NCBI GenBank assembly: GCA_020719045.1
Contig: DYQY01000007.1
Span: 5,425 to 69,424 of the forward strand
From: Candidatus Termititenax sp.
GTDB lineage: Bacteria > Margulisbacteria > Riflemargulisbacteria > GWF2-35-9 > DYQY01
Length of the DNA stretch: 64,000 bases
Direction: 5' to 3'
The notes beneath the pieces were generated by a model that saw only the letters and a list, made by a program, of their open reading frames with translations, ran no database searches and was not told where the DNA came from. Below are positions 1-64,000 of this stretch, one piece after another. Position 1 is the stretch's first letter, and each line of letters begins with the position of its first letter. The position numbers and the translations under genes are program-made.

Positions 1-1223
1 AGCTACTCCACACCTCCGATTGGCATCTAGGACGCTCACTATATACACGTAACCGACGTGAAGAATTTACACAGTTTCTAAACTGGTTAGTTGCAAAAGC
101 AAATTCAGAAAATTCAGATGCTATTTTAGTAGCTGGAGATATTTTTGATACAGGGACTCCTCCCACTTGGGCACAGGAACTTTATTATAAATTTTTATAT
201 GATCTTTCAAAAACAAACTGTAAACATGTTGTTATTATTGCTGGCAATCACGATTCGCCAACCTTCATAGAGGCTCCAAAGTCATTACTAAAAATACTTA
301 ATGTACATGTTATTGGCTCTTTAGCTGAATCTCTTGAAGACGAAGTTATTGTTCTAAATGACAAAAATAATACTCCCTCCTTGATTGTTTGTGCTGTTCC
401 ATATTTAAGAGATCGGGATATCCGTACATCAGAAGCCGGTGAAAGTATAGATGATAAAAATCAAAAGATCTTAACCGGAATCAAAACTCATTACTCAAAT
501 ATTCTGAAGATTGCCAAACAAAAAAAACAAGAATATAAAATTCCGATTGTTGCTATGGGGCATCTTTTCACGGCTGGTGGTAAAACCATTGATGATGACG
601 GAGTAAGAGACTTATATATTGGTTCGCTAGCCCATATTAATTCAGATGTATTTGATTCTGAAGTAACATATACAGCATTAGGTCATTTGCATGTTCCTCA
701 GGTAGTAATGAAAAAAAATAATATTCGCTACAGCGGCTCTCCAATACCTATGGGATTCGGTGAGTCAAAACAACAAAAAATAATTTTAAGTGTAGAAATT
801 GATGATAATAGTACCTCTGTTAAAGAAATAAACGTTCCAGTGTTTCAAAATATTATTAGAATTGCTGGAGACTTGGATTATATCCTTTCTCATATTGAAT
901 TTGCTAAAAAGGAAACTCCGTTTGCTTGGTTAGAAGTAGAATATACGGGGAAAGAAATACCAGGCAATCTTCGAGATACGATAGAGTCAGTTGTTGAAAA
1001 CAGCACTTTGGAAATATTGAGAATAAAAAGTAATCGTGTTTCTGAACGTAGTTTATCAAAACTTGAAGAACAAGAAACTCTAGAGGAGTTATTAATATCA
1101 GATGTTTTTAATCGTTGTCTTATAGATTACAAAGTACCAGATGAACAAAAAAAGATTTTAACTGAATCATTCGAAGAAATAATGCTAGAAATTAACGAAG
1201 CAGAGGTTATTGATGAAAATTAA
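1..1223 (+). CDS. sbcD: Exonuclease subunit SbcD (5' end cut by window edge)
   Basis: This is the nuclease subunit of the SbcCD (Mre11-Rad50-like) complex, which opens hairpins and processes double-strand ends. The frame is open from base 3 and begins LLHTSDWHLGR, so only about the first two or three residues are missing. The metallophosphoesterase motifs are all visible: SDWH, AGDIFD, AGNHDSP, GHLF and GHLHVPQ. About 406 residues are present, close to the usual 400, so the nuclease itself looks complete. A TTG at 381 gives a shorter frame but would discard the first catalytic motifs. The stop overlaps the start of sbcC by 11 bases, the usual translational coupling. The partner SbcC is truncated, so whether this SbcD still works in a complex is doubtful. 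Confidence 0.93.
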   Translation, partial: LLHTSDWHLGRSLYTRNRREEFTQFLNWLVAKANSENSDAILVAGDIFDTGTPPTWAQELYYKFLYDLSKTNCKHVVIIAGNHDSPTFIEAPKSLLKILNVHVIGSLAESLEDEVIVLNDKNNTPSLIVCAVPYLRDRDIRTSEAGESIDDKNQKILTGIKTHYSNILKIAKQKKQEYKIPIVAMGHLFTAGGKTIDDDGVRDLYIGSLAHINSDVFDSEVTYTALGHLHVPQVVMKKNNIRYSGSPIPMGFGESKQQKIILSVEIDDNSTSVKEINVPVFQNIIRIAGDLDYILSHIEFAKKETPFAWLEVEYTGKEIPGNLRDTIESVVENSTLEILRIKSNRVSERSLSKLEEQETLEELLISDVFNRCLIDYKVPDEQKKILTESFEEIMLEINEAEVIDEN

Positions 1224-3135
1224 ACACCTTCGGTTTAAAAACTTAAATTCATTAGTTGGTGAATGGGAAATAGATTTTTCTTCTCCTGAATATCAAAATG
1301 AAGGTATTTTTGCGATTACAGGAAAAACAGGTGCTGGTAAATCTACAATACTTGATGCAATTTGTTTAGCTCTTTATGGAGAGACTCCTCGATTAGGAAA
1401 AATAACTAAATCAACGAATGAGATTATGTCACGTCGAACTGGAGAATGTTTTTCAGAGGTTGTCTTTGAATCCAGCAAAGGCCAATTCAAATGTCATTTT
1501 AGCCAACGTCGCGCAAAAAACCAATCTGATGGTGAGTTGCAGAGCCAAAGGCATGAAATCTCTGACTTTATTTCAGGAGAAATTCTTGAGTCGAAGATAA
1601 AAGATGTCCAACATGCTGTTATTGCCAGAATCGGTATGGACTTTGACCAATTTACTCGTTCTATTCTTTTGGCACAAGGAGGGTTTGCGAAATTCTTAAC
1701 TGCCTCCTCTGATGAAAGAGCTCCTATTTTAGAACAAATAACAGGAACAAAAATTTATAGTACCATTTCTATAAAAGTACATGAAAGAAATCGAGATGAG
1801 TTAACCAAACTAAGTGGGTTGCAATTAGAAACAAACAGCATTCAATTGCTTTCGGAGGAAGAGAAAACACAATTAAAACTAGATAGACAACAAAAGACGG
1901 AAGAGGAAAAAATACTAAAAGAAAAAAGAAATAAAATTGCAGAAGGAATAGCTTGGGTACAAACTATTTTTAGTATCGAAAAGGACCTTCAGTTAATTGA
2001 CCAGGATGAAGAGAAAATTAAAAAAGACTTAGTTGACTTTCAACCAGAGAATAATAAATTAAAAAATGCGTTACAAGCATCTGAATTAGAAGGTGAATAT
2101 GCCACCATAACATCTGTTAGAAACAATTTAGAAAAAGATCAAAAACTGTCTAAAGAATATGAAGAAAATTTACCAAAAATACAAGAAGATAATGTTAAAT
2201 GTAAAACAGAGCAGGAAGAAATAGAGAAGTATTTCAATAAACTAAAAGTAGATTTCAAAAGTGAACGTAACATAATAAAAAATGTTAGAGAATTAGATTT
2301 AGTTATAAAAGAAAAGAATTTATCTTTGCAAACTTATCAGAAAGAAATTGAGTCGATTAAAGAAAATTTGGAAGAAAATAATCGAAAAAAAGATGAAACT
2401 AAAACTAGTCTTTCTATTCTCCAATCAGATATAGATAAATTAAAAGATTATTTAAAAGATAACTCAATAGATGAAACTTTGAATAAAGAATTTTCTGATA
2501 TAGAAGGTGCTTCTATCCAATACGTATCCTTATCTAATACTTTAGAAGAAACAAAAAGAGACAACTTTAAATATAAACAGCAACAAACAGAAATTGGTGA
2601 TGAAATTTCTAAACAAACAGCTATTTGTGAAACAGTTAATAGAACAGAAACTGAAATAAAAAATAAGCTCCAACAAATAGAAAAAGATATTAAGAAATTA
2701 TTAGATGGTAAGCTATTGAGAGAATACAGAACAGAACAAACAACTCTTCTAAAGGAGCAGGAATATTTACACCGTATTCTCTCACTTGAAGAAGAAAGAA
2801 AAAAGTTAGAGGATGATAAACCTTGTCCTTTATGTGGTTCGAATCATCACCCATATGCGAAAGGTAATATTCCAGAAAAATCAAAAATAGATTTACGCTT
2901 AGAGAAATTAGAAACATTGTTTGAAGAAATAGAAAATAAAGAAGAAGAAAAAAGGAACTTAGAAACAAAAATATTAAATGTTAAAGAAGAACTTAAGACA
3001 GAAGAATTAAAGCTATCTGACATAAAATCAAAGAAAGCAACAAATGAGGCAAACCTTGAAAAAACCACTGTTGAGTTCAACAAAAAACAACAAGAACATA
3101 ACCAAATTATTTCAAAACTTATATGGTTAAATTGA
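1213..3135 (+). pseudogene. sbcC: Exonuclease ATPase subunit SbcC, truncated after the zinc hook
   Basis: SbcC is the Rad50/SMC-like ATPase partner of SbcD. The N-terminal ATPase lobe is present: the Walker A motif GKTGAGKS lies around residues 38-45, and the Q-loop region reads SILLAQGGFAKFL. A long Glu/Lys-rich coiled coil then leads to the zinc hook CPLC at residues 538-541. The frame stops at residue 640, about 100 residues into the returning coiled coil. Family members have about 1000 or more residues, so the C-terminal lobe with the ABC signature, Walker B and D-loop is absent. No remnant of it is visible downstream before the MNT gene. The start is ATG 1213; TTG 1210 directly precedes it. 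A half-protein could not form a normal ATPase, so I call it a broken gene. A split gene with its C half elsewhere is possible but unseen. Confidence 0.85.
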
Positions 3136-3339
3136 AGTCAACTTGAAAAACTTTAATACTCTAAATTTTATTTATACTCTTTGTGTGATAGAGTTTTTGC
3201 TTAAGGACTAGCGGATTGTATTACAGCTCCACTTAATGAGCATTGCGAATTTAGTGGCTGTCCTCGAAAACAAAGCTTGAGAATAGGTCGGCGATGAGAC
3301 CTTATTAAAATAAAACTATTGGTATGTTATAATTCAAAA
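3136..3339. other. Non-coding junction between truncated sbcC and MNT gene, with bulged hairpin
   Basis: No gene is seen here. An imperfect inverted repeat lies at 3224-3262. The left arm is ACAGC-TC-CACTTAAT and the right arm ATTTAGTGGCTGT, giving about 12 pairs with a two-base bulge and one mismatch. A related element in the opposite orientation lies at 7072-7110. The 12-mer CTAGCGGATTGT at 3208-3219 also recurs, inverted, at 6986-6997, though one shared 12-mer alone could be chance. An extended -10 (TGTTATAAT) ends at 3333. Confidence 0.5.
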
Positions 3340-3340
3340 A
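3325..3340 (+). promoter_or_regulatory. Extended -10 promoter giving a leaderless MNT transcript
   Basis: TGT-TATAAT (TATAAT at 3328-3333) is followed by exactly six bases and then ATG at 3340. With the normal discriminator length the first transcribed base would be the A of the start codon. There is no Shine-Dalgarno sequence. Confidence 0.55.
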
Positions 3341-3657
3341 TGCTTAATAATGAACAATTAGAAGAATTAATCCTTAAAATCAAACAAATCACCAATCCTG
3401 AATATATCTATTTATTTGGTAGTTATTCAACAAATTCACAAAAAAAAGATAGTGATATTGATATAGCTATCATAAAAAATGATATACCAAACAAAAAAGA
3501 GTTTATTATTAATTTAGAAAAAAAAATAATTTCACCAGATTATTCTGTAGATTTATTAGTTTTTTCTGAAAATGAATTCCAATCTAAGTTATCACAAGGA
3601 TGGAGATTATTAAAAGAAATAACAACCAAGGGAAAAATCTATTATGCAAAGCGATAA
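3340..3657 (+). CDS. MNT-type minimal nucleotidyltransferase (antitoxin of HEPN/MNT pair)
   Basis: This 105-residue protein carries the nucleotidyltransferase signature: G27-S28 in LFGSYS, then SDIDIAI with D39 and D41. That is the GSx10DxD pattern of MNT-domain proteins. In known HEPN/MNT modules the MNT protein acts as antitoxin, in some cases by adding AMP to a tyrosine of the HEPN toxin. The next gene encodes a HEPN protein and overlaps by 14 bases, which supports pairing. I chose ATG 3340 over an upstream in-frame TTG (3319) because the -10 box lies between them. The module sits at the break point of sbcC, consistent with recent insertion. Confidence 0.85.
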   Translation: MLNNEQLEELILKIKQITNPEYIYLFGSYSTNSQKKDSDIDIAIIKNDIPNKKEFIINLEKKIISPDYSVDLLVFSENEFQSKLSQGWRLLKEITTKGKIYYAKR

Positions 3658-4021
3658 TACACCACAATATTGGAAGAATATTTCTACTCATGACATAGAC
3701 ACTGTTGAACTTTTATTAAGAGACAATGGTCACATAGACATAATTATCTATCACATGCATCAAGCAATTGAAAAAATATTAAAAGGTCTAATTATTGCAC
3801 AAGGTGAAGATATCCTTTTTATCCATGACTTAAAAAGACTTTATGCTATTCTATGTAGTGTTAATCAAAAATTTATTGGACTTGAAGAAAAAATAATTAA
3901 TCTTCAAATTTTTTATAAAGATTTAAGATACCCAATCTCTGATTCACTGGATGATTCAGACTTAGATTCTGCAAAAGATAGTTATGAATCTATCCTTTCT
4001 TTTTTGTTTGAAGATTTATAA
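3644..4021 (+). CDS. HEPN domain protein (putative ribonuclease toxin)
   Basis: This 125-residue, mostly helical protein has features of the HEPN family. Helix two reads HMHQAIEKILKGLI, and near the C-terminus FYKDLRYP resembles the conserved RYP segment. Many HEPN toxins are metal-independent RNases using an Rx4-6H motif. I do not see a textbook copy of that motif here, so catalytic activity is uncertain. The gene starts inside the end of the MNT gene, so translation is probably coupled. It ends at a bidirectional terminator shared with the facing HigA-like gene. Confidence 0.8.
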   Translation: MQSDNTPQYWKNISTHDIDTVELLLRDNGHIDIIIYHMHQAIEKILKGLIIAQGEDILFIHDLKRLYAILCSVNQKFIGLEEKIINLQIFYKDLRYPISDSLDDSDLDSAKDSYESILSFLFEDL

Positions 4022-4033
4022 AACTAACCCACT

Positions 4034-4078
4034 AAATGAAAAACCCTGTGGCAAGACCACAGAGAATATTTTCATTTA
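4034..4078. terminator. Bidirectional terminator between two toxin-antitoxin operons
   Basis: The core stem is CTGTGG (4046-4051), loop CAAGA, CCACAG (4057-4062). Outer arms AAATGAAAA and TTTTCATTT extend it and supply a U-tract in either direction. It lies between the HEPN stop and the antitoxin stop. Confidence 0.7.
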
Positions 4079-4356
4079 AAAGATAACTCCAAAGTCTTCC
4101 CTAATGCTCGAGACACTTTTATTAGTGTTGACAATTTAACATCTTCACAATGCTTCTCAATCCTAGAAATAGCTGTTTTTTTTGTATGAACCTTTTCAGC
4201 AAGCTCTTCTTGCGACAAATTAGCCTTTGTTCGCTCTTCTTTTATCATTTCACCAATAACATGAAGTTTAAATTCCTCATATTCATCTTGATACTTATCA
4301 AATACTAAGGGATTAGTATTAATCTTCTCACTTTTGTATTGTTTATAAGTTTTCAT
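4072..4356 (-). CDS. XRE-family HTH antitoxin (HigA-like)
   Basis: A 94-residue protein with a C-terminal helix-turn-helix around residues 38-90 (LSQEELAEKVHTKKTAISRIEK, here quoted in part as SQEELAEKV and AISRIEK), typical of XRE/Cro repressors. HigA-type antitoxins neutralise the toxin through protein contact and repress their own operon. The start ATG at 4356 has a strong ribosome-binding site (GGAAGGTGG). It overlaps the stop of the toxin gene by four bases, so the toxin is first and the antitoxin second, the HigBA order. Confidence 0.85.
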   Translation of the reverse strand: MKTYKQYKSEKINTNPLVFDKYQDEYEEFKLHVIGEMIKEERTKANLSQEELAEKVHTKKTAISRIEKHCEDVKLSTLIKVSRALGKTLELSFK

Positions 4357-4709
4357 TTTTCCACCTTCCTTTTTAAATAGTCATTTTTTAATTTTTCAGC
4401 TAATGATATCTCATTCTTATCTATTTTCTGGCTCTTTTTTTGATAACCATTTGTTAAAATAATCAATTTATTTTTCTCCATAAATCCAAATAACCTATAA
4501 ATATCACTTTTATTTTTTACTCTAATTTCCCAAATATTATCCGTATTTTGCAATTTCTTAAAAAATTTAACAGGAACAATATCAAATTCTTCAACTAAAT
4601 CAAAAACAAAAAATACCTTTTTTAAAACATCAGGCTGTAGGGAATCTAAAAATTCTTGAACAGGACAAACCCCATCTGTTCTTTCATAAAACAATATTTC
4701 TCTTTTCAT
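4353..4709 (-). CDS. RelE/HigB-like toxin (phage-derived Gp49-like family)
   Basis: A 118-residue protein of the RelE/ParE-superfamily type. Recognisable segments are an N-terminal VQEFLDSL, KKLQNTDNIWEIRVK, YRLFGFMEKNKLIILTNGYQKKSQK and a basic C-terminus. This is the pattern of Gp49/HigB proteins, ribosome-dependent mRNA interferases in characterised cases. A longer in-frame start exists at 4787, but MKREILFY at 4709 matches family length. That start has no Shine-Dalgarno; a TATAGT lies nine bases upstream, so the transcript would have little or no leader. It is followed with a four-base overlap by the XRE antitoxin. Confidence 0.82.
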   Translation of the reverse strand: MKREILFYERTDGVCPVQEFLDSLQPDVLKKVFFVFDLVEEFDIVPVKFFKKLQNTDNIWEIRVKNKSDIYRLFGFMEKNKLIILTNGYQKKSQKIDKNEISLAEKLKNDYLKRKVEK

Positions 4710-4914
4710 GCTATATATACTATACCCAATATTCCTAAAAGTAAACATGTAGGTTAACAATTGCAATAAAAAATCTAACACAAACAAAGCATTGATTAAT
4801 TGTAATCAAGAACAACTAATGAAGAAGTAAAGAAAAACCTCTAATCTAAAAAACGTTGCCAATCCCGAGTGTAACGCTTAAACTTACTAATGAATAATCA
4901 ATACAGAGGGATAA

Positions 4915-5700
4915 ATGGATTTAACTACTATTTTCGGTATTATTTCAGGGATAAGTCTAATTTTACTTGCTATATTTATTGATAGCGGACTTGGAATATT
5001 TATCTCAGTAACAAGTATATTAATCGTCGCTGGAGGCACAATAGCTGCCACGCTTATTAGTTATCCAATAGACGAAGTAATTAAAGTAATAAAAATAGCT
5101 GGCAAAGCTTTTTATGCAAACATTAAAGAGCCAACATTTCACATGATTGAACTGATAAATCTTGCGGGAACAGCAAAAAGAGAAGGTTTTCTACATTTAC
5201 CCAATCATGCAAAAAAACTAAATGATTTTTTTATTTTAAAAGGCATACAAATGCTTGCTGATGGAATCCCCAGACAAGAAATAATCAGAGCATTAAATAC
5301 CGAGATCACAATAATGCAATCACGTCACAAGCTTGGACGTGAAATATTCCAAGCAATGGGAGTATTTGCTCCTGCCTTTGGCTTAATAGGAACATTAATA
5401 GGACTAGTTCAAATGCTCTCTAACCTTAGCAATCCAAGTGCCCTCGGTCCTGGAATGTCAGTAGCAATATTAACAACATTTTATGGTGCAGTACTTGCAA
5501 ACCTTCTTTTTATACCATTAGCAAACAAACTTAAAAGAAGAAGCGAACAAGAATTCTTAATAATGCAGATATCAAAAGAAGCCATTTTAAGCATTCAAGC
5601 AAAAGAGTCTATTACCTTGCTTGAGGACAAGCTCTCTTCTTACATTTCTAGATCTTTGCAACAATCTTTAAAACGAAGCAAAAATAATAACAATGAATAA
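4915..5700 (+). CDS. motA: Flagellar motor stator protein MotA
   Basis: MotA forms with MotB the ion-conducting stator that drives flagellar rotation in the inner membrane. The 261-residue product has four predicted membrane segments: two near the N-terminus (TIFGIISGISLILLAIFI and SVTSILIVAGGTIAATL) and two around residues 150-205 (FAPAFGLIGTLIGLVQML, then a segment near AILTTFYGAVLANLLF). The large cytoplasmic loop between them is where the FliG-contacting charges lie in the family. A ribosome site AGAGGG precedes ATG 4915. The gene overlaps motB by eight bases. No other flagellar genes are in the window. Confidence 0.95.
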   Translation: MDLTTIFGIISGISLILLAIFIDSGLGIFISVTSILIVAGGTIAATLISYPIDEVIKVIKIAGKAFYANIKEPTFHMIELINLAGTAKREGFLHLPNHAKKLNDFFILKGIQMLADGIPRQEIIRALNTEITIMQSRHKLGREIFQAMGVFAPAFGLIGTLIGLVQMLSNLSNPSALGPGMSVAILTTFYGAVLANLLFIPLANKLKRRSEQEFLIMQISKEAILSIQAKESITLLEDKLSSYISRSLQQSLKRSKNNNNE

Positions 5701-6469
5701 GGAAGATGATTTAACAGACTCCCAGATGGATTTGCCTCCTGAAAGCGACGAAAAAGGAGCTGGATGGGAAGTAACCTTTGCAGACTTAATGACCCTCCTT
5801 CTAACCTTCTTCATCTTGCTTTACTCAATGTCAAAATTAGATGCAGATAAATACTTAGCTCTTGCTGGCTCTCTTAGAAAAACTCATGGAATAGAATCGA
5901 AAACAGAGCAAGGAGTAATTGTCTCTAAAGACATAGTTAAAAATTCTGATACATTTTCTTCTACAAATGATATTTTAAATAGTAAACTCGAAGAAATACT
6001 AAAAAATATTAACATTTTTATCTTCCAACACCAGCTACAAAATATGGTAAAAGCATACATTGACGAGAGAGGTGTTGTTATTAACATTTCCGATAGTATG
6101 CTCTTTAAAACAGGTGAGGACAATTTAACCTCTGAAAGCAGAATTATTCTTAACTATTTAATGGAATTATTTCAAACATTCCCTTACCCTTTACTGATAG
6201 AAGGTCATACAGACAACACACCAATTAACACCGTAAGATTTCCATCTAACTGGGAACTGTCGACTAACCGTGCCTGCAACGTTATTAAATACTTTATTTC
6301 AAAAGGAATATCTCCGGACAGGCTATCAGCTGAAGGATTTGGTGAATACCGCCCAATCGCAAATAACGGAATTGATTCAGGACGAGCAATGAACAGAAGA
6401 GTTGAAGTTGTGTTCAAGCGAGGCGGAATTATGAAAACACTCGAAGACGATGTTGAAACAGCTATCTAA
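5693..6469 (+). CDS. motB: Flagellar motor stator protein MotB
   Basis: MotB couples ion flow to rotation and anchors the stator to peptidoglycan. The single membrane helix contains the ion-binding aspartate (FADLMTLLLTFFILLYS, around residues 30-46). The C-terminal OmpA-like domain carries the peptidoglycan-binding pattern EGHTDNTPI, NWELSTNRA and RAMNRRVEV. At 258 residues the length is normal. Start and stop overlap arrangements show it is co-translated with motA. Whether sodium or protons drive the motor cannot be read safely from the sequence. Confidence 0.95.
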   Translation: MNKEDDLTDSQMDLPPESDEKGAGWEVTFADLMTLLLTFFILLYSMSKLDADKYLALAGSLRKTHGIESKTEQGVIVSKDIVKNSDTFSSTNDILNSKLEEILKNINIFIFQHQLQNMVKAYIDERGVVINISDSMLFKTGEDNLTSESRIILNYLMELFQTFPYPLLIEGHTDNTPINTVRFPSNWELSTNRACNVIKYFISKGISPDRLSAEGFGEYRPIANNGIDSGRAMNRRVEVVFKRGGIMKTLEDDVETAI

Positions 6470-6490
6470 ATAGGCTATACTACTCATACT

Positions 6491-6907
6491 ATGAATGATC
6501 AAAAAGTACAAAAATTCTTACAAAAAACATTAGATAACAACAGATATGTGAATTATCATTTATTACCTTTCAATTATGAAGAACTAATAAAAAAAGACAT
6601 CATCCAAGAGCAAATTATGAATATAATGAAAGCTCCTGAATCAGAACAAAACACAGAAAAAGACAGACTTCAAGCAATTATCTATACAGAGCTATATAAA
6701 CTTAAAACACCTATCGAAGACATCAAGGAATACTTCAGAAAAGCAATTTTAACTGATAAATTCAAAAATTATCTAGGTCAAGCTTTCAAATTTGGTTTAG
6801 ATTTCAATAAGGACGAAAATCCTTACAAAACAACTTTTATACATCTAGCGCAATTTTTCGTAGCTGATATTTGCTATGAATTTCTCTGGCACCTAGAAAA
6901 CGAATAA
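6491..6907 (+). CDS. Hypothetical protein, 138 aa
   Basis: I do not recognise this protein. It is mainly helical and charged, without a signal peptide or a convincing membrane segment, so probably cytoplasmic. It begins 21 bases after motB. There is no Shine-Dalgarno; TATACT (6476-6481) sits nine bases before the ATG, so it may have its own promoter and an almost leaderless mRNA. A hairpin with a U-tract follows the stop. Its position next to motAB does not by itself link it to motility. Confidence 0.6.
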   Translation: MNDQKVQKFLQKTLDNNRYVNYHLLPFNYEELIKKDIIQEQIMNIMKAPESEQNTEKDRLQAIIYTELYKLKTPIEDIKEYFRKAILTDKFKNYLGQAFKFGLDFNKDENPYKTTFIHLAQFFVADICYEFLWHLENE

Positions 6908-6910
6908 ACT

Positions 6911-6935
6911 GTTAGTTGCACTAACTAGGCTTTTT
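6911..6935 (+). terminator. Putative terminator after the 138-aa gene
   Basis: GTTAGT (6911-6916), loop TGC, ACTAAC (6920-6925), then TAGGC and five T. The stem is short and separated from the U-tract by five bases, so termination may be weak. Confidence 0.45.
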
Positions 6936-7356
6936 AAAAGTAAACTTTTAGATTCTTTTATGTTAAGGCTTCATCGCTAGCCTTAACAATCCGCTAGGCA
7001 CATGAAGCTTCATAGCTTAGTTTAATTAAAACTTATTACACTAACGGACAAATGCCGTCGCCTAAAGGCTTGGGATAGTCACTAAGTTCATTCTTCACTA
7101 AGTGGACTATACTGCCTATCCTGGCTCAGTTGTCCTGAAAAATCGTCCTGATTTTTCTACGCTTCACTCGCTAACTTAAACTACAGCTCTTCTCGCACAG
7201 TGCCTATTTTTTCTAATGACACATAGGTTTATCCTGAAATATTTATTAATTGGAATGTATAAGGAAATTATATAACCCTCTCCATCACAAAGATAACGGA
7301 GAGGGTGCTGACATTAAAATAAATTAGAAGTTGTCACTTATTCCAGCGGGAGAGGT
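6936..7356. other. Non-coding region with several hairpins
   Basis: No gene is seen. Structures present are: a nine-pair hairpin at 6962-6987 (GTTAAGGCT / AGCCTTAAC); a bulged hairpin at 7072-7110 built around two copies of TCACTAAGT (7079-7087 and 7095-7103); GGACAA (7046-7051) facing TTGTCC (7130-7135); and a stem CCCTCTCC / GGAGAGGG at 7276-7305. The 7072-7110 element resembles 3221-3263 in inverted orientation. The region could hold a structured RNA or decayed mobile DNA. I cannot assign a known family. Confidence 0.45.
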
Positions 7357-7698
7357 CTAACTTCTCCAGATTTTATAAGCTATATAAACCATACTTAACC
7401 CAAATAGTTTTCTTAATATATCAACTGGTAGTATACTTGCCAAATAACTACCAACTAACGAACCTACTACAGCTGGAATTAAAAGCATCAAAATACCCTT
7501 AAGTTTAATCGCACCATACTTATAATAAATAAAAACACTTATTAATGATGCTGGAACTATCATAATCAGAGCTATGCTTTGAGCATAAAGCTGTCCATAA
7601 CCTAAATAAAGCATTAATGGCACATAAATCGCAGCCGTCCCAACACCCATGAGACCTGAAATAAAACCACCTAAAACTCCTGCCGCTAAAAATATCAT
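7357..7698 (-). CDS. TauE/SafE-family transporter, C-terminal half protein
   Basis: This 113-residue membrane protein begins [20 protein letters not shown], the start of one TauE/SafE repeat, with about four hydrophobic segments. TauE/SafE proteins export or import sulfite-like organosulfur anions and are usually a single chain of about 250 residues with two such repeats. The previous gene encodes the other repeat, and the two share ATGA (stop and start overlapping), so they are translated together and should form a heterodimer. A longer upstream reading start (7812) lies inside the partner gene and would add hydrophilic residues unlike the family, so I use ATG 7698. Confidence 0.8.
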   Translation of the reverse strand: MIFLAAGVLGGFISGLMGVGTAAIYVPLMLYLGYGQLYAQSIALIMIVPASLISVFIYYKYGAIKLKGILMLLIPAVVGSLVGSYLASILPVDILRKLFGLSMVYIAYKIWRS

Positions 7699-8048
7699 AT
7701 AAAGAATATCCTTATTCCAGCATATAAAATGTACAAGGCAAAAATTTTCTTCAGAGAAGCAGTGTCTATCTTTTGAGCTATAACACTTCCCAAAAGTGCA
7801 CCAAACAAACATCCAATAGTTAAAATTAAAACAATATCAAAATCTAGTTTTACAGAATAAAAAGAATAAGAAACAAATCCAACTACTCCCAAAAGCATCA
7901 TTAATAAAAACGATGTCCCTTGAGCCTCTTTTTGTGAATACTTCATCCAAAGAACCATGGCTGGAACCGTGACAACACCGCCACCAATGCCTAATAAACC
8001 TGAAAGAAAACCAGCTAAGCTACCAATAAGAACTAATTTCTTTACCAC
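7695..8048 (-). CDS. TauE/SafE-family transporter, N-terminal half protein
   Basis: A 117-residue membrane protein with the repeat motif [20 protein letters not shown] near the N-terminus (quoted to show the GxGGG turn) and about four membrane helices. It is the first half of a TauE/SafE transporter whose second half is encoded by the next gene with a four-base overlap. GTG at 8046-8048 is the likely start and overlaps the tyrS stop by seven bases, so tyrS and both halves are probably one transcript. The substrate is unknown. Confidence 0.8.
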
Positions 8049-9217
8049 AACACCTTAAGAAATTTTCTTTTCCCAGCTTTAATTACCACTTCCTTGTCTT
8101 TCTCTAAAACAAAAAAAGGATCAGTAGCTTTCTCTCCATCTAAAGACACAGCTCCCTGCTCAAACAACCTCTTTATCTCTTTGCTACTTGGAGCGATTTC
8201 AGCAACTTTCATAATATTCATTAAGGTTTTTTCTTCTAACTTTGATATGTTTAATTCTGGTATATCGTCTGGGATATCTTTTTGTCTAAAAGCAGTAATA
8301 AAATATTCTTCCGCCTTATCTGCATCTTCTTTTGAATGATAAATACTAACAATAGTTTTACCTAAATCAACTTTAAAATCTCTTGGATTTACTGAACCAT
8401 CCTTCATTTGCTTTTTCATATCTTCGATTTTTGAAGCTGGTACATCTGTAAGCAACTCAAAATACCTAACAATTAACTCATCAGGAATAGACATTAATTT
8501 ACCAAACATTTCGTTTGGAGAATCAGTAAGGCCTACATGATTACCTAAACTTTTACTCATTTTTTGAACACCATCTAGACCTTCAAGAATAGGCATCGTT
8601 AAAACTACTTGTGGTTTCTGACCATACTCCTTCTGAAGGTGTCTTCCAACTAATAAATTAAACTTCTGGTCTGTACCACCCATCTCTATGTCTGCTTCAA
8701 GTGCAACAGAATCATATCCTTGCAATAACGGATATAAAAACTCATGAATACTAATTGATACATTATTCGTAAACCTTTTATTAAAATCATCTCGTTCAAG
8801 CATTCTTGCCACATTATACTTAGCTGTTAGCTTAACCATATCTTTAGCGGTAAGTTTACTAAGCCAAGAAGAATTATAAACAACAGTAGTTTTGCTTCTA
8901 TCTAACACCTTAAAAACTTGGTCCTGATATGTTTCAGCGTTCCTCTTCACGTCCTCTTCAGACAACTCTTTTCTGGTTTTTGATTTACCTGTTGGGTCAC
9001 CAATCATCGCAGTAAAATCTCCAATTAAGAAAATAATCTCATGCCCCATATCCTGAAATATTTTAAGTTTTCTAAGAACAACAGTATGTCCTAGATGCAA
9101 ATCTGGCGCACTTGGGTCAGCGCCCCATTTAACCTTCAACTTTCTTTTTGAAAGCAATAATTCTTTTAGATCTTCTTCGTTAATAACGTCAACAAACCCT
9201 TTATTTATACTTTCCAT
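8042..9217 (-). CDS. tyrS: Tyrosyl-tRNA synthetase
   Basis: It charges tRNA-Tyr with tyrosine in the cytoplasm. The class I signatures are clear: the HIGH-type sequence DLHLGHTVV near residue 40 and QKMSKSLGN (KMSKS) near residue 220. The pocket segment [14 protein letters not shown] is also present, and an S4-like RNA-binding domain forms the C-terminus ([18 protein letters not shown]). The 391-residue length and this motif spacing match the shorter TyrZ-like subclass. ATG 9217 is preceded by AAAGGA. It heads an apparent operon with the split TauE genes and diverges from the penicillin-binding protein gene. Confidence 0.96.
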
Positions 9218-9323
9218 CTAATATCCTTTTTGAAAAAACTCATTAACTAATATGTTCTCTTGTGATAATATATCATCTGCTAAAAACTGACAATAAGCTC
9301 GTATTTAATGGAGGAAAAAGTAA

Positions 9324-11408
9324 GTGGTTTTTGAACGAAGAGTCCCATTATCTGTAGGAAAGAAACCAAAAAGTTTTTCCGGTAATCGTAAAAGCGGGAA
9401 CAGTTATAGAAGTCACTTAAACAAAAGAAGAAACGAAAAAATTATAGCTTTAATTATGCAACTATTTTTAAAAGGCACTGTTGTTGTAGCTGCTTTATCA
9501 TTTTTACTTTTACTCTACATACTATTTTTATTAAAAACTTTACCCGATGTTAGGGTCATTGCTACTTTTGTTCCTAATCAAACAACAAAAATTTACTCTG
9601 CTGATGGTGTTATCTTAGCTGACCTACATAAAGAAGAAAACAGAATTACTGTACCTTATTCTAAAATCTCAGGCACCATGAAAAAGGCCGTTGTCGCAAT
9701 GGAAGATGCTAGATTTTACGACCACCATGGCGTTGACCCAGTTGGTATTTTAAGAGCAATGACCGTTAATTTAATAAAAGGTAGTAAAGTTCAAGGTGCT
9801 AGTACTATTACACAACAATTGGCTAGAAATTTATTCCTTACCAAAAAGAAAAAGTTCTCACGTAAAATTGCGGAAGTTATTCTGGCAATTAGGATAGAAC
9901 GTCACTATACAAAAGATGAGATTCTACATATGTACCTTAACCAAGTATATTGGGGGCACAACTCCTACGGCATAGAATCAGCAGCGCTTCAGTACTTTAA
10001 CAAAAGCGCATCAGAACTTACACTTGCTGAAAGCGCCATGCTAGTAGGTATGTTGCAAGCACCTGAACTGTACTCACCGTACAGAAACTTAACAACAACA
10101 CTTAAAAGAAAAGATATTGTGTTAAAAAGAATGCTAGATGTAAAACTCATTACAAGAAGCCAATATCTCGACGCAAAAAAACAACATATAACAGTATCTC
10201 CACGCAGAAAACTTAAATATAGAGCACCTTACTTTGTTCAAGAAGTAATTAACATCCTAGTAAGAATGTATGGAGAAGAAGAAGCTTATAATGGTGGGTT
10301 AAAAGTTTATACTCCTATCGTTTGGGAACTACAAAAAGAAGCAGAAGTAGCTGTTGATTGGGCTATTGCTGAAGGTATTAATCAAAATCTAAACTTTAAT
10401 CAAGCAGCTATGTTAGCAATTGACCCAAGAACAGGTCATATTTTAACGATGGTTGGTGGATATGATTTCCTAAACTTCCACTATAATAAAGTATTACATG
10501 CACGAAGACAGCCAGGTTCTGCATTTAAACCTTTTGTTTATCTTACAGCTTTATCAAGAGGCTTATCACCAGGAACCATCATTGATGATTCACCTATAGT
10601 CTTTAATACCTTCCAAGGTCCATATGCCCCACAAAACTATGACAAAACTTTTGAAGGCAAAGTATCTATGCGTAAGGCATTAGAAAAATCTATCAATGTT
10701 GTTGCTATTAAACTAGTAAACATGGTTTCACCAGAAGCTGTTATTGCAACAGCTAGAAAGTTTGGCATCACAACACCTTTAGGTCCATACATCTCTATTG
10801 CTCTTGGAACACATGAAGTTCAAATTATGGAACTTACTTCGGCATATGGTGCTTTTGCAACAGGAGGATTGCTTGCTAAACCAATTATGATAAAGAAAAT
10901 AGAAGACAGAAACGGCATTGAACTTTACAACTCCAGACCTGAAATAACACGTGTATTTGACCAAGGACGTGTTTATGCTTTAGTTGACATGATGAAAGGT
11001 GTTATTGATTATGGAACAGCTAAAAATGCAAAACTACCAAGGCCAGCTGCTGGTAAAACAGGAACAACAACAGACTATAGAGATGCTTGGTTTATAGGTT
11101 TCGTACCTCAAATTGTGTGTGCTGCTTGGGTAGGAAATGACGACAACACCCCAACAAATAAAGTAGTTGGTGGATACATACCAGCTCTAATGTGGAAACA
11201 ATATATGAACACTGCCACACAGAAAGTTCCAAGACTTGATTTTCCTTCACCAAGTGGAATGGGTCACTGGGCAGGACAGGAACCAAAGGAAAATAGTTTT
11301 TTAATCTCTGGTCAAGAACAAAAAAAGATCGATGAATCATCAGCATCCTCACCAGCAACTGGTGCTGACAATAGCCAAGATAACTGGGCAAACGAATTCG
11401 TTAACTAA
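9324..11408 (+). CDS. Class A penicillin-binding protein (PBP1A-like)
   Basis: A bifunctional peptidoglycan synthase of the inner membrane facing the periplasm. A basic N-terminal tail leads to one membrane helix at about residues 50-71. The GT51 glycosyltransferase follows, with EDARFYDHHG (catalytic E127) and GASTITQQLARN. The transpeptidase domain has the SxxK nucleophile S399 (SAFK), the SxN motif at 456-458 (SIN) and KTG at 578-580 (KTGTT). The tail is Ser/Gln-rich. The start is GTG 9324, with GGAGG ten bases upstream. At 694 residues it is slightly short of E. coli PBP1A but complete in its domains. It stands alone, divergent from tyrS. Confidence 0.95.
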   Translation: MVFERRVPLSVGKKPKSFSGNRKSGNSYRSHLNKRRNEKIIALIMQLFLKGTVVVAALSFLLLLYILFLLKTLPDVRVIATFVPNQTTKIYSADGVILADLHKEENRITVPYSKISGTMKKAVVAMEDARFYDHHGVDPVGILRAMTVNLIKGSKVQGASTITQQLARNLFLTKKKKFSRKIAEVILAIRIERHYTKDEILHMYLNQVYWGHNSYGIESAALQYFNKSASELTLAESAMLVGMLQAPELYSPYRNLTTTLKRKDIVLKRMLDVKLITRSQYLDAKKQHITVSPRRKLKYRAPYFVQEVINILVRMYGEEEAYNGGLKVYTPIVWELQKEAEVAVDWAIAEGINQNLNFNQAAMLAIDPRTGHILTMVGGYDFLNFHYNKVLHARRQPGSAFKPFVYLTALSRGLSPGTIIDDSPIVFNTFQGPYAPQNYDKTFEGKVSMRKALEKSINVVAIKLVNMVSPEAVIATARKFGITTPLGPYISIALGTHEVQIMELTSAYGAFATGGLLAKPIMIKKIEDRNGIELYNSRPEITRVFDQGRVYALVDMMKGVIDYGTAKNAKLPRPAAGKTGTTTDYRDAWFIGFVPQIVCAAWVGNDDNTPTNKVVGGYIPALMWKQYMNTATQKVPRLDFPSPSGMGHWAGQEPKENSFLISGQEQKKIDESSASSPATGADNSQDNWANEFVN

Positions 11409-11460
11409 CTCTATAAAACTGCAACTTTTCTATTAGTTCTACGAGAGTTGCATGTAGAGC

Positions 11461-11655
11461 AATGAGGCTCAATTTCTAAACGAGACACTATCACTAATTA
11501 ATAGTCACAATTTATCTGTAAACTTCTTACAAACTAGTAAAGATATAAATAACCCAAATATAAACTATCTACGTGTTGTAATTGTTCCAACTAATGACGA
11601 TCCTCGTCAAAACAAAGAAAACCTTAAAAAACTTATTGATTCACTTAGACCTTAG
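11461..11655 (+). pseudogene. Open frame without start codon, possible gene remnant
   Basis: A 64-codon open stretch ends at TAG 11653-11655 and reads like a real protein tail (YLRVVIVPTNDDPRQNKE, then LKKLIDSLRP). There is no ATG, GTG or TTG at a sensible place, and an in-frame TAG lies just upstream (11455-11457). It overlaps the 3' end of prs on the other strand by four bases. It may be the last piece of a deleted gene. Upstream, a GCAACT / AGTTGC hairpin at 11421-11451 probably follows the PBP gene. Confidence 0.3.
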
Positions 11656-12614
11656 TCTTCAAAAATCTCACTAATTGATGAGTTATTATGATTTCGCTGA
11701 ATAGCTTCTGCAAAAAGAGGAGCTGCAGACAACACCACAAGACCAGGAAACTGTTTTTCTGGTGGCAACGGTATTGTGTTGGTTACAACAACTTCTTTGA
11801 AATTTGCTTCTTTTAGCCTACTTATAGCTGGACCAGAGAATACTGGGTGCGTAGCTAATAGATACATGTCATCATTACAGCCATGTTTTCTTAAAACAGC
11901 AATCCCTTGTGTAACGCTTCCTGCGGTATCAACCATGTCGTCATATAGGAGTACTGTCTTATTCTCAACACTACCAACAATATTTACAATCTCAGCTTTA
12001 TTATGCTCTGGTCTTGTTTTATGAAGTATAGCAAGTTCAGCTCCTATCTTGTCAGCAAATTTCTTAGCAGCTTTTGCTCTACCAGTATCAGGAGCTACGA
12101 CTACCATATCACTATGGTCATTTTTCTTTTTATTATTAAAGTACTTAACAAAAAGAGGTAATGCTTGAAGATGATCTACTGGAATATCAAAGTATCCTTG
12201 AATTTGATCTGCATGTAAATCCATAGTAATTATACGATCAGCACCAGCCTCCGTTATAAGATTAGCCATCAATTTTGCACTAATAGGTTCTCTTGGACCG
12301 GACTTCTTATCTTGTCTTGCATAACCAAAATGAGGAATTACTACATTAATCTTTCTTGCACTTGCTCTTTTACAAGAATCAATAGTAATAAATAGCTCCA
12401 TCAAATCTTCGTTAACATTACTTCCACAAGTTTGAATTAAAAAAACATTTCTTCCTCTAATGGTTTCGTTAATGTTTGTAAATATTTCTCCGCAACTAAA
12501 TTTAGAAACCTTTAAACTTGCTAAATCCATAGCTAAGTACCTTGATATTTCTTCTCCTAGCTTCGGATGAGATGTTCCACAAAAAATCTTCATATTTACA
12601 GAATCATTAGCCAT
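11652..12614 (-). CDS. prs: Ribose-phosphate pyrophosphokinase
   Basis: It makes PRPP from ribose 5-phosphate and ATP for nucleotide, histidine and NAD synthesis. Family sequences are obvious: RQDKKSGPREPISAKL, the metal- and ribose-phosphate-binding DLHADQIQGYFDIPVDHL, and the PRPP loop DMVDTAGSVTQG. I choose ATG 12614 (MANDSVNMK) because AGAAGGAG lies eight bases upstream; an in-frame ATG at 12638 would place that site inside the gene. This gives 320 residues, the usual size. It is transcribed away from miaB with 78 bases between. Confidence 0.96.
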   Translation of the reverse strand: MANDSVNMKIFCGTSHPKLGEEISRYLAMDLASLKVSKFSCGEIFTNINETIRGRNVFLIQTCGSNVNEDLMELFITIDSCKRASARKINVVIPHFGYARQDKKSGPREPISAKLMANLITEAGADRIITMDLHADQIQGYFDIPVDHLQALPLFVKYFNNKKKNDHSDMVVVAPDTGRAKAAKKFADKIGAELAILHKTRPEHNKAEIVNIVGSVENKTVLLYDDMVDTAGSVTQGIAVLRKHGCNDDMYLLATHPVFSGPAISRLKEANFKEVVVTNTIPLPPEKQFPGLVVLSAAPLFAEAIQRNHNNSSISEIFED

Positions 12615-12692
12615 TAGTTTTACTCCTTCTATATGCATCTACTCGAACGCTTAATTAAACAATACTTGCTGTTATTTTTCAAGGAGAAGCTT

Positions 12693-13832
12693 TTAGCCTT
12701 TAAATGCATAATCCTTAACTGCCTGATGTAATTCACTTAATCTTCTTTTCTTTGTTTTACTATCTATCTGATCATCCATATCAGCTGCCTTCGTCCCTTT
12801 GCGAGGAGAATACACGGCAGATATAACCCTAAAAAAACCCAATTCTTTAACCACATTAACCATATTAACAAATTCTTCTTCTGTCTCGCCTGGAAACCCA
12901 ACTATTAAATCAGTTGATATCTTAACACCTGCGACCTTTTCCCGTAATCTGCTTACCTTTTCCTTATACTCTGCAACAGTATATCCTCTATTCATAAGTT
13001 TAAGTATCCTGTCATCACCATGTTGTATCGGGAAATGTATTTCTCTCCCAACACGCTTATTCTCGGCTATAACAGAAATTAATTTATCGGTAATATCTTT
13101 GGGATGAGATGTCAAAAAATCAACCTTTTCTATCCACGCAAATTTACTCAAAATATCTAAAAGCAAATCAGCAAAATCATAGTCATCATATAACCATTGC
13201 CCGTAAGAATTTACATTTTGACCTAACAATAACAGCTTTTTGTAGCCAGAGTTCTCTAATTGTTCTATAGATAGAAAAATATCTTCCCTAACTCTACTTA
13301 CCTCCCTGCCTCTCGTGTATGGAACAATACAGTAAGAACAATAATTGTTACATCCATACATAATTGGCAAAAAAGCCTGATCAAAATCTTTATCTCTATT
13401 AACATTAACAATAGGACTCTCAGCATCTTTATTTTCAATTAACTTAACTACCGAAGAACTTTTCTTATTCCACTCGCTTAGAATTTCAGGAAGATACTCA
13501 TAAGAATTAGCTCCAACTACAATATCAATGTACGGATATTTCTTAAGTAACTCGTCTTTCTCATATTGCGGAACACAGCCCGTTACAACGATTATTTGGT
13601 CTCTACCCTTCTTCTTTCTTAAAGAATTAAACTCTCTCATCCTAGAAAAAGCTCTATTCTCAGCATTACCTCTTACAGCACAGGTGTTAAAAATCAAAAC
13701 ATTCGCTGAATGAGGGTCATCAATTAAGCTATACCCAGCACACATCAACGCCCCAGAAAGAATCTCTGAGTCACTTTTGTTCATTTGACAACCGAACGTA
13801 ATTATATTGAAACTTGGGCCACTAGGCATCAT
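12693..13832 (-). CDS. miaB: tRNA-2-methylthio-N6-isopentenyladenosine-37 methylthiotransferase MiaB, lacking TRAM domain
   Basis: A radical-SAM methylthiotransferase that adds a methylthio group to i6A37 of tRNA. The N-terminal UPF0004 domain has its three cluster cysteines (FGCQMNK, NTCAVRGNAENR, TGCVPQ). The radical-SAM core has CNNYCSYC. Family members have about 440 residues and end in a TRAM RNA-binding domain. This one stops at residue 379 (HQAVKDYAFKG), just before TRAM should begin. The next codons in frame read only KLLLEK and then another stop, so no simple frameshift restores the domain. The other MTTases (RimO, MtaB) are less likely given NTCAVRGNAENR. It overlaps the upstream manC stop by four bases. 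Confidence 0.88.
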   Translation of the reverse strand: MMPSGPSFNIITFGCQMNKSDSEILSGALMCAGYSLIDDPHSANVLIFNTCAVRGNAENRAFSRMREFNSLRKKKGRDQIIVVTGCVPQYEKDELLKKYPYIDIVVGANSYEYLPEILSEWNKKSSSVVKLIENKDAESPIVNVNRDKDFDQAFLPIMYGCNNYCSYCIVPYTRGREVSRVREDIFLSIEQLENSGYKKLLLLGQNVNSYGQWLYDDYDFADLLLDILSKFAWIEKVDFLTSHPKDITDKLISVIAENKRVGREIHFPIQHGDDRILKLMNRGYTVAEYKEKVSRLREKVAGVKISTDLIVGFPGETEEEFVNMVNVVKELGFFRVISAVYSPRKGTKAADMDDQIDSKTKKRRLSELHQAVKDYAFKG

Positions 13833-15190
13833 TTACGATTATAGTCATCCTCGTATCGAATGATATCATCCTCACCTACATAACTACCAACCTGCGCCTC
13901 AATTATTACAAGAGGCACATCTCCTGGGTTCTCCAAACGGTGTTTAACTCCCTTTGGTATATAAGTAGACTGGTTTGCAAATAGAACGATTTTTTCCTCT
14001 TCTTTTGTTACAACAGCCTCACCACTTACAACTACCCAATGTTCATTTCTGTGTTCATGCTTTTGAAAAGAAATCTTATGCTTTGGCTTAACTTCAATAG
14101 TCTTAATCTTATAGCTATTATCCTTCTCAAGTAAAACCGTATATGTTCCCCATGGACGATGAACTGTTGTATGCTCATTAATCAAAGAAGAACCTCTAGC
14201 TTGAAGCATATCTACAACCTGTTTTACCTTTTGCGTTTCACCTTTTTTTGCAACTAATAGCGCATCAGTTGTATCTATAATAACTAAGTCGCTAACTCCA
14301 GCAGTACTCACAATTTTGCCTTGCGTTGATACGACAAAATTGTTCCCAGAGTCTACTGCAATATCTTCTTTGTATTCACCATCAACAAAGTATTCTGCAA
14401 TCTCGTCATAACTACCTAAATCAGACCAACCAATGTCAGCAGGGACTACCTTTACCACTGAGCTTTTTTCCATTACTGCATAATCAATACTATTTGCAGG
14501 AATTGCCATCATGTCATCATATTTAACTCTTAGCATACCTTGTTTGTCTCTTAATGCCTTTTCATAAGCCTGTTTTGAACAGCTGTAGATATCTGGAGAA
14601 TACTTTTTTAACTCACTTAAAAAAACACTAGCTTTAAAAGCAAACATTCCACTGTTCCAATAGTAGTTACCTGATTTAACATATTTATCAGCAGTTTCTA
14701 AATCTGGCTTTTCCTTGAAGCTTATTACATCCTCACCTTTTGCCTGAACATAACCATACCCAGTTGCCGGAAAAGTAGGAGTTATCCCAAAGGTTACTAA
14801 ATTACCCTTTATTGCTAATTCTTCTGCTTTTTTTAAACACTTTATATATTCATCTTCTTTTTTGATAATATGATCCGATGGTGTTACTAAAATTACCTCA
14901 TCCGCAGGACTATCAAAACAAGCTAAAGCTATAGCTGGAGCAGTGTTTCTTCCAACTGGCTCTAAAATAAATCCTACTTCTGAGACCCCGTCTTCTTTTG
15001 CCTGATCGATAACTAAAAAGTACTGTTGCTCATTAGTTACAACAGAAACATTATCTAGTCTATTTCTTATTAATGTTTTCTGAAAAAGAGATTTATTCTC
15101 AAATAACTGAATAAACTGTTTAGGGAATAATTTCCTTGATAAAGGCCATAATCTTGTCCCACTACCACCAGCTAAAACGACTAACTTCAT
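13829..15190 (-). CDS. manC: Mannose-1-phosphate guanylyltransferase / mannose-6-phosphate isomerase
   Basis: It makes GDP-mannose from mannose 1-phosphate and GTP, for surface polysaccharides. The nucleotidyltransferase signature GGSGTRLWPLSRKLFPKQF is at the N-terminus, with TPSDHII and FKEKPDLETA further on. The C-terminal cupin domain (HRPWGTYTVL, KISFQKHEHRNEHW, IPKGVKHRLENPG) is the type II isomerase module, so both activities are likely. 453 residues is close to the 470 typical of ManC/AlgA. ATG 15190 has AGGAG upstream. It lies nine bases after glnN and overlaps miaB, so these three are probably one transcript. Confidence 0.94.
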   Translation of the reverse strand: MKLVVLAGGSGTRLWPLSRKLFPKQFIQLFENKSLFQKTLIRNRLDNVSVVTNEQQYFLVIDQAKEDGVSEVGFILEPVGRNTAPAIALACFDSPADEVILVTPSDHIIKKEDEYIKCLKKAEELAIKGNLVTFGITPTFPATGYGYVQAKGEDVISFKEKPDLETADKYVKSGNYYWNSGMFAFKASVFLSELKKYSPDIYSCSKQAYEKALRDKQGMLRVKYDDMMAIPANSIDYAVMEKSSVVKVVPADIGWSDLGSYDEIAEYFVDGEYKEDIAVDSGNNFVVSTQGKIVSTAGVSDLVIIDTTDALLVAKKGETQKVKQVVDMLQARGSSLINEHTTVHRPWGTYTVLLEKDNSYKIKTIEVKPKHKISFQKHEHRNEHWVVVSGEAVVTKEEEKIVLFANQSTYIPKGVKHRLENPGDVPLVIIEAQVGSYVGEDDIIRYEDDYNRK

Positions 15191-15199
15191 TATTATCTC

Positions 15200-17275
15200 C
15201 TATAATCTTCTAAACAACTGTTGATAGCTCGCAAAAGGCCAATATTCTTTGGAAACAATCTCCTCTGCCTTATCAACAAATTCTCGCAATTTAGCAAGAT
15301 CAGCGTCACATTGATAATAACCCTTTGCTTGGTCTGTAAGTTCAGACATACAATGACAATTAGCTTTCTTAGTAATCTGTTCAACAAAAGCATGGACGTT
15401 TTTATAAAGATCCTCTAATTCACTTATCTGATTTGCAATAAGACCTGTTTTTGATGTATTTGCTGATATAAGTAACGCCAACTGCTTAAGTATTGCCGGC
15501 ATAACTTCTGTTAAAACCATCTCACAAGATGACTGTAACTCAATCTGTTTCGTTCTAACATACTGCATTAAACGAATATTTTGCCTTGCTAATAACTCTT
15601 TTTCAGAAAGCACTTCAAATGTTTTATATAACTCTAAAACTTCCTTACTAATCATGCTTTCAAGAGCTTCCGGAGTATTATTAAAGTTCTTTAGCCCTCT
15701 CTTCTTAGCTTCTTCTTTCCACTCAGGAGAATAGCAATTCCCTTCAAAATGGATTTCCTTTGTTTCTTTAATCATTTCCTTAACAACCAATAAAGCATTA
15801 GCTTTAGGATCACCACTTAATTTTTCAATCTTATTGTAAATTCTTTCATATCCCTCAGTTATAATTAAATTTATTAAAGTCACTACCTCTGAACAATTCT
15901 GAGATGAACCAACAGACCTAAACTCAAACTTGTTTCCAGTAAATGCCATTGGAGATGTTCTATTTCTATCTGAACTATCTTTAGCAACTGATGGCAACTG
16001 ACGAATCCCCAAGCTTATCTCTGCCATTTTCTTTTCAGTTACTTTACTTAGCTTCTCTATCTCTAATAATAATGAGGAAAGATACTCACCTAAATATACT
16101 GACATAATATTCGGAGGTGCTTCAGTTCCTCCTAATCTTCTCTCATTTCCAGCATCAAGCACTAATGCATTAAAAAAGTTTGCATACTTCTTTACACCAA
16201 TCATCATTGATACAACAGTCATAAGCAAAGTTACGTTTCGCAACGGCGATGCTGATGGTTCTAAATAATTTACACCTGTATTATCGCCAATTGACCAATT
16301 TACATGCTTACCTGATCCATTAACCCCATTAAAAGGTTTCTCATGTAACAAGGCAACCAACCCATGCCTTTCAGCAACTTCTTCAATAATATCCATTACT
16401 TGCAAATTATGGTCTATGGCCAAATTCTGTTCTTCATATAAAGGTGCTATTTCAAACTGATTTGGAGATACTTCATTATGTCTTGTTTTAGCAGGAATAC
16501 CTCTTCTGTATAACTCTCTATCAAAATCCTCCATAAACTGAAGCACTCTTTTCTTTATTGTTCCGAAATAATGATCCTTAAGTTGCTGATTTCTAGCGGC
16601 TGGTCTTCCAAAAAGTGTTTGCTTACAAATCTGCAAATCAGACCTTGTTTCATAAAGTTCTTTATCTACAAGAAAATATTCTTGCTCAATACCTAGCCAA
16701 ACATTAATTCTCTTAGCATTCCTGTTTCCAAGTAATTTTTGTAATTTAATCCCAACATTATTCAAAGCTTTTTTACTTCTAAGTAGTCCTGTCTTTTGGT
16801 CAAGCACATCACCAGTCCAAGAAAGAAAAACAGATGGAATAACAAGTGTTTTTGTGTCCTTTGCTTCAATTAAAAAAACAGGAGAAGTTGGATCCCATGC
16901 AGAGTATCCTCTTGCCTCAAACGTTGAACGAATTCCTCCACTTGGAAACGAAGACGCATCAGGCTCGGATTGGATTAACTGAATAGCTGATAATCTTTCA
17001 ATCAAAATACCTTCTTCATCGTAACTAATAAAAGAATTGTGTTTTTCTGCTGTTCCACCTCTTAATGGTTGAAACCAATGAGTATAATGAGTAGCTCCAT
17101 TTTCAATAGCCCACTCCTTCATACTATGAGCAACTTCACCAGCTATTTCTTTTTCTAAGGTATCACCTTTAACTATTGTATTAATAAGCTGACTATACAC
17201 TCTCTCACTTAGCCTATTCCTCATAACTTCTTGGGTAAAAACTAATTCGCCATATCTATTCATAATTTGGGACAT
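15200..17275 (-). CDS. glnN: Glutamine synthetase type III
   Basis: It assimilates ammonium into glutamine. The protein is 691 residues, far longer than GS type I (about 470), and fits type III. Recognisable parts are the active-site stretch RHNEVSPNQFEIAPLYEEQN, the segment NGVNGSGKHVNWSIG, the ATP-site region RLGGTEAPPNIMS and the NRTSPMAFTGNKFEFRSVG motif. A helical C-terminal extension is typical of GSIII. ATG 17275 has AAGGAG six bases upstream. GSIII is found in Bacteroides, many cyanobacteria and scattered other phyla, so it is a modest taxonomic clue. Confidence 0.95.
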   Translation of the reverse strand: MSQIMNRYGELVFTQEVMRNRLSERVYSQLINTIVKGDTLEKEIAGEVAHSMKEWAIENGATHYTHWFQPLRGGTAEKHNSFISYDEEGILIERLSAIQLIQSEPDASSFPSGGIRSTFEARGYSAWDPTSPVFLIEAKDTKTLVIPSVFLSWTGDVLDQKTGLLRSKKALNNVGIKLQKLLGNRNAKRINVWLGIEQEYFLVDKELYETRSDLQICKQTLFGRPAARNQQLKDHYFGTIKKRVLQFMEDFDRELYRRGIPAKTRHNEVSPNQFEIAPLYEEQNLAIDHNLQVMDIIEEVAERHGLVALLHEKPFNGVNGSGKHVNWSIGDNTGVNYLEPSASPLRNVTLLMTVVSMMIGVKKYANFFNALVLDAGNERRLGGTEAPPNIMSVYLGEYLSSLLLEIEKLSKVTEKKMAEISLGIRQLPSVAKDSSDRNRTSPMAFTGNKFEFRSVGSSQNCSEVVTLINLIITEGYERIYNKIEKLSGDPKANALLVVKEMIKETKEIHFEGNCYSPEWKEEAKKRGLKNFNNTPEALESMISKEVLELYKTFEVLSEKELLARQNIRLMQYVRTKQIELQSSCEMVLTEVMPAILKQLALLISANTSKTGLIANQISELEDLYKNVHAFVEQITKKANCHCMSELTDQAKGYYQCDADLAKLREFVDKAEEIVSKEYWPFASYQQLFRRL

Positions 17276-17470
17276 TCTCTACTCCTTAGCCATTTTTTTA
17301 AAATACTTGTCTATTTTACTTGATAAATCATTAAATAGCTAGAAATATGCACGCAAAACAGAATGTTTTGTTACATTTTCTCCTCATAAGCAAACAAAAA
17401 TAGCTTTATTGCTAAATAATGAATAATTTACTATGATTTACTTGTACAAATAAATAAAGGAGTTACTCTC

Positions 17471-18844
17471 ATGAAAAAAAATAGAATAATGCACATAGCC
17501 TTAGTTGTCCTAATAGCTTGCTTTACATTTGCAGACATTACCGCAGTAGAATCAGAAGTTAATAAAGATACTGCTTCTTCAAGTTCTAAAAGCACTTCCA
17601 CAAAACCTAATAGTGGATACAAAAAAGAGGTCCAAGTAATCAACTCTCAGTACGAATTTAGCTACAGAAAGTTTGAAACAATAGACTTCAGTGATTGGTA
17701 TAACCTACTAATCGAAGCAATGGCTTATGAACATTATTTCAACTACATGCAAAACGGTTTTATCACACACCGTGGAGATGTTCTAAAACCACTAGAAAAT
17801 AGCATCTACCTAGGCTCAAGAATCAACATGAATGACATGGCGGAACTTGCCAAAGCTAAAATTTCACTTATTGGTTTTTATGATAGTCTTATCCGTAAAG
17901 GCGTTCTAAATGAAAAAGGATTTATCAATAAAACAGAATACTTCACAGGTAGCTTCGAACAATATGACTTCGGTTTTCTACTTGAAGCGATTAAGCAACT
18001 TAACATACCAATCACAGATGAAAGGCTTGCAACGGAACTAAAAAATGAACTCTACAACCTCATGTTGGTTGGTAGTAAGGTTCTTGTTGTGAATAAACTA
18101 GAAACAACTCGCTATGAGTCAAATAAAGACGGTTTCTTTGACAATCTTATAGACAGCATTGCTGGCGGTTTTATGGGAAGCATCTTCTATCCTGACAAAG
18201 TCAAAACCCAAAAAACAACACTTAGTTGGAGCTCTAACCTAGATTTAAATAAATATTTTGGAGTTTACTATTTATTTAACGACTACCCTTTTGCTGACGG
18301 ATACGGAGTAACACGTCTTTTCGGCAAAAAAAAGATGCAATCAATCAACTACAGTCTACTTCATGATACCGATAAAAAACTATATAACGACACATTATCG
18401 TTCCGCTCATATTCTGCCATCCCAACTGCAGGTAAAAGCACTCCTTTTATCGGATACGGAATAAGTGCCTATCAGGTAAGAGACAATACTGACTCTTTCC
18501 AGTTCTACAACTTATTCGGCACTGCAGGTGGAGCTTTCCAGTCAGGACTTATCCATCTTGATTTAGGATTATCCTATAAAAGAGGCGAACCAAGCGGTGT
18601 CGGAATGTATTGGGGATATGGAGCAGAGTTCCTGCTTTTCCAACCACTAAGCTTCATCTTTGAACACAACGGAGCTATCCAACCAAAATACTTTTCAGAC
18701 ATTGATAAGTGGGGAAGCAACTGGAGTTACTCTCAAATCCAAACTGGACTTAAGCTTAACCTAGGTGGTCTATCATTAGGCGCTGGATATCAATGGTCTA
18801 CGGGAATACAAGGATGGACAGCATTTGGAACATACATATTCTAA
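17471..18844 (+). CDS. Putative outer-membrane beta-barrel protein, 457 aa
   Basis: I do not recognise a named family. A signal peptide is clear: basic MKKNRIMH, then a hydrophobic stretch ALVVLIACFTFA. A Ser/Thr/Lys-rich linker follows. The second half alternates polar and aromatic residues in beta-strand fashion (for example SLSFRSYSAIPT, GLKLNLGGLSLGAGYQW) and the chain ends in FGTYIF. A terminal phenylalanine is the BAM recognition signal typical of outer-membrane barrels. The N-terminal 200 residues look helical and soluble. AAAGGAG precedes ATG 17471. It is monocistronic, ending 12 bases from the convergent ettA. Confidence 0.65.
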   Translation: MKKNRIMHIALVVLIACFTFADITAVESEVNKDTASSSSKSTSTKPNSGYKKEVQVINSQYEFSYRKFETIDFSDWYNLLIEAMAYEHYFNYMQNGFITHRGDVLKPLENSIYLGSRINMNDMAELAKAKISLIGFYDSLIRKGVLNEKGFINKTEYFTGSFEQYDFGFLLEAIKQLNIPITDERLATELKNELYNLMLVGSKVLVVNKLETTRYESNKDGFFDNLIDSIAGGFMGSIFYPDKVKTQKTTLSWSSNLDLNKYFGVYYLFNDYPFADGYGVTRLFGKKKMQSINYSLLHDTDKKLYNDTLSFRSYSAIPTAGKSTPFIGYGISAYQVRDNTDSFQFYNLFGTAGGAFQSGLIHLDLGLSYKRGEPSGVGMYWGYGAEFLLFQPLSFIFEHNGAIQPKYFSDIDKWGSNWSYSQIQTGLKLNLGGLSLGAGYQWSTGIQGWTAFGTYIF

Positions 18845-18856
18845 GAAAAAAATAAT

Positions 18857-20536
18857 TTACCCCCTAGTTAATTTGCGATACTTAATTCTGTGTGGTTGAT
18901 CATTTCCAGTACGCTTCTTTTTATCTTCTGCATACTCAGAATAATTACCTTCAAACCATACAACTTTACTATCCCCTTCGAAGGCTAAAATATGAGTTGC
19001 TATTCTATCTAAGAACCATCTATCGTGGCTTATTACAACAGCACAACCAGCAAAATTCTCTAATGCATCCTCAAGCGCTCTGATTGTATTTACGTCTAAA
19101 TCGTTTGTTGGTTCGTCTAAAAGAATAACATTTGAGCCTGTTTTAAGTATCTTTGCCAAATGAACTCTATTTCTCTCTCCACCAGAAATCAACCCAACTT
19201 TCTTCTGCTGGTCAGTTCCAGAAAAGTTAAATCTTGAAACATATGCTCTAGAGTTAATTTCTCGTTTACCCATCTGAATAACTTCCTGTGACTCAGAAAT
19301 AACCTCCCAAATACTCTTATTTGGATCAAGCTCATCCCTAGACTGATTAACATATGCTAATTCTACTGTTTCTCCTATTTTTACTGTACCAGAATCTGGC
19401 TTCTCTTCACCAGTAATCATCTTAAATAATGTTGATTTACCAGCTCCATTAGGACCAATCACTCCTACGATTCCACCAGGCGGTAACGAGAAGGTCATAT
19501 CCTCAACTAACAATCTATCTCCATACCCTTTAGAAATTCCACTAACTTCAATTACTGTTGTTCCTAATTTTCTACCAGTTGGAATGTATATTTCTAAATC
19601 TTTTGCTCTCTTTTCCTGCTCGTCTGCTAACAATGACTCATAAGCCTTAATATGTGCCTTTGCCTTAGTTTGACGGCCTTTTGGTGTCATATTTATCCAC
19701 TCAAGTTCACGCTTAAGAGTCTTCTGTCTCTCTGACTCAGACTTTTCCTCATTTTGTAGCCTCTTCTGTTTTTGGTCTAGCCAAGAAGAATAATTGCCTT
19801 TCCAAGGAATTCCTTCACCTCTATCCAACTCCAATATCCAACCAGCAACATTATCTAAAAAGTATCTATCATGGGTAACAGCAATTACAGTTCCTTCATA
19901 TCGTTGCAAATGCTGCTCAAGCCAATCAACAGTCTCTGCATCAAGATGGTTTGTTGGCTCGTCTAAAAGTAATACATCTGGCTTCTGAAGAAGTAACCTA
20001 CAAAGAGCCACTCGTCTTAATTCTCCACCAGACAATACCTTAATCAGTGTATCTCCTTCAGGACAACGTAATGAATCCATAGCCATTTCAAGCTTAGACT
20101 CAACATCCCAAGCATCTTTAGCATCTAACATTTCTTGAACTTTTCCCTGTCTTTCAAGTAGTTTATCCATTTCCTCGTCAGTCATTGGTTCAGAAAACTT
20201 ATTATTTATCTCTTCATATTCTTTCATTAGACTAACCAGCTCTTGCATCCCCTGCTCTACTACTTGTCTTACTGTCATGTTTGGGTCGAGCTTTGGTTCC
20301 TGCTCCAAATAACCAATAGTGTATCCTGGAGACAACGAAATCTGCCCTTGATAATCCTGATCAACTCCTGCAAGAATCCTTAAAAGCGAGCTCTTTCCGG
20401 AACCATTAAGACCTAAGACCCCTATTTTTGCTCCATAAAAATAAGACAACGAAATATCTTTAATAATTGGCTTTTTGTCATAAAACTTACAAACCTTATA
20501 CATTGAATATATTATTTTATTAATCTCATCTGCCAT
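18857..20536 (-). CDS. ettA: ABC-F translation factor EttA
   Basis: A soluble protein with two ABC ATPase domains and no membrane segment; EttA binds the ribosomal E site and couples translation to ATP level. First domain: Walker A GLNGSGKSS, signature LSGGELRRVAL, Walker B VLLLDEPTNHLD. Between the domains a linker contains EEKSESERQKTLKRELEWI and the MTPKGRQTKAKAH stretch typical of EttA. Second domain: GPNGAGKSTLF, ISGGERNRVHLAK and VILLDEPTNDLD. 559 residues matches the E. coli protein (555). The start is ATG 20536 with GAGGGAG upstream. Confidence 0.95.
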   Translation of the reverse strand: MADEINKIIYSMYKVCKFYDKKPIIKDISLSYFYGAKIGVLGLNGSGKSSLLRILAGVDQDYQGQISLSPGYTIGYLEQEPKLDPNMTVRQVVEQGMQELVSLMKEYEEINNKFSEPMTDEEMDKLLERQGKVQEMLDAKDAWDVESKLEMAMDSLRCPEGDTLIKVLSGGELRRVALCRLLLQKPDVLLLDEPTNHLDAETVDWLEQHLQRYEGTVIAVTHDRYFLDNVAGWILELDRGEGIPWKGNYSSWLDQKQKRLQNEEKSESERQKTLKRELEWINMTPKGRQTKAKAHIKAYESLLADEQEKRAKDLEIYIPTGRKLGTTVIEVSGISKGYGDRLLVEDMTFSLPPGGIVGVIGPNGAGKSTLFKMITGEEKPDSGTVKIGETVELAYVNQSRDELDPNKSIWEVISESQEVIQMGKREINSRAYVSRFNFSGTDQQKKVGLISGGERNRVHLAKILKTGSNVILLDEPTNDLDVNTIRALEDALENFAGCAVVISHDRWFLDRIATHILAFEGDSKVVWFEGNYSEYAEDKKKRTGNDQPHRIKYRKLTRG

Positions 20537-20728
20537 AATTTACTCCCTCTATTTTTTTATTAATTATAAAGCCATACGTTACTTACTGGCTACCTGGATT
20601 TACTAGCTATCTAGTTTACAACTAATACCGAATCTCTATTGTGCTCTAAAACTTTTAACTTTTGTGGTCTAATAGACAAAAAATTAAAAGAAGTATTTGG
20701 TAAGTAAAAAGCACCTGCCTCACAATTT

Positions 20729-20767
20729 ACTTTTCACTTTTCACTTTTCACGTCTATAATATTGCTA
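20729..20767 (+). promoter_or_regulatory. Promoter with leaderless start and 7-mer tandem repeat
   Basis: TATAAT at 20755-20760 is followed by six bases and ATG 20767, predicting transcription from the start codon. Three tandem copies of ACTTTTC (20729-20749) fill the -35 region. No Shine-Dalgarno is present. Confidence 0.55.
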
Positions 20768-22041
20768 TGGGTATTCTAAAAGACAAAGCAAAAAAATATA
20801 TATCGCCAGTATTAGGGAAATATTTCCCTGACTTAGAAATAGTCAGCGGAGAAGGCATCTATTTATACGATACAGATGGCAAAAAATACATAGATTTTTC
20901 ATGTGGTATTGGTGTTACAAACACAGGTCACTGTCATCCGAAAGTTGTTAAAGCAATCACCAAACAAGCATCTCAGCTTATTCACATATGTGCCGGCATT
21001 GCTCATTATGAACCTCATGTGAAATTAGCCGAACGCCTAGTTAACCTGCTTCCATTCAAAGAAGCCTCCGTTGTTTTTTCCCAAAGCGGTTCAGAAGCTG
21101 TTGAAGCAAGCCTCAAGCTAGCTAAATATGTAACTAAAAAGAAAAAACTAGTTGCTTTTACGCACTCTTTTCATGGACGTACACTTGGAGCACTTTCAGT
21201 AACCTACAAAGAAAAATATAAAAAAGGTTATGAAGGATGGTTAATCGATGACATTATTCGTCTTGATTATCCTTACTATTTTCATAACAACACAATGGAA
21301 TACCGTGACTATGTTTATAAATGCATAGCTGATTTCAAAAAAGCAATACTAGAAAATAATGATATTGCAGCTGTAATAATTGAACCTATCCTTGGAGAAG
21401 GCGGATACGTTCCTGCTCCTATCGAGTTTATTCAAGAACTTCGTAAATTTACTGAAGAACAAAATATACTGCTTATTTTTGACGAAGTTCAATCAGGATT
21501 TGGACGAACAGGTACCATGTTTGCAATGGAACACTATGATGTTGTCCCTGACATTGTTGCGCTTGCTAAAGGAATAGCTTCTGGCATGCCACTAGGTGCT
21601 TGCGTTGCAAAAAAAGAACTAATGGACCAATGGACTACAAGTGCTCATGGTGGAACATATATCGGTAACCCAGTATCTTGTGCTGCCTCACTTGCAACCA
21701 TTTCAGCACTTGAAGAAGAGAATCTACTAGAAAATGCTTATGAAACTGGGAAGCTTATTACTTCACTTCTTAATGAAGCAAAAAAAAATTTACCAGTAAT
21801 AGGCGATGTTCGTGGTGTTGGTTTAATGATTGGCATTGAATTCATTAACCCAACAACAAAAGAACCAAACCCAGAGATAGTTAAGAATATAAAAATTAAA
21901 GCACTCGAAAAAGGTCTAGTGGTAATTAGCTGTGGTGATACCGACCAAGTACTTCGCTTAATTCCAGCACTAATAATTACAAAATCACAAGCCAAAGATG
22001 CTATCGACATCTTGATAAGTGCCATCAAGGAATCTCTTTAA
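20767..22041 (+). CDS. Class III PLP-dependent aminotransferase (GabT/ArgD-like)
   Basis: A fold-type I aminotransferase of 424 residues. Family features are DFSCGIGVTNTGHCHPKVV near the N-terminus, FSQSGSEAVEASLKLAK, FHGRTLGALSVT, the aspartate loop FDEVQSGFGRTG and the PLP-lysine segment ALAKGIASGMPLGA. These best match 4-aminobutyrate or related omega-amino acid aminotransferases. Acetylornithine aminotransferase is the main alternative, and substrate cannot be decided from sequence alone. No arginine or GABA pathway gene is adjacent. It ends on the same base at which rlmB begins, and appears to lead an operon rlmB-def-fmt. Confidence 0.85.
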   Translation: MGILKDKAKKYISPVLGKYFPDLEIVSGEGIYLYDTDGKKYIDFSCGIGVTNTGHCHPKVVKAITKQASQLIHICAGIAHYEPHVKLAERLVNLLPFKEASVVFSQSGSEAVEASLKLAKYVTKKKKLVAFTHSFHGRTLGALSVTYKEKYKKGYEGWLIDDIIRLDYPYYFHNNTMEYRDYVYKCIADFKKAILENNDIAAVIIEPILGEGGYVPAPIEFIQELRKFTEEQNILLIFDEVQSGFGRTGTMFAMEHYDVVPDIVALAKGIASGMPLGACVAKKELMDQWTTSAHGGTYIGNPVSCAASLATISALEEENLLENAYETGKLITSLLNEAKKNLPVIGDVRGVGLMIGIEFINPTTKEPNPEIVKNIKIKALEKGLVVISCGDTDQVLRLIPALIITKSQAKDAIDILISAIKESL

Positions 22042-22787
22042 TGAGCAACAACTTAGTCGTAGGCAAGAACGCAGTATTGCAACTGCTTCTTACTGGACAG
22101 AAAACACACCAATTACTCATTAACAGAAGCTCAAAAAGTGATGAACGTATTGCGACAATAATTGAAATAGCAGAAGGAAACAATATACCTTACCGTTTTG
22201 TTGAACAAAAAGACCTTGATGTAAAATGTAGAAATGTAAAACACCAAGGCATCCTAGCCTACATACCAAAACGACAATTTGTAGAAATAGAAGATATTTT
22301 AGATTACGCAGAGGAATTAGAAGAACAACCATTTATTCTAATACTAGATGGTATCGAAGACCCTCACAATTTTGGTTCGATTGCTAGAACAGCTGTTGCA
22401 GCTGGAGTTCATGGAATTATTGTTCCTAAAACAAAACAAGCAGAAATAACTCCTATTGTCTCGAAAGTTAGTACTGGTGCAATCGACCAAATACTAATAG
22501 CCAAAGTACCGAACATTGCCAGTGCTATTGAAACTTTAAAAAAGAAAAACGTCTGGATTATTGGTACTGATATGAACGCAGAAGTTAGCTACTCAGAGCA
22601 AGACTATGACATGGCAGTAGCACTTGTAATTGGAAACGAAGGGAAAGGCATAACTCGACTTGTTAGTGAAAAATGTGACTTTCTTATAAAAATACCTATT
22701 AGTCCTTCTATCGACAGCTTGAATGCGGGCGTCTCTGCTGGTATTATGATTTTTAAAATCAAAGAAATGAGAGACGAGCTAGGGTAA
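22041..22787 (+). CDS. rlmB: 23S rRNA 2'-O-methyltransferase RlmB (TrmH family)
   Basis: A SPOUT methyltransferase expected to methylate the 2'-O of a guanosine in 23S rRNA (G2251 in E. coli). The N-terminal substrate-binding domain starts VVGKNAVLQLL. The knotted SAM-binding region contains LDGIEDPHNFGSIARTA, ALVIGNEGKGITRLV and IPISPSIDSLNAGVSAGI, the three SPOUT motifs. Its 248 residues are normal. TrmH family members cannot be fully separated by eye, so the target nucleotide is an inference. The gene begins one base into the preceding stop and is two bases from def. Confidence 0.9.
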   Translation: MSNNLVVGKNAVLQLLLTGQKTHQLLINRSSKSDERIATIIEIAEGNNIPYRFVEQKDLDVKCRNVKHQGILAYIPKRQFVEIEDILDYAEELEEQPFILILDGIEDPHNFGSIARTAVAAGVHGIIVPKTKQAEITPIVSKVSTGAIDQILIAKVPNIASAIETLKKKNVWIIGTDMNAEVSYSEQDYDMAVALVIGNEGKGITRLVSEKCDFLIKIPISPSIDSLNAGVSAGIMIFKIKEMRDELG

Positions 22788-22789
22788 TC

Positions 22790-23275
22790 ATGGCTGAAAA
22801 GAAAATACTAACAATTGGAAACCCTTTACTAAAAAAGAAAAGCACAGCAGTAACGTCATTAACTCCTGAAATAAAAAAAATAATTAAAGATATGACAGAT
22901 ACTATGTATGCTGCTAACGGTTGTGGTCTTGCAGCAATCCAAATCGGAGAACCACTTAGAATTATCCTAGTAGACACTAGTGATAAAAGAGATAATCTAT
23001 GTGTAATGATTAATCCAAAAATCACCAAAAAAGAAGGCGAAATCGTCTTTACGGAAGGATGCTTAAGCGTTCCAGGACTAGAAGGTGACGTTATTCGCTA
23101 CAGCAAAATCACAGTTAAAGGTAAGGATGAAAACTTTAAAGATATCGAAGTTACCGTTGAAGCGTATCCAGCAGTTGCTTTCCAGCACGAAATAGACCAT
23201 TTAGAAGGAAAACTGTACATTGATCAAGCAATTGAGGGAACGACAAAATCAATAGATTCTAAAGAAAAGATATGA
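22790..23275 (+). CDS. def: Peptide deformylase
   Basis: It removes the formyl group from new proteins. All three metal-site motifs are present: GCGLAAIQIGEP (consensus GxGLAAxQ), EGCLSVPG with the metal cysteine, and FQHEIDHLEG (HExxH). The 161-residue length is normal. It overlaps the following fmt by four bases. The pairing def-fmt is common because Fmt adds the formyl group that Def later removes. Confidence 0.97.
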   Translation: MAEKKILTIGNPLLKKKSTAVTSLTPEIKKIIKDMTDTMYAANGCGLAAIQIGEPLRIILVDTSDKRDNLCVMINPKITKKEGEIVFTEGCLSVPGLEGDVIRYSKITVKGKDENFKDIEVTVEAYPAVAFQHEIDHLEGKLYIDQAIEGTTKSIDSKEKI

Positions 23276-24105
23276 TTAATAAGCTGTTTTTCTTTGGAAC
23301 ACCTGCTTTCTCCGCTAATATTCTACAAGGCATTATTAACAACAAAATTAAAGTCAGTGGCGTAATTACTGGTCCAGATAAAAAGCAAGATAGAGGACAC
23401 GAAACAAAGCCCTCTGAAGTTGCTATTATTGCAAATCAAAACAATATTCCTGTCTTTAAACCTAATAATATTGATGAACTTAATACTATCCTTAATTGTG
23501 AATCGCCTGACCTTTGTTTAGTTATTGCTTACGGCATGATTTTCCCTGCAAATTTAGTCAAAAAATATAACTTCATAAACATACACACATCCCTACTGCC
23601 AAAATACAGGGGGCCATCCCCTGTTCAATCTTGCCTACTAAATGGTGACACAATGACAGGAGTTACTTTAATGAAAATAGGTATCGGAGTAGATGATGGG
23701 GATATTATCCATACATCAATAACTCAGATAGAGCCGAACGAAACAGCAGAAGGTCTGTTTAAGAAACTAGAATCTGCAAGCATAGAGCTACTAACCGAAC
23801 AACTAAATATAAAAGACAACTGGAAATACACAGAGCAACTGCATAAAGAAGCTACCTTTACCAAAAAAATAAAAAAAGAAGACGGATTAGTAAATTTACA
23901 GACAGATACAACAACTAATATCTTTAATAAATTCAGAGCATATTACCCTTGGCCAGGCATCTATACATTTCAAAACGAACAAAGAATTAAAATAACTGAA
24001 TTGAAGTTAACTGAAGAAAAAATAGAAATAATCTCTGTTCAAAAAGAAGGCAAAAAACCTACATTATACAAAGACTTTCTAAACTCAAACAAACCTCTCA
24101 TTTAA
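23272..24105 (+). CDS. fmt: Methionyl-tRNA formyltransferase
   Basis: It formylates initiator Met-tRNA using 10-formyl-tetrahydrofolate. The N-terminal catalytic domain has FFGTPAFSANIL, the core INIHTSLLPKYRGPSPVQ (consensus HxSLLPxxRGxxP) and TLMKIGIGVDDGDI. The canonical alanine in NxHASLLP is threonine here, which is tolerated elsewhere in the formyltransferase family. At 277 residues it is about 35 shorter than usual, with the C-terminal OB-like tRNA-binding domain reduced (YYPWPGIYTFQ is still seen). It is translationally coupled to def. Confidence 0.93.
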   Translation: MINKLFFFGTPAFSANILQGIINNKIKVSGVITGPDKKQDRGHETKPSEVAIIANQNNIPVFKPNNIDELNTILNCESPDLCLVIAYGMIFPANLVKKYNFINIHTSLLPKYRGPSPVQSCLLNGDTMTGVTLMKIGIGVDDGDIIHTSITQIEPNETAEGLFKKLESASIELLTEQLNIKDNWKYTEQLHKEATFTKKIKKEDGLVNLQTDTTTNIFNKFRAYYPWPGIYTFQNEQRIKITELKLTEEKIEIISVQKEGKKPTLYKDFLNSNKPLI

Positions 24106-24107
24106 AT

Positions 24108-24144
24108 TTGTTCAACAGTGGTTATCTATAGTATAATTACACTA
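24108..24144 (+). promoter_or_regulatory. Promoter with leaderless start for the coiled-coil gene
   Basis: TTGTTC (24108-24113), an 18-base spacer, TATAAT (24132-24137), six bases, then ATG 24144. The arrangement is the same as at 3340, 20767 and 62121. No Shine-Dalgarno is present. Confidence 0.6.
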
Positions 24145-26687
24145 TGGGAAAAGAAAAAAACATTACTGTAACAGCTAATGATCAAAACAAAACCATTAGA
24201 CTTGAAAATCCCAATCTTAAAATAGTCTCTAAACAAGGAGAACAGATCTCCGTCCACAATTTCTTTGAACTGTTTAACACAATTGATAGAACAAAAAGAA
24301 TCAAGAAACAATTAGACAAAGAAATCAGCATGCTAAAAAGAATCAAAATATCCTTCCAAAAGAAACTTAATAAATTCAAAATAGCAAAACTATTAAGCAT
24401 TCGAAAGATTAAAGAACAAGAAACTTATCTAATAAAACACTATGAAGAAATAGTTTCTAAAATGAAAAACAAGGCACACGAGGAAATATCAGCTCAATTT
24501 AATGAATTTAAAAAAGAAATAGCTTCAGAAAAAAATAAAATGATAGAAGAAATAATTATAGAAAATAACATAATTTCTAAAAACATAAAGAAATCAGAAG
24601 AACTCCTTAACAATCAAATATCAGACTTTAGAAACGATATCTACAAGGACAAAAATGAACTTATTAGCGCAGTTGAAACAAAAACTACTGATTCTCTTAA
24701 CAGAATTAGTAATGAAAACATTAAACAAGAAAATAAACTAAAATCTGTTGAAGAAAACATAACAAACCAACAGCAACAATTAAATAAATACTTTGAACAA
24801 ATCAAAACTGATACAGTTAAAACAATTCAATCTACTCAAGCAGACACTATTGCAACTATTGATTCTAAAAATGAAATAATTTCCAAAAAACTCAATTCAA
24901 TTAATAATTCAATGGCTTCGCTTCAAGAAAAAATGATTAAAGAAATTAATGAAGCTAAAGAAAATGCCTTGCAAGAAATGGATGACACTGGTACTAGCAG
25001 AGAAAACTTCAAAAAATTTACTAAAATAAGTCAAGATTACATAAAAAACAGCATAAGTGGAGCATTAGAAGAAATAGAAACATTAAAAGATTCGCTAGCT
25101 TCTGAACTTACCGCAATAACAACATCAACAACCAAAGCGGTTTCAGACATTTACAACTCAGCTAAAGTTCAAGAAGAAATAATAAAAGAAGAGCTAACTT
25201 CTCTTAAAACAGAGACACAAAACGAACTGCTGGCTTTCTCTACACAAACAAAACAAGATAGCGCAAGCAATTTAAAAGCTATCCTTCAAAACATAGAAGA
25301 ATTTAGCCAAGCCACAAAAGAAGAAATAAAAACTTTAACTACAAAATTTGAAAAAGAACAAGATTTAATGCTAAAAAATTCATACAACGACTTGCTTAGA
25401 CTACAAGCAAAACTAAAAGAAATAGACAAAACAGAAGAAATAAATGCAATCCATGAAGAATTTAGAGAACTAAAAATGCAAAACGAAATAACACTTGAAG
25501 ACATTAAGTTTGCCAATGAACAAGCGCTAATAAACAGCAAAAATGAACTTATCAATCAAATGGATGAAATTAAATCAGCGAATACAGAAAGCATAGAAGC
25601 CATCAAAGATCAGCTTATAAAACATGAACAATTTTTCTTTAATCAAATAGAACAAAAAGCCCAAAATTTATTAAACAACTCCAAAGAAGAGAATAAAAAA
25701 CAACTTCAAACCGCAGATGCAATTCTTAGTAACCTCAAACAATCAACCGAACAAGAAATTAAAATTATTAAGGATGAACTTCAAGAAGAAAAACTCAAGC
25801 TAGTTGAGGCTGAAATGTCATATTTAGAAGGACTTAAGGTAGAGCTTCTAGAAAAAGCAGAAACACAAATAAACGAAACAACTACACTCATAGAAAACTT
25901 CAAGCTTGCAATAAGTAAATCTCAAGAAGACCTACAAAATAAAAACAAAGAACACTTTAGTCAATTAAAAAATGATGCCAATAATAAAATACAAGAGCAA
26001 CTAAATAACACTCAGCTACACATAGAAACTATTAAACAAGAATCAATTAGAAGCATTAATGAAGTAACACAAGGAATTGAAGATGAACAAAAAGCACTAA
26101 GCAAGATAATTATTCAGGTAAAAACAATCAAAACTACATTAGAAACTGGTGTATTTGCTGACCTTGAAAATACACTTAAAACAATTGAATCAATAAAAGA
26201 AAACAATGAACAAAACATTAATAGCATAAAACAAGAAAACCTAGCAACTCAACAAGAAAGCATTAAGCAGCTTAAAACAATAGTTGAAAGCACAATCGAC
26301 ACACATTTACAAAAAGCTTTAGATAAAATTGACTCACTACAAGATCAGCTTAAAGCTGAAAAAATACAACTTACCGAATCGAGCATTAAGCTTAACAAAC
26401 TTCAATCTCAAACACAGCAAGAGCTTTATGAGCAACTTGAAAAAACACTAACAAACGTTAATTCCATCAAAGAAGAAGCAGAATCTTCCATGAAGCAACT
26501 AAAGAGTGAATCTTTTACAGAAATACTTAGCATCAAAAAAGGCTTACACCAAGTTATTTCCTATCTTAAAAAACAAAGAATACAATCAGAAAAGAAGATA
26601 CTAACTCCAACCGTAATTACCAAAAAAGAAACTGAAGATAAAGACGAACTAATAAATATGCTACTTAAAGAAGGACTAAGTCTATAA
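24144..26687 (+). CDS. Large coiled-coil protein, 847 aa, function unknown
   Basis: No enzymatic domain is recognised. After about 45 ordinary residues nearly the whole chain is heptad-like and rich in Glu, Lys, Gln, Ile and Asn, with almost no Pro, Trp or Cys. Repeated phrases such as IKEELTSLKTETQNELL and IKDELQEEKLKL indicate long parallel coiled coils. There is no signal peptide or membrane segment, so it is probably cytoplasmic. Candidate roles are a filament-forming scaffold or a secreted rod, both inference. Its promoter gives a leaderless mRNA. Its 3' end is five bases from the convergent 633-aa gene, with no visible terminator between them. Confidence 0.7.
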   Translation: MGKEKNITVTANDQNKTIRLENPNLKIVSKQGEQISVHNFFELFNTIDRTKRIKKQLDKEISMLKRIKISFQKKLNKFKIAKLLSIRKIKEQETYLIKHYEEIVSKMKNKAHEEISAQFNEFKKEIASEKNKMIEEIIIENNIISKNIKKSEELLNNQISDFRNDIYKDKNELISAVETKTTDSLNRISNENIKQENKLKSVEENITNQQQQLNKYFEQIKTDTVKTIQSTQADTIATIDSKNEIISKKLNSINNSMASLQEKMIKEINEAKENALQEMDDTGTSRENFKKFTKISQDYIKNSISGALEEIETLKDSLASELTAITTSTTKAVSDIYNSAKVQEEIIKEELTSLKTETQNELLAFSTQTKQDSASNLKAILQNIEEFSQATKEEIKTLTTKFEKEQDLMLKNSYNDLLRLQAKLKEIDKTEEINAIHEEFRELKMQNEITLEDIKFANEQALINSKNELINQMDEIKSANTESIEAIKDQLIKHEQFFFNQIEQKAQNLLNNSKEENKKQLQTADAILSNLKQSTEQEIKIIKDELQEEKLKLVEAEMSYLEGLKVELLEKAETQINETTTLIENFKLAISKSQEDLQNKNKEHFSQLKNDANNKIQEQLNNTQLHIETIKQESIRSINEVTQGIEDEQKALSKIIIQVKTIKTTLETGVFADLENTLKTIESIKENNEQNINSIKQENLATQQESIKQLKTIVESTIDTHLQKALDKIDSLQDQLKAEKIQLTESSIKLNKLQSQTQQELYEQLEKTLTNVNSIKEEAESSMKQLKSESFTEILSIKKGLHQVISYLKKQRIQSEKKILTPTVITKKETEDKDELINMLLKEGLSL

Positions 26688-26692
26688 AAAGA

Positions 26693-28594
26693 CTATTCTG
26701 TAGGCAGATCACCAGCTCCACTTAATCCTTGGGGTCCTTGACTCAATAATTGCTGCAGCTGCGACATCTGTTCTGGAGACATTCTACTACCAGCTAGTTG
26801 ACTACCTTCAGACTCAGCAGGTTTCATAGCATCAAATAAGCCCTTACGAGTAATTTCTTTTCCTTGTTGCACTCCAATATAATCCAAGCCCTTTTTGATA
26901 TCAATAGCAACATCTTCTGCAGATTTACTTCCAACACGAGAATACCTTGGATTATTAGAAGAATCTTTACCATACCTAATATTCATAAGGTAAGCCAAAA
27001 TATCATCCTCCTTGCTAAAAATAGTTTCTCCTATCTTAAAAGATTTTAATTGCACACCTTCAGTTTTTAAAAGTTTCAAAACATCATCTTCAGTAACTTT
27101 TGCCTTAAAATCTTTATTACTTTCAGCATTAAATATCCTTGGCTTCTCTGCTAATATTTCGTTTGTCAATTCTACAGTAAAAACTTCTTCCTGACTCTTA
27201 GGTTTGTTATCACCATATTTAGCTTCTATCCTATTAGCCACAAAATGCGCTAATGCCTCTAACTTATCGTACGCATTGTCCCAAAACTTCCAGAAATAGT
27301 CGTGTGTTTCATTAACTAAAGCAATTATAGACTTCTTTAAATCAAGAATGAACATGCCCATTAATTCCTTATCTCCAGTAATTGACTTATATATACCCTG
27401 ATAATATTTTTTAAGTTCAGGATGACTCTCCCAAAAAGCTTTAGACCTTCTTGTATCAAATATATTACTAAAATTTTTTATTTTATCTTCTGTCCAAAAA
27501 TCATACTTCCATCCTGGTCGACTAGTAAATTCTATAAAACCTCCAAGCGCCGTTTTATATTTACCTGGGTTATATCCATTTTCATCAACACCAACTCCAA
27601 GAATACTTGGTGTATTTAATTCACCGTTATCGTAAACTATATTAACTACCCAAGAAGCGACTTCACCATCATTCTTAGTTGACGCTGTTTCAGAAAATGA
27701 CTTCAAAAAATTTGGTGAAATACGTTTAATGTCTGATGCTTGTGCACCCCAAATATTGCCACCCGATTTCACCCCTTTAAAAGCTGTTACTGACTCGACA
27801 AAACGCACCCATGCCTCACTAGACTTTTTTTGATCCAATCCACCCCAAAATTTAGAAGTACCTATGCCAGACATTAATTTATCTACAGCTCCCTTTAATA
27901 ACTCCTTTTGGTCATTGTTCGCAAATTCTACTATGCTATTAACATTACTAGTACCAATCGCAAGCACCAATAAAGCAACTCTCTTCTTAAACTCAGGACT
28001 ACTTATGTTATCCTTAAAACCCAAAATATTAGCTAATTTAGTATAAACTTCTGGTTTCAAATTTACATCTATATATTTATCTGGAACAATAACATTATCT
28101 GTTGAAGGTTCTGCTTTACTAGCCAACGCACTTGCTTCTGTTGCACCTGCAGCAGCAGCTCCTAGAGTAGTAGAGTCTGGCATTAAAACTGCTGTTTCAA
28201 TACCTAACATATCTCTTAAATGATCATCTATTGTTTTACCTGCTTCAGAAAAATTAACTATCCCCTTATTATTACTAACACCTGTATTTGTTTCTTTATT
28301 ATATATTGCTGTTTGAAGTGTTGTTTCGGTTATTGGAGATGTAAGTGCAGCTCGAAATTCTGAAAGCCCTTTTGAAGTAAAAAACTCATCACCACCACCC
28401 TCACTGCTCATCAAATCAATAACTTGTGTAAGAAGACTTGAATTACTCTTTAGTATAGTTGCTAATTCAGATATTTTAGGCTCAATTGCACTAGCGCCAA
28501 GGATCTTTGTAGCCAAAACTGTAGTATTCATCGTTCTTGATGAGGTAATTGCAGATAAAGAATTTTGAATATTTGTACTATTAATCTCTGTCAT
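26693..28594 (-). CDS. Hypothetical protein, 633 aa, Ser/Thr-rich N-terminus
   Basis: I do not recognise this protein. There is no Sec signal peptide and no membrane segment. The first 60 residues are rich in Ser, Thr, Asn and Ile (MTEINSTNIQNSLSAITSS), a composition seen in substrates of non-Sec secretion systems, but that is suggestive only. The middle is soluble and mixed helix-strand; the end is Gln/Gly/Pro-rich (LQQLLSQGPQGLSGAGDL). AGGGGAG precedes ATG 28594. It follows the 49-aa and 318-aa genes on the same strand. The 318-aa protein also begins MTE with a polar, Ser/Gln-rich head, so the two may be products of one system. Confidence 0.65.
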   Translation of the reverse strand: MTEINSTNIQNSLSAITSSRTMNTTVLATKILGASAIEPKISELATILKSNSSLLTQVIDLMSSEGGGDEFFTSKGLSEFRAALTSPITETTLQTAIYNKETNTGVSNNKGIVNFSEAGKTIDDHLRDMLGIETAVLMPDSTTLGAAAAGATEASALASKAEPSTDNVIVPDKYIDVNLKPEVYTKLANILGFKDNISSPEFKKRVALLVLAIGTSNVNSIVEFANNDQKELLKGAVDKLMSGIGTSKFWGGLDQKKSSEAWVRFVESVTAFKGVKSGGNIWGAQASDIKRISPNFLKSFSETASTKNDGEVASWVVNIVYDNGELNTPSILGVGVDENGYNPGKYKTALGGFIEFTSRPGWKYDFWTEDKIKNFSNIFDTRRSKAFWESHPELKKYYQGIYKSITGDKELMGMFILDLKKSIIALVNETHDYFWKFWDNAYDKLEALAHFVANRIEAKYGDNKPKSQEEVFTVELTNEILAEKPRIFNAESNKDFKAKVTEDDVLKLLKTEGVQLKSFKIGETIFSKEDDILAYLMNIRYGKDSSNNPRYSRVGSKSAEDVAIDIKKGLDYIGVQQGKEITRKGLFDAMKPAESEGSQLAGSRMSPEQMSQLQQLLSQGPQGLSGAGDLPTE

Positions 28595-28632
28595 CTATTC
28601 TCCCCTTCTAACTTAGTCCTTCGTCACCATTC

Positions 28633-28661
28633 ACTTCGGTCACTGAGCGGAGTCGAAGTGC
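28633..28661. repeat. Palindromic extragenic element with CACTTCG / CGAAGTG arms
   Basis: CACTTCG and CGAAGTG enclose a GC-rich core (GGTCACTGAGCGGAGT). It sits directly at the 3' end of the 49-aa gene and before the 633-aa gene. Similar TTCGACTCCGCTCAGTGACC-type repeats are, from memory, common extragenic elements in several bacterial groups. It is richer in GC than its surroundings. It could act as an attenuator or mRNA-stabilising hairpin between the two genes. Confidence 0.5.
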
Positions 28662-28810
28662 TAGTCCAACCAACTCATAATATCTTCAGCAATCCCATCT
28701 TCTTTATAAGTAACCACTGTTGATAGATTCTTGCTTTGTCTCTTTTCTTTAACTTCCTTTGTGTGTCTTGGTCCGATCTCTTCTTTCACCTGATACTTAC
28801 TCTTTAACAT
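28661..28810 (-). CDS. Small protein, 49 aa, unknown
   Basis: The frame starts MLKSKYQVKEEIGPRH and ends EDIMSWLD. It is highly charged, with a basic first two thirds and an acidic tail. GGGGAGGT lies about six bases before the ATG at 28810, a strong ribosome site. It sits 21 bases after the 318-aa gene and in the same direction, so it belongs to the same transcript. Size and charge would allow a chaperone-like or regulatory partner of the flanking proteins, but there is no motif to support this. Confidence 0.6.
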   Translation of the reverse strand: MLKSKYQVKEEIGPRHTKEVKEKRQSKNLSTVVTYKEDGIAEDIMSWLD

Positions 28811-28831
28811 GACCGTTTACCTCCCCTTTAA

Positions 28832-29788
28832 TTAAGCTAACCCAATATTCCATCGTGCAAAACTATCTCCGACTTTAGTAAACACTTCGCCATTACCAGT
28901 TGAATCAAAAACATTCCTTGCCTTATCAAGATCATTTTCTACAATAGCTCCTTTTAAAATAGCAATATCTTCAGCACCTAAACCCAACAAAGCTAATTGA
29001 GGTTTATATTCAGCTAAAACTCTTGCAATATTACTCTTTTCATTGAGTGCGCTATAAATATCGTTATTAATATTATTTTTCATGTTTGTAACAGCTTGCT
29101 CCAAGGAATCTCGTTGACATAAAGTTATTGAAACACCTAGTCCTTCTAACAAAGCTGAAATACCCTCAGCCCCAGACTCATCACCAGTTGCTATTTTAGC
29201 CATTAATGCCTTCAATAATCCCTTTGCTTCCTGTTTTTTCTCATCAGCTTTTTCTGCCATTAATTTAAGCATCTCCATCCACATCTGATGATTCTTTTCC
29301 ATAGCTTCAATTATCATCTTCACTACTTCGCTTCTCGATTCTAATGCTATTTGAAATATTTCCATTATTATTCTATTGCTTGCCTCATTCTTTGGATCAA
29401 AACTATTAACCAAAAACTGACTTAATCCTGAATATACTTTCTGATCTTCACCTTTTGATAAGTTCGAGACTATTGCTGTTTTACCTTCTTTATCAACGTT
29501 AACATCAGCTGTCTTTATTCCAGCTTTTGCAAGCCTATCTCCTAAATCATTTAATAACTTAGTTGCATTAGGATTACTATCCCCAAAAAGAAGATTAGCC
29601 AAAATTATCTTTTGCTGGTCTGGAGTCTTTCCTGAAAATGGATTACTTCCACCTTCCCCATCATTACTAGTCTTAACACTAAAAGTTACGCCGTTAATAA
29701 TAACAGTTAATTGTTGTTGAGAAACATTACTAGATTGCCTTGCTTCGTAAGCCTTTGTTGTACTATTAACGCCAAATTGTTCAGTCAT
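28832..29788 (-). CDS. Hypothetical protein, 318 aa
   Basis: Not recognised. There is no signal peptide. The N-terminus is polar (MTEQFGVNSTTKAYEARQSS), then a short beta segment QQLTVIINGVTFSVKTS. The rest is predominantly helical, with a Met/Lys-rich amphipathic stretch around residues 160-200 (MIIEAMEKNHQMWMEMLKLM). AAGGGG precedes ATG 29788. A promoter-like pair of the GGGAA-N17-CGATAT class lies 31 bases upstream of the ATG. It is first in the 318/49/633-aa cluster. Confidence 0.65.
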   Translation of the reverse strand: MTEQFGVNSTTKAYEARQSSNVSQQQLTVIINGVTFSVKTSNDGEGGSNPFSGKTPDQQKIILANLLFGDSNPNATKLLNDLGDRLAKAGIKTADVNVDKEGKTAIVSNLSKGEDQKVYSGLSQFLVNSFDPKNEASNRIIMEIFQIALESRSEVVKMIIEAMEKNHQMWMEMLKLMAEKADEKKQEAKGLLKALMAKIATGDESGAEGISALLEGLGVSITLCQRDSLEQAVTNMKNNINNDIYSALNEKSNIARVLAEYKPQLALLGLGAEDIAILKGAIVENDLDKARNVFDSTGNGEVFTKVGDSFARWNIGLA

Positions 29789-29819
29789 TTTATCCCCTTA
29801 TAAAATCCCACTTATCAAT

Positions 29820-29847
29820 ATATCGTAAACCAATCCCAAAAATTCCC
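29820..29847 (-). promoter_or_regulatory. ECF-like promoter motif upstream of the 318-aa gene
   Basis: On the minus strand GGGAA (29847-29843), 17 bases, then CGATAT (29825-29820), 31 bases before the ATG. It shares CGATATATT with the site at 58666 and the GGGAATTTTT context with the site at 55467. Confidence 0.5.
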
Positions 29848-29954
29848 ACATATTTTCATAAAACAGAAAATATAAATATATCACAATATACTTATCTAGT
29901 AATTTGCCCAATATTTTGGATTTTAAACATTTCTTCTTGAAAGGCTGCGTGTGG

Positions 29955-30461
29955 CTATTTAGCTAGGGTTGGAACAAATTCCTTAAAAAAATCCCAAGCA
30001 TAAACCGTATTTAATAACTTATAAGCAAATGAATTAATTAGGTATGCTCCTATTGGACTTATTGTTATCTTGGATACTAACACTAATACAATAAAAATAA
30101 GCAATGTCCACTTAAGGAAGTTCAGGACTAGCCCAGCAACATTATTAAAGATACCTACGGGGCTTATTTGGAAAATTTTTGTAATCAATCTTCCCCATAG
30201 TACAAAAAAAACAAAACTAGCCAAATAGGTCAAAATATACGCCACAAAGCCTGACCAAGAAACGGCAAACTTAAGATACTTTGCCATCCATCCATTAACC
30301 ACTAAGGAATACTTGTTTGCAGCATAGAAAGAAACTATTATTGCCAAGGAGTCAAACAAGATATTAATAAACCCACTTACATAGCCTCGATAACTAAAAA
30401 ATATTAATGCAATAACAACTGCTACATCAATAATATTAATCTTGGCAATAAATTCCATCAT
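29955..30461 (-). CDS. CvpA-family membrane protein
   Basis: A 168-residue inner-membrane protein with four hydrophobic helices. The opening INIIDVAVVIALIFFSYRGYVSG matches the CvpA pattern, in which D-x-x-V and a GY/RG turn recur. CvpA proteins are linked to colicin V production and envelope stress, with no defined biochemical role. It overlaps purE by one base. The purine gene next door recalls the cvpA-purF link in other bacteria. A gap of 166 bases before the 318-aa cluster separates it from that operon. Confidence 0.8.
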   Translation of the reverse strand: MMEFIAKINIIDVAVVIALIFFSYRGYVSGFINILFDSLAIIVSFYAANKYSLVVNGWMAKYLKFAVSWSGFVAYILTYLASFVFFVLWGRLITKIFQISPVGIFNNVAGLVLNFLKWTLLIFIVLVLVSKITISPIGAYLINSFAYKLLNTVYAWDFFKEFVPTLAK

Positions 30462-30910
30462 TATGAATTCTTCATTTCCTCTTTATGAGCCAACAATCTT
30501 TCCTTCACAGCTGCTTCAGAAACACCAATAATCTGTGCCGCCAAAATAGCTGAATTCGCTGCTCCATTTATTGCTACAGATGCAACAGGAACACCTTTTG
30601 GCATTTGAACGATAGAATACAATGAATCTACACCACCAAGGTCAGAAGTTTTCATAGGGACACCAATAACAGGAACAATACAATGACCTGCAACAACACC
30701 TGGAAGGTGAGCTGCTTTTCCAGCTGCAGCAATTATTACTTTATATTTCTTGTGAGCATCTTCTACTAAGCCCATAACCTTCTCTGGGTTTCGGTGCGCA
30801 GAAGCAACTTCTACTATACTTGTTAATCCAAACTTATCTAACATATCTATACATTCCTGCATAACTGGCATATCTGAACTACTTCCCATTATAACTAATA
30901 CATCTTTCAT
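30461..30910 (-). CDS. purE: N5-carboxyaminoimidazole ribonucleotide mutase PurE
   Basis: It converts N5-CAIR to CAIR in purine synthesis (class I PurE). Conserved sites are MGSSSDMPVM at the phosphate-binding N-terminus, SAHRNPEKV, and the loop AAAGKAAHLPGVVAGH. 149 residues is normal. A class I PurE needs PurK, which is not in this window. It overlaps cvpA by one base and follows the SIMPL gene by 12 bases, so the three are probably co-transcribed. Confidence 0.95.
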   Translation of the reverse strand: MKDVLVIMGSSSDMPVMQECIDMLDKFGLTSIVEVASAHRNPEKVMGLVEDAHKKYKVIIAAAGKAAHLPGVVAGHCIVPVIGVPMKTSDLGGVDSLYSIVQMPKGVPVASVAINGAANSAILAAQIIGVSEAAVKERLLAHKEEMKNS

Positions 30911-30922
30911 TATTTAACCTCC

Positions 30923-31618
30923 TTAAAATTCATAAATCACATTAACTTGTGAATTAACTTTCATTTCTCCAACTTGATACTGCGTTGCTGTATCAGAAAC
31001 TGCTAACGCTTTCATCTGCATGCCTTCCACTCTTAATGGTTGGACATAATCACCAGACTCATTAATCTCTTTTATCCTAATCTTTCCAATGTCCATCGTT
31101 TTTGCAATAAGCTGTGCTTTATCTTTTGCATCAATCAAAGCAAACTTTAAAGCTTTCTGCTTATACTCTTCTATTCTGGAACTCGAAAAACTTATCTGCC
31201 CTATATTATTCAAACCACTGTTCACTGCGACATCTATTACTTTACCAATTAACGTTATGTCTTTTAATATAATTCTTAAATTTTGATCAACAATATATCC
31301 CATGAATTGTCGCTTCCCAGCAACGTATTCATAACTATTATTGATACTTAGCCTTTCTGTAGATATATTCTCTTTAGCAACTAACGACTTAATCTTATTT
31401 GTAAAACCATTAACCTTTTCATTAACATCTTTCTGACCCTTAACAACGTCTTGATAAACTCCACTTACTCCAACTAAAACATAAGCGATATCTGGCTCAA
31501 AAGAAACTTCTGATTTTCCACTAACATTTATGGACTTATTATTATCTTCCTGTTCATAAGTGGTCCCTAATAATAAAAAAACACATATAAAAAAAACTAC
31601 TACTATTTTCTTTGGCAC
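30923..31618 (-). CDS. SIMPL domain (DUF541) exported protein
   Basis: A 231-residue protein with an N-terminal hydrophobic export segment (KKIVVVFFICVFLLLGTTY), then the SIMPL/DUF541 opening INVSGKSEVSFEPDIAYVLVG. It ends in YQVGEMKVNSQVNVIYEF, the terminal beta strand typical of the family. E. coli YggE and similar proteins form periplasmic or membrane-linked rings and are tied to oxidative stress, without defined chemistry. GTG is the start, preceded by AGGAGG. It lies downstream of the NRPS genes but has its own ribosome site and a 30-base gap. Confidence 0.88.
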   Translation of the reverse strand: MPKKIVVVFFICVFLLLGTTYEQEDNNKSINVSGKSEVSFEPDIAYVLVGVSGVYQDVVKGQKDVNEKVNGFTNKIKSLVAKENISTERLSINNSYEYVAGKRQFMGYIVDQNLRIILKDITLIGKVIDVAVNSGLNNIGQISFSSSRIEEYKQKALKFALIDAKDKAQLIAKTMDIGKIRIKEINESGDYVQPLRVEGMQMKALAVSDTATQYQVGEMKVNSQVNVIYEF

Positions 31619-31648
31619 TATATACCTCCTATAAGTCTTTTACATATT

Positions 31649-32845
31649 CTACAACAAAACGTTATCTATCGTCTTCCATAAACTATTTATAATTTGAATA
31701 GTCGTATCTTTGCCAACATTTTCCTGATAAACAACTCTAATACAATCATAATCAATAAAAAAAGTTAATGGACAAACAGCTTCATTACAGGTTAATAAAT
31801 AACCCCGCATGGAAACCTCTTGATTATAAGTCTGAAAAGAGACTAAAACAGAATATAAATGAGCTGGCAAAGAGAGTTTACTTATTGGAAACTGCTGATG
31901 CCTTAATGCTTCTTTAATCTTTTTCGAAATATTAACGAGCCCCAGATTCAATGGTTGATTGGATATATTTATTGGCAATGTGTTCACAAAAAGTCCAGGA
32001 GTACTTCTCTGTTTTTTATTTGTCCTATTTAATAAATGCACACCAAGACAAAAAGAATCAAGAAAATAAATTCTACAAAACGTCTCACTAATAAGATAAA
32101 GCCACAAAACAAACTCTGAAACATTACTACTAATAGCTAATTCTCTTAATGCTTCTTTTTTTTCTTCATTAACAAACATAAACTCTACCTTACTCTTCAA
32201 GTTGGTCTTATCTATCAATGAGAATACATTAATATTGCTTTGTTTATTACATAGTTCATCCTCCCAGTATTCTTTATCCTTTTCCCAAATAGATGAACCA
32301 ATATACTCCTTTTGCGAACGTAAATAATCTTTATAATCACAATCATCTAGGTTATATAAACTTACTACTTGATTATTAATAAGCTGACTATAAATATCCA
32401 TAACCCTGTTTGTTGTTATATTAATCCCATATAAATCAAATAATAAATGATGAGCTTTAATAAAATAAAAATTAGTTGCAGGTGAAATTATAATAGCAAC
32501 ATAAATCAATTTCTCGTCACTTACAAACATTGGCTCCCATGTTTTATTTTGCATCCACTCAATAGCTTTTTTGTCATCCAAAACATTATCAATAAACTCA
32601 CAATCACAAGCAACCATTTCTTCAAATATTTGATATGGATACCCGTCATCATCAACTAAAAACCTTGCCTTAAAATTTGAAAAACTATTTATAGCTAAAA
32701 AACTAGCTTTAGCTAAAATTTGCAGATTAATACTTTTATCTAATTTACTATACCCAGCTACGCTCCACAAATTGCCTTTTGAAAACAACTGCTCGGCTAT
32801 CCACATTTCTTCCTGCTGAATTGAAAGATTATACCTTTCCATCAT
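31649..32845 (-). CDS. Stand-alone NRPS condensation domain
   Basis: This 398-residue protein is one condensation-like domain. The catalytic motif reads KAHHLLFDLYG (HHxxxD kept, the following G displaced by two residues). The C5-like motif is present as TPGLFVNTLPINI. N-terminal NLSIQQEEMWIAEQ corresponds to motif C1. Condensation domains join peptidyl and aminoacyl thioesters or release the product onto an amine or alcohol. As the last gene of the NRPS locus it may act in release or final acylation; this is inference. It is about 50 residues short of a typical domain. It overlaps the previous gene by 17 bases. Confidence 0.82.
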   Translation of the reverse strand: MMERYNLSIQQEEMWIAEQLFSKGNLWSVAGYSKLDKSINLQILAKASFLAINSFSNFKARFLVDDDGYPYQIFEEMVACDCEFIDNVLDDKKAIEWMQNKTWEPMFVSDEKLIYVAIIISPATNFYFIKAHHLLFDLYGINITTNRVMDIYSQLINNQVVSLYNLDDCDYKDYLRSQKEYIGSSIWEKDKEYWEDELCNKQSNINVFSLIDKTNLKSKVEFMFVNEEKKEALRELAISSNVSEFVLWLYLISETFCRIYFLDSFCLGVHLLNRTNKKQRSTPGLFVNTLPINISNQPLNLGLVNISKKIKEALRHQQFPISKLSLPAHLYSVLVSFQTYNQEVSMRGYLLTCNEAVCPLTFFIDYDCIRVVYQENVGKDTTIQIINSLWKTIDNVLL

Positions 32846-35810
32846 TTATCTCCCTAAGAATCTTACCCCATTCATCTTTGCTACAAGGCAAGTAAGCACT
32901 CAAAATTAACTTATCTCCCTTTGTAGCTAAGCTAAATGTTATTGCCGATGGCCAAGTATTATTTGTCCATTTGCCATCAATCGTACTATATAATTCTGTG
33001 CTCTCATCTACTTCCGTTCTGTAATGAAAAACAATAAAAGGCTCCAAAAGTTCTTTTTTCAAACTTACATTACTAGTGCCCTCATGAATTGTTGGATGCT
33101 TATACATATAGTTTAACCACTTTAAAGATTTAAAATTAGTAAGTGTTTTCGCCGCTTTTTTACGAATAAAATTTATCTCATCAAATAACTCTTCTACATT
33201 CATGCCTTTTCTGAACACACAAGGAATAAAATCTGTAAATTCACCTATTGTTTTTACAAATCTACCTTCCTGATATGCTCTTGTATCTTGAACCATAAAA
33301 AAAGGAGTATCAATATCAATCAACATTTTTGTTATCTTACTAAATATTTCTAACGACTGCATCAAACTATCCTGATTGTCTTCTAAATCGAAAGCATGCT
33401 CATATAATGATAGATTATTCAATAGATACTTTGGAAAATCTGAGACTGCTCTATTAAATTCATCCAACTTAAACTCACGAACAATCTCCTCTTCATTTAA
33501 TAATGAACAATTTCTTAGCAACTTCAAATATTCTTCATACTGGACATTATTACCAATAGACCCTAAAAAGAAATAACTTTTTAAAATATCAGCACCAACC
33601 TTATTATGAATAGACTCATCCATGCAAAAAACAAACAAATATCTAGTGTTAGTTACTCTAACGAAAATATGTCTATAAGGAAAATCCTTCAATCTATCTT
33701 TGGCTAAATAATACTCTTTAATAAAAGGCAACATCTTCATTATTTGTGCTTCATTCAAACTCAATTCACTTAAATCTATCACCACTGAAGATACTTTATC
33801 CGGCATTTTAAAAACTGCCCAATAAAACTTATTGTGATTAGTAACCAAAGACGCTCGTAACAATTGCTGTTCACTCAACAAACAATTATGTCTCTCATTC
33901 AAAACATCAAACGAATAATCATTGCACCAGAGATAATCTATACTATACTTCTCGCGATACATATTTCTAAAGTTTAACCTCCAAGGTTCAAGGTCTATTC
34001 TATCTTCAATACCACTTTCAATAAGTCTGTTAAAATATTCAATCTCCCTCTGCCTCAATTCCGACAATTTTGTCTTGATAAAGTCAGCTACTAGTGGCTT
34101 ATCTTTTGTGCTATATTTATATGCAACCTCTTTTGATCCAGACGAGCTAACTAGCCTCAAAAAAGAGGTAATACTGTCTGCGGAATACATGTCAGCTATC
34201 TTTGTAGAAAAACCTATTTTCTGAAGCTTGTACATAATTCTAATCATCGACAATGAGTCAGCACCTTGCTCAACAATACTTTTATCCATTACTATTTTTT
34301 TCCCTAAAACATCTTCTATTATTAATATAATCTGATTTGACCACGAATTATCCGAATTACTCAACTCATTTTGTTTCCAAAATAAACTAATTAACGCTTG
34401 CCTATCAATTTTTCCACCAATCGTCTTCGGCAATATCTCAAAATATAATATATCAGAAGGAATCATTTGTTCTGCTAATTTTGACTTCATCTCTGCAAAG
34501 AGAACCTTTCTATCTACTTCTGAAACTATAAAAATAACCAGTCTCGGAACGAAAATACTCTGACTAACATTTAGTACAACAGCCTCTTTAACACCATTAA
34601 TTTCTAACGAAACTCTGTTAATTTCAGCTAACTCTATTCTATAACCATTTACCTGTACTTGGTCATCTTCCCTACCCAAGAACAATAAATCTCCAGAAGA
34701 CATTTTTTGCACCATGTCTCCAGTTCGATACCATTTCTTATCTTTTATGAATACAAACTTTTCCTCATTCATCTTTTCGTCTAGATAACCAAACGATACG
34801 CCCTCTCCGGCAATCAATAACTCGCCTCTGATCTCTTCTTGAACTTCAACTAAACTATCGTTTACTACCAAAACCTGTGTGTTTTTTAAAGGAGAACCTA
34901 TTAACATTTGTGACCTAATACCCTCTAACTCAGCCATACTCTTTGCTTCATATACAACACTTTCTATCGTACACTCAGTTAATCCATATCCATTTATAAC
35001 TCTAGCCTTAGGAAAACTCACTACTGCCCAACCAAAATCACTTCTTGAACATGCTTCTCCTCCAAAAATAATCTGCCTAATAAAGTCTGTATTTATTAAA
35101 CTCGTTTTTGTTGCCTCAAGCAACAATCTTATATAGGATGGCGTTGATTCAACAATATTTGGTTTATATATATTAATTATTTCCACCAAATAGCTAAGAT
35201 TTAATTTGTCTTCCTTGTTAACAATAATCAATGTTCCAGCCCAAAAAAGTGATTTAATAAGGTTTCCAATGAACATATCTGTACTTATACTAGATAACTG
35301 TAAAACCTTGGGGGAAAAAGAATCCAATTTATAAAAATCTTGCCAGGCATCCATTAAACTTACAATATTGTCATAACTAATCTGAACAGCTTTCGGAGTA
35401 CCTGTCGAGCCAGAAGTAAACATTAAGTATGCTATTCTTTTTCCAAAATTAACACTTTCTTTTCCCGATAATTTTTTATGAAAAATCCCATCATTTTCCG
35501 CTATAATCAATTTAACTTTTGCTTGCTCTACATAAAAATCAATTCTTAATTCTGGAGTATCTTCATCTATAGTTATCACAGTAGCACCTATTCTCCAAAT
35601 AGCCAAAAAATAGGCTACAGCCATAAACGAGCATCTCATCTTTAAGGCTACAATATCACCTTCATTAATCCCCAAGCTTACAATTTCTTTGTAAATAACT
35701 TCTATTGTTTCCAAAAGATATTTATATGTATACTCTTTCTTTGCATAAATAATCGCAACCGATTCTGGATTACAGTTCGCTTTTTCTTCAAATTTCTTAA
35801 AAAATACCAT
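32829..35810 (-). CDS. Non-ribosomal peptide synthetase module: A - PCP - C-like
   Basis: This 993-residue synthetase starts directly with an adenylation domain: A3 LMFTSGSTGTPKAV, A5 NGYGLTECTIES, A7 YRTGDMVQ, A8 GREDDQVQVNGYRIELAEI, and K of A10 in GGKIDRQ. A carrier domain follows with its phosphopantetheine serine at about residue 517 (EQGADSLSMI). The last 430 residues are condensation-like but carry CMDESIHNKVG in place of HHxxxDG. Reading pocket residues by alignment to GrsA gives D-M-G-E-I-F-G-I-E-K, with acids at two positions, hinting at a basic amino acid. It has no loading C domain, so it should accept substrate from the 1536-aa protein upstream. Confidence 0.88.
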   Translation of the reverse strand: MVFFKKFEEKANCNPESVAIIYAKKEYTYKYLLETIEVIYKEIVSLGINEGDIVALKMRCSFMAVAYFLAIWRIGATVITIDEDTPELRIDFYVEQAKVKLIIAENDGIFHKKLSGKESVNFGKRIAYLMFTSGSTGTPKAVQISYDNIVSLMDAWQDFYKLDSFSPKVLQLSSISTDMFIGNLIKSLFWAGTLIIVNKEDKLNLSYLVEIINIYKPNIVESTPSYIRLLLEATKTSLINTDFIRQIIFGGEACSRSDFGWAVVSFPKARVINGYGLTECTIESVVYEAKSMAELEGIRSQMLIGSPLKNTQVLVVNDSLVEVQEEIRGELLIAGEGVSFGYLDEKMNEEKFVFIKDKKWYRTGDMVQKMSSGDLLFLGREDDQVQVNGYRIELAEINRVSLEINGVKEAVVLNVSQSIFVPRLVIFIVSEVDRKVLFAEMKSKLAEQMIPSDILYFEILPKTIGGKIDRQALISLFWKQNELSNSDNSWSNQIILIIEDVLGKKIVMDKSIVEQGADSLSMIRIMYKLQKIGFSTKIADMYSADSITSFLRLVSSSGSKEVAYKYSTKDKPLVADFIKTKLSELRQREIEYFNRLIESGIEDRIDLEPWRLNFRNMYREKYSIDYLWCNDYSFDVLNERHNCLLSEQQLLRASLVTNHNKFYWAVFKMPDKVSSVVIDLSELSLNEAQIMKMLPFIKEYYLAKDRLKDFPYRHIFVRVTNTRYLFVFCMDESIHNKVGADILKSYFFLGSIGNNVQYEEYLKLLRNCSLLNEEEIVREFKLDEFNRAVSDFPKYLLNNLSLYEHAFDLEDNQDSLMQSLEIFSKITKMLIDIDTPFFMVQDTRAYQEGRFVKTIGEFTDFIPCVFRKGMNVEELFDEINFIRKKAAKTLTNFKSLKWLNYMYKHPTIHEGTSNVSLKKELLEPFIVFHYRTEVDESTELYSTIDGKWTNNTWPSAITFSLATKGDKLILSAYLPCSKDEWGKILREINDGKV

Positions 35811-35854
35811 TTTATTATGCCTCGATAACCCTTTTTGTTAATCTAAATAATATA

Positions 35855-38800
35855 TCACTGAGGATCTCTAATTTCAGTATACTTAGTTTCAAATGCCTGT
35901 CTAATCTCATTTGCATTGACTTGATAAGGAAATCTAATAAAAACCTCACAAACGCCATCTACTACTGTTACATTAAAGCTTATACCATATAGCCATCTAT
36001 TTATAGCACTTTGATCATCACTAAAAACTTCATCTATACTTATATCCCCTTGTTTAAAATTAAACAAAAGCAGTCTGTTTGTCTCTTCTAATTTGCCAAC
36101 TATTTGCTTAACTCTCCTTGAGAACGGATTACTCTTTAAATTTTTGTTAAATAATAGATTCTTAAAATGAATACCATTTTGATTAACAACTTCCAAAATC
36201 GAATGAATATTTACTATATTATCTTCAGCTGACAAAGTAGTATCCACTATAACTGGAACCCCATCAATAAATGCTCCGATACTATTCGCAAGGGATTCTG
36301 CATCAAAAAACCTTGTGTTATGAAGCATAATTATTGGAATATTTGTAAAAGGGAAATGACTCTTTGCAAACACCAAAAACAAATTCATCGCAACATTTAA
36401 CTCATTAATCTCACTCTTATTTATAACAATTTTGTATCTAAAGGATGAATGCTTTTTTTGCTTACAAATTTTCTTAGACAAAAACTTAGAATAAATATTA
36501 ATATGCTTAATAAACTCATCTAGGCTTAACTCCGACAAAAGATTTTCCTGGTTAGATAACCCAGAATTTATTATGAATCTATGTATGTATTCCTTGTAAC
36601 CAATAGACTTAGGATATTCCTTAAACCCATCATTAGCTACACTAATTAAATAATAATTAATAAGCATGTTTCCATAGTCATCATGAATACTATCATCCAT
36701 GAAATAGTATAAAAAAGTTTCACTTAGATTAAATTTAACTACAATTGCTCTAAACGTAAACCTTCTTAGATTATTATTAGAAGAAAAATATTCATTTAAA
36801 ACACTATAGACAAAATCGTAGCTTGAAAATACTTCATAACTAGACAAATCTAAAACAGGAATACAGCAGTCACTTTCAGAAAAAATCTCCCAACTATATT
36901 TCATTAACCCATTTTTTACTAAACCAGCCCGAAGTAAATCATTTTTACTCATTAACTCACTTATTGCTCTACTTATTTCTAAAATTTTATTATCATCAAT
37001 CCTAATCAGCGAAACAAAATAGACATTTCTATAAAACTTCCTTAAGTCACTAGAATACAAAGGATCCTCTAATTTATAAGAAACACCACCAGAAATAAGT
37101 TTATTAAACAATTCTACCTCTTGTTTATTTACTTTTACCAGCAACTCCTTTGCCTTATTAGCATCAATAACTTTGTAATCCTTATCCATCAAATATTGTG
37201 GTTGAATATTATTAGAAAATCTCTGCTTACAAAAGTCTATTATTCCCTGTTTATTCAAAAAACTCTTGTCTTCAGACACATACAAATAGCTAATTTTTTT
37301 GGAAAGTTTTTCATTATATACATTCTTTACCAAAACACCTTCACCAAAACACCTTAACAAAACAACATTAGCTCTGTCTAAATCACTAATTTTATCTCGC
37401 ACAATAAATGTGCTGTAAAAATCCTCTAAAGAAAAACTTCTATATATATCAAGATAACTACACTTATAGCCTAATCCATTTAGTTTGGAAGCTATTTTAA
37501 TTGCTTCTAATGAGTCAGCTCCCATCTGAATAAAACTCATTGATGCAACAAACTTCGCGCCTAAGACTTCCTTCCACACGCTTAATACTAGACTCTTATC
37601 AAAGGACAAAATGTCCCCTTCAGGCAATTTACTTACTGGAATAATTAATTTCATCTCAGCTAGTATCTTTCTATCCACCTTACCATTAGCTGATATTGGC
37701 ATTTCATCTAACCTACAAAAAAAGTTAGGCACCATATAGTCTGGCAACAACTCCTTTAACCTTAGCACAAAGTTTATATGTGATATTTCCTTGCTAGACT
37801 GATAATAGGCAACTATTACTTTACTATCATACACATCTTTTGTAACAACTATAGCTTTTACATGAAAAAGCTTCTCGATACATGATTCTATTTCACCTGG
37901 TTCAACTCTGTATCCACGTACCTTTATTTGAAAATCCTTTCTGCCAATAAACTGTATATTCCCATCACTGAGTAGTCTAACTAAATCACCAGTTCGATAA
38001 ACTCTACCAATATCGTCGATATCTATAAACTTTTGCTTTGTTAACTCACTAGAAGTATATCCAGCAGCTAACCCATAACCATAAATAATTAGCTCTCCAT
38101 CTACTCCTACACCGACCTGCCTTAAATCCTCATCTAGGACATACATTTTTGTATTTCTAAATGGCTTTCCAATTGGCAAGTTCCCATATAATGGCAATTT
38201 GCAATCTTTGCATAAAAAATAATCGCTACTATAGATTGCAGCCTCAGATACCCCATATGAATTTATTACCATTGCTCTATTCAGATACCTTGCATTTAGT
38301 TTCCTAAAATCCTCGACAGAGCAAATATCCGACCCAACTACGACTAACTTTATGGTACTATCGTCAACATTTTGCTTTTCCATATAACCCACCAATAATG
38401 AAATTAACGAAGGTGTGGAATCTAAAACATTCACATTATAGTCTTCTATCATACGTGAAAGTGAACTAAGGCTGTGTCTCTCATCCTCAGTGGGGAGAAC
38501 CAAGGTACCACCAGTGCAGACAGTCTTTAAGTAATTTCCAATAAACACATCATGTGCAAATGAAGATGTCTGCAAAAGCACAAACTCTTCTCCAACAATT
38601 TTGTATTTAAACTCCCACGCTTCTAATACATTCACAACAGCTCTGTGCGTATTTATTACGCCTTTAGGTTCACCTGTAGATCCAGAGGTATAAACCATAT
38701 AACAAGGTGAATAATCTTCAACATGCTCTTTAGTAAAAATCTGAAAAGAATCTGTGATACTCTCAAACAATACTTGTTTACATACAACATCCAATAAGCT

Positions 38801-40465
38801 ATCAGTTACCAATAACATACTTTTGCTATCCTCAATAATCTTCTGTATTCTCTGGAGTGGGTCATTTTTGCTAATTGGTAAAAAAACAGCCCCACACAAA
38901 AATATTCCTGTAATACAAGCTATCATGTCTACCGAATAATCCATGATAACAGCGACTCTATCACCAACCTTAACTCCTTGGCTTTGCAAATATCCTGAAA
39001 CCCTGTAAGATATCTCAAAAAGTTGATCATATGAATATGACCTTCCATTACAAATGACAGCTGTGTTTATATGCTTTCTGTTTGCTACATCCTCTAACAC
39101 AGAACATAAATTGTCTTTATATAGAATTGCTTCAGTATCATTCATTTTTCTAATAATCTCTTGCTCAATATTTGTTAAAATTCTAATGTCTTTTAAATTA
39201 CTAAAGCTTTCACTTATTATCTGATTAAAAAACAATCTGAACTTCTGAACAAATATTTCCATATCTTCTTCAGAGAAAAGACTCTCATCAAAGTACATAC
39301 TCATAACTACTTTTTTTTGTATTTGGAATTCTCTTACTCGAACATCCAATGAACATTGAATCATCCCGTTAAATAACGTGATAACTTCTGAGGAAAATCC
39401 TCCCGTTAGATAATTATGGTCATGAGGTTCATATGAAAAATTAATTGATTCTCCAAGGTCATATCCCTCAGAAATCGCTCCTTCATAAAACTCCTTCCAA
39501 GAACACTTCTGGTGCCGATAACCTTCTTTTAAATCGTTTGAAATACTTGCAAATAAAGAGCTTAAATTGTCACCTATTTCAACCATAACAGGCGCAATAC
39601 TAGCAAAACAACCTAAGCTACATTTTTGTGGCTTTGACAATCTATTCTGAAGCCGAACATTTAATAAAACCTTGTTTCTAGATGTCCTAGCTCTAATAAT
39701 TAACATAAACACAGCAATAAAGAAATTAAAAATACTTATATTATTCTCACTGCAATACCTTAAAATTGTTGCATACTCCTCTGAATCTATCTCTACCTCT
39801 TTTGCAATTGCAGAAGCGACTATATTCTTTCGCTTTATATTTGAAGCTGACCAGTTGTACTCTTTGAGTAACTTAACTTTATCTTTCCAAAACTTGCTAT
39901 CACTTATATATTTTGCAGAATTAAAATACTCCTTATCTTGGTCTAAAAATTCAAAAAAAGAAAAATTGTGTGAAGGAGAAAACGCACTTCGTTTAATCTT
40001 GTCGTAATACTCAGCTATCTTATGTGCCGTTATTGCAATACTAAACCCATCAGCAATTAAGTGACTATACACTGAATAACAATAGGAATTATTATCCGTT
40101 AACAAAATTCCTATCTCAAACAACTTACCACTCTGTAAATCAAATGGAGTCTTCATTCGATTTGCCACCCAGTCTTCGCAAGCTTTTTCTGGATTAATCT
40201 CATTACTAAAGTCTCTAACAACTACCTCAGTCTCTATATCAGCAACCTCTTGTAAGTATTCACCATTCTCATTGCGCACAAAAAATGTTTTAAGGATATT
40301 ATTTTCTTCACACACTGCTCGCACAGCTCTTCTAAATATTGCATAATCCATTCTGCCATGAATAAAAATATACCCACCAATATTTAAGTGTGGAGAATCA
40401 ATAGCTAAAAACTGTTCATTTAAATATTGTTTCTGGATGTAACTTAAAGGAAATCTGTTTGCCAT
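35855..40465 (-). CDS. Non-ribosomal peptide synthetase module: C - A - PCP - C-like
   Basis: A 1536-residue synthetase. The N-terminal condensation domain (about 1-430) has YSHLIADGFS, with catalytic H135 and D139-G140; the first His of HHxxxDG is Ser. The adenylation domain (about 460-950) has YTSGSTGEPKG near residue 590, NSYGVSEAAIYS, YRTGDLVR, GRKDFQIKVRGYRVEPGEI and ANGKVDRK. The carrier serine is in MGADSLEAIK near residue 980. A C-terminal condensation-like domain follows with MDDSIHDDYG near 1257 and IGAFIDGVPV as C5. The pocket code by alignment reads D-V-G-D-V-V-S-I-Y-K. An N-terminal C domain with nothing upstream suggests a starter that adds an acyl group. No thioesterase, MbtH or PPTase gene is in the window. 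Confidence 0.9.
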   Translation of the reverse strand: MANRFPLSYIQKQYLNEQFLAIDSPHLNIGGYIFIHGRMDYAIFRRAVRAVCEENNILKTFFVRNENGEYLQEVADIETEVVVRDFSNEINPEKACEDWVANRMKTPFDLQSGKLFEIGILLTDNNSYCYSVYSHLIADGFSIAITAHKIAEYYDKIKRSAFSPSHNFSFFEFLDQDKEYFNSAKYISDSKFWKDKVKLLKEYNWSASNIKRKNIVASAIAKEVEIDSEEYATILRYCSENNISIFNFFIAVFMLIIRARTSRNKVLLNVRLQNRLSKPQKCSLGCFASIAPVMVEIGDNLSSLFASISNDLKEGYRHQKCSWKEFYEGAISEGYDLGESINFSYEPHDHNYLTGGFSSEVITLFNGMIQCSLDVRVREFQIQKKVVMSMYFDESLFSEEDMEIFVQKFRLFFNQIISESFSNLKDIRILTNIEQEIIRKMNDTEAILYKDNLCSVLEDVANRKHINTAVICNGRSYSYDQLFEISYRVSGYLQSQGVKVGDRVAVIMDYSVDMIACITGIFLCGAVFLPISKNDPLQRIQKIIEDSKSMLLVTDSLLDVVCKQVLFESITDSFQIFTKEHVEDYSPCYMVYTSGSTGEPKGVINTHRAVVNVLEAWEFKYKIVGEEFVLLQTSSFAHDVFIGNYLKTVCTGGTLVLPTEDERHSLSSLSRMIEDYNVNVLDSTPSLISLLVGYMEKQNVDDSTIKLVVVGSDICSVEDFRKLNARYLNRAMVINSYGVSEAAIYSSDYFLCKDCKLPLYGNLPIGKPFRNTKMYVLDEDLRQVGVGVDGELIIYGYGLAAGYTSSELTKQKFIDIDDIGRVYRTGDLVRLLSDGNIQFIGRKDFQIKVRGYRVEPGEIESCIEKLFHVKAIVVTKDVYDSKVIVAYYQSSKEISHINFVLRLKELLPDYMVPNFFCRLDEMPISANGKVDRKILAEMKLIIPVSKLPEGDILSFDKSLVLSVWKEVLGAKFVASMSFIQMGADSLEAIKIASKLNGLGYKCSYLDIYRSFSLEDFYSTFIVRDKISDLDRANVVLLRCFGEGVLVKNVYNEKLSKKISYLYVSEDKSFLNKQGIIDFCKQRFSNNIQPQYLMDKDYKVIDANKAKELLVKVNKQEVELFNKLISGGVSYKLEDPLYSSDLRKFYRNVYFVSLIRIDDNKILEISRAISELMSKNDLLRAGLVKNGLMKYSWEIFSESDCCIPVLDLSSYEVFSSYDFVYSVLNEYFSSNNNLRRFTFRAIVVKFNLSETFLYYFMDDSIHDDYGNMLINYYLISVANDGFKEYPKSIGYKEYIHRFIINSGLSNQENLLSELSLDEFIKHINIYSKFLSKKICKQKKHSSFRYKIVINKSEINELNVAMNLFLVFAKSHFPFTNIPIIMLHNTRFFDAESLANSIGAFIDGVPVIVDTTLSAEDNIVNIHSILEVVNQNGIHFKNLLFNKNLKSNPFSRRVKQIVGKLEETNRLLLFNFKQGDISIDEVFSDDQSAINRWLYGISFNVTVVDGVCEVFIRFPYQVNANEIRQAFETKYTEIRDPQ

Positions 40466-40506
40466 ATCTCAATTGTAATATAGGGTTAAAATATATAAAA
40501 CAGCTA

Positions 40507-40776
40507 TCAGTATCTTATTTGAAATCCAACATAGTCAGAAACAACGTCTTCTATCTGCCTGAGCTCTTGTATATTATCATGAAAATACAAATCTACTGCC
40601 CTTATAAAAGATTCTAAACTAAGCTCTTCTCCTTGCGCAAAAGCTTCTACAGTACCGTCTGGAACGTTCCTGACCCAACCAACGATGTTGTATTTATCAG
40701 CTATTTTTTTAACGGTAAATCTAAATCCTACACCCTGAACCTTACCAAAGTATTTCAGTTGGTAAGCATTCTTCAT
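40507..40776 (-). CDS. acyP: Acylphosphatase
   Basis: A small (89 residue) enzyme hydrolysing acyl phosphates. The signature is intact: GKVQGVGFRFTVKKIA contains the phosphate-binding loop with the catalytic arginine, and GWVRNVPDGTVEAFAQG contains the catalytic asparagine. The start overlaps the mnmA stop by four bases. It precedes the first NRPS gene by 41 bases, but that interval has its own weak -10 (TATATT), so the NRPS need not be on this transcript. Confidence 0.95.
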   Translation of the reverse strand: MKNAYQLKYFGKVQGVGFRFTVKKIADKYNIVGWVRNVPDGTVEAFAQGEELSLESFIRAVDLYFHDNIQELRQIEDVVSDYVGFQIRY

Positions 40777-41858
40777 TTAATAATTCCGCCCCCAATAACC
40801 ACATCTCCATCATAAAAAACAACAGACTGGCCTGGCGTAATTGATAGTTGTGGCTTCTCAAACTTTACAAGCACTTCACCATCTTCAAGAGGCTCGATAT
40901 AAGCATTTTCATCTTCATGCTGATACCGAATTTTTGCAGTTATATTCATGGGAATAGTTAATTCTTCTATTGATATCCAATTCATATCCTTAGCTCTAAA
41001 ACTATCACCATATAAATCCTCTTTTGTTCCAACCTGTACCTCGTTATTGTCCTTGTTAATTCCAATAACATAAAGAGGCTCATGATAAGCAACACCCAAT
41101 CCTTTTCTTTGACCAATTGTAAAATTAAAATATCCTCTATGTTTACCTAAGACAGCTCCACCAGGGCCAACAATATTGCCTTCTTTTGCTTCTATATCAA
41201 TTATCTGTGAATAATCACCTGAAATAAAATTCTGGCTCTCTGGAATATGCTCAAAACCTAGCTCCTTCTGCTTTGCAATAAGACGAATATCATCTTTAAC
41301 CAAACCACCAAGTGGGAACATACACTTTGATAACTGCATTTGCGTTAATCTATATAGAAAATAACTCTGATCTTTCTTTGGGTCTATTCCCTTTAATAAC
41401 AAATATCGTCCAGACTTGTCATTGTATTCTGTTCTTACATAATGACCTGTAGCAAATTTGTCCAAATCTGGAGAATTCTCAATCACCTTATCAAGCAGCA
41501 AACCAAACTTCATTTTCGCATTACAAACAATGCACGGATTTGGGGTTCTACCTTCTTTATACTCATCTGAGAAGTATTTTAGAACTATCTCTGCGTATTC
41601 TTCTTTAAGGTCTATTACCTGATAAGGAATACCTATCTTGGCACACACCTCTTTGGCTTTCTTAATATCTTGTTCTTCATCAGGACCAAAACAAGCGTGC
41701 TTCCCCTTATACTCTTCCAGTAACTGACCATTCCAAATACTCATAGTTACACCAGTTACATCATATCCCTTGTCCTTCAACATAGCAGCAGTTACAGATG
41801 AATCCACGCCACCACTCATACCAACAAAGACCTTTAAATTCTCTTTACTTAAACTCAC
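40773..41858 (-). CDS. mnmA: tRNA-specific 2-thiouridylase MnmA with missing catalytic cysteine
   Basis: MnmA inserts sulfur at U34 of tRNA-Lys, Glu and Gln. The P-loop GMSGGVDSSVTAAML and the segment GRTPNPCIVCNAKMKF (CxxC) are present, as is KKDQSYFL. The second catalytic cysteine (Cys199 in E. coli), normally in STGICFIG or ESQEICFI, is absent. The sequence here is IPESQNFISGDYSQ, with Asn where Cys is expected and two residues deleted. Reading the DNA confirms this; it is not a frameshift, because the C-terminal barrel (IGQRKGLGV, PGQSVVFYDGDVVIGGGII) continues. 361 residues is normal. Either another Cys serves (one lies in QLSKCMFPLGG) or function has changed. It overlaps bioB by 14 bases. 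Confidence 0.9.
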   Translation of the reverse strand: MSLSKENLKVFVGMSGGVDSSVTAAMLKDKGYDVTGVTMSIWNGQLLEEYKGKHACFGPDEEQDIKKAKEVCAKIGIPYQVIDLKEEYAEIVLKYFSDEYKEGRTPNPCIVCNAKMKFGLLLDKVIENSPDLDKFATGHYVRTEYNDKSGRYLLLKGIDPKKDQSYFLYRLTQMQLSKCMFPLGGLVKDDIRLIAKQKELGFEHIPESQNFISGDYSQIIDIEAKEGNIVGPGGAVLGKHRGYFNFTIGQRKGLGVAYHEPLYVIGINKDNNEVQVGTKEDLYGDSFRAKDMNWISIEELTIPMNITAKIRYQHEDENAYIEPLEDGEVLVKFEKPQLSITPGQSVVFYDGDVVIGGGIIK

Positions 41859-42825
41859 TTACTGGCTCCAATCCTAGTTCTCTTAGCATCTGCTTATCGT
41901 CTTCTGCCTTATTACCCTTAACTGTAAGATAATTACCCACCAAAATCGAATTTGCTCCTGCCTTAAATATCTCATTTTGTCTTTCACCCAAACTGCTTTC
42001 TCTACCACCGAAAACACCAATTACTTTATTTGGCATCAAAAACCTAAAGGTTGCTATTATTTTTAAAACTTCGTTAACTTCCAACTTCTGCGTTTTACCA
42101 TATATTTTAGTTCCTTCTATTGGGTGCACAATATTTATCGGCACTGAATCAACATCTAACTCGGAAATAGCCATTCCAAGCTCCACTCTTTGCTTTGCAG
42201 TTTCGCCTATCCCAAAAATCCCACCAACACAAACTTTAAGTCCTGCAGACTTTGCATTCTTAATTGTTTCTATTCTATCTTGATACATATGCGTATTACA
42301 CATATTAGGGAAAAAAGATTCAGCTGTTTCTAAATTATGATGGAACTTCTCTAACCCAGCTTCCTTTAATTTCTTTGCCTGCTCTAAAGATAGTAGCCCC
42401 AAAGAAGCGCATTTCTTTACTCCTGAAATATCTTTAACAACATCTAATATTCTTTCCATTTCCTGTGAGCTTGAAATATATCCTTTTCCAGATGTAACAA
42501 TAGAGAAACATCCTGTATCATTTTCTTTTGCAGACTCTACAGCTTGTAAGATTTTCTCTTTAGAAAGTAACGGATACTCTTCTACATTTGTTTTATGATG
42601 TGCAGATTGTGCACAAAAGGAACAATCCTCACTACATTTACCCGACTTGGCATTAATAATTCCACAAAGGATTACTTTATTGCCAAAAAACTTCTCTCTA
42701 AGTCTGTTAGCGTAATCTAAAAGCTCTGACAAATCGTTATTTGATGTATTAATTAATTCGAAAGCTTCATCAGAAGTCAACTTCTGACAATTTTCTGATT
42801 TAGTATAAATAGAGAACATACTCAT
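41845..42825 (-). CDS. bioB: Biotin synthase
   Basis: A radical-SAM enzyme that inserts sulfur into dethiobiotin. The cluster motif CSEDCSFCAQS (CxxxCxxC) sits near residue 60, followed by YPLLSKEKIL. Further family residues are HHNLETAESFFPNMCNTHMYQDR and VPINIVHPIEGTKIYG. 326 residues is normal. No other biotin-synthesis gene is in the window, but birA and accC, users of biotin, are both nearby on the same strand. It lies six bases downstream of nadA and overlaps mnmA. Confidence 0.96.
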   Translation of the reverse strand: MSMFSIYTKSENCQKLTSDEAFELINTSNNDLSELLDYANRLREKFFGNKVILCGIINAKSGKCSEDCSFCAQSAHHKTNVEEYPLLSKEKILQAVESAKENDTGCFSIVTSGKGYISSSQEMERILDVVKDISGVKKCASLGLLSLEQAKKLKEAGLEKFHHNLETAESFFPNMCNTHMYQDRIETIKNAKSAGLKVCVGGIFGIGETAKQRVELGMAISELDVDSVPINIVHPIEGTKIYGKTQKLEVNEVLKIIATFRFLMPNKVIGVFGGRESSLGERQNEIFKAGANSILVGNYLTVKGNKAEDDKQMLRELGLEPVSEFK

Positions 42826-42831
42826 AATTAA

Positions 42832-43734
42832 TTATAAATATTCAAGCATTTTATCAAGCGATGCCTTGGCCTTCTTAGCAATTTCTTTATCAACTACTAT
42901 CTCAAATTGTTCATTTTCTAGAGACTCTAGCACATTGCTAAGCTTGGTTTTCTTCATATTCACACAAAACTTAGCCGTACCAGCTGAATAGAACTGCTTA
43001 TTAGGGTTTTCTTTCTTCATTCTATGAATTATTCCTTCTTCGGTAGCCACAATAAACCTATTAGCATTATGCTCTTTAACATATTTGAGCATTCCTGCTG
43101 TTGATAGCACAGCATCCGCTAAATCTATTACCTGCGACGTGCATTCAGGATGTACCAATAATGGAGCATCTGGAAGCTGGGTTTTTGCCTCCCTAACTTC
43201 AGAAGGACTGATTCTATTATGCACGTAACAATGACCATCCCATAAAATAATCTTCTTTTCTGTAAATCTTTGACAGTATGCACCAAGATTCTTATCTGGA
43301 ACAAAAATAATCTCATCAGCATCTATATTTTGAACTATCTTTACAGCATTCGCAGAGGTACAACAAACATCAGTTAATGCTTTCACCTCAGCATTAGAAT
43401 TAACATAAGTTACTACCTTAGCCTTTGGATGTTGCTTTTTTAGTTCTGCAAGTTGCTCAGCGTTTATCATATCCGCCATTGGACATCCTGCTGTCTTCAC
43501 CGGCAAAAGAACCTTTTTATCAGGAGCTAATATTTTAGCAGTCTCAGCCATAAAGATTACACCGCAAAAAACAATAATATCATTCTTAAGTTCCGAAGCT
43601 TTCTTTGCAAGCTCAAGCGAATCTCCGACAAAATCTGCTATATCTTGTATCTCTGGATACTGATAATTATGAGCAACAATTATTGCATTCTTCTTTTTCT
43701 TTAATGATTTGATCTCTTTAACTACATCAGACAT
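42832..43734 (-). CDS. nadA: Quinolinate synthase A
   Basis: An iron-sulfur enzyme that condenses iminoaspartate with dihydroxyacetone phosphate for NAD synthesis. The three cluster cysteines lie in FCGVIFMAETAK, DVCCTSANAVKI and HPECTSQVIDLAD. The opening AHNYQYPEIQDIADFVGDSLELA and FVPDKNLGAYC are family marks. 300 residues fits the shorter type. Neither nadB nor nadC is here. The gene is read after the peroxiredoxin gene (adjacent by one base) and before bioB. Confidence 0.95.
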   Translation of the reverse strand: MSDVVKEIKSLKKKKNAIIVAHNYQYPEIQDIADFVGDSLELAKKASELKNDIIVFCGVIFMAETAKILAPDKKVLLPVKTAGCPMADMINAEQLAELKKQHPKAKVVTYVNSNAEVKALTDVCCTSANAVKIVQNIDADEIIFVPDKNLGAYCQRFTEKKIILWDGHCYVHNRISPSEVREAKTQLPDAPLLVHPECTSQVIDLADAVLSTAGMLKYVKEHNANRFIVATEEGIIHRMKKENPNKQFYSAGTAKFCVNMKKTKLSNVLESLENEQFEIVVDKEIAKKAKASLDKMLEYL

Positions 43735-44312
43735 TATTTATCTAATTTAATTGCCTTTTGTCCTGGTCTCCAACTTGCTGGACATAATTCATTAGGATGC
43801 ATTCTTACATGCTCAAGAGCCTGAATCTTCCTAAATAACTCTTCTGCACTTCTTCCAACTTCTATGGTATTAACTTCATGAGATTTAATAGTCCCGCTTG
43901 GATCAATAATAACTGTTGCCCTAAAACAACAATGATCTTGCGCAGAATATGTACCCAACTTCTGTGAAAATAAAGTATCAACATCTGAGCCCATTGGATA
44001 TTTAATAGAAGCTATCTTTTCTGACTTTTCTGCCCAATCTTTATGTGTTTCTAGTGAATCAGTACTAACGCTTATTATATCCACACCTATTTTCTGAAAG
44101 TCTTTATACATTTGAGCCAACTCAAATAATTCAGTTGGACAAACAAAAGTAAAATCAGCTGGATAAAAAAACAACACCACCCACTTACCATGCAAATCAT
44201 CTAACTTTATTTTCTCAAATTGGCCATTTTGGTATACATCTAGCACTAAATGAGGAACTTTTTTACCAACGAAAGGAAGACAGAACTGTTCTTTTGCTTT
44301 ACCGAAAATCAT
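43734..44312 (-). CDS. 2-Cys peroxiredoxin (AhpC/Prx type)
   Basis: It reduces hydrogen and alkyl peroxides. The peroxidatic cysteine is in FYPADFTFVCPTELFELA and the resolving cysteine in ELCPASWRPGQKAI near the C-terminus. With 192 residues it is a typical two-Cys Prx of the AhpC/Prx1 group. No AhpF-like reductase is adjacent, so thioredoxin is a likely donor (inference). It overlaps birA by four bases and nadA by one, placing it in the birA-to-acyP operon. Confidence 0.93.
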   Translation of the reverse strand: MIFGKAKEQFCLPFVGKKVPHLVLDVYQNGQFEKIKLDDLHGKWVVLFFYPADFTFVCPTELFELAQMYKDFQKIGVDIISVSTDSLETHKDWAEKSEKIASIKYPMGSDVDTLFSQKLGTYSAQDHCCFRATVIIDPSGTIKSHEVNTIEVGRSAEELFRKIQALEHVRMHPNELCPASWRPGQKAIKLDK

Positions 44313-45031
44313 AATACTTTCACAACCTCTCCCGAATTGACAGCTACTATTTTGTTATTCTCTTCTATAAGGATTTCTCCTGTATTCGAAAAACCAATAA
44401 CTTTTCCTACCAATTCTTTTTGAAAACATTTTACAGTAATTTGTTTAGCTATTAAAGAACTTTTAATTTCATACTCGTTTTTAATACCTAAAAAGCCATT
44501 ACTTCTCCATTCAACAATATTATCAAAAAAACTTTTGATAATTGTATCTACAATATCTTTTTTACATAAATCCTTTCTATAATCACCAACACAAGCAGAT
44601 TCTGTGCCTATTTCCAACTTTTCCTCATTGCTTAAGGAAACATTAAGTCCAATTCCTAATACAGAAAAACTCTTGTCTCCTTGCGTTACTGTTTGAACCA
44701 AAATACCAGCAATTTTCTTATTATCTACAAGAATATCATTTGGCCACTTTATCTTTGATTCTATTCCAAATAACCCTAGTACTCTCGCTAATACAATAGA
44801 AGCAAACAAAGATATTCCATGCACATAAGGATAATCACCCAACACAATTGTTAAATATACATTATCAACGCTTGAAGAAACCCACTTCCTATCAAACCGT
44901 CCATGCCCTGCTGTTTGTTTATCTGCAATAATAACATCGCCAAAAACTAAATTGTCCTTATTCCTTAAGGCATAGTCGTTTGTAGAACCTATTTCAGGAA
45001 AATAATATATCTTATATGCAAAACTATTCAT
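44309..45031 (-). CDS. birA: Biotin--[acetyl-CoA-carboxylase] ligase (no HTH domain)
   Basis: It attaches biotin to the carrier protein of acetyl-CoA carboxylase. Core motifs are PEIGSTNDYALR, the biotinyl-AMP loop AGHGRFDRKWVS (consensus GRGRxxRxW) and IKWPNDILVDNKKIAGIL. The DNA-binding N-terminal domain of E. coli BirA is absent, so it is a ligase only. I choose ATG 45031 because GGAG lies just upstream; a longer frame from 45061 has no site. The small C-terminal beta domain is present (GEILIEENNKIVAVNSGEV). Confidence 0.9.
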   Translation of the reverse strand: MNSFAYKIYYFPEIGSTNDYALRNKDNLVFGDVIIADKQTAGHGRFDRKWVSSSVDNVYLTIVLGDYPYVHGISLFASIVLARVLGLFGIESKIKWPNDILVDNKKIAGILVQTVTQGDKSFSVLGIGLNVSLSNEEKLEIGTESACVGDYRKDLCKKDIVDTIIKSFFDNIVEWRSNGFLGIKNEYEIKSSLIAKQITVKCFQKELVGKVIGFSNTGEILIEENNKIVAVNSGEVVKVL

Positions 45032-45116
45032 GTGTTTCTCCACATTCATCATCAATATCAACAGTTTTATTGTATAATACTATCTACCTAACATAAACAA
45101 AGGAGTTTGATTAATA

Positions 45117-45956
45117 ATGAAATTCACGAAAATGCAAGGAACAGGCAATGATTTTGTTATGATTAATGCCTTTGAAGAAACAATATCAGAAAAGGATTAT
45201 GCCTCTTTAGCACAAAAATTGTGTGATAGGCACTTTGGAATTGGAGCAGATGGATTAATACTTGCACTTCCCTCCAAAAAAGATGATATTAAAATGAGAA
45301 TATTTAATGCTGATGGCAGTGAAGCAGAAATGTGCGGAAACGGTATTAGATGTTTTGCATTATTTGTAAAAAATGAAAATCTAATTTCAAAAAACAAGTT
45401 TCGCATAGAAACTCTAGCTGGAACAATTATTCCTGAAATAGTTAAAGGATCCAACGAAACAAAAGCCATGATTAAAGTAGATATGGGCAAACCATTCTTT
45501 GAAGGAAGTGATATTCCAGTAAACCTTCCTGGTAAGGGGCCTTTTCTTAAACAAACAATGATGATTAATGGACAAGCTATCGAATATACCCCTATTGGAA
45601 TGGGCAATCCACATTGCATAATATTTACTGAAGAAATTACTGATGATCTTGTTCATAAGACTGGTCCATTAATAGAACACAATCTAACAATATTCCCAAA
45701 AAGGACTAATATTGAATTTGTTAAAATTCTATCCCGAGATCTCGCTCATATGAGAGTCTGGGAAAGAGGCTCAGGTGAAACACTAGCCTGTGGAACTGGC
45801 ACTTGCGCTACAGTAGTAGCAGGGATCCTTAATGGCTATTTCAATAATGAAGTAACTGTCGAACTACTGGGTGGAAAGCTTATCATTAACTGGCAACAAG
45901 GAAGTTCTGTATTAATGACAGGCCCAAGTGAAGTTGTTTTTACTGGAAACTTCTAA
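45117..45956 (+). CDS. dapF: Diaminopimelate epimerase
   Basis: It interconverts LL- and meso-diaminopimelate for lysine and peptidoglycan. The first catalytic cysteine is in AEMCGNGIRCF and the second in GSGETLACGTGTCATVV. MQGTGNDFVMIN is the expected N-terminus. 279 residues is standard. A TATAAT lies at 45073-45078 and AAAGGAG before ATG 45117. The enzyme pairs logically with DapL encoded nearby: together they form the aminotransferase route to meso-DAP. Confidence 0.96.
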   Translation: MKFTKMQGTGNDFVMINAFEETISEKDYASLAQKLCDRHFGIGADGLILALPSKKDDIKMRIFNADGSEAEMCGNGIRCFALFVKNENLISKNKFRIETLAGTIIPEIVKGSNETKAMIKVDMGKPFFEGSDIPVNLPGKGPFLKQTMMINGQAIEYTPIGMGNPHCIIFTEEITDDLVHKTGPLIEHNLTIFPKRTNIEFVKILSRDLAHMRVWERGSGETLACGTGTCATVVAGILNGYFNNEVTVELLGGKLIINWQQGSSVLMTGPSEVVFTGNF

Positions 45957-46256
45957 TTAAACTCTAATAGATTCTCTTACTAAAGAAGCAGCCTTTTGTG
46001 ATGGCAATCTTTTTAAGATATGTTCTTGTTTATGTTCATTAAAAAGAAAATATATTTCTCTTACTTTACTATCAGGAAGCTGTGCAAGAATTCTACATAC
46101 ACTGGTAATATCAAATTGATCTAAAATCTTTACAATTAAGGATGCTTCAGTCTCCACGATTCTATTAATTAAGCTTATGTCACCGTTGATACAACTAATA
46201 ATTACTTCATCTGGGTTTGTGATAACTGCTTTAGCTTTTTTGATAAAATTTGGCAT
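45957..46256 (-). CDS. Small protein with MgtE-N/FliG-like helical repeat, 99 aa
   Basis: Not firmly recognised. The helical pattern LVKILDQFDITSVCRILAQLPDSKVREIYFLF (short helices with a recurring L-x-x-LP turn, cited in part as ILAQLPDSKV) resembles the superhelical repeats shared by MgtE N-terminal domains and the FliG middle domain. At 99 residues it would be one or two repeats alone. The context is convergent with dapF (stops adjacent). A promoter-like GCAAC-N16-CGATAA pair lies 88 bases upstream. With motAB in the window a flagellar link is conceivable but unproven. Confidence 0.5.
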   Translation of the reverse strand: MPNFIKKAKAVITNPDEVIISCINGDISLINRIVETEASLIVKILDQFDITSVCRILAQLPDSKVREIYFLFNEHKQEHILKRLPSQKAASLVRESIRV

Positions 46257-46344
46257 TTTCTCATCCCCCTATTAATTACTTTCTACTAACTATATTATCC
46301 TCTTATTTCCAACTGACAAGTTTTCTTATCTGTTGTATATTAAG

Positions 46345-46371
46345 TTATCGGTAAAAACCTAAAAAAGTTGC
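46345..46371 (-). promoter_or_regulatory. ECF-like promoter motif upstream of the 99-aa gene
   Basis: Minus strand GCAAC (46371-46367), 16 bases, CGATAA (46350-46345). The 15-mer CGATAACTTAATATA is identical to that at the 55445 site. Confidence 0.45.
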
Positions 46372-46399
46372 AATAATTTTACTAAAGGAGAAAAAAATA

Positions 46400-47572
46400 A
46401 TGGTAAAGCCATCCGAAACATTTAAAAAAGTTCCACCATATTTATTCGCAGGAATAGATAAAAAGAAAGCTGCTGCTATCGCAAGAGGCATAGATATTAT
46501 CAACTTAGGTGTTGGAGACCCTGACTCCCCAACCTACAAAAGAATTGTTGATGTTATGCACAAAGCAATTGATGACCCAAAGAACCACGATTACCCACCA
46601 TATGAAGGAACAAAAGCATTTAGAGAGGCAGTCGCTATTTGGTATAAAAATAGGTTTAATGTTGATTTAGATGCTAACAAAGAAGTTGTTTCCTTAATAG
46701 GTTCCAAGGAAGGTATTGCTCATATTCTGTTTGCCTACCTTAACCCTGGAGACATTGTTCTAGTTCCAAGTCCAGGATACCCAGTTTATAAAATGGGCAC
46801 TATTCTTGCTGGCGGAGTACCATATTATGTTCCATTACTTGAAAAGAACGGATTCCTTCCTGACTTAGACGCAATACCTGCGGATGTAGCAAGTAAAGCA
46901 AAAATATTATTTATTAACTATCCGAACAATCCAACTGCAGCAGTTGCTGACATAGCTTTCTATAAAAAAGCAGTAGACTTTGCAAAAAAATACGATATTT
47001 TATTAGCATCTGACCTTGCTTATAGTGAAATGACTTACGATGGATATAAAGCTCCAAGCGTTTTGGAAGTAGAAGGAGCAAAGAACGTAGCTATTGAGTT
47101 TCATTCTCTTTCAAAATCATTCAATATGACTGGATGGAGAATTGGAATGGCTGTTGGAAATGCAGAAGCTATCGAAAACCTAAGCACTATTAAAACAAAC
47201 GTTGACTCAGGCATCTTCAAAGCTATTCAAATAGCTGGAATAGAAGCACTCACAAAACCAGTACCTGAAATAGAGGAAACTAACGCTCTCTATATTGCAA
47301 GAAGAGATGTGCTCACAAAAGGTCTAAATGAACTTGGCTGGAATCTTACACCTATTAAGGCAACTTTTTATGTATGGGCACCTGTTCCTCCTTCCACAAA
47401 CTCAAACGATTTCGTGGCAAAAATGCTCGATGAATGCGGTATAGTAGTTGTTCCAGGTAATGGTTATGGCCCAGAAGGTGAAGGTTATTTCAGAATAGCA
47501 CTTACTGCAACTGTAGACAGATTAAAAGAAGCACTTAAGCGCATGAAAGATGCTGGAATTAGATTCTCTTAG
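46400..47572 (+). CDS. dapL: LL-diaminopimelate aminotransferase
   Basis: It converts tetrahydrodipicolinate directly to LL-DAP in one step, bypassing succinylated or acetylated intermediates. This 390-residue fold-type I aminotransferase opens PPYLFAGIDKKKAAAIARG and INLGVGDPDSPT, which is diagnostic of the DapL2 type. The PLP lysine lies in EFHSLSKSFNMTGWRIGMAVG, and FRIALTATVDRLKEAL closes the chain. AAGGAG precedes the ATG. It is three bases from rnc. DapL is found in cyanobacteria, Chlamydiae, plants and several deep lineages, so it helps narrow the organism. Confidence 0.94.
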   Translation: MVKPSETFKKVPPYLFAGIDKKKAAAIARGIDIINLGVGDPDSPTYKRIVDVMHKAIDDPKNHDYPPYEGTKAFREAVAIWYKNRFNVDLDANKEVVSLIGSKEGIAHILFAYLNPGDIVLVPSPGYPVYKMGTILAGGVPYYVPLLEKNGFLPDLDAIPADVASKAKILFINYPNNPTAAVADIAFYKKAVDFAKKYDILLASDLAYSEMTYDGYKAPSVLEVEGAKNVAIEFHSLSKSFNMTGWRIGMAVGNAEAIENLSTIKTNVDSGIFKAIQIAGIEALTKPVPEIEETNALYIARRDVLTKGLNELGWNLTPIKATFYVWAPVPPSTNSNDFVAKMLDECGIVVVPGNGYGPEGEGYFRIALTATVDRLKEALKRMKDAGIRFS

Positions 47573-47575
47573 TCT

Positions 47576-48283
47576 ATGAGCCAAACAAAAAATGAACTTA
47601 TTAATACTTTTCTGAGAAGTCAAAACATCTTCTCAGAAAATATTAATATCTACAAAACTGCTCTAACACACAAATCAGCTAACAATAAACCAGGGGAGAA
47701 CTACGAACGCCTAGAGTTTTTAGGTGATGTTATCATAAAACTTATCATTACTGAGGAGCTAATTAAGATATATCCAGAAGCAAATGAAGGTATTCTAGCT
47801 AAACAAAGAGCAATCTTTATTCAAGATAGACTACTAGCTAATCTGTCAAAATCTATTGGCTTAGATAACATAGTTATTTGCGGGCAAAATGAAACTAACC
47901 ATAAAATAAACAAAGAACTATCTTTGCTTGCCGATTTGCTTGAATCACTTGCTGGAGCAATATACCTCGACCAAGGAATGAAAAAAGCAAAAGAGTTCAT
48001 TTTGTCGCTATTTAACGACACTTTAACTAACCAAGAGCTCATCAAGGAACTAACAGATAACAAAACTAAGCTACAAGAAATAACTCAATCCTTAGTTTCT
48101 CAAACTCCTATATATGAAACCATTAAAGAAGAAGGCCCTGACCATAAAAAAGTATTTACGGTTAAAGTTTCTATTACTATAAAGAATAAAACATATTCAA
48201 CTATAAGTACTGAAAAAACAAAAAAAATAGCAGAACAAAAAGCTGCTCAATTATTAATTGAACAATTAGATAATCTTAAATAA
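47576..48283 (+). CDS. rnc: Ribonuclease III
   Basis: It cleaves double-stranded RNA in rRNA and mRNA maturation. The catalytic signature is ENYERLEFLGDVIIKL, with the second acidic cluster in LADLLESLAGAIYLDQG. The C-terminal double-stranded RNA-binding domain ends KTYSTISTEKTKKIAEQKAAQLLIE (cited in part). 235 residues is normal. No clear Shine-Dalgarno precedes ATG 47576, three bases after dapL, so translation probably depends on the upstream gene. The 3' end overlaps the opposing ABC gene by eight bases. Confidence 0.95.
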   Translation: MSQTKNELINTFLRSQNIFSENINIYKTALTHKSANNKPGENYERLEFLGDVIIKLIITEELIKIYPEANEGILAKQRAIFIQDRLLANLSKSIGLDNIVICGQNETNHKINKELSLLADLLESLAGAIYLDQGMKKAKEFILSLFNDTLTNQELIKELTDNKTKLQEITQSLVSQTPIYETIKEEGPDHKKVFTVKVSITIKNKTYSTISTEKTKKIAEQKAAQLLIEQLDNLK

Positions 48284-49385
48284 TTGCTTTATGTGTTGTT
48301 CTATCGAATAAATACATATTCTTTAGATTAAATCCAAGCTCAATCTCAGCACCTAAAGAAACTGGATATGATGGATCAACTTCACCCATTACTAATTTGT
48401 CGCCAATCTTAATATGAACGAAAGTCTGTGAACCAAGAAGTTCAGCAAACTCGATATTGCCTATAACTTTTTCTTTAGTATAATTTTTTCTAACTGCTTT
48501 CTCGTAATCAACAATATCCTCTGGCCTAACACCTAAAACAACTTCTACACCAACAACCTCTTTTAACTGTTTCTCTAATGTTTTTGGTAACTGTAACTCA
48601 AAAGAAGAGGCCTGGAATATGTATTCTGTACCTTTCTTCGCAACCACTCCGTCAAAGAAATTCATTGCTGGAGAACCGATAAATCCTGCTACATAAGTAT
48701 TCGCTGGATTGCTATATACGTTCATAGGCTCAGCAAACTGCTGAATAACACCGTCATTCATAATACAAATTCTTGAACCTAATGTCATTGCTTCTACTTG
48801 GTCATGTGTTACATATACAACCGTTGTTCTAAGTCTTTCGTGAAGCTTCTTTAATTCGCCTCTCATTTGTACTCTTAACTTTGCATCAAGATTTGATAAC
48901 GGCTCATCCATTAAAAAAACTTTAGGTTGTCTTACAATTGCTCTACCAAGTGCTACTCTCTGTCTTTGTCCTCCAGAAAGCTGTTTTGGTTTTCTATCAA
49001 GCAATTTCTGTAGTCCAAGAATCTCAGCAGCTTCCGCTACTCTTTCATCAATAATATTCTTTGGGTTCTTTCTCATCTTTAACGCAAAGCCCATGTTCTC
49101 TCTAACAGTCATATGAGGATATAACGCATAGTTCTGAAATACCATCGCGATATCTCTATCTTTTGGAGGGATTAAAGTAACGTCTTTATTATCAATATAA
49201 ATCTTTCCAGATGTAACTTCCTCTAGTCCAGCAATCATTCTAAGCGTTGTAGTCTTACCACAACCTGAAGGACCAACTAGTACGACAAACTCTCCGGGCT
49301 TAATTTCCATACTAACATTTGCTACAACTTCTACTTTTCCGAAATTCTTATAAACATTTTCTAATCTAACGCCCGTTAATGTCAT
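48276..49385 (-). CDS. ABC sugar-type importer ATPase (MsmX/UgpC/MalK family)
   Basis: The ATP-hydrolysing subunit of a carbohydrate ABC importer. Walker A GPSGCGKTTTLRMIAG, Q-loop VFQNYALYPHMTVRENM, signature LSGGQRQRVALGRAI, Walker B VFLMDEPLSNLDAKLR and the H-loop YVTHDQVEAMT are all present in about the first 220 residues. The C-terminal MOI/OB-type domain (VLGVRPEDIV) is the sugar-importer type. No permease or binding protein is nearby. MsmX-like ATPases often serve several distant transporters, which fits a lone gene. 369 residues is usual. Confidence 0.92.
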   Translation of the reverse strand: MTLTGVRLENVYKNFGKVEVVANVSMEIKPGEFVVLVGPSGCGKTTTLRMIAGLEEVTSGKIYIDNKDVTLIPPKDRDIAMVFQNYALYPHMTVRENMGFALKMRKNPKNIIDERVAEAAEILGLQKLLDRKPKQLSGGQRQRVALGRAIVRQPKVFLMDEPLSNLDAKLRVQMRGELKKLHERLRTTVVYVTHDQVEAMTLGSRICIMNDGVIQQFAEPMNVYSNPANTYVAGFIGSPAMNFFDGVVAKKGTEYIFQASSFELQLPKTLEKQLKEVVGVEVVLGVRPEDIVDYEKAVRKNYTKEKVIGNIEFAELLGSQTFVHIKIGDKLVMGEVDPSYPVSLGAEIELGFNLKNMYLFDRTTHKAII

Positions 49386-49396
49386 CTGTTTCTCCT

Positions 49397-49852
49397 TTAG
49401 ATATTTGCCTTTAAGTTTGCCATTTCAAGTGCGTCCATAGCAACTTGATAACCTTTATTACCGGACTTAGTTCCAGCTCTTTCAACTGCTTGTTCAATTG
49501 TATCTGTTGTTAACACTCCAAAAATTACTGGAGCATCTGACTGTAGCGAAACATTTGCAACACCTTTAGATACTTCAGAAGCAACAAAATCAAAATGAGG
49601 AGTCGCTCCTCTAATAACTACACCAATACAAATAATCGCATCATACTTTTTGTTTATAATCTGCTTTAGAATATATGGAATCTCAAAAGCTCCTGGAACT
49701 TTATAAACATCGATATCAGATTCTTTAACTTCGTGTCTAATTAGAGCATCTTTAGCTCCATCAAGTAGTTTTGAGCCAATAAACTCATTAAATCTACTCC
49801 ATACAATGGCAATCTTTTTACCTTTTCCATTAATGACGCCTTCGTATATCAT
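49397..49852 (-). CDS. ribH: 6,7-dimethyl-8-ribityllumazine synthase
   Basis: It condenses 5-amino-6-ribitylaminouracil with dihydroxybutanone phosphate. Conserved pieces are [49 protein letters not shown] and [26 protein letters not shown]. 151 residues is standard. It follows ribBA by 92 bases and, with ribE and ribBA, forms most of the riboflavin pathway; ribD is not seen here. I see no FMN riboswitch upstream of the group. Confidence 0.96.
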
Positions 49853-49944
49853 ATTTCACCTCTATCTAAAATGTATGCTTATTATAAAGATATTTTCTCT
49901 AAAAGAAAACCACAAACATAGTTAATATCATCTTTTTATCAAAA

Positions 49945-51153
49945 TTAACTTAAAAGATGACCCATTCTACACTTTTTAGTGTTCAAATACTTCTCATTAT
50001 GTGGGTTTGAATCTATTTTAATAGAGACTCTCTCTACAATCTTTATCCCATAGCCCTCTAACCCAACTATCTTTCTCGGATTATTGGTTAATAATCTGAT
50101 AGATTTAATTCCTAAAGAATGAAGTATCTGTGCTCCGATTCCATAATCCCTCAAATCAGCATCAAATCCAAGATCCTCATTTGCCTGAATGGTGTCTCTA
50201 CCCTGATCTTGAAGCTGATAAGCTTTAAGCTTATTAATTAGCCCAATACCTCTACCTTCTTGTCTAAGATATACAACGACTCCTCTACCTTCTTTTTCAA
50301 TTAACTCTAACGCCTCTTGAAGCTGATTTCTACAGTCACAACGAAGCGAGCCTAAGACATCTCCTGTAAAGCACTCCGAATGAACTCTTACTAAAACATT
50401 CTCGCCATTACCTCTATCACCTTTAATAATAGCTAAATGATGCTCTCCTGTATGCTTATTCTCAAACCCTACAATTCTAAAATCACCAAACATAGTTGGC
50501 ATCTTAACTGCCTCTGTCTGCTCAATAAATGAGCTTTTTTCTACTAAATACTTTATTAAATCTGCAATAGATATTAATTTAAGGTTATGCTTTTTTACAT
50601 ATTCCTGTAATTCAGGCAATCTAGACATCTGTCCATTCTCATTAATTATTTCACAGATAACACCCATTGGCTTTAAACCAGCTAACCTAGCTATATCAAC
50701 ACTAGCCTCTGTGTGTCCTGCACGTTGCAATACTCCACCATCTTTAGCAACTAAAGGAAATATATGACCAGGTCTACTTAAGTCATCAGCAGTAGAGTTC
50801 TCATCTAGCATAACCTCTATTGTTTTCGCTCTATCGTAAGCTGATATACCGGTTGACACTCCATGCTTTACCGTAGCATCAACGGAAACAGTAAAAGCAG
50901 TTCCTTTTGGATCTTGGTTCTTATCTACCATAGGAGTCATATTCAATTTACATGCTAATCCAGATAACATTGGCACACAAACAAGACCTCTGCCGTGAGT
51001 TATCATAAAATTAATATTCTCAGGCGTAGCAAATTCTGCTGCGCAAACTAAATCTCCTTCGTTCTCTCTATCTTCATCATCAACAACAACTATCATCTTG
51101 CCTTGTTTAATATCTTTGATTGCTTCTTCTATTGTATTAAAAACCATTTTCAC
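49945..51153 (-). CDS. ribBA: Bifunctional RibBA (DHBP synthase / GTP cyclohydrolase II)
   Basis: The N-terminal half makes 3,4-dihydroxy-2-butanone 4-phosphate ([51 protein letters not shown], cited in parts). The C-terminal half is GTP cyclohydrolase II with zinc cysteines in [19 protein letters not shown] and the catalytic [17 protein letters not shown]. 402 residues is typical. GTG 51153 with AAAGGA at good spacing is the likely start; ATG 51147 is the alternative. It overlaps ribE by 17 bases. Confidence 0.96.
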
Positions 51154-51778
51154 TTAAAAATCCTTTCGTTAAAGAACTACTTTGTTTTCTATTCTCTAAA
51201 TAATTAACCACATATTTTCCCAAAATATCCGTCTCAATATTTGCCTTATCACCTTTTTTAAGTAGTGAAATATTAGTTTCATTGTAAGTTGAAGGTATAA
51301 CTGAAACAGAAAAAGCATCTCGATAAACTTCTAATACAGTTAAACTAATCCCGTTAATTGAAATAGAAGCTTTTGGAAATAACTCCTTAAGGATAACCTC
51401 ACTAACCTGAAAACTAACTATCCATTGGTTAGTTAACGACTTAATCTCCTTTAATGTTACCATCCCATCAACATGCCCCTGCACAATGTGTCCACCTAAG
51501 AAAGAATCAAGTCTTGCTGCTTTCTCAAGATTAACTTTATCTCCAACCTTCAAACCAGAAATATTAGACTTAACTAGTGTTTCATTCATTACATCTGCCT
51601 GAAAAAAAGAACTGCCATTTTTGTTAACTGTTAAGCAAACCCCATTTACAGCTATACTATCACCAACAGCTACTGGCTTAAGAAAATCACCATCAACCGT
51701 AACTTGAATTGAAGCATATCCATCTGACTTAGAAAGCGACTTTACTGCCCCCTTACACTGAACTATTCCTGTAAACAT
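51137..51778 (-). CDS. ribE: Riboflavin synthase alpha chain
   Basis: It dismutates two lumazine molecules into riboflavin. The opening [15 protein letters not shown] and the internal duplication of the lumazine-binding fold are clear: [13 protein letters not shown] in repeat one and [13 protein letters not shown] in repeat two. [13 protein letters not shown] is the family motif. 213 residues is normal. It is one base from nusB and overlaps ribBA, so nusB-ribE-ribBA are coupled. Confidence 0.96.
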
Positions 51779-51779
51779 A

Positions 51780-52202
51780 CTATGTAGCCTTCCCCGCTAG
51801 CTCTTGCCTTCTCTCAACTATTCTACCAAGTATACCATTTACAAATTTAATTGCATCTTTCATGCTGTACTTCTTAATTAAGTCGATTGCTTCAGAAATA
51901 ATGATTTTAACTTCGTTCTCAGTAAATAATAGTTCCCAAATAGCTATTCGAAGTATTGCCTTATCAATCAAAGAAATCCTGTCAAACTTCCAATCAATAG
52001 CATACTCAGTTATCCAGTAATCAATAAACTCTCTGTGTTTGATAACTCCATAATAAATCTCAGAAGCAAATTCTTTTGTATCATCGACATAGGTATCTTT
52101 TTCAAGAGTATACTCCAAAATAAAGTCAGCATTATCCTTCTGAATATCAAATTGATATAAAGCTTGCATCGCCAACTTTCTGGACGTTTTTCTCTTACCC
52201 AT
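51780..52202 (-). CDS. nusB: Transcription antitermination factor NusB
   Basis: An all-helical RNA-binding factor that acts with NusE on rRNA operons. The N-terminus GKRKTSRKLAMQALYQFD and the C-terminal half LRIAIWELLFTENEVKIIISEAIDLIKKYS then FVNGILGRIVE are typical (cited in parts). 140 residues is standard. The link nusB beside ribH/ribE is common across bacteria. It is 27 bases downstream of accC on the same strand. Confidence 0.95.
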   Translation of the reverse strand: MGKRKTSRKLAMQALYQFDIQKDNADFILEYTLEKDTYVDDTKEFASEIYYGVIKHREFIDYWITEYAIDWKFDRISLIDKAILRIAIWELLFTENEVKIIISEAIDLIKKYSMKDAIKFVNGILGRIVERRQELAGKAT

Positions 52203-52229
52203 TATCTCAATTTTCCTTTTTACTAGTAC

Positions 52230-53582
52230 TTATTCTAATAAATACTTAATATGTGTCTCTATGTAATTTGTGTACGTTTCACCTTTGATAAAATCTTTCT
52301 CATCTAAAATCTTTAAATCAAAAGGAATAACAGTTTTAACACCGTCAACCACAAACTCATGTAAAGCCCTTTTTGCTCTGTCGATTGCTTCTGTTCTATC
52401 TTTCCCGTGCACAATTAATTTTGCAAGCAAAGAATCATAATTAGGAGGAACCTTATATCCTTGATACACATGACTATCAACTCGAACACCAGGACCACCT
52501 GATGGCAAATAATGCTTAATCTCACCTGGACAAGGCATAAAATTCATAAATGGATCCTCTGCATTTATTCTAAACTCAATAGCATGACCGTTAACCCGAA
52601 TATCTTTCTGAGTAAAAGATAATTTCTGATGTGCTGCCACTCTAATTTGTTCTTTCACTAAATCCATGCCGGTTATTTGCTCTGTAACACAATGCTCCAC
52701 CTGAATTCTTGTATTCATTTCCATAAAATAGAAATTTTTTGATTTATCAAGCAGGAACTCAATAGTTCCAGCTCCTCTGTAGTGAATAGCTTTTGCGGCT
52801 TTAACAGCAGCAGAACCAAGCTTTGCTCTTATTTCTTTAGTAATTACCGGCGAAGGCGCTTCTTCCAGCAATTTCTGATGTCTTCTTTGGATTGAACAAT
52901 CTCTTTCTCCAAGGTGAACAACATTACCAAAATCATCAGCCATAATCTGAACTTCGATATGTCTTGGTTTTTCAATAAACTTCTCTAAATAGATATCTCC
53001 ATTTCCAAAAGCTGATTTAGCCTCATTTGATGCCATGTTAAACATCTTTTTAAAATCTGAAGCTGTTTTAGCGACTCTCATACCCTTACCGCCACCACCA
53101 GCTACTGCCTTTATCATAATCGGATAACCGATTTTCTTTGCTACTCTTGCTCCTACTTCATCATCTGCTACAACTCCATCAGACCCAGGAACAACAGGCA
53201 CCTTTGCTTTTCTCATTGTTTCTTTTGCTACTGCCTTGTCACCCATCTTAACTATATTATCTACAGATGGACCGATGAACTTTATCTTATTAGCTTCACA
53301 AACTTCTGCAAAAACTGCATTTTCTGCTAAGAAACCATAACCTGGATGAATTGCTTCTGCTCCTGTAACTTCCGCAACACTTATAATCGCTGGAATATTT
53401 AAGTAACTTAACGCAGAAGAAGCTGGACCAATACAAAAAGCTTCATCAGCTAGCTTTACATGTAATGAAGTTTTATCAACTTCAGAATACACAGCTACTG
53501 TCTTTATACCTAATTCTCTACACGCACGAATTACTCTGACCGCTATCTCGCCTCTGTTTGCAACTAATACTTTCTTAAACAT
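52230..53582 (-). CDS. accC: Biotin carboxylase, acetyl-CoA carboxylase subunit
   Basis: It carboxylates biotin on the carrier protein as the first step of fatty acid synthesis. MFKKVLVANRGEIAVRVIRA is the expected start; the ATP-grasp loop is KAVAGGGGKGMR, and further sites include ERDCSIQRRHQKLLEEAPSP and FMEMNTRIQVEHCVTE. I use ATG 53582, with GGGAGAAG upstream, rather than an earlier in-frame codon at 53609. That gives 450 residues, the family norm. accB is not in the window. A palindromic ATATAATTATAT element lies between it and the divergent glycosyltransferase gene and could serve both. Confidence 0.95.
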   Translation of the reverse strand: MFKKVLVANRGEIAVRVIRACRELGIKTVAVYSEVDKTSLHVKLADEAFCIGPASSALSYLNIPAIISVAEVTGAEAIHPGYGFLAENAVFAEVCEANKIKFIGPSVDNIVKMGDKAVAKETMRKAKVPVVPGSDGVVADDEVGARVAKKIGYPIMIKAVAGGGGKGMRVAKTASDFKKMFNMASNEAKSAFGNGDIYLEKFIEKPRHIEVQIMADDFGNVVHLGERDCSIQRRHQKLLEEAPSPVITKEIRAKLGSAAVKAAKAIHYRGAGTIEFLLDKSKNFYFMEMNTRIQVEHCVTEQITGMDLVKEQIRVAAHQKLSFTQKDIRVNGHAIEFRINAEDPFMNFMPCPGEIKHYLPSGGPGVRVDSHVYQGYKVPPNYDSLLAKLIVHGKDRTEAIDRAKRALHEFVVDGVKTVIPFDLKILDEKDFIKGETYTNYIETHIKYLLE

Positions 53583-53647
53583 TGCTTCTCCCTTAATTTT
53601 TTTTAGCATATAATTATATCATATTCCATAAATGATAGGAGACAAAG

Positions 53648-55225
53648 ATGAGTTTAGCGCAAAAATTGTTTAGAAATCATTTCTTTTTATTGATAGTTAT
53701 CGGCATTTTTCTGTTTGTTATTGGCAATAATAATTTCACTTTATTTGATAATTCCGAAACAAACTACTCTGCAGTAGCTAAAGAAATTGTTAATACTGGT
53801 GATTATCTAACAATGCACTATAACACTGAAAACTGGTATATTCATCCACCATTGTATTTCTGGATATCAAGCACACTTTGTGAAACTTTTGGATGGAACG
53901 AGTTCAATCTTCGCTTACCGGAAGCTGTCTTTGGTATTCTTGGTCTTATAGCTATTTATCTTATTGCAAACCTCTTTTACTCAAGACAAACATCTTTTTA
54001 CAGTGCGCTCATACTCGGGACATCTTTAACCTACTTTGTTATCAGCAGGCTAGCTGTTTTTGATACTTTGCTAAATACGTTTATCCTGTTCTCTGTCTTC
54101 TTCTTCTTTAAGGCATATTTAAAACCAGTTAAAAAAGGCAAATACTTCTTTTTCTTTGCAATAAGTTGCTTCCTCGCCGTTTTAACCAAAGGACCTATAG
54201 GATTAGTCCATCCATGCGCCGTTATAGTAATTTTTCTTTTAATTAAAAAAGAGATTAAATTCTTATTCGATAGAAAAGTCTTAATTAACTTTGCTCTATT
54301 CTTATTATTAACTTCACCATGGTATATACATCAATTAATTACAAACGGTATGCCCTTTTTTGATAAAGCCCTTCGAGACTATACTTGGTATAGATTCTTT
54401 GGTGTTGTAGAAAGTCAATCAGGCCCCTGGTGGTATTACTTCCCCATGCTTTTAACATTCATTCCTTGGATATTTTATCTACCAGTTATTGTGAAGGATG
54501 CTTTCTCCAAAAACACAGACGATAAAACAAAAGACTTTAAGCTTTTTAGCTGGATTTTTATCATTTTCACTTTCGTTTTCTTTAGTCTTGCTGGCACGAA
54601 ACTCCCTAGTTACATCTTTGGCATGTTTCCGTTTATGGCTATCTTAATAGCTGACCAACTAGAAAGTTTTAAAAACAAAAAAACAATCATCGTTTCAACG
54701 ATAATATCATTATTATTTTTCATTGGATTATTTATCTATAGTCTAACTTACAAACTTCCAGCGCCTTACGAAAAAGAAGCTTACTTTATTATTACTTTCT
54801 TCTTAATTCCTGCAGTAACTGTATTAATCTTTTCTTATCTCTTAATAAAACAAAAATTGTCCAAAGCCATCACCATAATCACAACTGGAACAATCATTTT
54901 CTGCATGTATTTAGTGTTCTTCTTTTTCCCAAAATTAGACAACTATAAAGACAGCAAGTTCTTTATTGAAACAATCCAAAAACAAGCCACAACAGAATAT
55001 ACAGTTGCAACATACAATCACTATACTCCTTATCTTATTTACTACCTCAATAAAAAAATATATACACCAGACACTCCTGAGGAATTATCTGAGTTAATTA
55101 ACATTGGCAAGCCACTTTTTCTAATGACAAGAAAAAGTGATGTTGCAAACATAATTAAGACTTTTAGTAACGCTACTGTGTTAGACAATTATAATGAGTT
55201 CTCTGGTCTACTAATTACCAAATAA
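53648..55225 (+). CDS. ArnT-like / PMT-type glycosyltransferase (GT-C fold)
   Basis: A 525-residue inner-membrane protein with about ten or more hydrophobic helices. The first periplasmic loop carries the acidic catalytic-type stretch LFDNSETNYSAVAKEIVNTGDYL and HPPLYFWISS, as in ArnT and related PMT_2 enzymes. These transfer sugars from polyprenyl phosphates to lipid A or proteins. The donor and acceptor are not determinable here. AGGAG precedes ATG 53648. It is monocistronic and followed by a small CTGAC/GTCAG hairpin. No other lipid A gene is adjacent. Confidence 0.85.
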   Translation: MSLAQKLFRNHFFLLIVIGIFLFVIGNNNFTLFDNSETNYSAVAKEIVNTGDYLTMHYNTENWYIHPPLYFWISSTLCETFGWNEFNLRLPEAVFGILGLIAIYLIANLFYSRQTSFYSALILGTSLTYFVISRLAVFDTLLNTFILFSVFFFFKAYLKPVKKGKYFFFFAISCFLAVLTKGPIGLVHPCAVIVIFLLIKKEIKFLFDRKVLINFALFLLLTSPWYIHQLITNGMPFFDKALRDYTWYRFFGVVESQSGPWWYYFPMLLTFIPWIFYLPVIVKDAFSKNTDDKTKDFKLFSWIFIIFTFVFFSLAGTKLPSYIFGMFPFMAILIADQLESFKNKKTIIVSTIISLLFFIGLFIYSLTYKLPAPYEKEAYFIITFFLIPAVTVLIFSYLLIKQKLSKAITIITTGTIIFCMYLVFFFFPKLDNYKDSKFFIETIQKQATTEYTVATYNHYTPYLIYYLNKKIYTPDTPEELSELINIGKPLFLMTRKSDVANIIKTFSNATVLDNYNEFSGLLITK

Positions 55226-55292
55226 AAAGGGCCTGACTTTCGTCAGAAGCGATAATTTAATCTCTTCTAAGTGGATTTACTTCCACGTTTGA

Positions 55293-55412
55293 TCATTTAG
55301 TTGTTAATACATAAGGACGAATCACCACTGAACTTACGAATTTACTGCCTCTGCTACCTAAAAGCATCCATCCATTCTCTTTAGCTATCTTCTGTGTTTG
55401 TGTCTCGTACAT
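55293..55412 (-). CDS. Very small protein, 39 aa, unknown
   Basis: The frame reads MYETQTQKIAKENGW near the start and ends VVIRPYVLTTK. It has a strong ribosome site (CGGAGGAT) and a promoter-like GGGAT-N16-CGATAA pair 32 bases before the ATG. That spacing matches the other two close sites of this class. A GTGGA/TCCAC hairpin follows at 55271-55286. No family is recognised. It lies just downstream of the 1040-aa gene but has its own promoter motif. Confidence 0.55.
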   Translation of the reverse strand: MYETQTQKIAKENGWMLLGSRGSKFVSSVVIRPYVLTTK

Positions 55413-55444
55413 TGTGTTATCCTCCGTTCGTCCCTTATATTAAG

Positions 55445-55471
55445 TTATCGAACAAATAGGAAAAAAATCCC
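55445..55471 (-). promoter_or_regulatory. ECF-like promoter motif upstream of the 39-aa gene
   Basis: Minus strand GGGAT (55471-55467), 16 bases, CGATAA (55450-55445). It shares the 15-mer CGATAACTTAATATA with the site at 46345 and the TGTGGGA context with the site at 29843. Confidence 0.5.
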
Positions 55472-55514
55472 ACACTATTTTTCACACACAAAATTTTCAC
55501 ATATCTTTCATAAT

Positions 55515-58500
55515 TTACTGACTTACAGGCTGATACTTCTCAATTAAACTTAAATCACCTGATTCATGAACTTTGTCATACAAATCACCTGGCAAAGGTT
55601 CAAAATGAGTAGCCTGCTCAAAAGGACTAATTGAAGTATTAGCTTCCATAATCACTTTAATAAGTGGCCAACCACTATCCATAAGCTTATATTCCAAACC
55701 AGTTACTTTAAATCCACAACGTTCATACGCACCAATAACATTAGCATTACTTTCAGAAGCAGATGTCTCGAGCTTAATTTTATCTATTCCTTCTTGTCTC
55801 GCTCTTGACCACAATCGAAGAAGCATTCGTCTAAAAAACCTATGCTGACGGTACTCTGGATTTACTGCTGCCTTAGAAATATATATATACTTGCCTTCGT
55901 CATCCTCTTGCATATATGCATATAGCATTCCGACTAATTTTGTACCATCATCTACAACAAAAGAATAGTCTGCTTTCCCTGAATTACTCTTCTGATAATA
56001 ACTAATAGGAGTAGGATTAGACGGATCATGAGGTATCATTCTATCTAACGTCAAAAGTTGATTAGATCTTTCTGCTACAAGTCTATCAGTCATAGGAACT
56101 ATTTCTGAACCACTTAGAAAATCTTCTGGATGAACAAGCAAATCATTTATCACTCCAGAAATAATAATGCCAAGTTCTTGAAAGTTCCGATTATGTTGTA
56201 ACCCTGTTGCTATTCTTAGAGTATGCATATACCAGTCCATTCTTGTCACAACAAAACCCCAACTAGTACCGTCAGCAAGACTTATTCCCTTTGATGCTGC
56301 TCTCTCAAATACTCTTCGTTTTATCTCTTCAAACACTCTCCCAGCAATATAATCATCTGTATCCTTCTCCTCAATCTTCAAATAAGCATGTATATTCGAA
56401 TCGGGATCATAATGAAAACTGAACATAACCTTATGAATCTTACTTGAATCAATATTATCCCTTATCTGCAGCTCACTACTTCCATCAAATGGTGATTTAT
56501 AAATAAACAACCCTCTTTCACTCTTGTCCTGAATTAATAGCTCATTCAATCCTAATCTTATCGAGCTTATAAGTAGACCCGTATTACGTTGCCTTTTCAG
56601 CACCATAAAGTCTAAATAATTTTTCATCGTACCAGATGCGTATCTCTGATAAAAAAGAAGCTCCAATAGTCTCTGGCTATATGAATCCTGAATAGTTCCA
56701 TCCGCAACTAATCCATCCTCAAGAATAGATTTAATTTTCTCTAATTTATTAACATAATGCTTACTAGCATATAAATTAATAACTCCTCCAGTAGTAACAT
56801 CAAAGCCTAACTGATGCATCTTCGCCATACTCGTTGTAAAAATTAAAAATACATTATCAGGAATACCACTTGGAAATAATGTTGATGAAGTTATTCTTTC
56901 AAAATCCATTGTATTATCTACAACCAAATAAACTGGATTCGTAATCCGATAACTATTTATATCTAACATTCTACAGAAATGAAGAAGGTCAAATGACTTA
57001 GTATAAAAGAAAGGAGAAATGCTTTGATCCAGACAAAGCAACTGTCCTCCAACACATTGCGCATTTTCTGCTAGCACTTTCTCAACCATTGTATCTATCT
57101 CTTGTTTTGTACTATTTGTAGCTAATCTTTCCAGCCTATTTTCTCCCTGACATTCTTCTGAATAATGTGGATTGCTTGAGAAAATATTCTCTATCAGAAA
57201 GTCTGTTTCCCAATAATGAGGTGTTGTATATGCCTTTGAAACAAGCTTTGCTAAACAAGTAATCACTGCTCGTGTAGCTGTCATCCCAGAATTAGTTGTA
57301 AGCACAACTGAACCGTCTAAAACACCAAGCCTTCTATTAATCTCTTCATATGACGAACTACGCTCAATATCAATAATCTTCGCAGAAAACTGCACTAGCG
57401 ACCTTAAGGCATAATAAGATTCATGAAAAACACTCCTAACATCAGATAATAACGGCTCTTCTTGTGAAAGAACACTGTTCAACTTATCACCGAGCATCTG
57501 AAATTTAACTATTAATATATTTCTAATATCTTGGTTTAATGATCTCTCTAAAAAAGTATCTTGCAATGACGCTAACGAAATCTTTACTGTATCCACAAGT
57601 ACTTGGTAGTCTCTTTGCATTTCCCGAATATTTGACTCGCCGGAAATTCTGCTAGCATTTTCATCCCAAGTGATAATAGTATCTTCAGTTTTAATTTCAG
57701 TGTTCAATAAAGGCAATAATCTACTTGCTTCATAGCTATACTCAACAACATCTCTAATGGCTGGACGATAACCCATAGATGCTGCATCCTGCAATAACTG
57801 ATACCTTAATTTGTCAGACATATTATGAAAAAAACTAACCTTACGAAACCTTTGAGAATCTGATTTATAAGGGTCATAAGGTTCTTCGACTAATACCTGA
57901 TAACTTCTACCACTTCTTGTAATCTGACTCTGTATTCGTTCCTTAAAAACATTCTCAACAATAAATCCTGTTTTTAAATAAAACCCGCTTCTGAAGAAAT
58001 CTTTTTCCTTTGTACTATTGATATCTTCTATTTGATCCAAAAATTTTGATAGCTCACCTTCATTTTGAATTTCTACCGCAACTAATCTGTTTGTATTTCC
58101 TTGCTCTAAGAAATCTTTAAGAATCCCATTGCCAGACAAATACCATACAGCCTCTTTATCAGGAGACATCGTAATATATTTTGCAGCTAAATTAATAAAG
58201 CTATAACTTTTGGCTGAATTAATCATAACAACATTTCTATCATAAGAATCTCCAAAAACAGGAATGTTCATTTCTGAACGCAAATACTTAATGTGCGCAT
58301 TTAAGCTAAGTAATCCCCCCTGAAAGACAGAAGCACCCTTCTTCGGTGCAGGAGATCGGTACTCCTGACTGATTAAAGCAAAAAAGAACCATTCTCTTAA
58401 AGTAAGGTATCTACTAGAAATATCCTCTACTTTGCAACCAAACAATTCTTTAATATCTTGAATCTCATTTTTTAATTTAGAAAATATTGCGAAACTTATG

Positions 58501-58637
58501 TTATTTAACGAATTACCACAAAGCAGAAGAGACATTGCCTCTTCCATCCTGAGTAAATCCGAATAAATATTATCATCTGAAATATTTAATATCTTATTAA
58601 CATTAGAAACAGAAACTAGCTTATACTTAACAAACAA
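55515..58637 (-). CDS. 1040-aa protein with PLP-enzyme-like core and C-terminal GNAT domain
   Basis: No complete match comes to mind. The N-terminal ~430 residues are helical and unrecognised. A central part resembles Cys/Met-metabolism PLP enzymes: LTTNSGMTATRAVITCL near 440, YLVVDNTMDFERI near 580, then FTTSMAKMHQLGFDVTTGGVI with K606 where the PLP lysine would be. The last part (about 880-990) is a GNAT acetyltransferase fold: GMLYAYMQEDDEGKYIYISKAAV, NPEYRQHRFFRRMLLRLW and YERCGFKVTGLEYKL. The acetyl-CoA loop, normally RxxGxG/A, reads RQHRFF, so activity is uncertain. The start is TTG 58637 with GGAGG six bases upstream. There is no signal peptide. A promoter-like GGGAA-N16-CGATAT pair lies 28 bases upstream. 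Confidence 0.7.
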   Translation of the reverse strand: MFVKYKLVSVSNVNKILNISDDNIYSDLLRMEEAMSLLLCGNSLNNISFAIFSKLKNEIQDIKELFGCKVEDISSRYLTLREWFFFALISQEYRSPAPKKGASVFQGGLLSLNAHIKYLRSEMNIPVFGDSYDRNVVMINSAKSYSFINLAAKYITMSPDKEAVWYLSGNGILKDFLEQGNTNRLVAVEIQNEGELSKFLDQIEDINSTKEKDFFRSGFYLKTGFIVENVFKERIQSQITRSGRSYQVLVEEPYDPYKSDSQRFRKVSFFHNMSDKLRYQLLQDAASMGYRPAIRDVVEYSYEASRLLPLLNTEIKTEDTIITWDENASRISGESNIREMQRDYQVLVDTVKISLASLQDTFLERSLNQDIRNILIVKFQMLGDKLNSVLSQEEPLLSDVRSVFHESYYALRSLVQFSAKIIDIERSSSYEEINRRLGVLDGSVVLTTNSGMTATRAVITCLAKLVSKAYTTPHYWETDFLIENIFSSNPHYSEECQGENRLERLATNSTKQEIDTMVEKVLAENAQCVGGQLLCLDQSISPFFYTKSFDLLHFCRMLDINSYRITNPVYLVVDNTMDFERITSSTLFPSGIPDNVFLIFTTSMAKMHQLGFDVTTGGVINLYASKHYVNKLEKIKSILEDGLVADGTIQDSYSQRLLELLFYQRYASGTMKNYLDFMVLKRQRNTGLLISSIRLGLNELLIQDKSERGLFIYKSPFDGSSELQIRDNIDSSKIHKVMFSFHYDPDSNIHAYLKIEEKDTDDYIAGRVFEEIKRRVFERAASKGISLADGTSWGFVVTRMDWYMHTLRIATGLQHNRNFQELGIIISGVINDLLVHPEDFLSGSEIVPMTDRLVAERSNQLLTLDRMIPHDPSNPTPISYYQKSNSGKADYSFVVDDGTKLVGMLYAYMQEDDEGKYIYISKAAVNPEYRQHRFFRRMLLRLWSRARQEGIDKIKLETSASESNANVIGAYERCGFKVTGLEYKLMDSGWPLIKVIMEANTSISPFEQATHFEPLPGDLYDKVHESGDLSLIEKYQPVSQ

Positions 58638-58665
58638 TAACTTCCTCCATCAATTAACTACTAAT

Positions 58666-58692
58666 ATATCGATGGAGTTCTTAAATATTCCC
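58666..58692 (-). promoter_or_regulatory. ECF-like promoter motif upstream of the 1040-aa gene
   Basis: Minus strand GGGAA (58692-58688), 16 bases, CGATAT (58671-58666), 28 bases before the TTG start. Confidence 0.5.
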
Positions 58693-58703
58693 TAAATAAA
58701 AAA

Positions 58704-59162
58704 CTATTTTTTTGTTGTTAGACTTCTCGTCCAATATTGCGTTTTCCCTACCCAGCCCCAAGCATCAATAGACCCTCTCACTAAAAGACGACCATCCTTC
58801 TCTATGACCATGTAACAGTAATATGTTTTACCATCCTCGGGATTATAAATCACACCATCTATCCACTTACTTGACTTATCATCATACTTAAAATCCTTTA
58901 AAAACTCTAATCCAAGAATTGCTCTTCCTCTTAACTTTTCATCAGGATTCTTATCGTCAAGCTTAGCTTTTGCAGAATCTTTCTCATCCATTGGTTCCTT
59001 TAACCAAATAATATTCCCAATAAACTTATCATTAACCTTCTTAATCTCTACGATAGACTTATCTTCAACTGTGTACCATTTGCCTGTAACGGCAGAACCA
59101 CTTTCTTCACCAGCAAAAATACAAACTGAAAGAAAAATCAATACTAAAAATAGTCTTTTCAT
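58704..59162 (-). CDS. DUF2147 exported protein
   Basis: A 152-residue protein with a signal peptide (MKRLFLVLIFLSVCIFA). The mature part matches DUF2147: GKWYTVEDKSIVEIKKVNDKFIGNIIWL, LRGRAILGLEFLKDF, WIDGVIYNPEDGKTYYCYM and VRGSIDAWGWVGKTQYWTR (cited in parts), a small lipocalin-like beta barrel of the periplasm. Its function is unknown. ATG 59162 is preceded by GGGAGG and starts the signal peptide directly, so I prefer it to an upstream in-frame codon at 59195. Confidence 0.88.
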   Translation of the reverse strand: MKRLFLVLIFLSVCIFAGEESGSAVTGKWYTVEDKSIVEIKKVNDKFIGNIIWLKEPMDEKDSAKAKLDDKNPDEKLRGRAILGLEFLKDFKYDDKSSKWIDGVIYNPEDGKTYYCYMVIEKDGRLLVRGSIDAWGWVGKTQYWTRSLTTKK

Positions 59163-59222
59163 TAAATTACCTCCCAAATAATATGTTACTAACATACCAT
59201 TAACTTAATATGCTAGTACACA

Positions 59223-60047
59223 CTAATGGTCTAAAACATCTTCAAGGATATTTAACATCTTCAAAATCCTAGGCCCTGGCCTTCTCATGGCCAAGTCACT
59301 AATAATATGTATTTCTGGATTATACCCACCTCTACTTAGCCAAGAATATTCATCAATAGAAGCTTCACTAAAAACAAGAATTACATCAGGTCTTAATGAC
59401 TGCAATATTTCCTTAGTAATTCTTGGGTAAGGAATATTAACATTTATACTATTAGCTAACTTAAACAATTTTAATAAAGGCAAATAATATTCGTCCTTTC
59501 CAACAACATATACAGCTTCAACTTTTCCCTGATGTACTTCTTGATCAACTACAACTAATACACTTTTCCTTTTTTTATTAATAAACTTCTTTTGAATACT
59601 AATCATTTTTGTCTTAATCAAAGAAACCAACTCTTTCGCTTCTTTCTTTCTACCGACGTGATTACCAGTCTTAGTTATTGCATCTAAAACATCTTTTACA
59701 GAACGAGAACTAAAACTATCTGATTTTAAATTATGTCTTTTTAGAAAAAGTCTAATATCTTCATTGCCATCCATAAATAAGACCAAATCCGGGCTAAGTC
59801 TTAAAATGGTTTCTTGGTTGATATCATAGTATCCGCCTACCTTTGGTAAGCTCATTGCTTGAGGTGGATAATCACAATATCTACTGACAGCAATAACATC
59901 CTCTGTAGCGCCAATTGCAAACAAAGTCTCAGTTAATCCAGGTGCAGTTGATACAACCCTCATAGGTAATACAACATTGAATTGCAAAACCAAGAGGGTT
60001 ATAAATAAATAATTAAATCGTTGTCTTAAGCCCAAAATACCAAACAT
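59223..60047 (-). CDS. btuF: Periplasmic cobalamin-binding protein BtuF-like
   Basis: The substrate-binding subunit of a cobalamin or metal-chelate ABC importer. An N-terminal export segment (YLFITLLVLQFNVV) leads into RVVSTAPGLTETLFAIGA and VSRYCDYPPQAMSLPKVGGYYDINQETI (cited in part), the BtuF/FepB fold pattern; RYCDYP is characteristic of BtuF. 274 residues is usual. It overlaps the receptor gene by 35 bases and so lies under the same cobalamin riboswitch, which supports the B12 assignment over heme or siderophores. The BtuCD permease and ATPase are not in the window. Confidence 0.85.
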   Translation of the reverse strand: MFGILGLRQRFNYLFITLLVLQFNVVLPMRVVSTAPGLTETLFAIGATEDVIAVSRYCDYPPQAMSLPKVGGYYDINQETILRLSPDLVLFMDGNEDIRLFLKRHNLKSDSFSSRSVKDVLDAITKTGNHVGRKKEAKELVSLIKTKMISIQKKFINKKRKSVLVVVDQEVHQGKVEAVYVVGKDEYYLPLLKLFKLANSINVNIPYPRITKEILQSLRPDVILVFSEASIDEYSWLSRGGYNPEIHIISDLAMRRPGPRILKMLNILEDVLDH

Positions 60048-61755
60048 TTCTTAAAGTATTATACCCAGAAATTTCCTGATAAACTTCCCCAAAAACATTT
60101 ATAGCCTTAACGAACAAATCAATATTACCAAAATTCTTTACTACAGATAAATCGACTGTTTGATACGATGGTAATGCTACGTTACCTACATCTAATCTAC
60201 TGCCAACTTTAGTATAAAATATACTTAAATCACATGAGAATACATCAAACATCAAATCTAAAGTTATTTTCTGCTTTGGCACTCGTAATGACTGACCAGA
60301 ATCATTTCTAGAGTTTGTATACACATACTCAACAGAAGACTTTTTTACAATTGGCAAATCCAATAAATCAGCTCCAACAGAATACCCATCAATCAAAGTA
60401 TCAGCCGTAATATTCATGTAATTCCCAGTCCATGCACCAGTAGAAATCCAATCAATCTTACTATTTACTACTGATGAAAAAACATTTGTTCTGAGAATTA
60501 CATTATCAATCCCTTGATAAGCCAATCCAAAATCCAATATTCTAGAGGTCTCTGCATTTAAATTAATGTTTCCAGAGAAGCTATCATATTTCTCATATAA
60601 AGTTGGCTGACGGTATCCAGTTGCATAATTTAGTTTAAGCTCATAATCTGAAATCTTCTTCCATAATGAGGCATTATAAGTAAAAACTGACTTATCACTT
60701 GTATAAGTTGCAAACCTTGATCCAATACTATAGTTAATTACAGATTCAGCAGAAAAAATATTATAAAAAGAAATATCAGCTTGCTCTTTTTCCGCAAACC
60801 AAGTTGTCTTTGCCTTCTCTGTTCTTCTAGTTAGACCCCAAACTAAATCCTTGTTACGAAACTTCTCATTAAACTTAATATCCAACTCATTTAAATAACC
60901 ATTGAATATACTTGAACCTGAGTCATAATCTCGAATAATAGTAGAGCCATTGTAACTAAAAGCCACACTGCTATCATTATCCAATTCTTGATTAACCTTG
61001 ATACCATACAAATCATGGTTAGCTAAAACATGTGAATTAAAACCATCCAAATCTGAATCAAGTCTATTTTCCGAAAAAAATGTCGATAACTTTGTTTTAT
61101 CTCCAAAGCTTATATCTGCATCAATTTCTAGAGACCTCTTCTTTTCCAAATCTCTTTCAACATCACTATCCATCCAAGACAGCTGACCTTGTTTACTATC
61201 ACTGTAAGCCAACCCAAATCTATACCAATCACTTTTTAGCGCACTTTTAATACTTCCAGAATAATATCTATCCCCAAGCAACACCGCACAGGTTGTATCT
61301 GTTTTAATTGACGGCACAATATTAATAACCCCAGCTACAGCTGAATTACCATAATAAGAAGAAGCTGCGCCTCTAATAATCTCAATCCTATCAATATTCA
61401 TCATGGAAAAAGCATCCAAATATGGAGTTCCTTGTGGCGTTGACGCATCAAACAAATCCACACCACGATATAAAACCTTCGCTTGATTTGAAGCCATTCC
61501 ATTCATTAAAACAGTTTTTGTTCCTCCAGAATTAACAGCATTAATTCCAGTAACTCTTTTGAAAACACCATGAGAATCTCTCTCTACCCAAGCATCAAGA
61601 ATCCCAGAATCAATATAACTAAAATTATTATGCTTATCATAATATCCATTTGATGAACTTGCTTTTACGTCTAACGTGATTGTTTTTAGCTTAACAACCT
61701 CAGCTGAAAAACCAATATTTACAATAATCAAACCTATCACTAATAACTTTTTCAT
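60013..61755 (-). CDS. btuB: TonB-dependent outer-membrane receptor, BtuB-like
   Basis: An outer-membrane transporter, 580 residues. Signal peptide MKKLLVIGLIIVNIGFSA is followed by a plug domain with VTGINAVNSGGTKTVLMNG, VLYRGVDLFDASTPQG, DRIEIIRGAASSYYGNSAVAGVINIV (in parts), then a beta-barrel ending in WYFGLKTTI. A clear TonB box is not obvious; TITLDVKA near the mature start is a candidate. The barrel is at the short end, as in BtuB. A cobalamin riboswitch upstream identifies the likely substrate as vitamin B12 or a corrinoid. Confidence 0.9.
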   Translation of the reverse strand: MKKLLVIGLIIVNIGFSAEVVKLKTITLDVKASSSNGYYDKHNNFSYIDSGILDAWVERDSHGVFKRVTGINAVNSGGTKTVLMNGMASNQAKVLYRGVDLFDASTPQGTPYLDAFSMMNIDRIEIIRGAASSYYGNSAVAGVINIVPSIKTDTTCAVLLGDRYYSGSIKSALKSDWYRFGLAYSDSKQGQLSWMDSDVERDLEKKRSLEIDADISFGDKTKLSTFFSENRLDSDLDGFNSHVLANHDLYGIKVNQELDNDSSVAFSYNGSTIIRDYDSGSSIFNGYLNELDIKFNEKFRNKDLVWGLTRRTEKAKTTWFAEKEQADISFYNIFSAESVINYSIGSRFATYTSDKSVFTYNASLWKKISDYELKLNYATGYRQPTLYEKYDSFSGNINLNAETSRILDFGLAYQGIDNVILRTNVFSSVVNSKIDWISTGAWTGNYMNITADTLIDGYSVGADLLDLPIVKKSSVEYVYTNSRNDSGQSLRVPKQKITLDLMFDVFSCDLSIFYTKVGSRLDVGNVALPSYQTVDLSVVKNFGNIDLFVKAINVFGEVYQEISGYNTLRNVWYFGLKTTI

Positions 61756-61780
61756 TTTTACTTCCTACCTCTCTTGGCAA

Positions 61781-61975
61781 CCTCTCCAAAGTATTGGCGA
61801 GGGTTAATAAACTATCTTTACAAAAATTGGAATAGACCTATGAACTAGAAAATTGGGAATTGATTATAGAAACTATCATCTGCCACCTCCACGAGCTTTA
61901 ATTTTCTTTTGGCATTCCGACTTTACGGTTGCGGGCCAGTGAGGGTAATAATCCCTTCTTTCCCAAAAGAATGTG
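61781..61975 (-). promoter_or_regulatory. Cobalamin riboswitch upstream of btuB-btuF
   Basis: On the minus strand the core at 61935-61910 contains CCCGCAACCGTAAAG followed by TCGGAATGCCA. This corresponds to the CCCGCxACTGTAA and B12-box consensus. Upstream GGGAA (61964-61960) and CACTGG complete the conserved core. A -10 TATAAT lies at 61984-61979. Near the gene a hairpin (61781-61802, CCTCTCCAA / TTGGCGAGG) is a likely expression platform just before the ribosome site. Cobalamin binding should reduce expression of the importer. Confidence 0.85.
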
Positions 61976-62108
61976 TTCATTATAGTGATAAAAGACAAAA
62001 GATAAAAGATTTTTTTCTATTTTCAATTTCTCAATTGAAAAATAAACAAATAAACCCTACGACGCATTTACTTCGTAAATAGCTTTGTATGGCAGGCAAA
62101 TAAACAGT

Positions 62109-62121
62109 TATAATACAGACA
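62109..62121 (+). promoter_or_regulatory. Leaderless promoter for pabB
   Basis: TATAAT (62109-62114), six bases, ATG 62121. TTGTAT at 62085-62090 is a weak -35. No Shine-Dalgarno. A small hairpin ATTTAC-TTC-GTAAAT lies at 62066-62080. Confidence 0.55.
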
Positions 62122-63074
62122 TGAAACAACTAATTAACGAGCTTGGCTCTAAAAATATACCTTTTCTGTTTATTCTAGACTATGAACTAAAGTCACCAAT
62201 CGTAGTGCCCTTAAATGAAATAAACTCATCTAACATCAAATATAATTTTAACGGAACAGCTAACTACAACACAAAAAATGTTCACCAAAACATTACGCTT
62301 AAGAGCTATCCTATAGACAAAGGATTATACCAATCAACGTTCCAAAAAGTTATTCAAGAGCAGCTAGAAGGAAACAACTATCTCCTTAACCTAACATTTT
62401 CAACACCCATAAAAATAAACGATTCTTTAGAAAAAATATTTACCAATGCAGCAGCAAAATACAAGCTGTTATATAATGACAAATTTGTATGTTTCTCTCC
62501 TGAAACATTTGTCCAAATAAAGAATGGAGTCATTTGGTCTTACCCTATGAAAGGAACAATAGATGCTTCACTGCCTAACGCAAAAGAAACCCTGCTTAAC
62601 AACCATAAAGAAACCCAGGAGCATACGACTATAGTTGATTTAATAAGAAATGATTTAAGTCAAGTTGCTAACAATGTTCATGTTACTAAATTCAAATACT
62701 TAGACAAAATTAAAACATCAAATAAACAGTTACTTCAAATGAGCTCAGAAATCAAAGGCTTTTTACCTAAAAACTACCAAACCCAATTAGGTGACATTTT
62801 ATACAAGCTTCTTCCAGCAGGCTCAATAACGGGCGCACCCAAAAAAAAATGTATTGAATTAATAAACCAATTCGAAACACACAAAAGAGGATACTACACA
62901 GGTGTAATGGGAATATTCGACGGTGAGAATTTAGACAGTGCAGTAATGATACGATTCATCGAAAAACAACAAGATAAATACGTCTATAAGAGCGGTGGCG
63001 GAATTAGAATTGATAGTAATTTTGAACAAGAATACGAGGAGCTAAATGACAAAATCTACATCCCTATTCATTGA
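62121..63074 (+). CDS. pabB: Aminodeoxychorismate synthase component I
   Basis: It aminates chorismate to 4-amino-4-deoxychorismate for folate synthesis. The chorismate-binding domain shows PMKGTIDASLPNAKETL, TIVDLIRNDLSQVA, PAGSITGAPKKKCIELI and YYTGVMGIFDG, and ends in IRIDSNFEQEYEELNDK. With 317 residues it is the short form that lacks much of the N-terminal TrpE-like region. I use ATG 62121 because the -10 lies just before it; a longer frame from TTG 62085 would include the promoter. The next gene is pabC with a 29-base overlap. The glutamine amidotransferase PabA is not here. Confidence 0.9.
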   Translation: MKQLINELGSKNIPFLFILDYELKSPIVVPLNEINSSNIKYNFNGTANYNTKNVHQNITLKSYPIDKGLYQSTFQKVIQEQLEGNNYLLNLTFSTPIKINDSLEKIFTNAAAKYKLLYNDKFVCFSPETFVQIKNGVIWSYPMKGTIDASLPNAKETLLNNHKETQEHTTIVDLIRNDLSQVANNVHVTKFKYLDKIKTSNKQLLQMSSEIKGFLPKNYQTQLGDILYKLLPAGSITGAPKKKCIELINQFETHKRGYYTGVMGIFDGENLDSAVMIRFIEKQQDKYVYKSGGGIRIDSNFEQEYEELNDKIYIPIH

Positions 63075-63642
63075 AACTTTGTTTATCAAAGACGGACACC
63101 CGTTACACCTAAAATGGCACCAACAACGGGTTAATAATACCTTTAATAAATTCTTCCAGAATACCCAACCATTCCTTATTGAAGAAAGGGTAAACAACCT
63201 TCCTCTGTCACTACAAAAATGTAAAATAACCTATTCAGAAAAAATAGAGAGCATTGAGTTTGAACCATTTATCCCTAAACAAATTAATAGCTTAAGAATC
63301 GTTGAATCAGAACCATTTGACTACGCATATAAGTACGCTGATAGGGCCACACTAAACCAGCTAAGAGAAAGAAGAGAAGACTGCGATGATATCCTAATAA
63401 GTATAAATGGCTACATTAAAGACACTTCGTTTGCTAATGTTGTTTTATTTGATGGAGAGCAATACTTTACACCAGACCCACCTCTACTATATGGCACAAA
63501 ACGTGCCCAGCTTCTTGAGCTAGCAGTGATAAAAGCTTTACCCATTAGAACATCTGACTTACACCTTTTTAAAGAACTTCACATGATTAATGCACTAGCT
63601 AACCTAGGCGACTATGTTATAAATATAGATAAGATTTTCTAA
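63046..63642 (+). CDS. pabC: Aminodeoxychorismate lyase (class IV aminotransferase fold)
   Basis: A PLP enzyme that releases pyruvate from aminodeoxychorismate to give p-aminobenzoate. The 198-residue chain has SLFIETLFIKDGHPLHLKWHQQR at the N-terminus, the probable PLP lysine in AYKYADRATLN, and DDILISINGYIKDTSFANVVLF (parts), typical of fold-type IV. It is shorter than the usual 260-280, with a reduced C-terminus. Its start lies inside the end of pabB. Position after pabB makes PabC more likely than a branched-chain aminotransferase. Confidence 0.85.
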   Translation: MTKSTSLFIETLFIKDGHPLHLKWHQQRVNNTFNKFFQNTQPFLIEERVNNLPLSLQKCKITYSEKIESIEFEPFIPKQINSLRIVESEPFDYAYKYADRATLNQLRERREDCDDILISINGYIKDTSFANVVLFDGEQYFTPDPPLLYGTKRAQLLELAVIKALPIRTSDLHLFKELHMINALANLGDYVINIDKIF

Positions 63643-63896
63643 ACTACAGGGATATAAATACTAAAAACTGTACCAATATTGACAGTAGACTCAATCCACA
63701 AGGAACCATTATGTCGTTCAATAACATTCCCAACTATCTCACAATCAGAGTCATCCTCAAAATTCATTTTATTGATTCTCGCAACTTCTTCTGGCTCAAT
63801 TCCAACACCATTATCTGAAATTGATATCACAAGCTCACTTCCAATTTTCCTTACATCAAAACAAATCTCACCTGAATCAAAATTATAAGTACGCAT
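63639..63896 (-). pseudogene. Histidine kinase ATPase-domain fragment
   Basis: 85 residues from the end of a sensor kinase. The G1 box (ISDNGVGI) and a G2-like end (HNGSLWIESTVNIGTVFSIYIPVV, cited in part) are present, but the N box, the phosphoacceptor histidine and the sensor part are absent. Upstream the frame runs into sequence unlike a kinase, and the boundary coincides with an IS-like end at about 63897. I read it as the 3' remnant of a kinase gene interrupted by an insertion. A shared upstream reading frame makes the apparent ATG incidental. Confidence 0.7.
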
Positions 63897-64000
63897 CAGT
63901 AGTGTCCGGTAGTTTTTCAGCCAAAGCCGAAAGATAACTGAGTAGAAGGCAAGTCCTTAAGATGTTTCACATACCATCCTATTAAGTAGGTAATCATGGC
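63897..64000 (+). mobile_element. Probable left end of an insertion sequence
   Basis: The sequence begins CAGTAGTGTCCGGTAG, of the TAGTGTCCGGT type that I recall from termini of IS4-like elements. It is followed by about 85 non-coding bases and ends in AAGTAGGTAATC-ATG, an ATG (63996) with a ribosome-like site that could start a transposase beyond the window. It abuts the truncated kinase fragment. The family assignment is from memory and uncertain. Confidence 0.45.

Follow-up and report, generated by a model that had tools for sequence, protein, structure and literature searches.

One promoter type precedes dozens of otherwise unrelated genes in Margulisbacteria: a possible gene set for export or special delivery

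On the minus strand of the window, the whole 64,000-nt stretch of DNA analysed here, are four copies of a two-box promoter motif, each placed upstream of a gene or a presumed transcription unit. The sites and the genes behind them are as follows.

58666..58693, minus strand: promoter site 1, AGGGAA-N16-CGATAT, 28 bases 5' of the start of the 1040-aa gene
55515..58637, minus strand: 1040-aa protein with a TTG start, a GNAT domain at residues 873-976 and the N-terminal tag MFVKYKLVSV
55445..55472, minus strand: promoter site 2, TGGGAT-N16-CGATAACTTAATATA, in which the CGATAA hexamer is followed by CTTAATATA; 32 bases from the start of the 39-aa gene
55293..55412, minus strand: 39-aa protein, with a G001 orthologue that is 87% identical and has the same site upstream
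46345..46372, minus strand: promoter site 3, TGCAAC-N16-CGATAACTTAATATA, again the CGATAA hexamer and then CTTAATATA; 88 bases from the start of the 99-aa gene
45957..46256, minus strand: 99-aa protein, with a weak MgtE_N match below cut-off and a G001 orthologue that is 78% identical
29820..29848, minus strand: promoter site 4, TGGGAA-N17-CGATATATT, 31 bases 5' of the 318-aa gene
28832..29788, minus strand: 318-aa protein, the first gene after site 4, with no family above cut-off
28661..28810, minus strand: 49-aa open reading frame between the 318-aa and 633-aa genes
26693..28594, minus strand: 633-aa protein without a Pfam match, the last gene of the presumed 318/49/633 unit

All four sites had been reported in a preliminary description of this DNA, and re-reading of the sequence confirmed them together with the distances of 28, 32, 88 and 31 bases to the downstream starts. 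Sites 2 and 3 are exact copies of the genome consensus and are both kept before the orthologous small genes in a congener (G001); site 1 has a single mismatch (A replacing the first T), and the spacer of site 4, at 17, exceeds the consensus by one base. The G001 stretches examined yielded no orthologue of the 318/49/633 unit or of the 1040-aa gene. For the 1040-aa product, previously called a PLP/GNAT protein, Pfam recovers the GNAT domain and, at E 0.1, no PLP-enzyme domain. Also encoded in the window are an 847-aa long coiled-coil protein (24144-26687, plus strand; no family above cut-off), convergent to the 633-aa regulon gene, and an NRPS-like protein of this small-genome bacterium (35855-40465, minus strand), with condensation and AMP-binding domains and a weak carrier-protein match.

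Across the whole host genome (G000; 1.75 Mb in 31 contigs), the pattern TG[CG][AG]A[ACT]-N16-CGATA[AT] has 30 exact matches, mostly directly 5' of start codons, against 1 for the reversed pattern. Spacers of 10 to 22 were compared in 1.57 Mb of host-genome stretches, some of them overlapping. At a spacing of 16, the -35 forms with CA or GG gave 29 matches in the 1.57 Mb (20 upstream of a called gene, 6 elsewhere and 3 inside genes) and the forms with CG or GA (TGCGA, TGGAA) gave none; spacings of 10-15 and 17-22 gave background counts of 0-7 matches each in the same stretches, nearly all inside genes, 16 being the only enriched spacing of those tried. The refined motif is TG(CA/GG)A[ACT]-N16-CGATA[AT]. 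Conservation extends beyond this pattern, with an A-tract 5-8 bases upstream of the TG, A or T after the -35, and TT and then AATATA on the 3' side of the -10. Two boxes at a fixed spacing, in the sense orientation, are found upstream of genes genome-wide, as is expected of a regulon. Chance occurrence is ruled out by the 30 matches against 1 in the control and by the enrichment at spacing 16 only, and the matches are not scattered at random inside genes (20/29 upstream, 3/29 inside), the outcome that the preliminary description had named as speaking against its own reading. Its central proposal, one regulon under an alternative sigma factor, is strongly supported by this genome-wide evidence and by the comparison across families given below. 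At L065:12180-12875 (G000:C22), a tandem pair of 74-aa genes, alike in sequence, has a separate promoter copy for each member (TGCAAC and TGGGAA).

The host is a Margulisbacterium: a scan with one of its sigma factors gave Candidatus Margulisiibacteriota as the phylum, and Marinamargulisbacteria and Candidatus Termititenax were among the relatives found. Margulisbacteria have been described as the sister clade of Cyanobacteria and, to our knowledge, have no cultured member; Termititenax are symbionts of the termite gut. Among Margulisbacteria is also an intracellular symbiont of placozoans (PMC6784892). In G001 the motif has 45 matches against 1 in the control, and most genomes of the Termititenax family (f4) have 34-47 against 0-5, with fewer in two very incomplete ones. 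In G032 (family f15), 35 of 41 matches have the -35 forms in use, some with tag-like N-termini behind them, and most inspected sites lie inside gene calls; the motif is probably present in this family. The count alone is a crude measure of presence: in motif-negative G009 (family f5), matches fall almost entirely inside genes and are dominated by TGGAA and TGCGA combinations, so that counts taken without location mislead. Besides the host, the motif is found in the congener, in the family of Termititenax and, probably, in f15; it does not recur in f5 as tested. One promoter type precedes dozens of otherwise unrelated genes in Margulisbacteria. In the part of the literature covered we found no description of the motif, the N-terminal tag or the sigma factor in Margulisbacteria, which is no proof of absence.

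Shared by many of the proteins downstream of the motif is a short N-terminal sequence, referred to here as the tag and defined by the rule M-x(1-5)-K-[IVLT]-[IVL]-[SAG]. It is found in 12 of 21 such proteins in G000 (Fisher, 4e-12) and in 20 of 32 in G001 (Fisher, 2e-19), against a background of 23/714 genes overall, about 3%, in which the regulon genes are themselves counted. Examples are MKNKVISF, MNNKVISI, MRNKIVAT, MLKKLVSL, MYNKIISC and MNYKIVAS. In the Termititenax family the strict rule is satisfied by 6/24 proteins (p 2e-4), and looser forms such as MYKKVIN and MQTKQIA are seen. Further tagged genes that had not been in the training set were retrieved by a matrix trained only on the sites. 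The window's 1040-aa protein (MFVKYKLVSV) is a tagged product behind an imperfect site. A second class of regulon members is untagged and includes the 39-aa, 99-aa and 318/49/633-aa genes of the window.

In many tagged genes the start codon follows the -10 by 6-12 nt, which predicts leaderless mRNAs, and the shared N-terminus might accordingly be read as a translation feature tied to leaderless or near-leaderless messages. We regard this as very improbable: the tag is no less present in genes whose leaders are 29-40 nt long (L069, L071, L078, L079, L133, L137) and is thus not simply a consequence of leaderless starts, and its codons vary while its residues stay constant.

Among the tagged products are glycogen phosphorylase in G000 and G001 and glycogen synthase in G001; a pullulanase-type enzyme, UDP-glucose pyrophosphorylase, polyphosphate kinase and an HPr/EI fusion; HD, LOG-like and DHH proteins, serine dehydratase and a response regulator; a GT2 protein, a methyltransferase, a weak NERD match and the window's GNAT protein; and large proteins that match no known family. 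The genes under control, all taken to be undescribed in the preliminary description, are so only in part, many regulon members genome-wide having known enzyme domains. G000 encodes an untagged glycogen phosphorylase (L078:13063-15543) and a tagged one (L447:2158-4701), the latter behind a site with 1 mismatch (TGCAAC-N16-CAATAA), and the glycogen synthase found in G000 is untagged, whereas that of G001 is tagged and lies behind the motif; tagged versions of some storage enzymes therefore coexist with ordinary ones. Genes behind the motif in Termititenax relatives include those for an SNF2-type protein and for a protein of DUF4116 repeats. One protein behind the motif in T. persephonae (L296, G018:C7) contains nine DUF4116 repeats.

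The -10 core of the motif, CGATAA/T, agrees with that of sigma-28, whose core is GCCGATAA/T within the canonical promoter TAAA-N15-GCCGATAA/T. The -35 is TGCAA or TGGGA and not TAAA, and CGATA is preceded by A or T and not by GC. With these two sigma-28 features missing, the sites represent a variant and not canonical FliA promoters; judged by their sequence, they are best called sigma-28-like variants, neither typical ECF nor canonical FliA promoters.

A search with Sigma70_r2 found nine sigma factors in G000, of which S28 and S31 are of the ECF type. That one of these reads the motif, as first proposed, now appears improbable. TGCAAC-N16 does resemble the -35 and spacing of Bacillus ECF promoters, and the likeness of TGCAAC to ECF -35 elements also counts against the sigma factor favoured below; an ECF operon adjoins a tagged gene in G000 (L347) and in G007 (L337), and each Termititenax genome examined has one ECF factor. 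The usual ECF -10, however, is CGTC or CGTA, and the one found here is the sigma-28-like CGATA[AT]. The preliminary description had suggested looking for an ECF gene with the motif in front of it, and no good site precedes S28, S31 or the Termititenax ECF genes; S28 and S31 were dropped as readers on this ground. S31 is moreover accompanied by an anti-sigma factor and a Spy-like protein, an envelope-stress arrangement, and has no clear orthologue in motif-positive G004 and G032.

Two FliA-like sigma factors, S29 and S32, are found throughout the phylum. S29 has its best NCBIfam match to TIGR02479 (FliA_WhiG; 120.5 bits, below the cut-off of 189.6), and Pfam finds its regions 2 and 4 and not region 3. 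Its gene lies within the operon flgH-flgI-flgJ-S29-flgB-flgC-fliE-fliF, and the order FlgI/FlgJ-S29-FlgB is conserved across families. Among the genomes examined, each one with 25 or more motif hits has SKSK[IV][SN]R as the region 4.2 helix of S29, and each one with 21 or fewer has another helix (SRPKVCR, SPATVSR, SRSSICR, SKSKVCR and others), the 25/21 threshold having been picked after the data were seen. On the FlgI tree the helix and motif label switches no more than about two times, which leaves few independent events behind the association. S29 is the best candidate for the sigma factor, as its predicted -35-recognition helix changes with the motif and the S32 and S26 helices do not. No good motif lies before the S29 operon, and there is thus no sign of autoregulation.

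The other FliA-like factor, S32, adjoins the ancestral FlhA gene in many genomes and could be the reader instead, which we consider unlikely. Its presence in 38 of 38 genomes, its FliA-like region 4 and its linkage to FlhA in G000 and other genomes fit such a role, yet its helix, SESQ[VT][ST]RIY, is identical in motif-positive and motif-negative genomes, and its region 2.4 is further from FliA than that of S29. In G000 the S32 gene (G000:C28:39567-40469, L112) stands beside an FlhA gene; the region 2 match is weak, and matches were found in 38/38 genomes searched. The first 105 residues of S32 are fused in G000 and G001 and form a separate reading frame in relatives of the same order. Two further candidates were set aside: S27, the canonical FliA, because the Termititenax family yielded no copy of it and the flagellin promoters differ from the motif, and the SigB-like S26, because its helix does not track the motif. 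The flagellin genes of G000 apparently have promoters of their own, TAAA-N15-nCCGA, which are related to the motif and go with S27.

G000 contains genes for FlgB, FlgC, FliE, FliF, FlgG, FlgH and FlgI, the FlgB and FlgH matches being below curated cut-offs. Flagellins, together with two FlhA genes, are present in G000, G001, G004 and G007. No flagellin was found in G009, G011, G013, G015, G017, G018 or G032, which represent families f4, f5, f6, f9 and f15; these genomes keep the basal-body operon, and they have a single FlhA gene wherever FlhA was found. Absence of flagellin, retention of the operon and the single FlhA point to an ancestral set that would be a flagellar-type export machine without a filament.

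Promoter and tag suggest that these genes form a set whose products are exported or specially delivered, probably run by S29. The sequences show a regulon, an N-terminal tag, two FlhA sets, a conserved operon and, in the seven genomes checked, a lack of flagellin; from these we infer that the motif is read by S29 and that export is the meaning of the tag. In the favoured model, S29 would direct RNA polymerase to TG(CA/GG)A-N16-CGATA[AT] and switch on the cargo genes of an export machine, as FliA does for flagellin. The regulon products would be mainly substrates or partners of the flagellar-type machine of the S29 operon, which would lack a flagellin filament in relatives without the second, motility set, and the tag K-[IVLT]-[IVL]-[SAG] would serve as the export address; motility flagella, where present, would use the separate FliA (S27) and a second FlhA. 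To this full model, in which S29 reads the motif, the regulon is export-machine cargo and the tag is the export address, we assign a probability of roughly 0.45. Against export, the machine is also present in motif-negative families, and a cytoplasmic role is conceivable for several tagged proteins, which are ordinary enzymes of metabolism.

The strongest rival to the export model accepts the same regulon and takes the tag as an intracellular address, for a granule, a compartment or an enzyme assembly, within a storage or dormancy programme; the enzymes of glycogen, polyphosphate and sugar-phosphate metabolism would be produced at a single life stage and concentrated in one location. The tagged glycogen synthase, glycogen phosphorylase, pullulanase, UDP-glucose pyrophosphorylase, polyphosphate kinase, HPr/EI and serine dehydratase would suit such a programme, as would the untagged paralogues of phosphorylase and glycogen synthase. 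We hold this rival to be doubtful, given that many tagged proteins have no known family or are unlike storage enzymes (GT2, methyltransferases, NERD) and that SNF2-type and DUF4116-repeat proteins lie behind the motif in Termititenax.

Stated more generally, and tentatively, several families of Margulisbacteria may have a delivery system composed of a second, cargo-dedicated FliA-like sigma factor, a short N-terminal address tag and either a filament-less machine or a new compartment; on this equally tentative reading, the tag would be borne alike by novel proteins and by duplicated enzymes of central metabolism. If true, this would be a general protein-delivery route readable from sequence alone, much as RXLR motifs and hrp boxes have allowed effectors to be catalogued in other systems. 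From promoter and tag together, candidate proteins for host interaction or special location could be listed directly, and the retention of a flagellar basal body in flagellin-less members would gain an explanation open to test.

With canonical sigma-28 systems (FliA/SigD) the present one shares the -10 core and its register, and its candidate sigma factor is FliA-like and encoded in a basal-body operon; it differs in the -35 (TGCAA or TGGGA, not TAAA), in the missing GC before CGATA and in targets that are not flagellins. HrpL and the hrp box likewise pair a dedicated sigma factor with a promoter box that defines an effector catalogue from sequence, but HrpL is an ECF factor with a GGAAC-type -35, serves an injectisome and has targets that are not known to share an N-terminal tag. 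In Campylobacter jejuni, sigma-28-dependent Fed and other non-flagellar proteins are secreted via the flagellar apparatus (PMC5223770, PMC2764114), which parallels the combination of a sigma-28-type factor, non-flagellar proteins, a flagellar export apparatus and an N-terminal signal predicted here. There, one FliA serves both flagellins and secreted proteins and a filament is present, whereas Margulisbacteria have a separate FliA-like sigma factor, another -35, a recognisable shared tag and, in most families checked, no flagellin. Chlamydia trachomatis secretes glycogen enzymes with N-terminal signals by type III secretion (PMC4829429, PMC3722199), and Margulisbacteria resemble it in having glycogen-metabolism enzymes with a predicted N-terminal signal in a phylum with intracellular symbionts. 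Chlamydia differs in that its machine is an injectisome, and PMC4829429 describes no shared tag sequence; in Margulisbacteria a phosphorylase with the tag and one without it occur together, and the set is marked by a promoter class. A second, tagged copy of a glycogen enzyme has its parallel in the glycogen enzymes that Chlamydia secretes, which makes convergence between the two testable.
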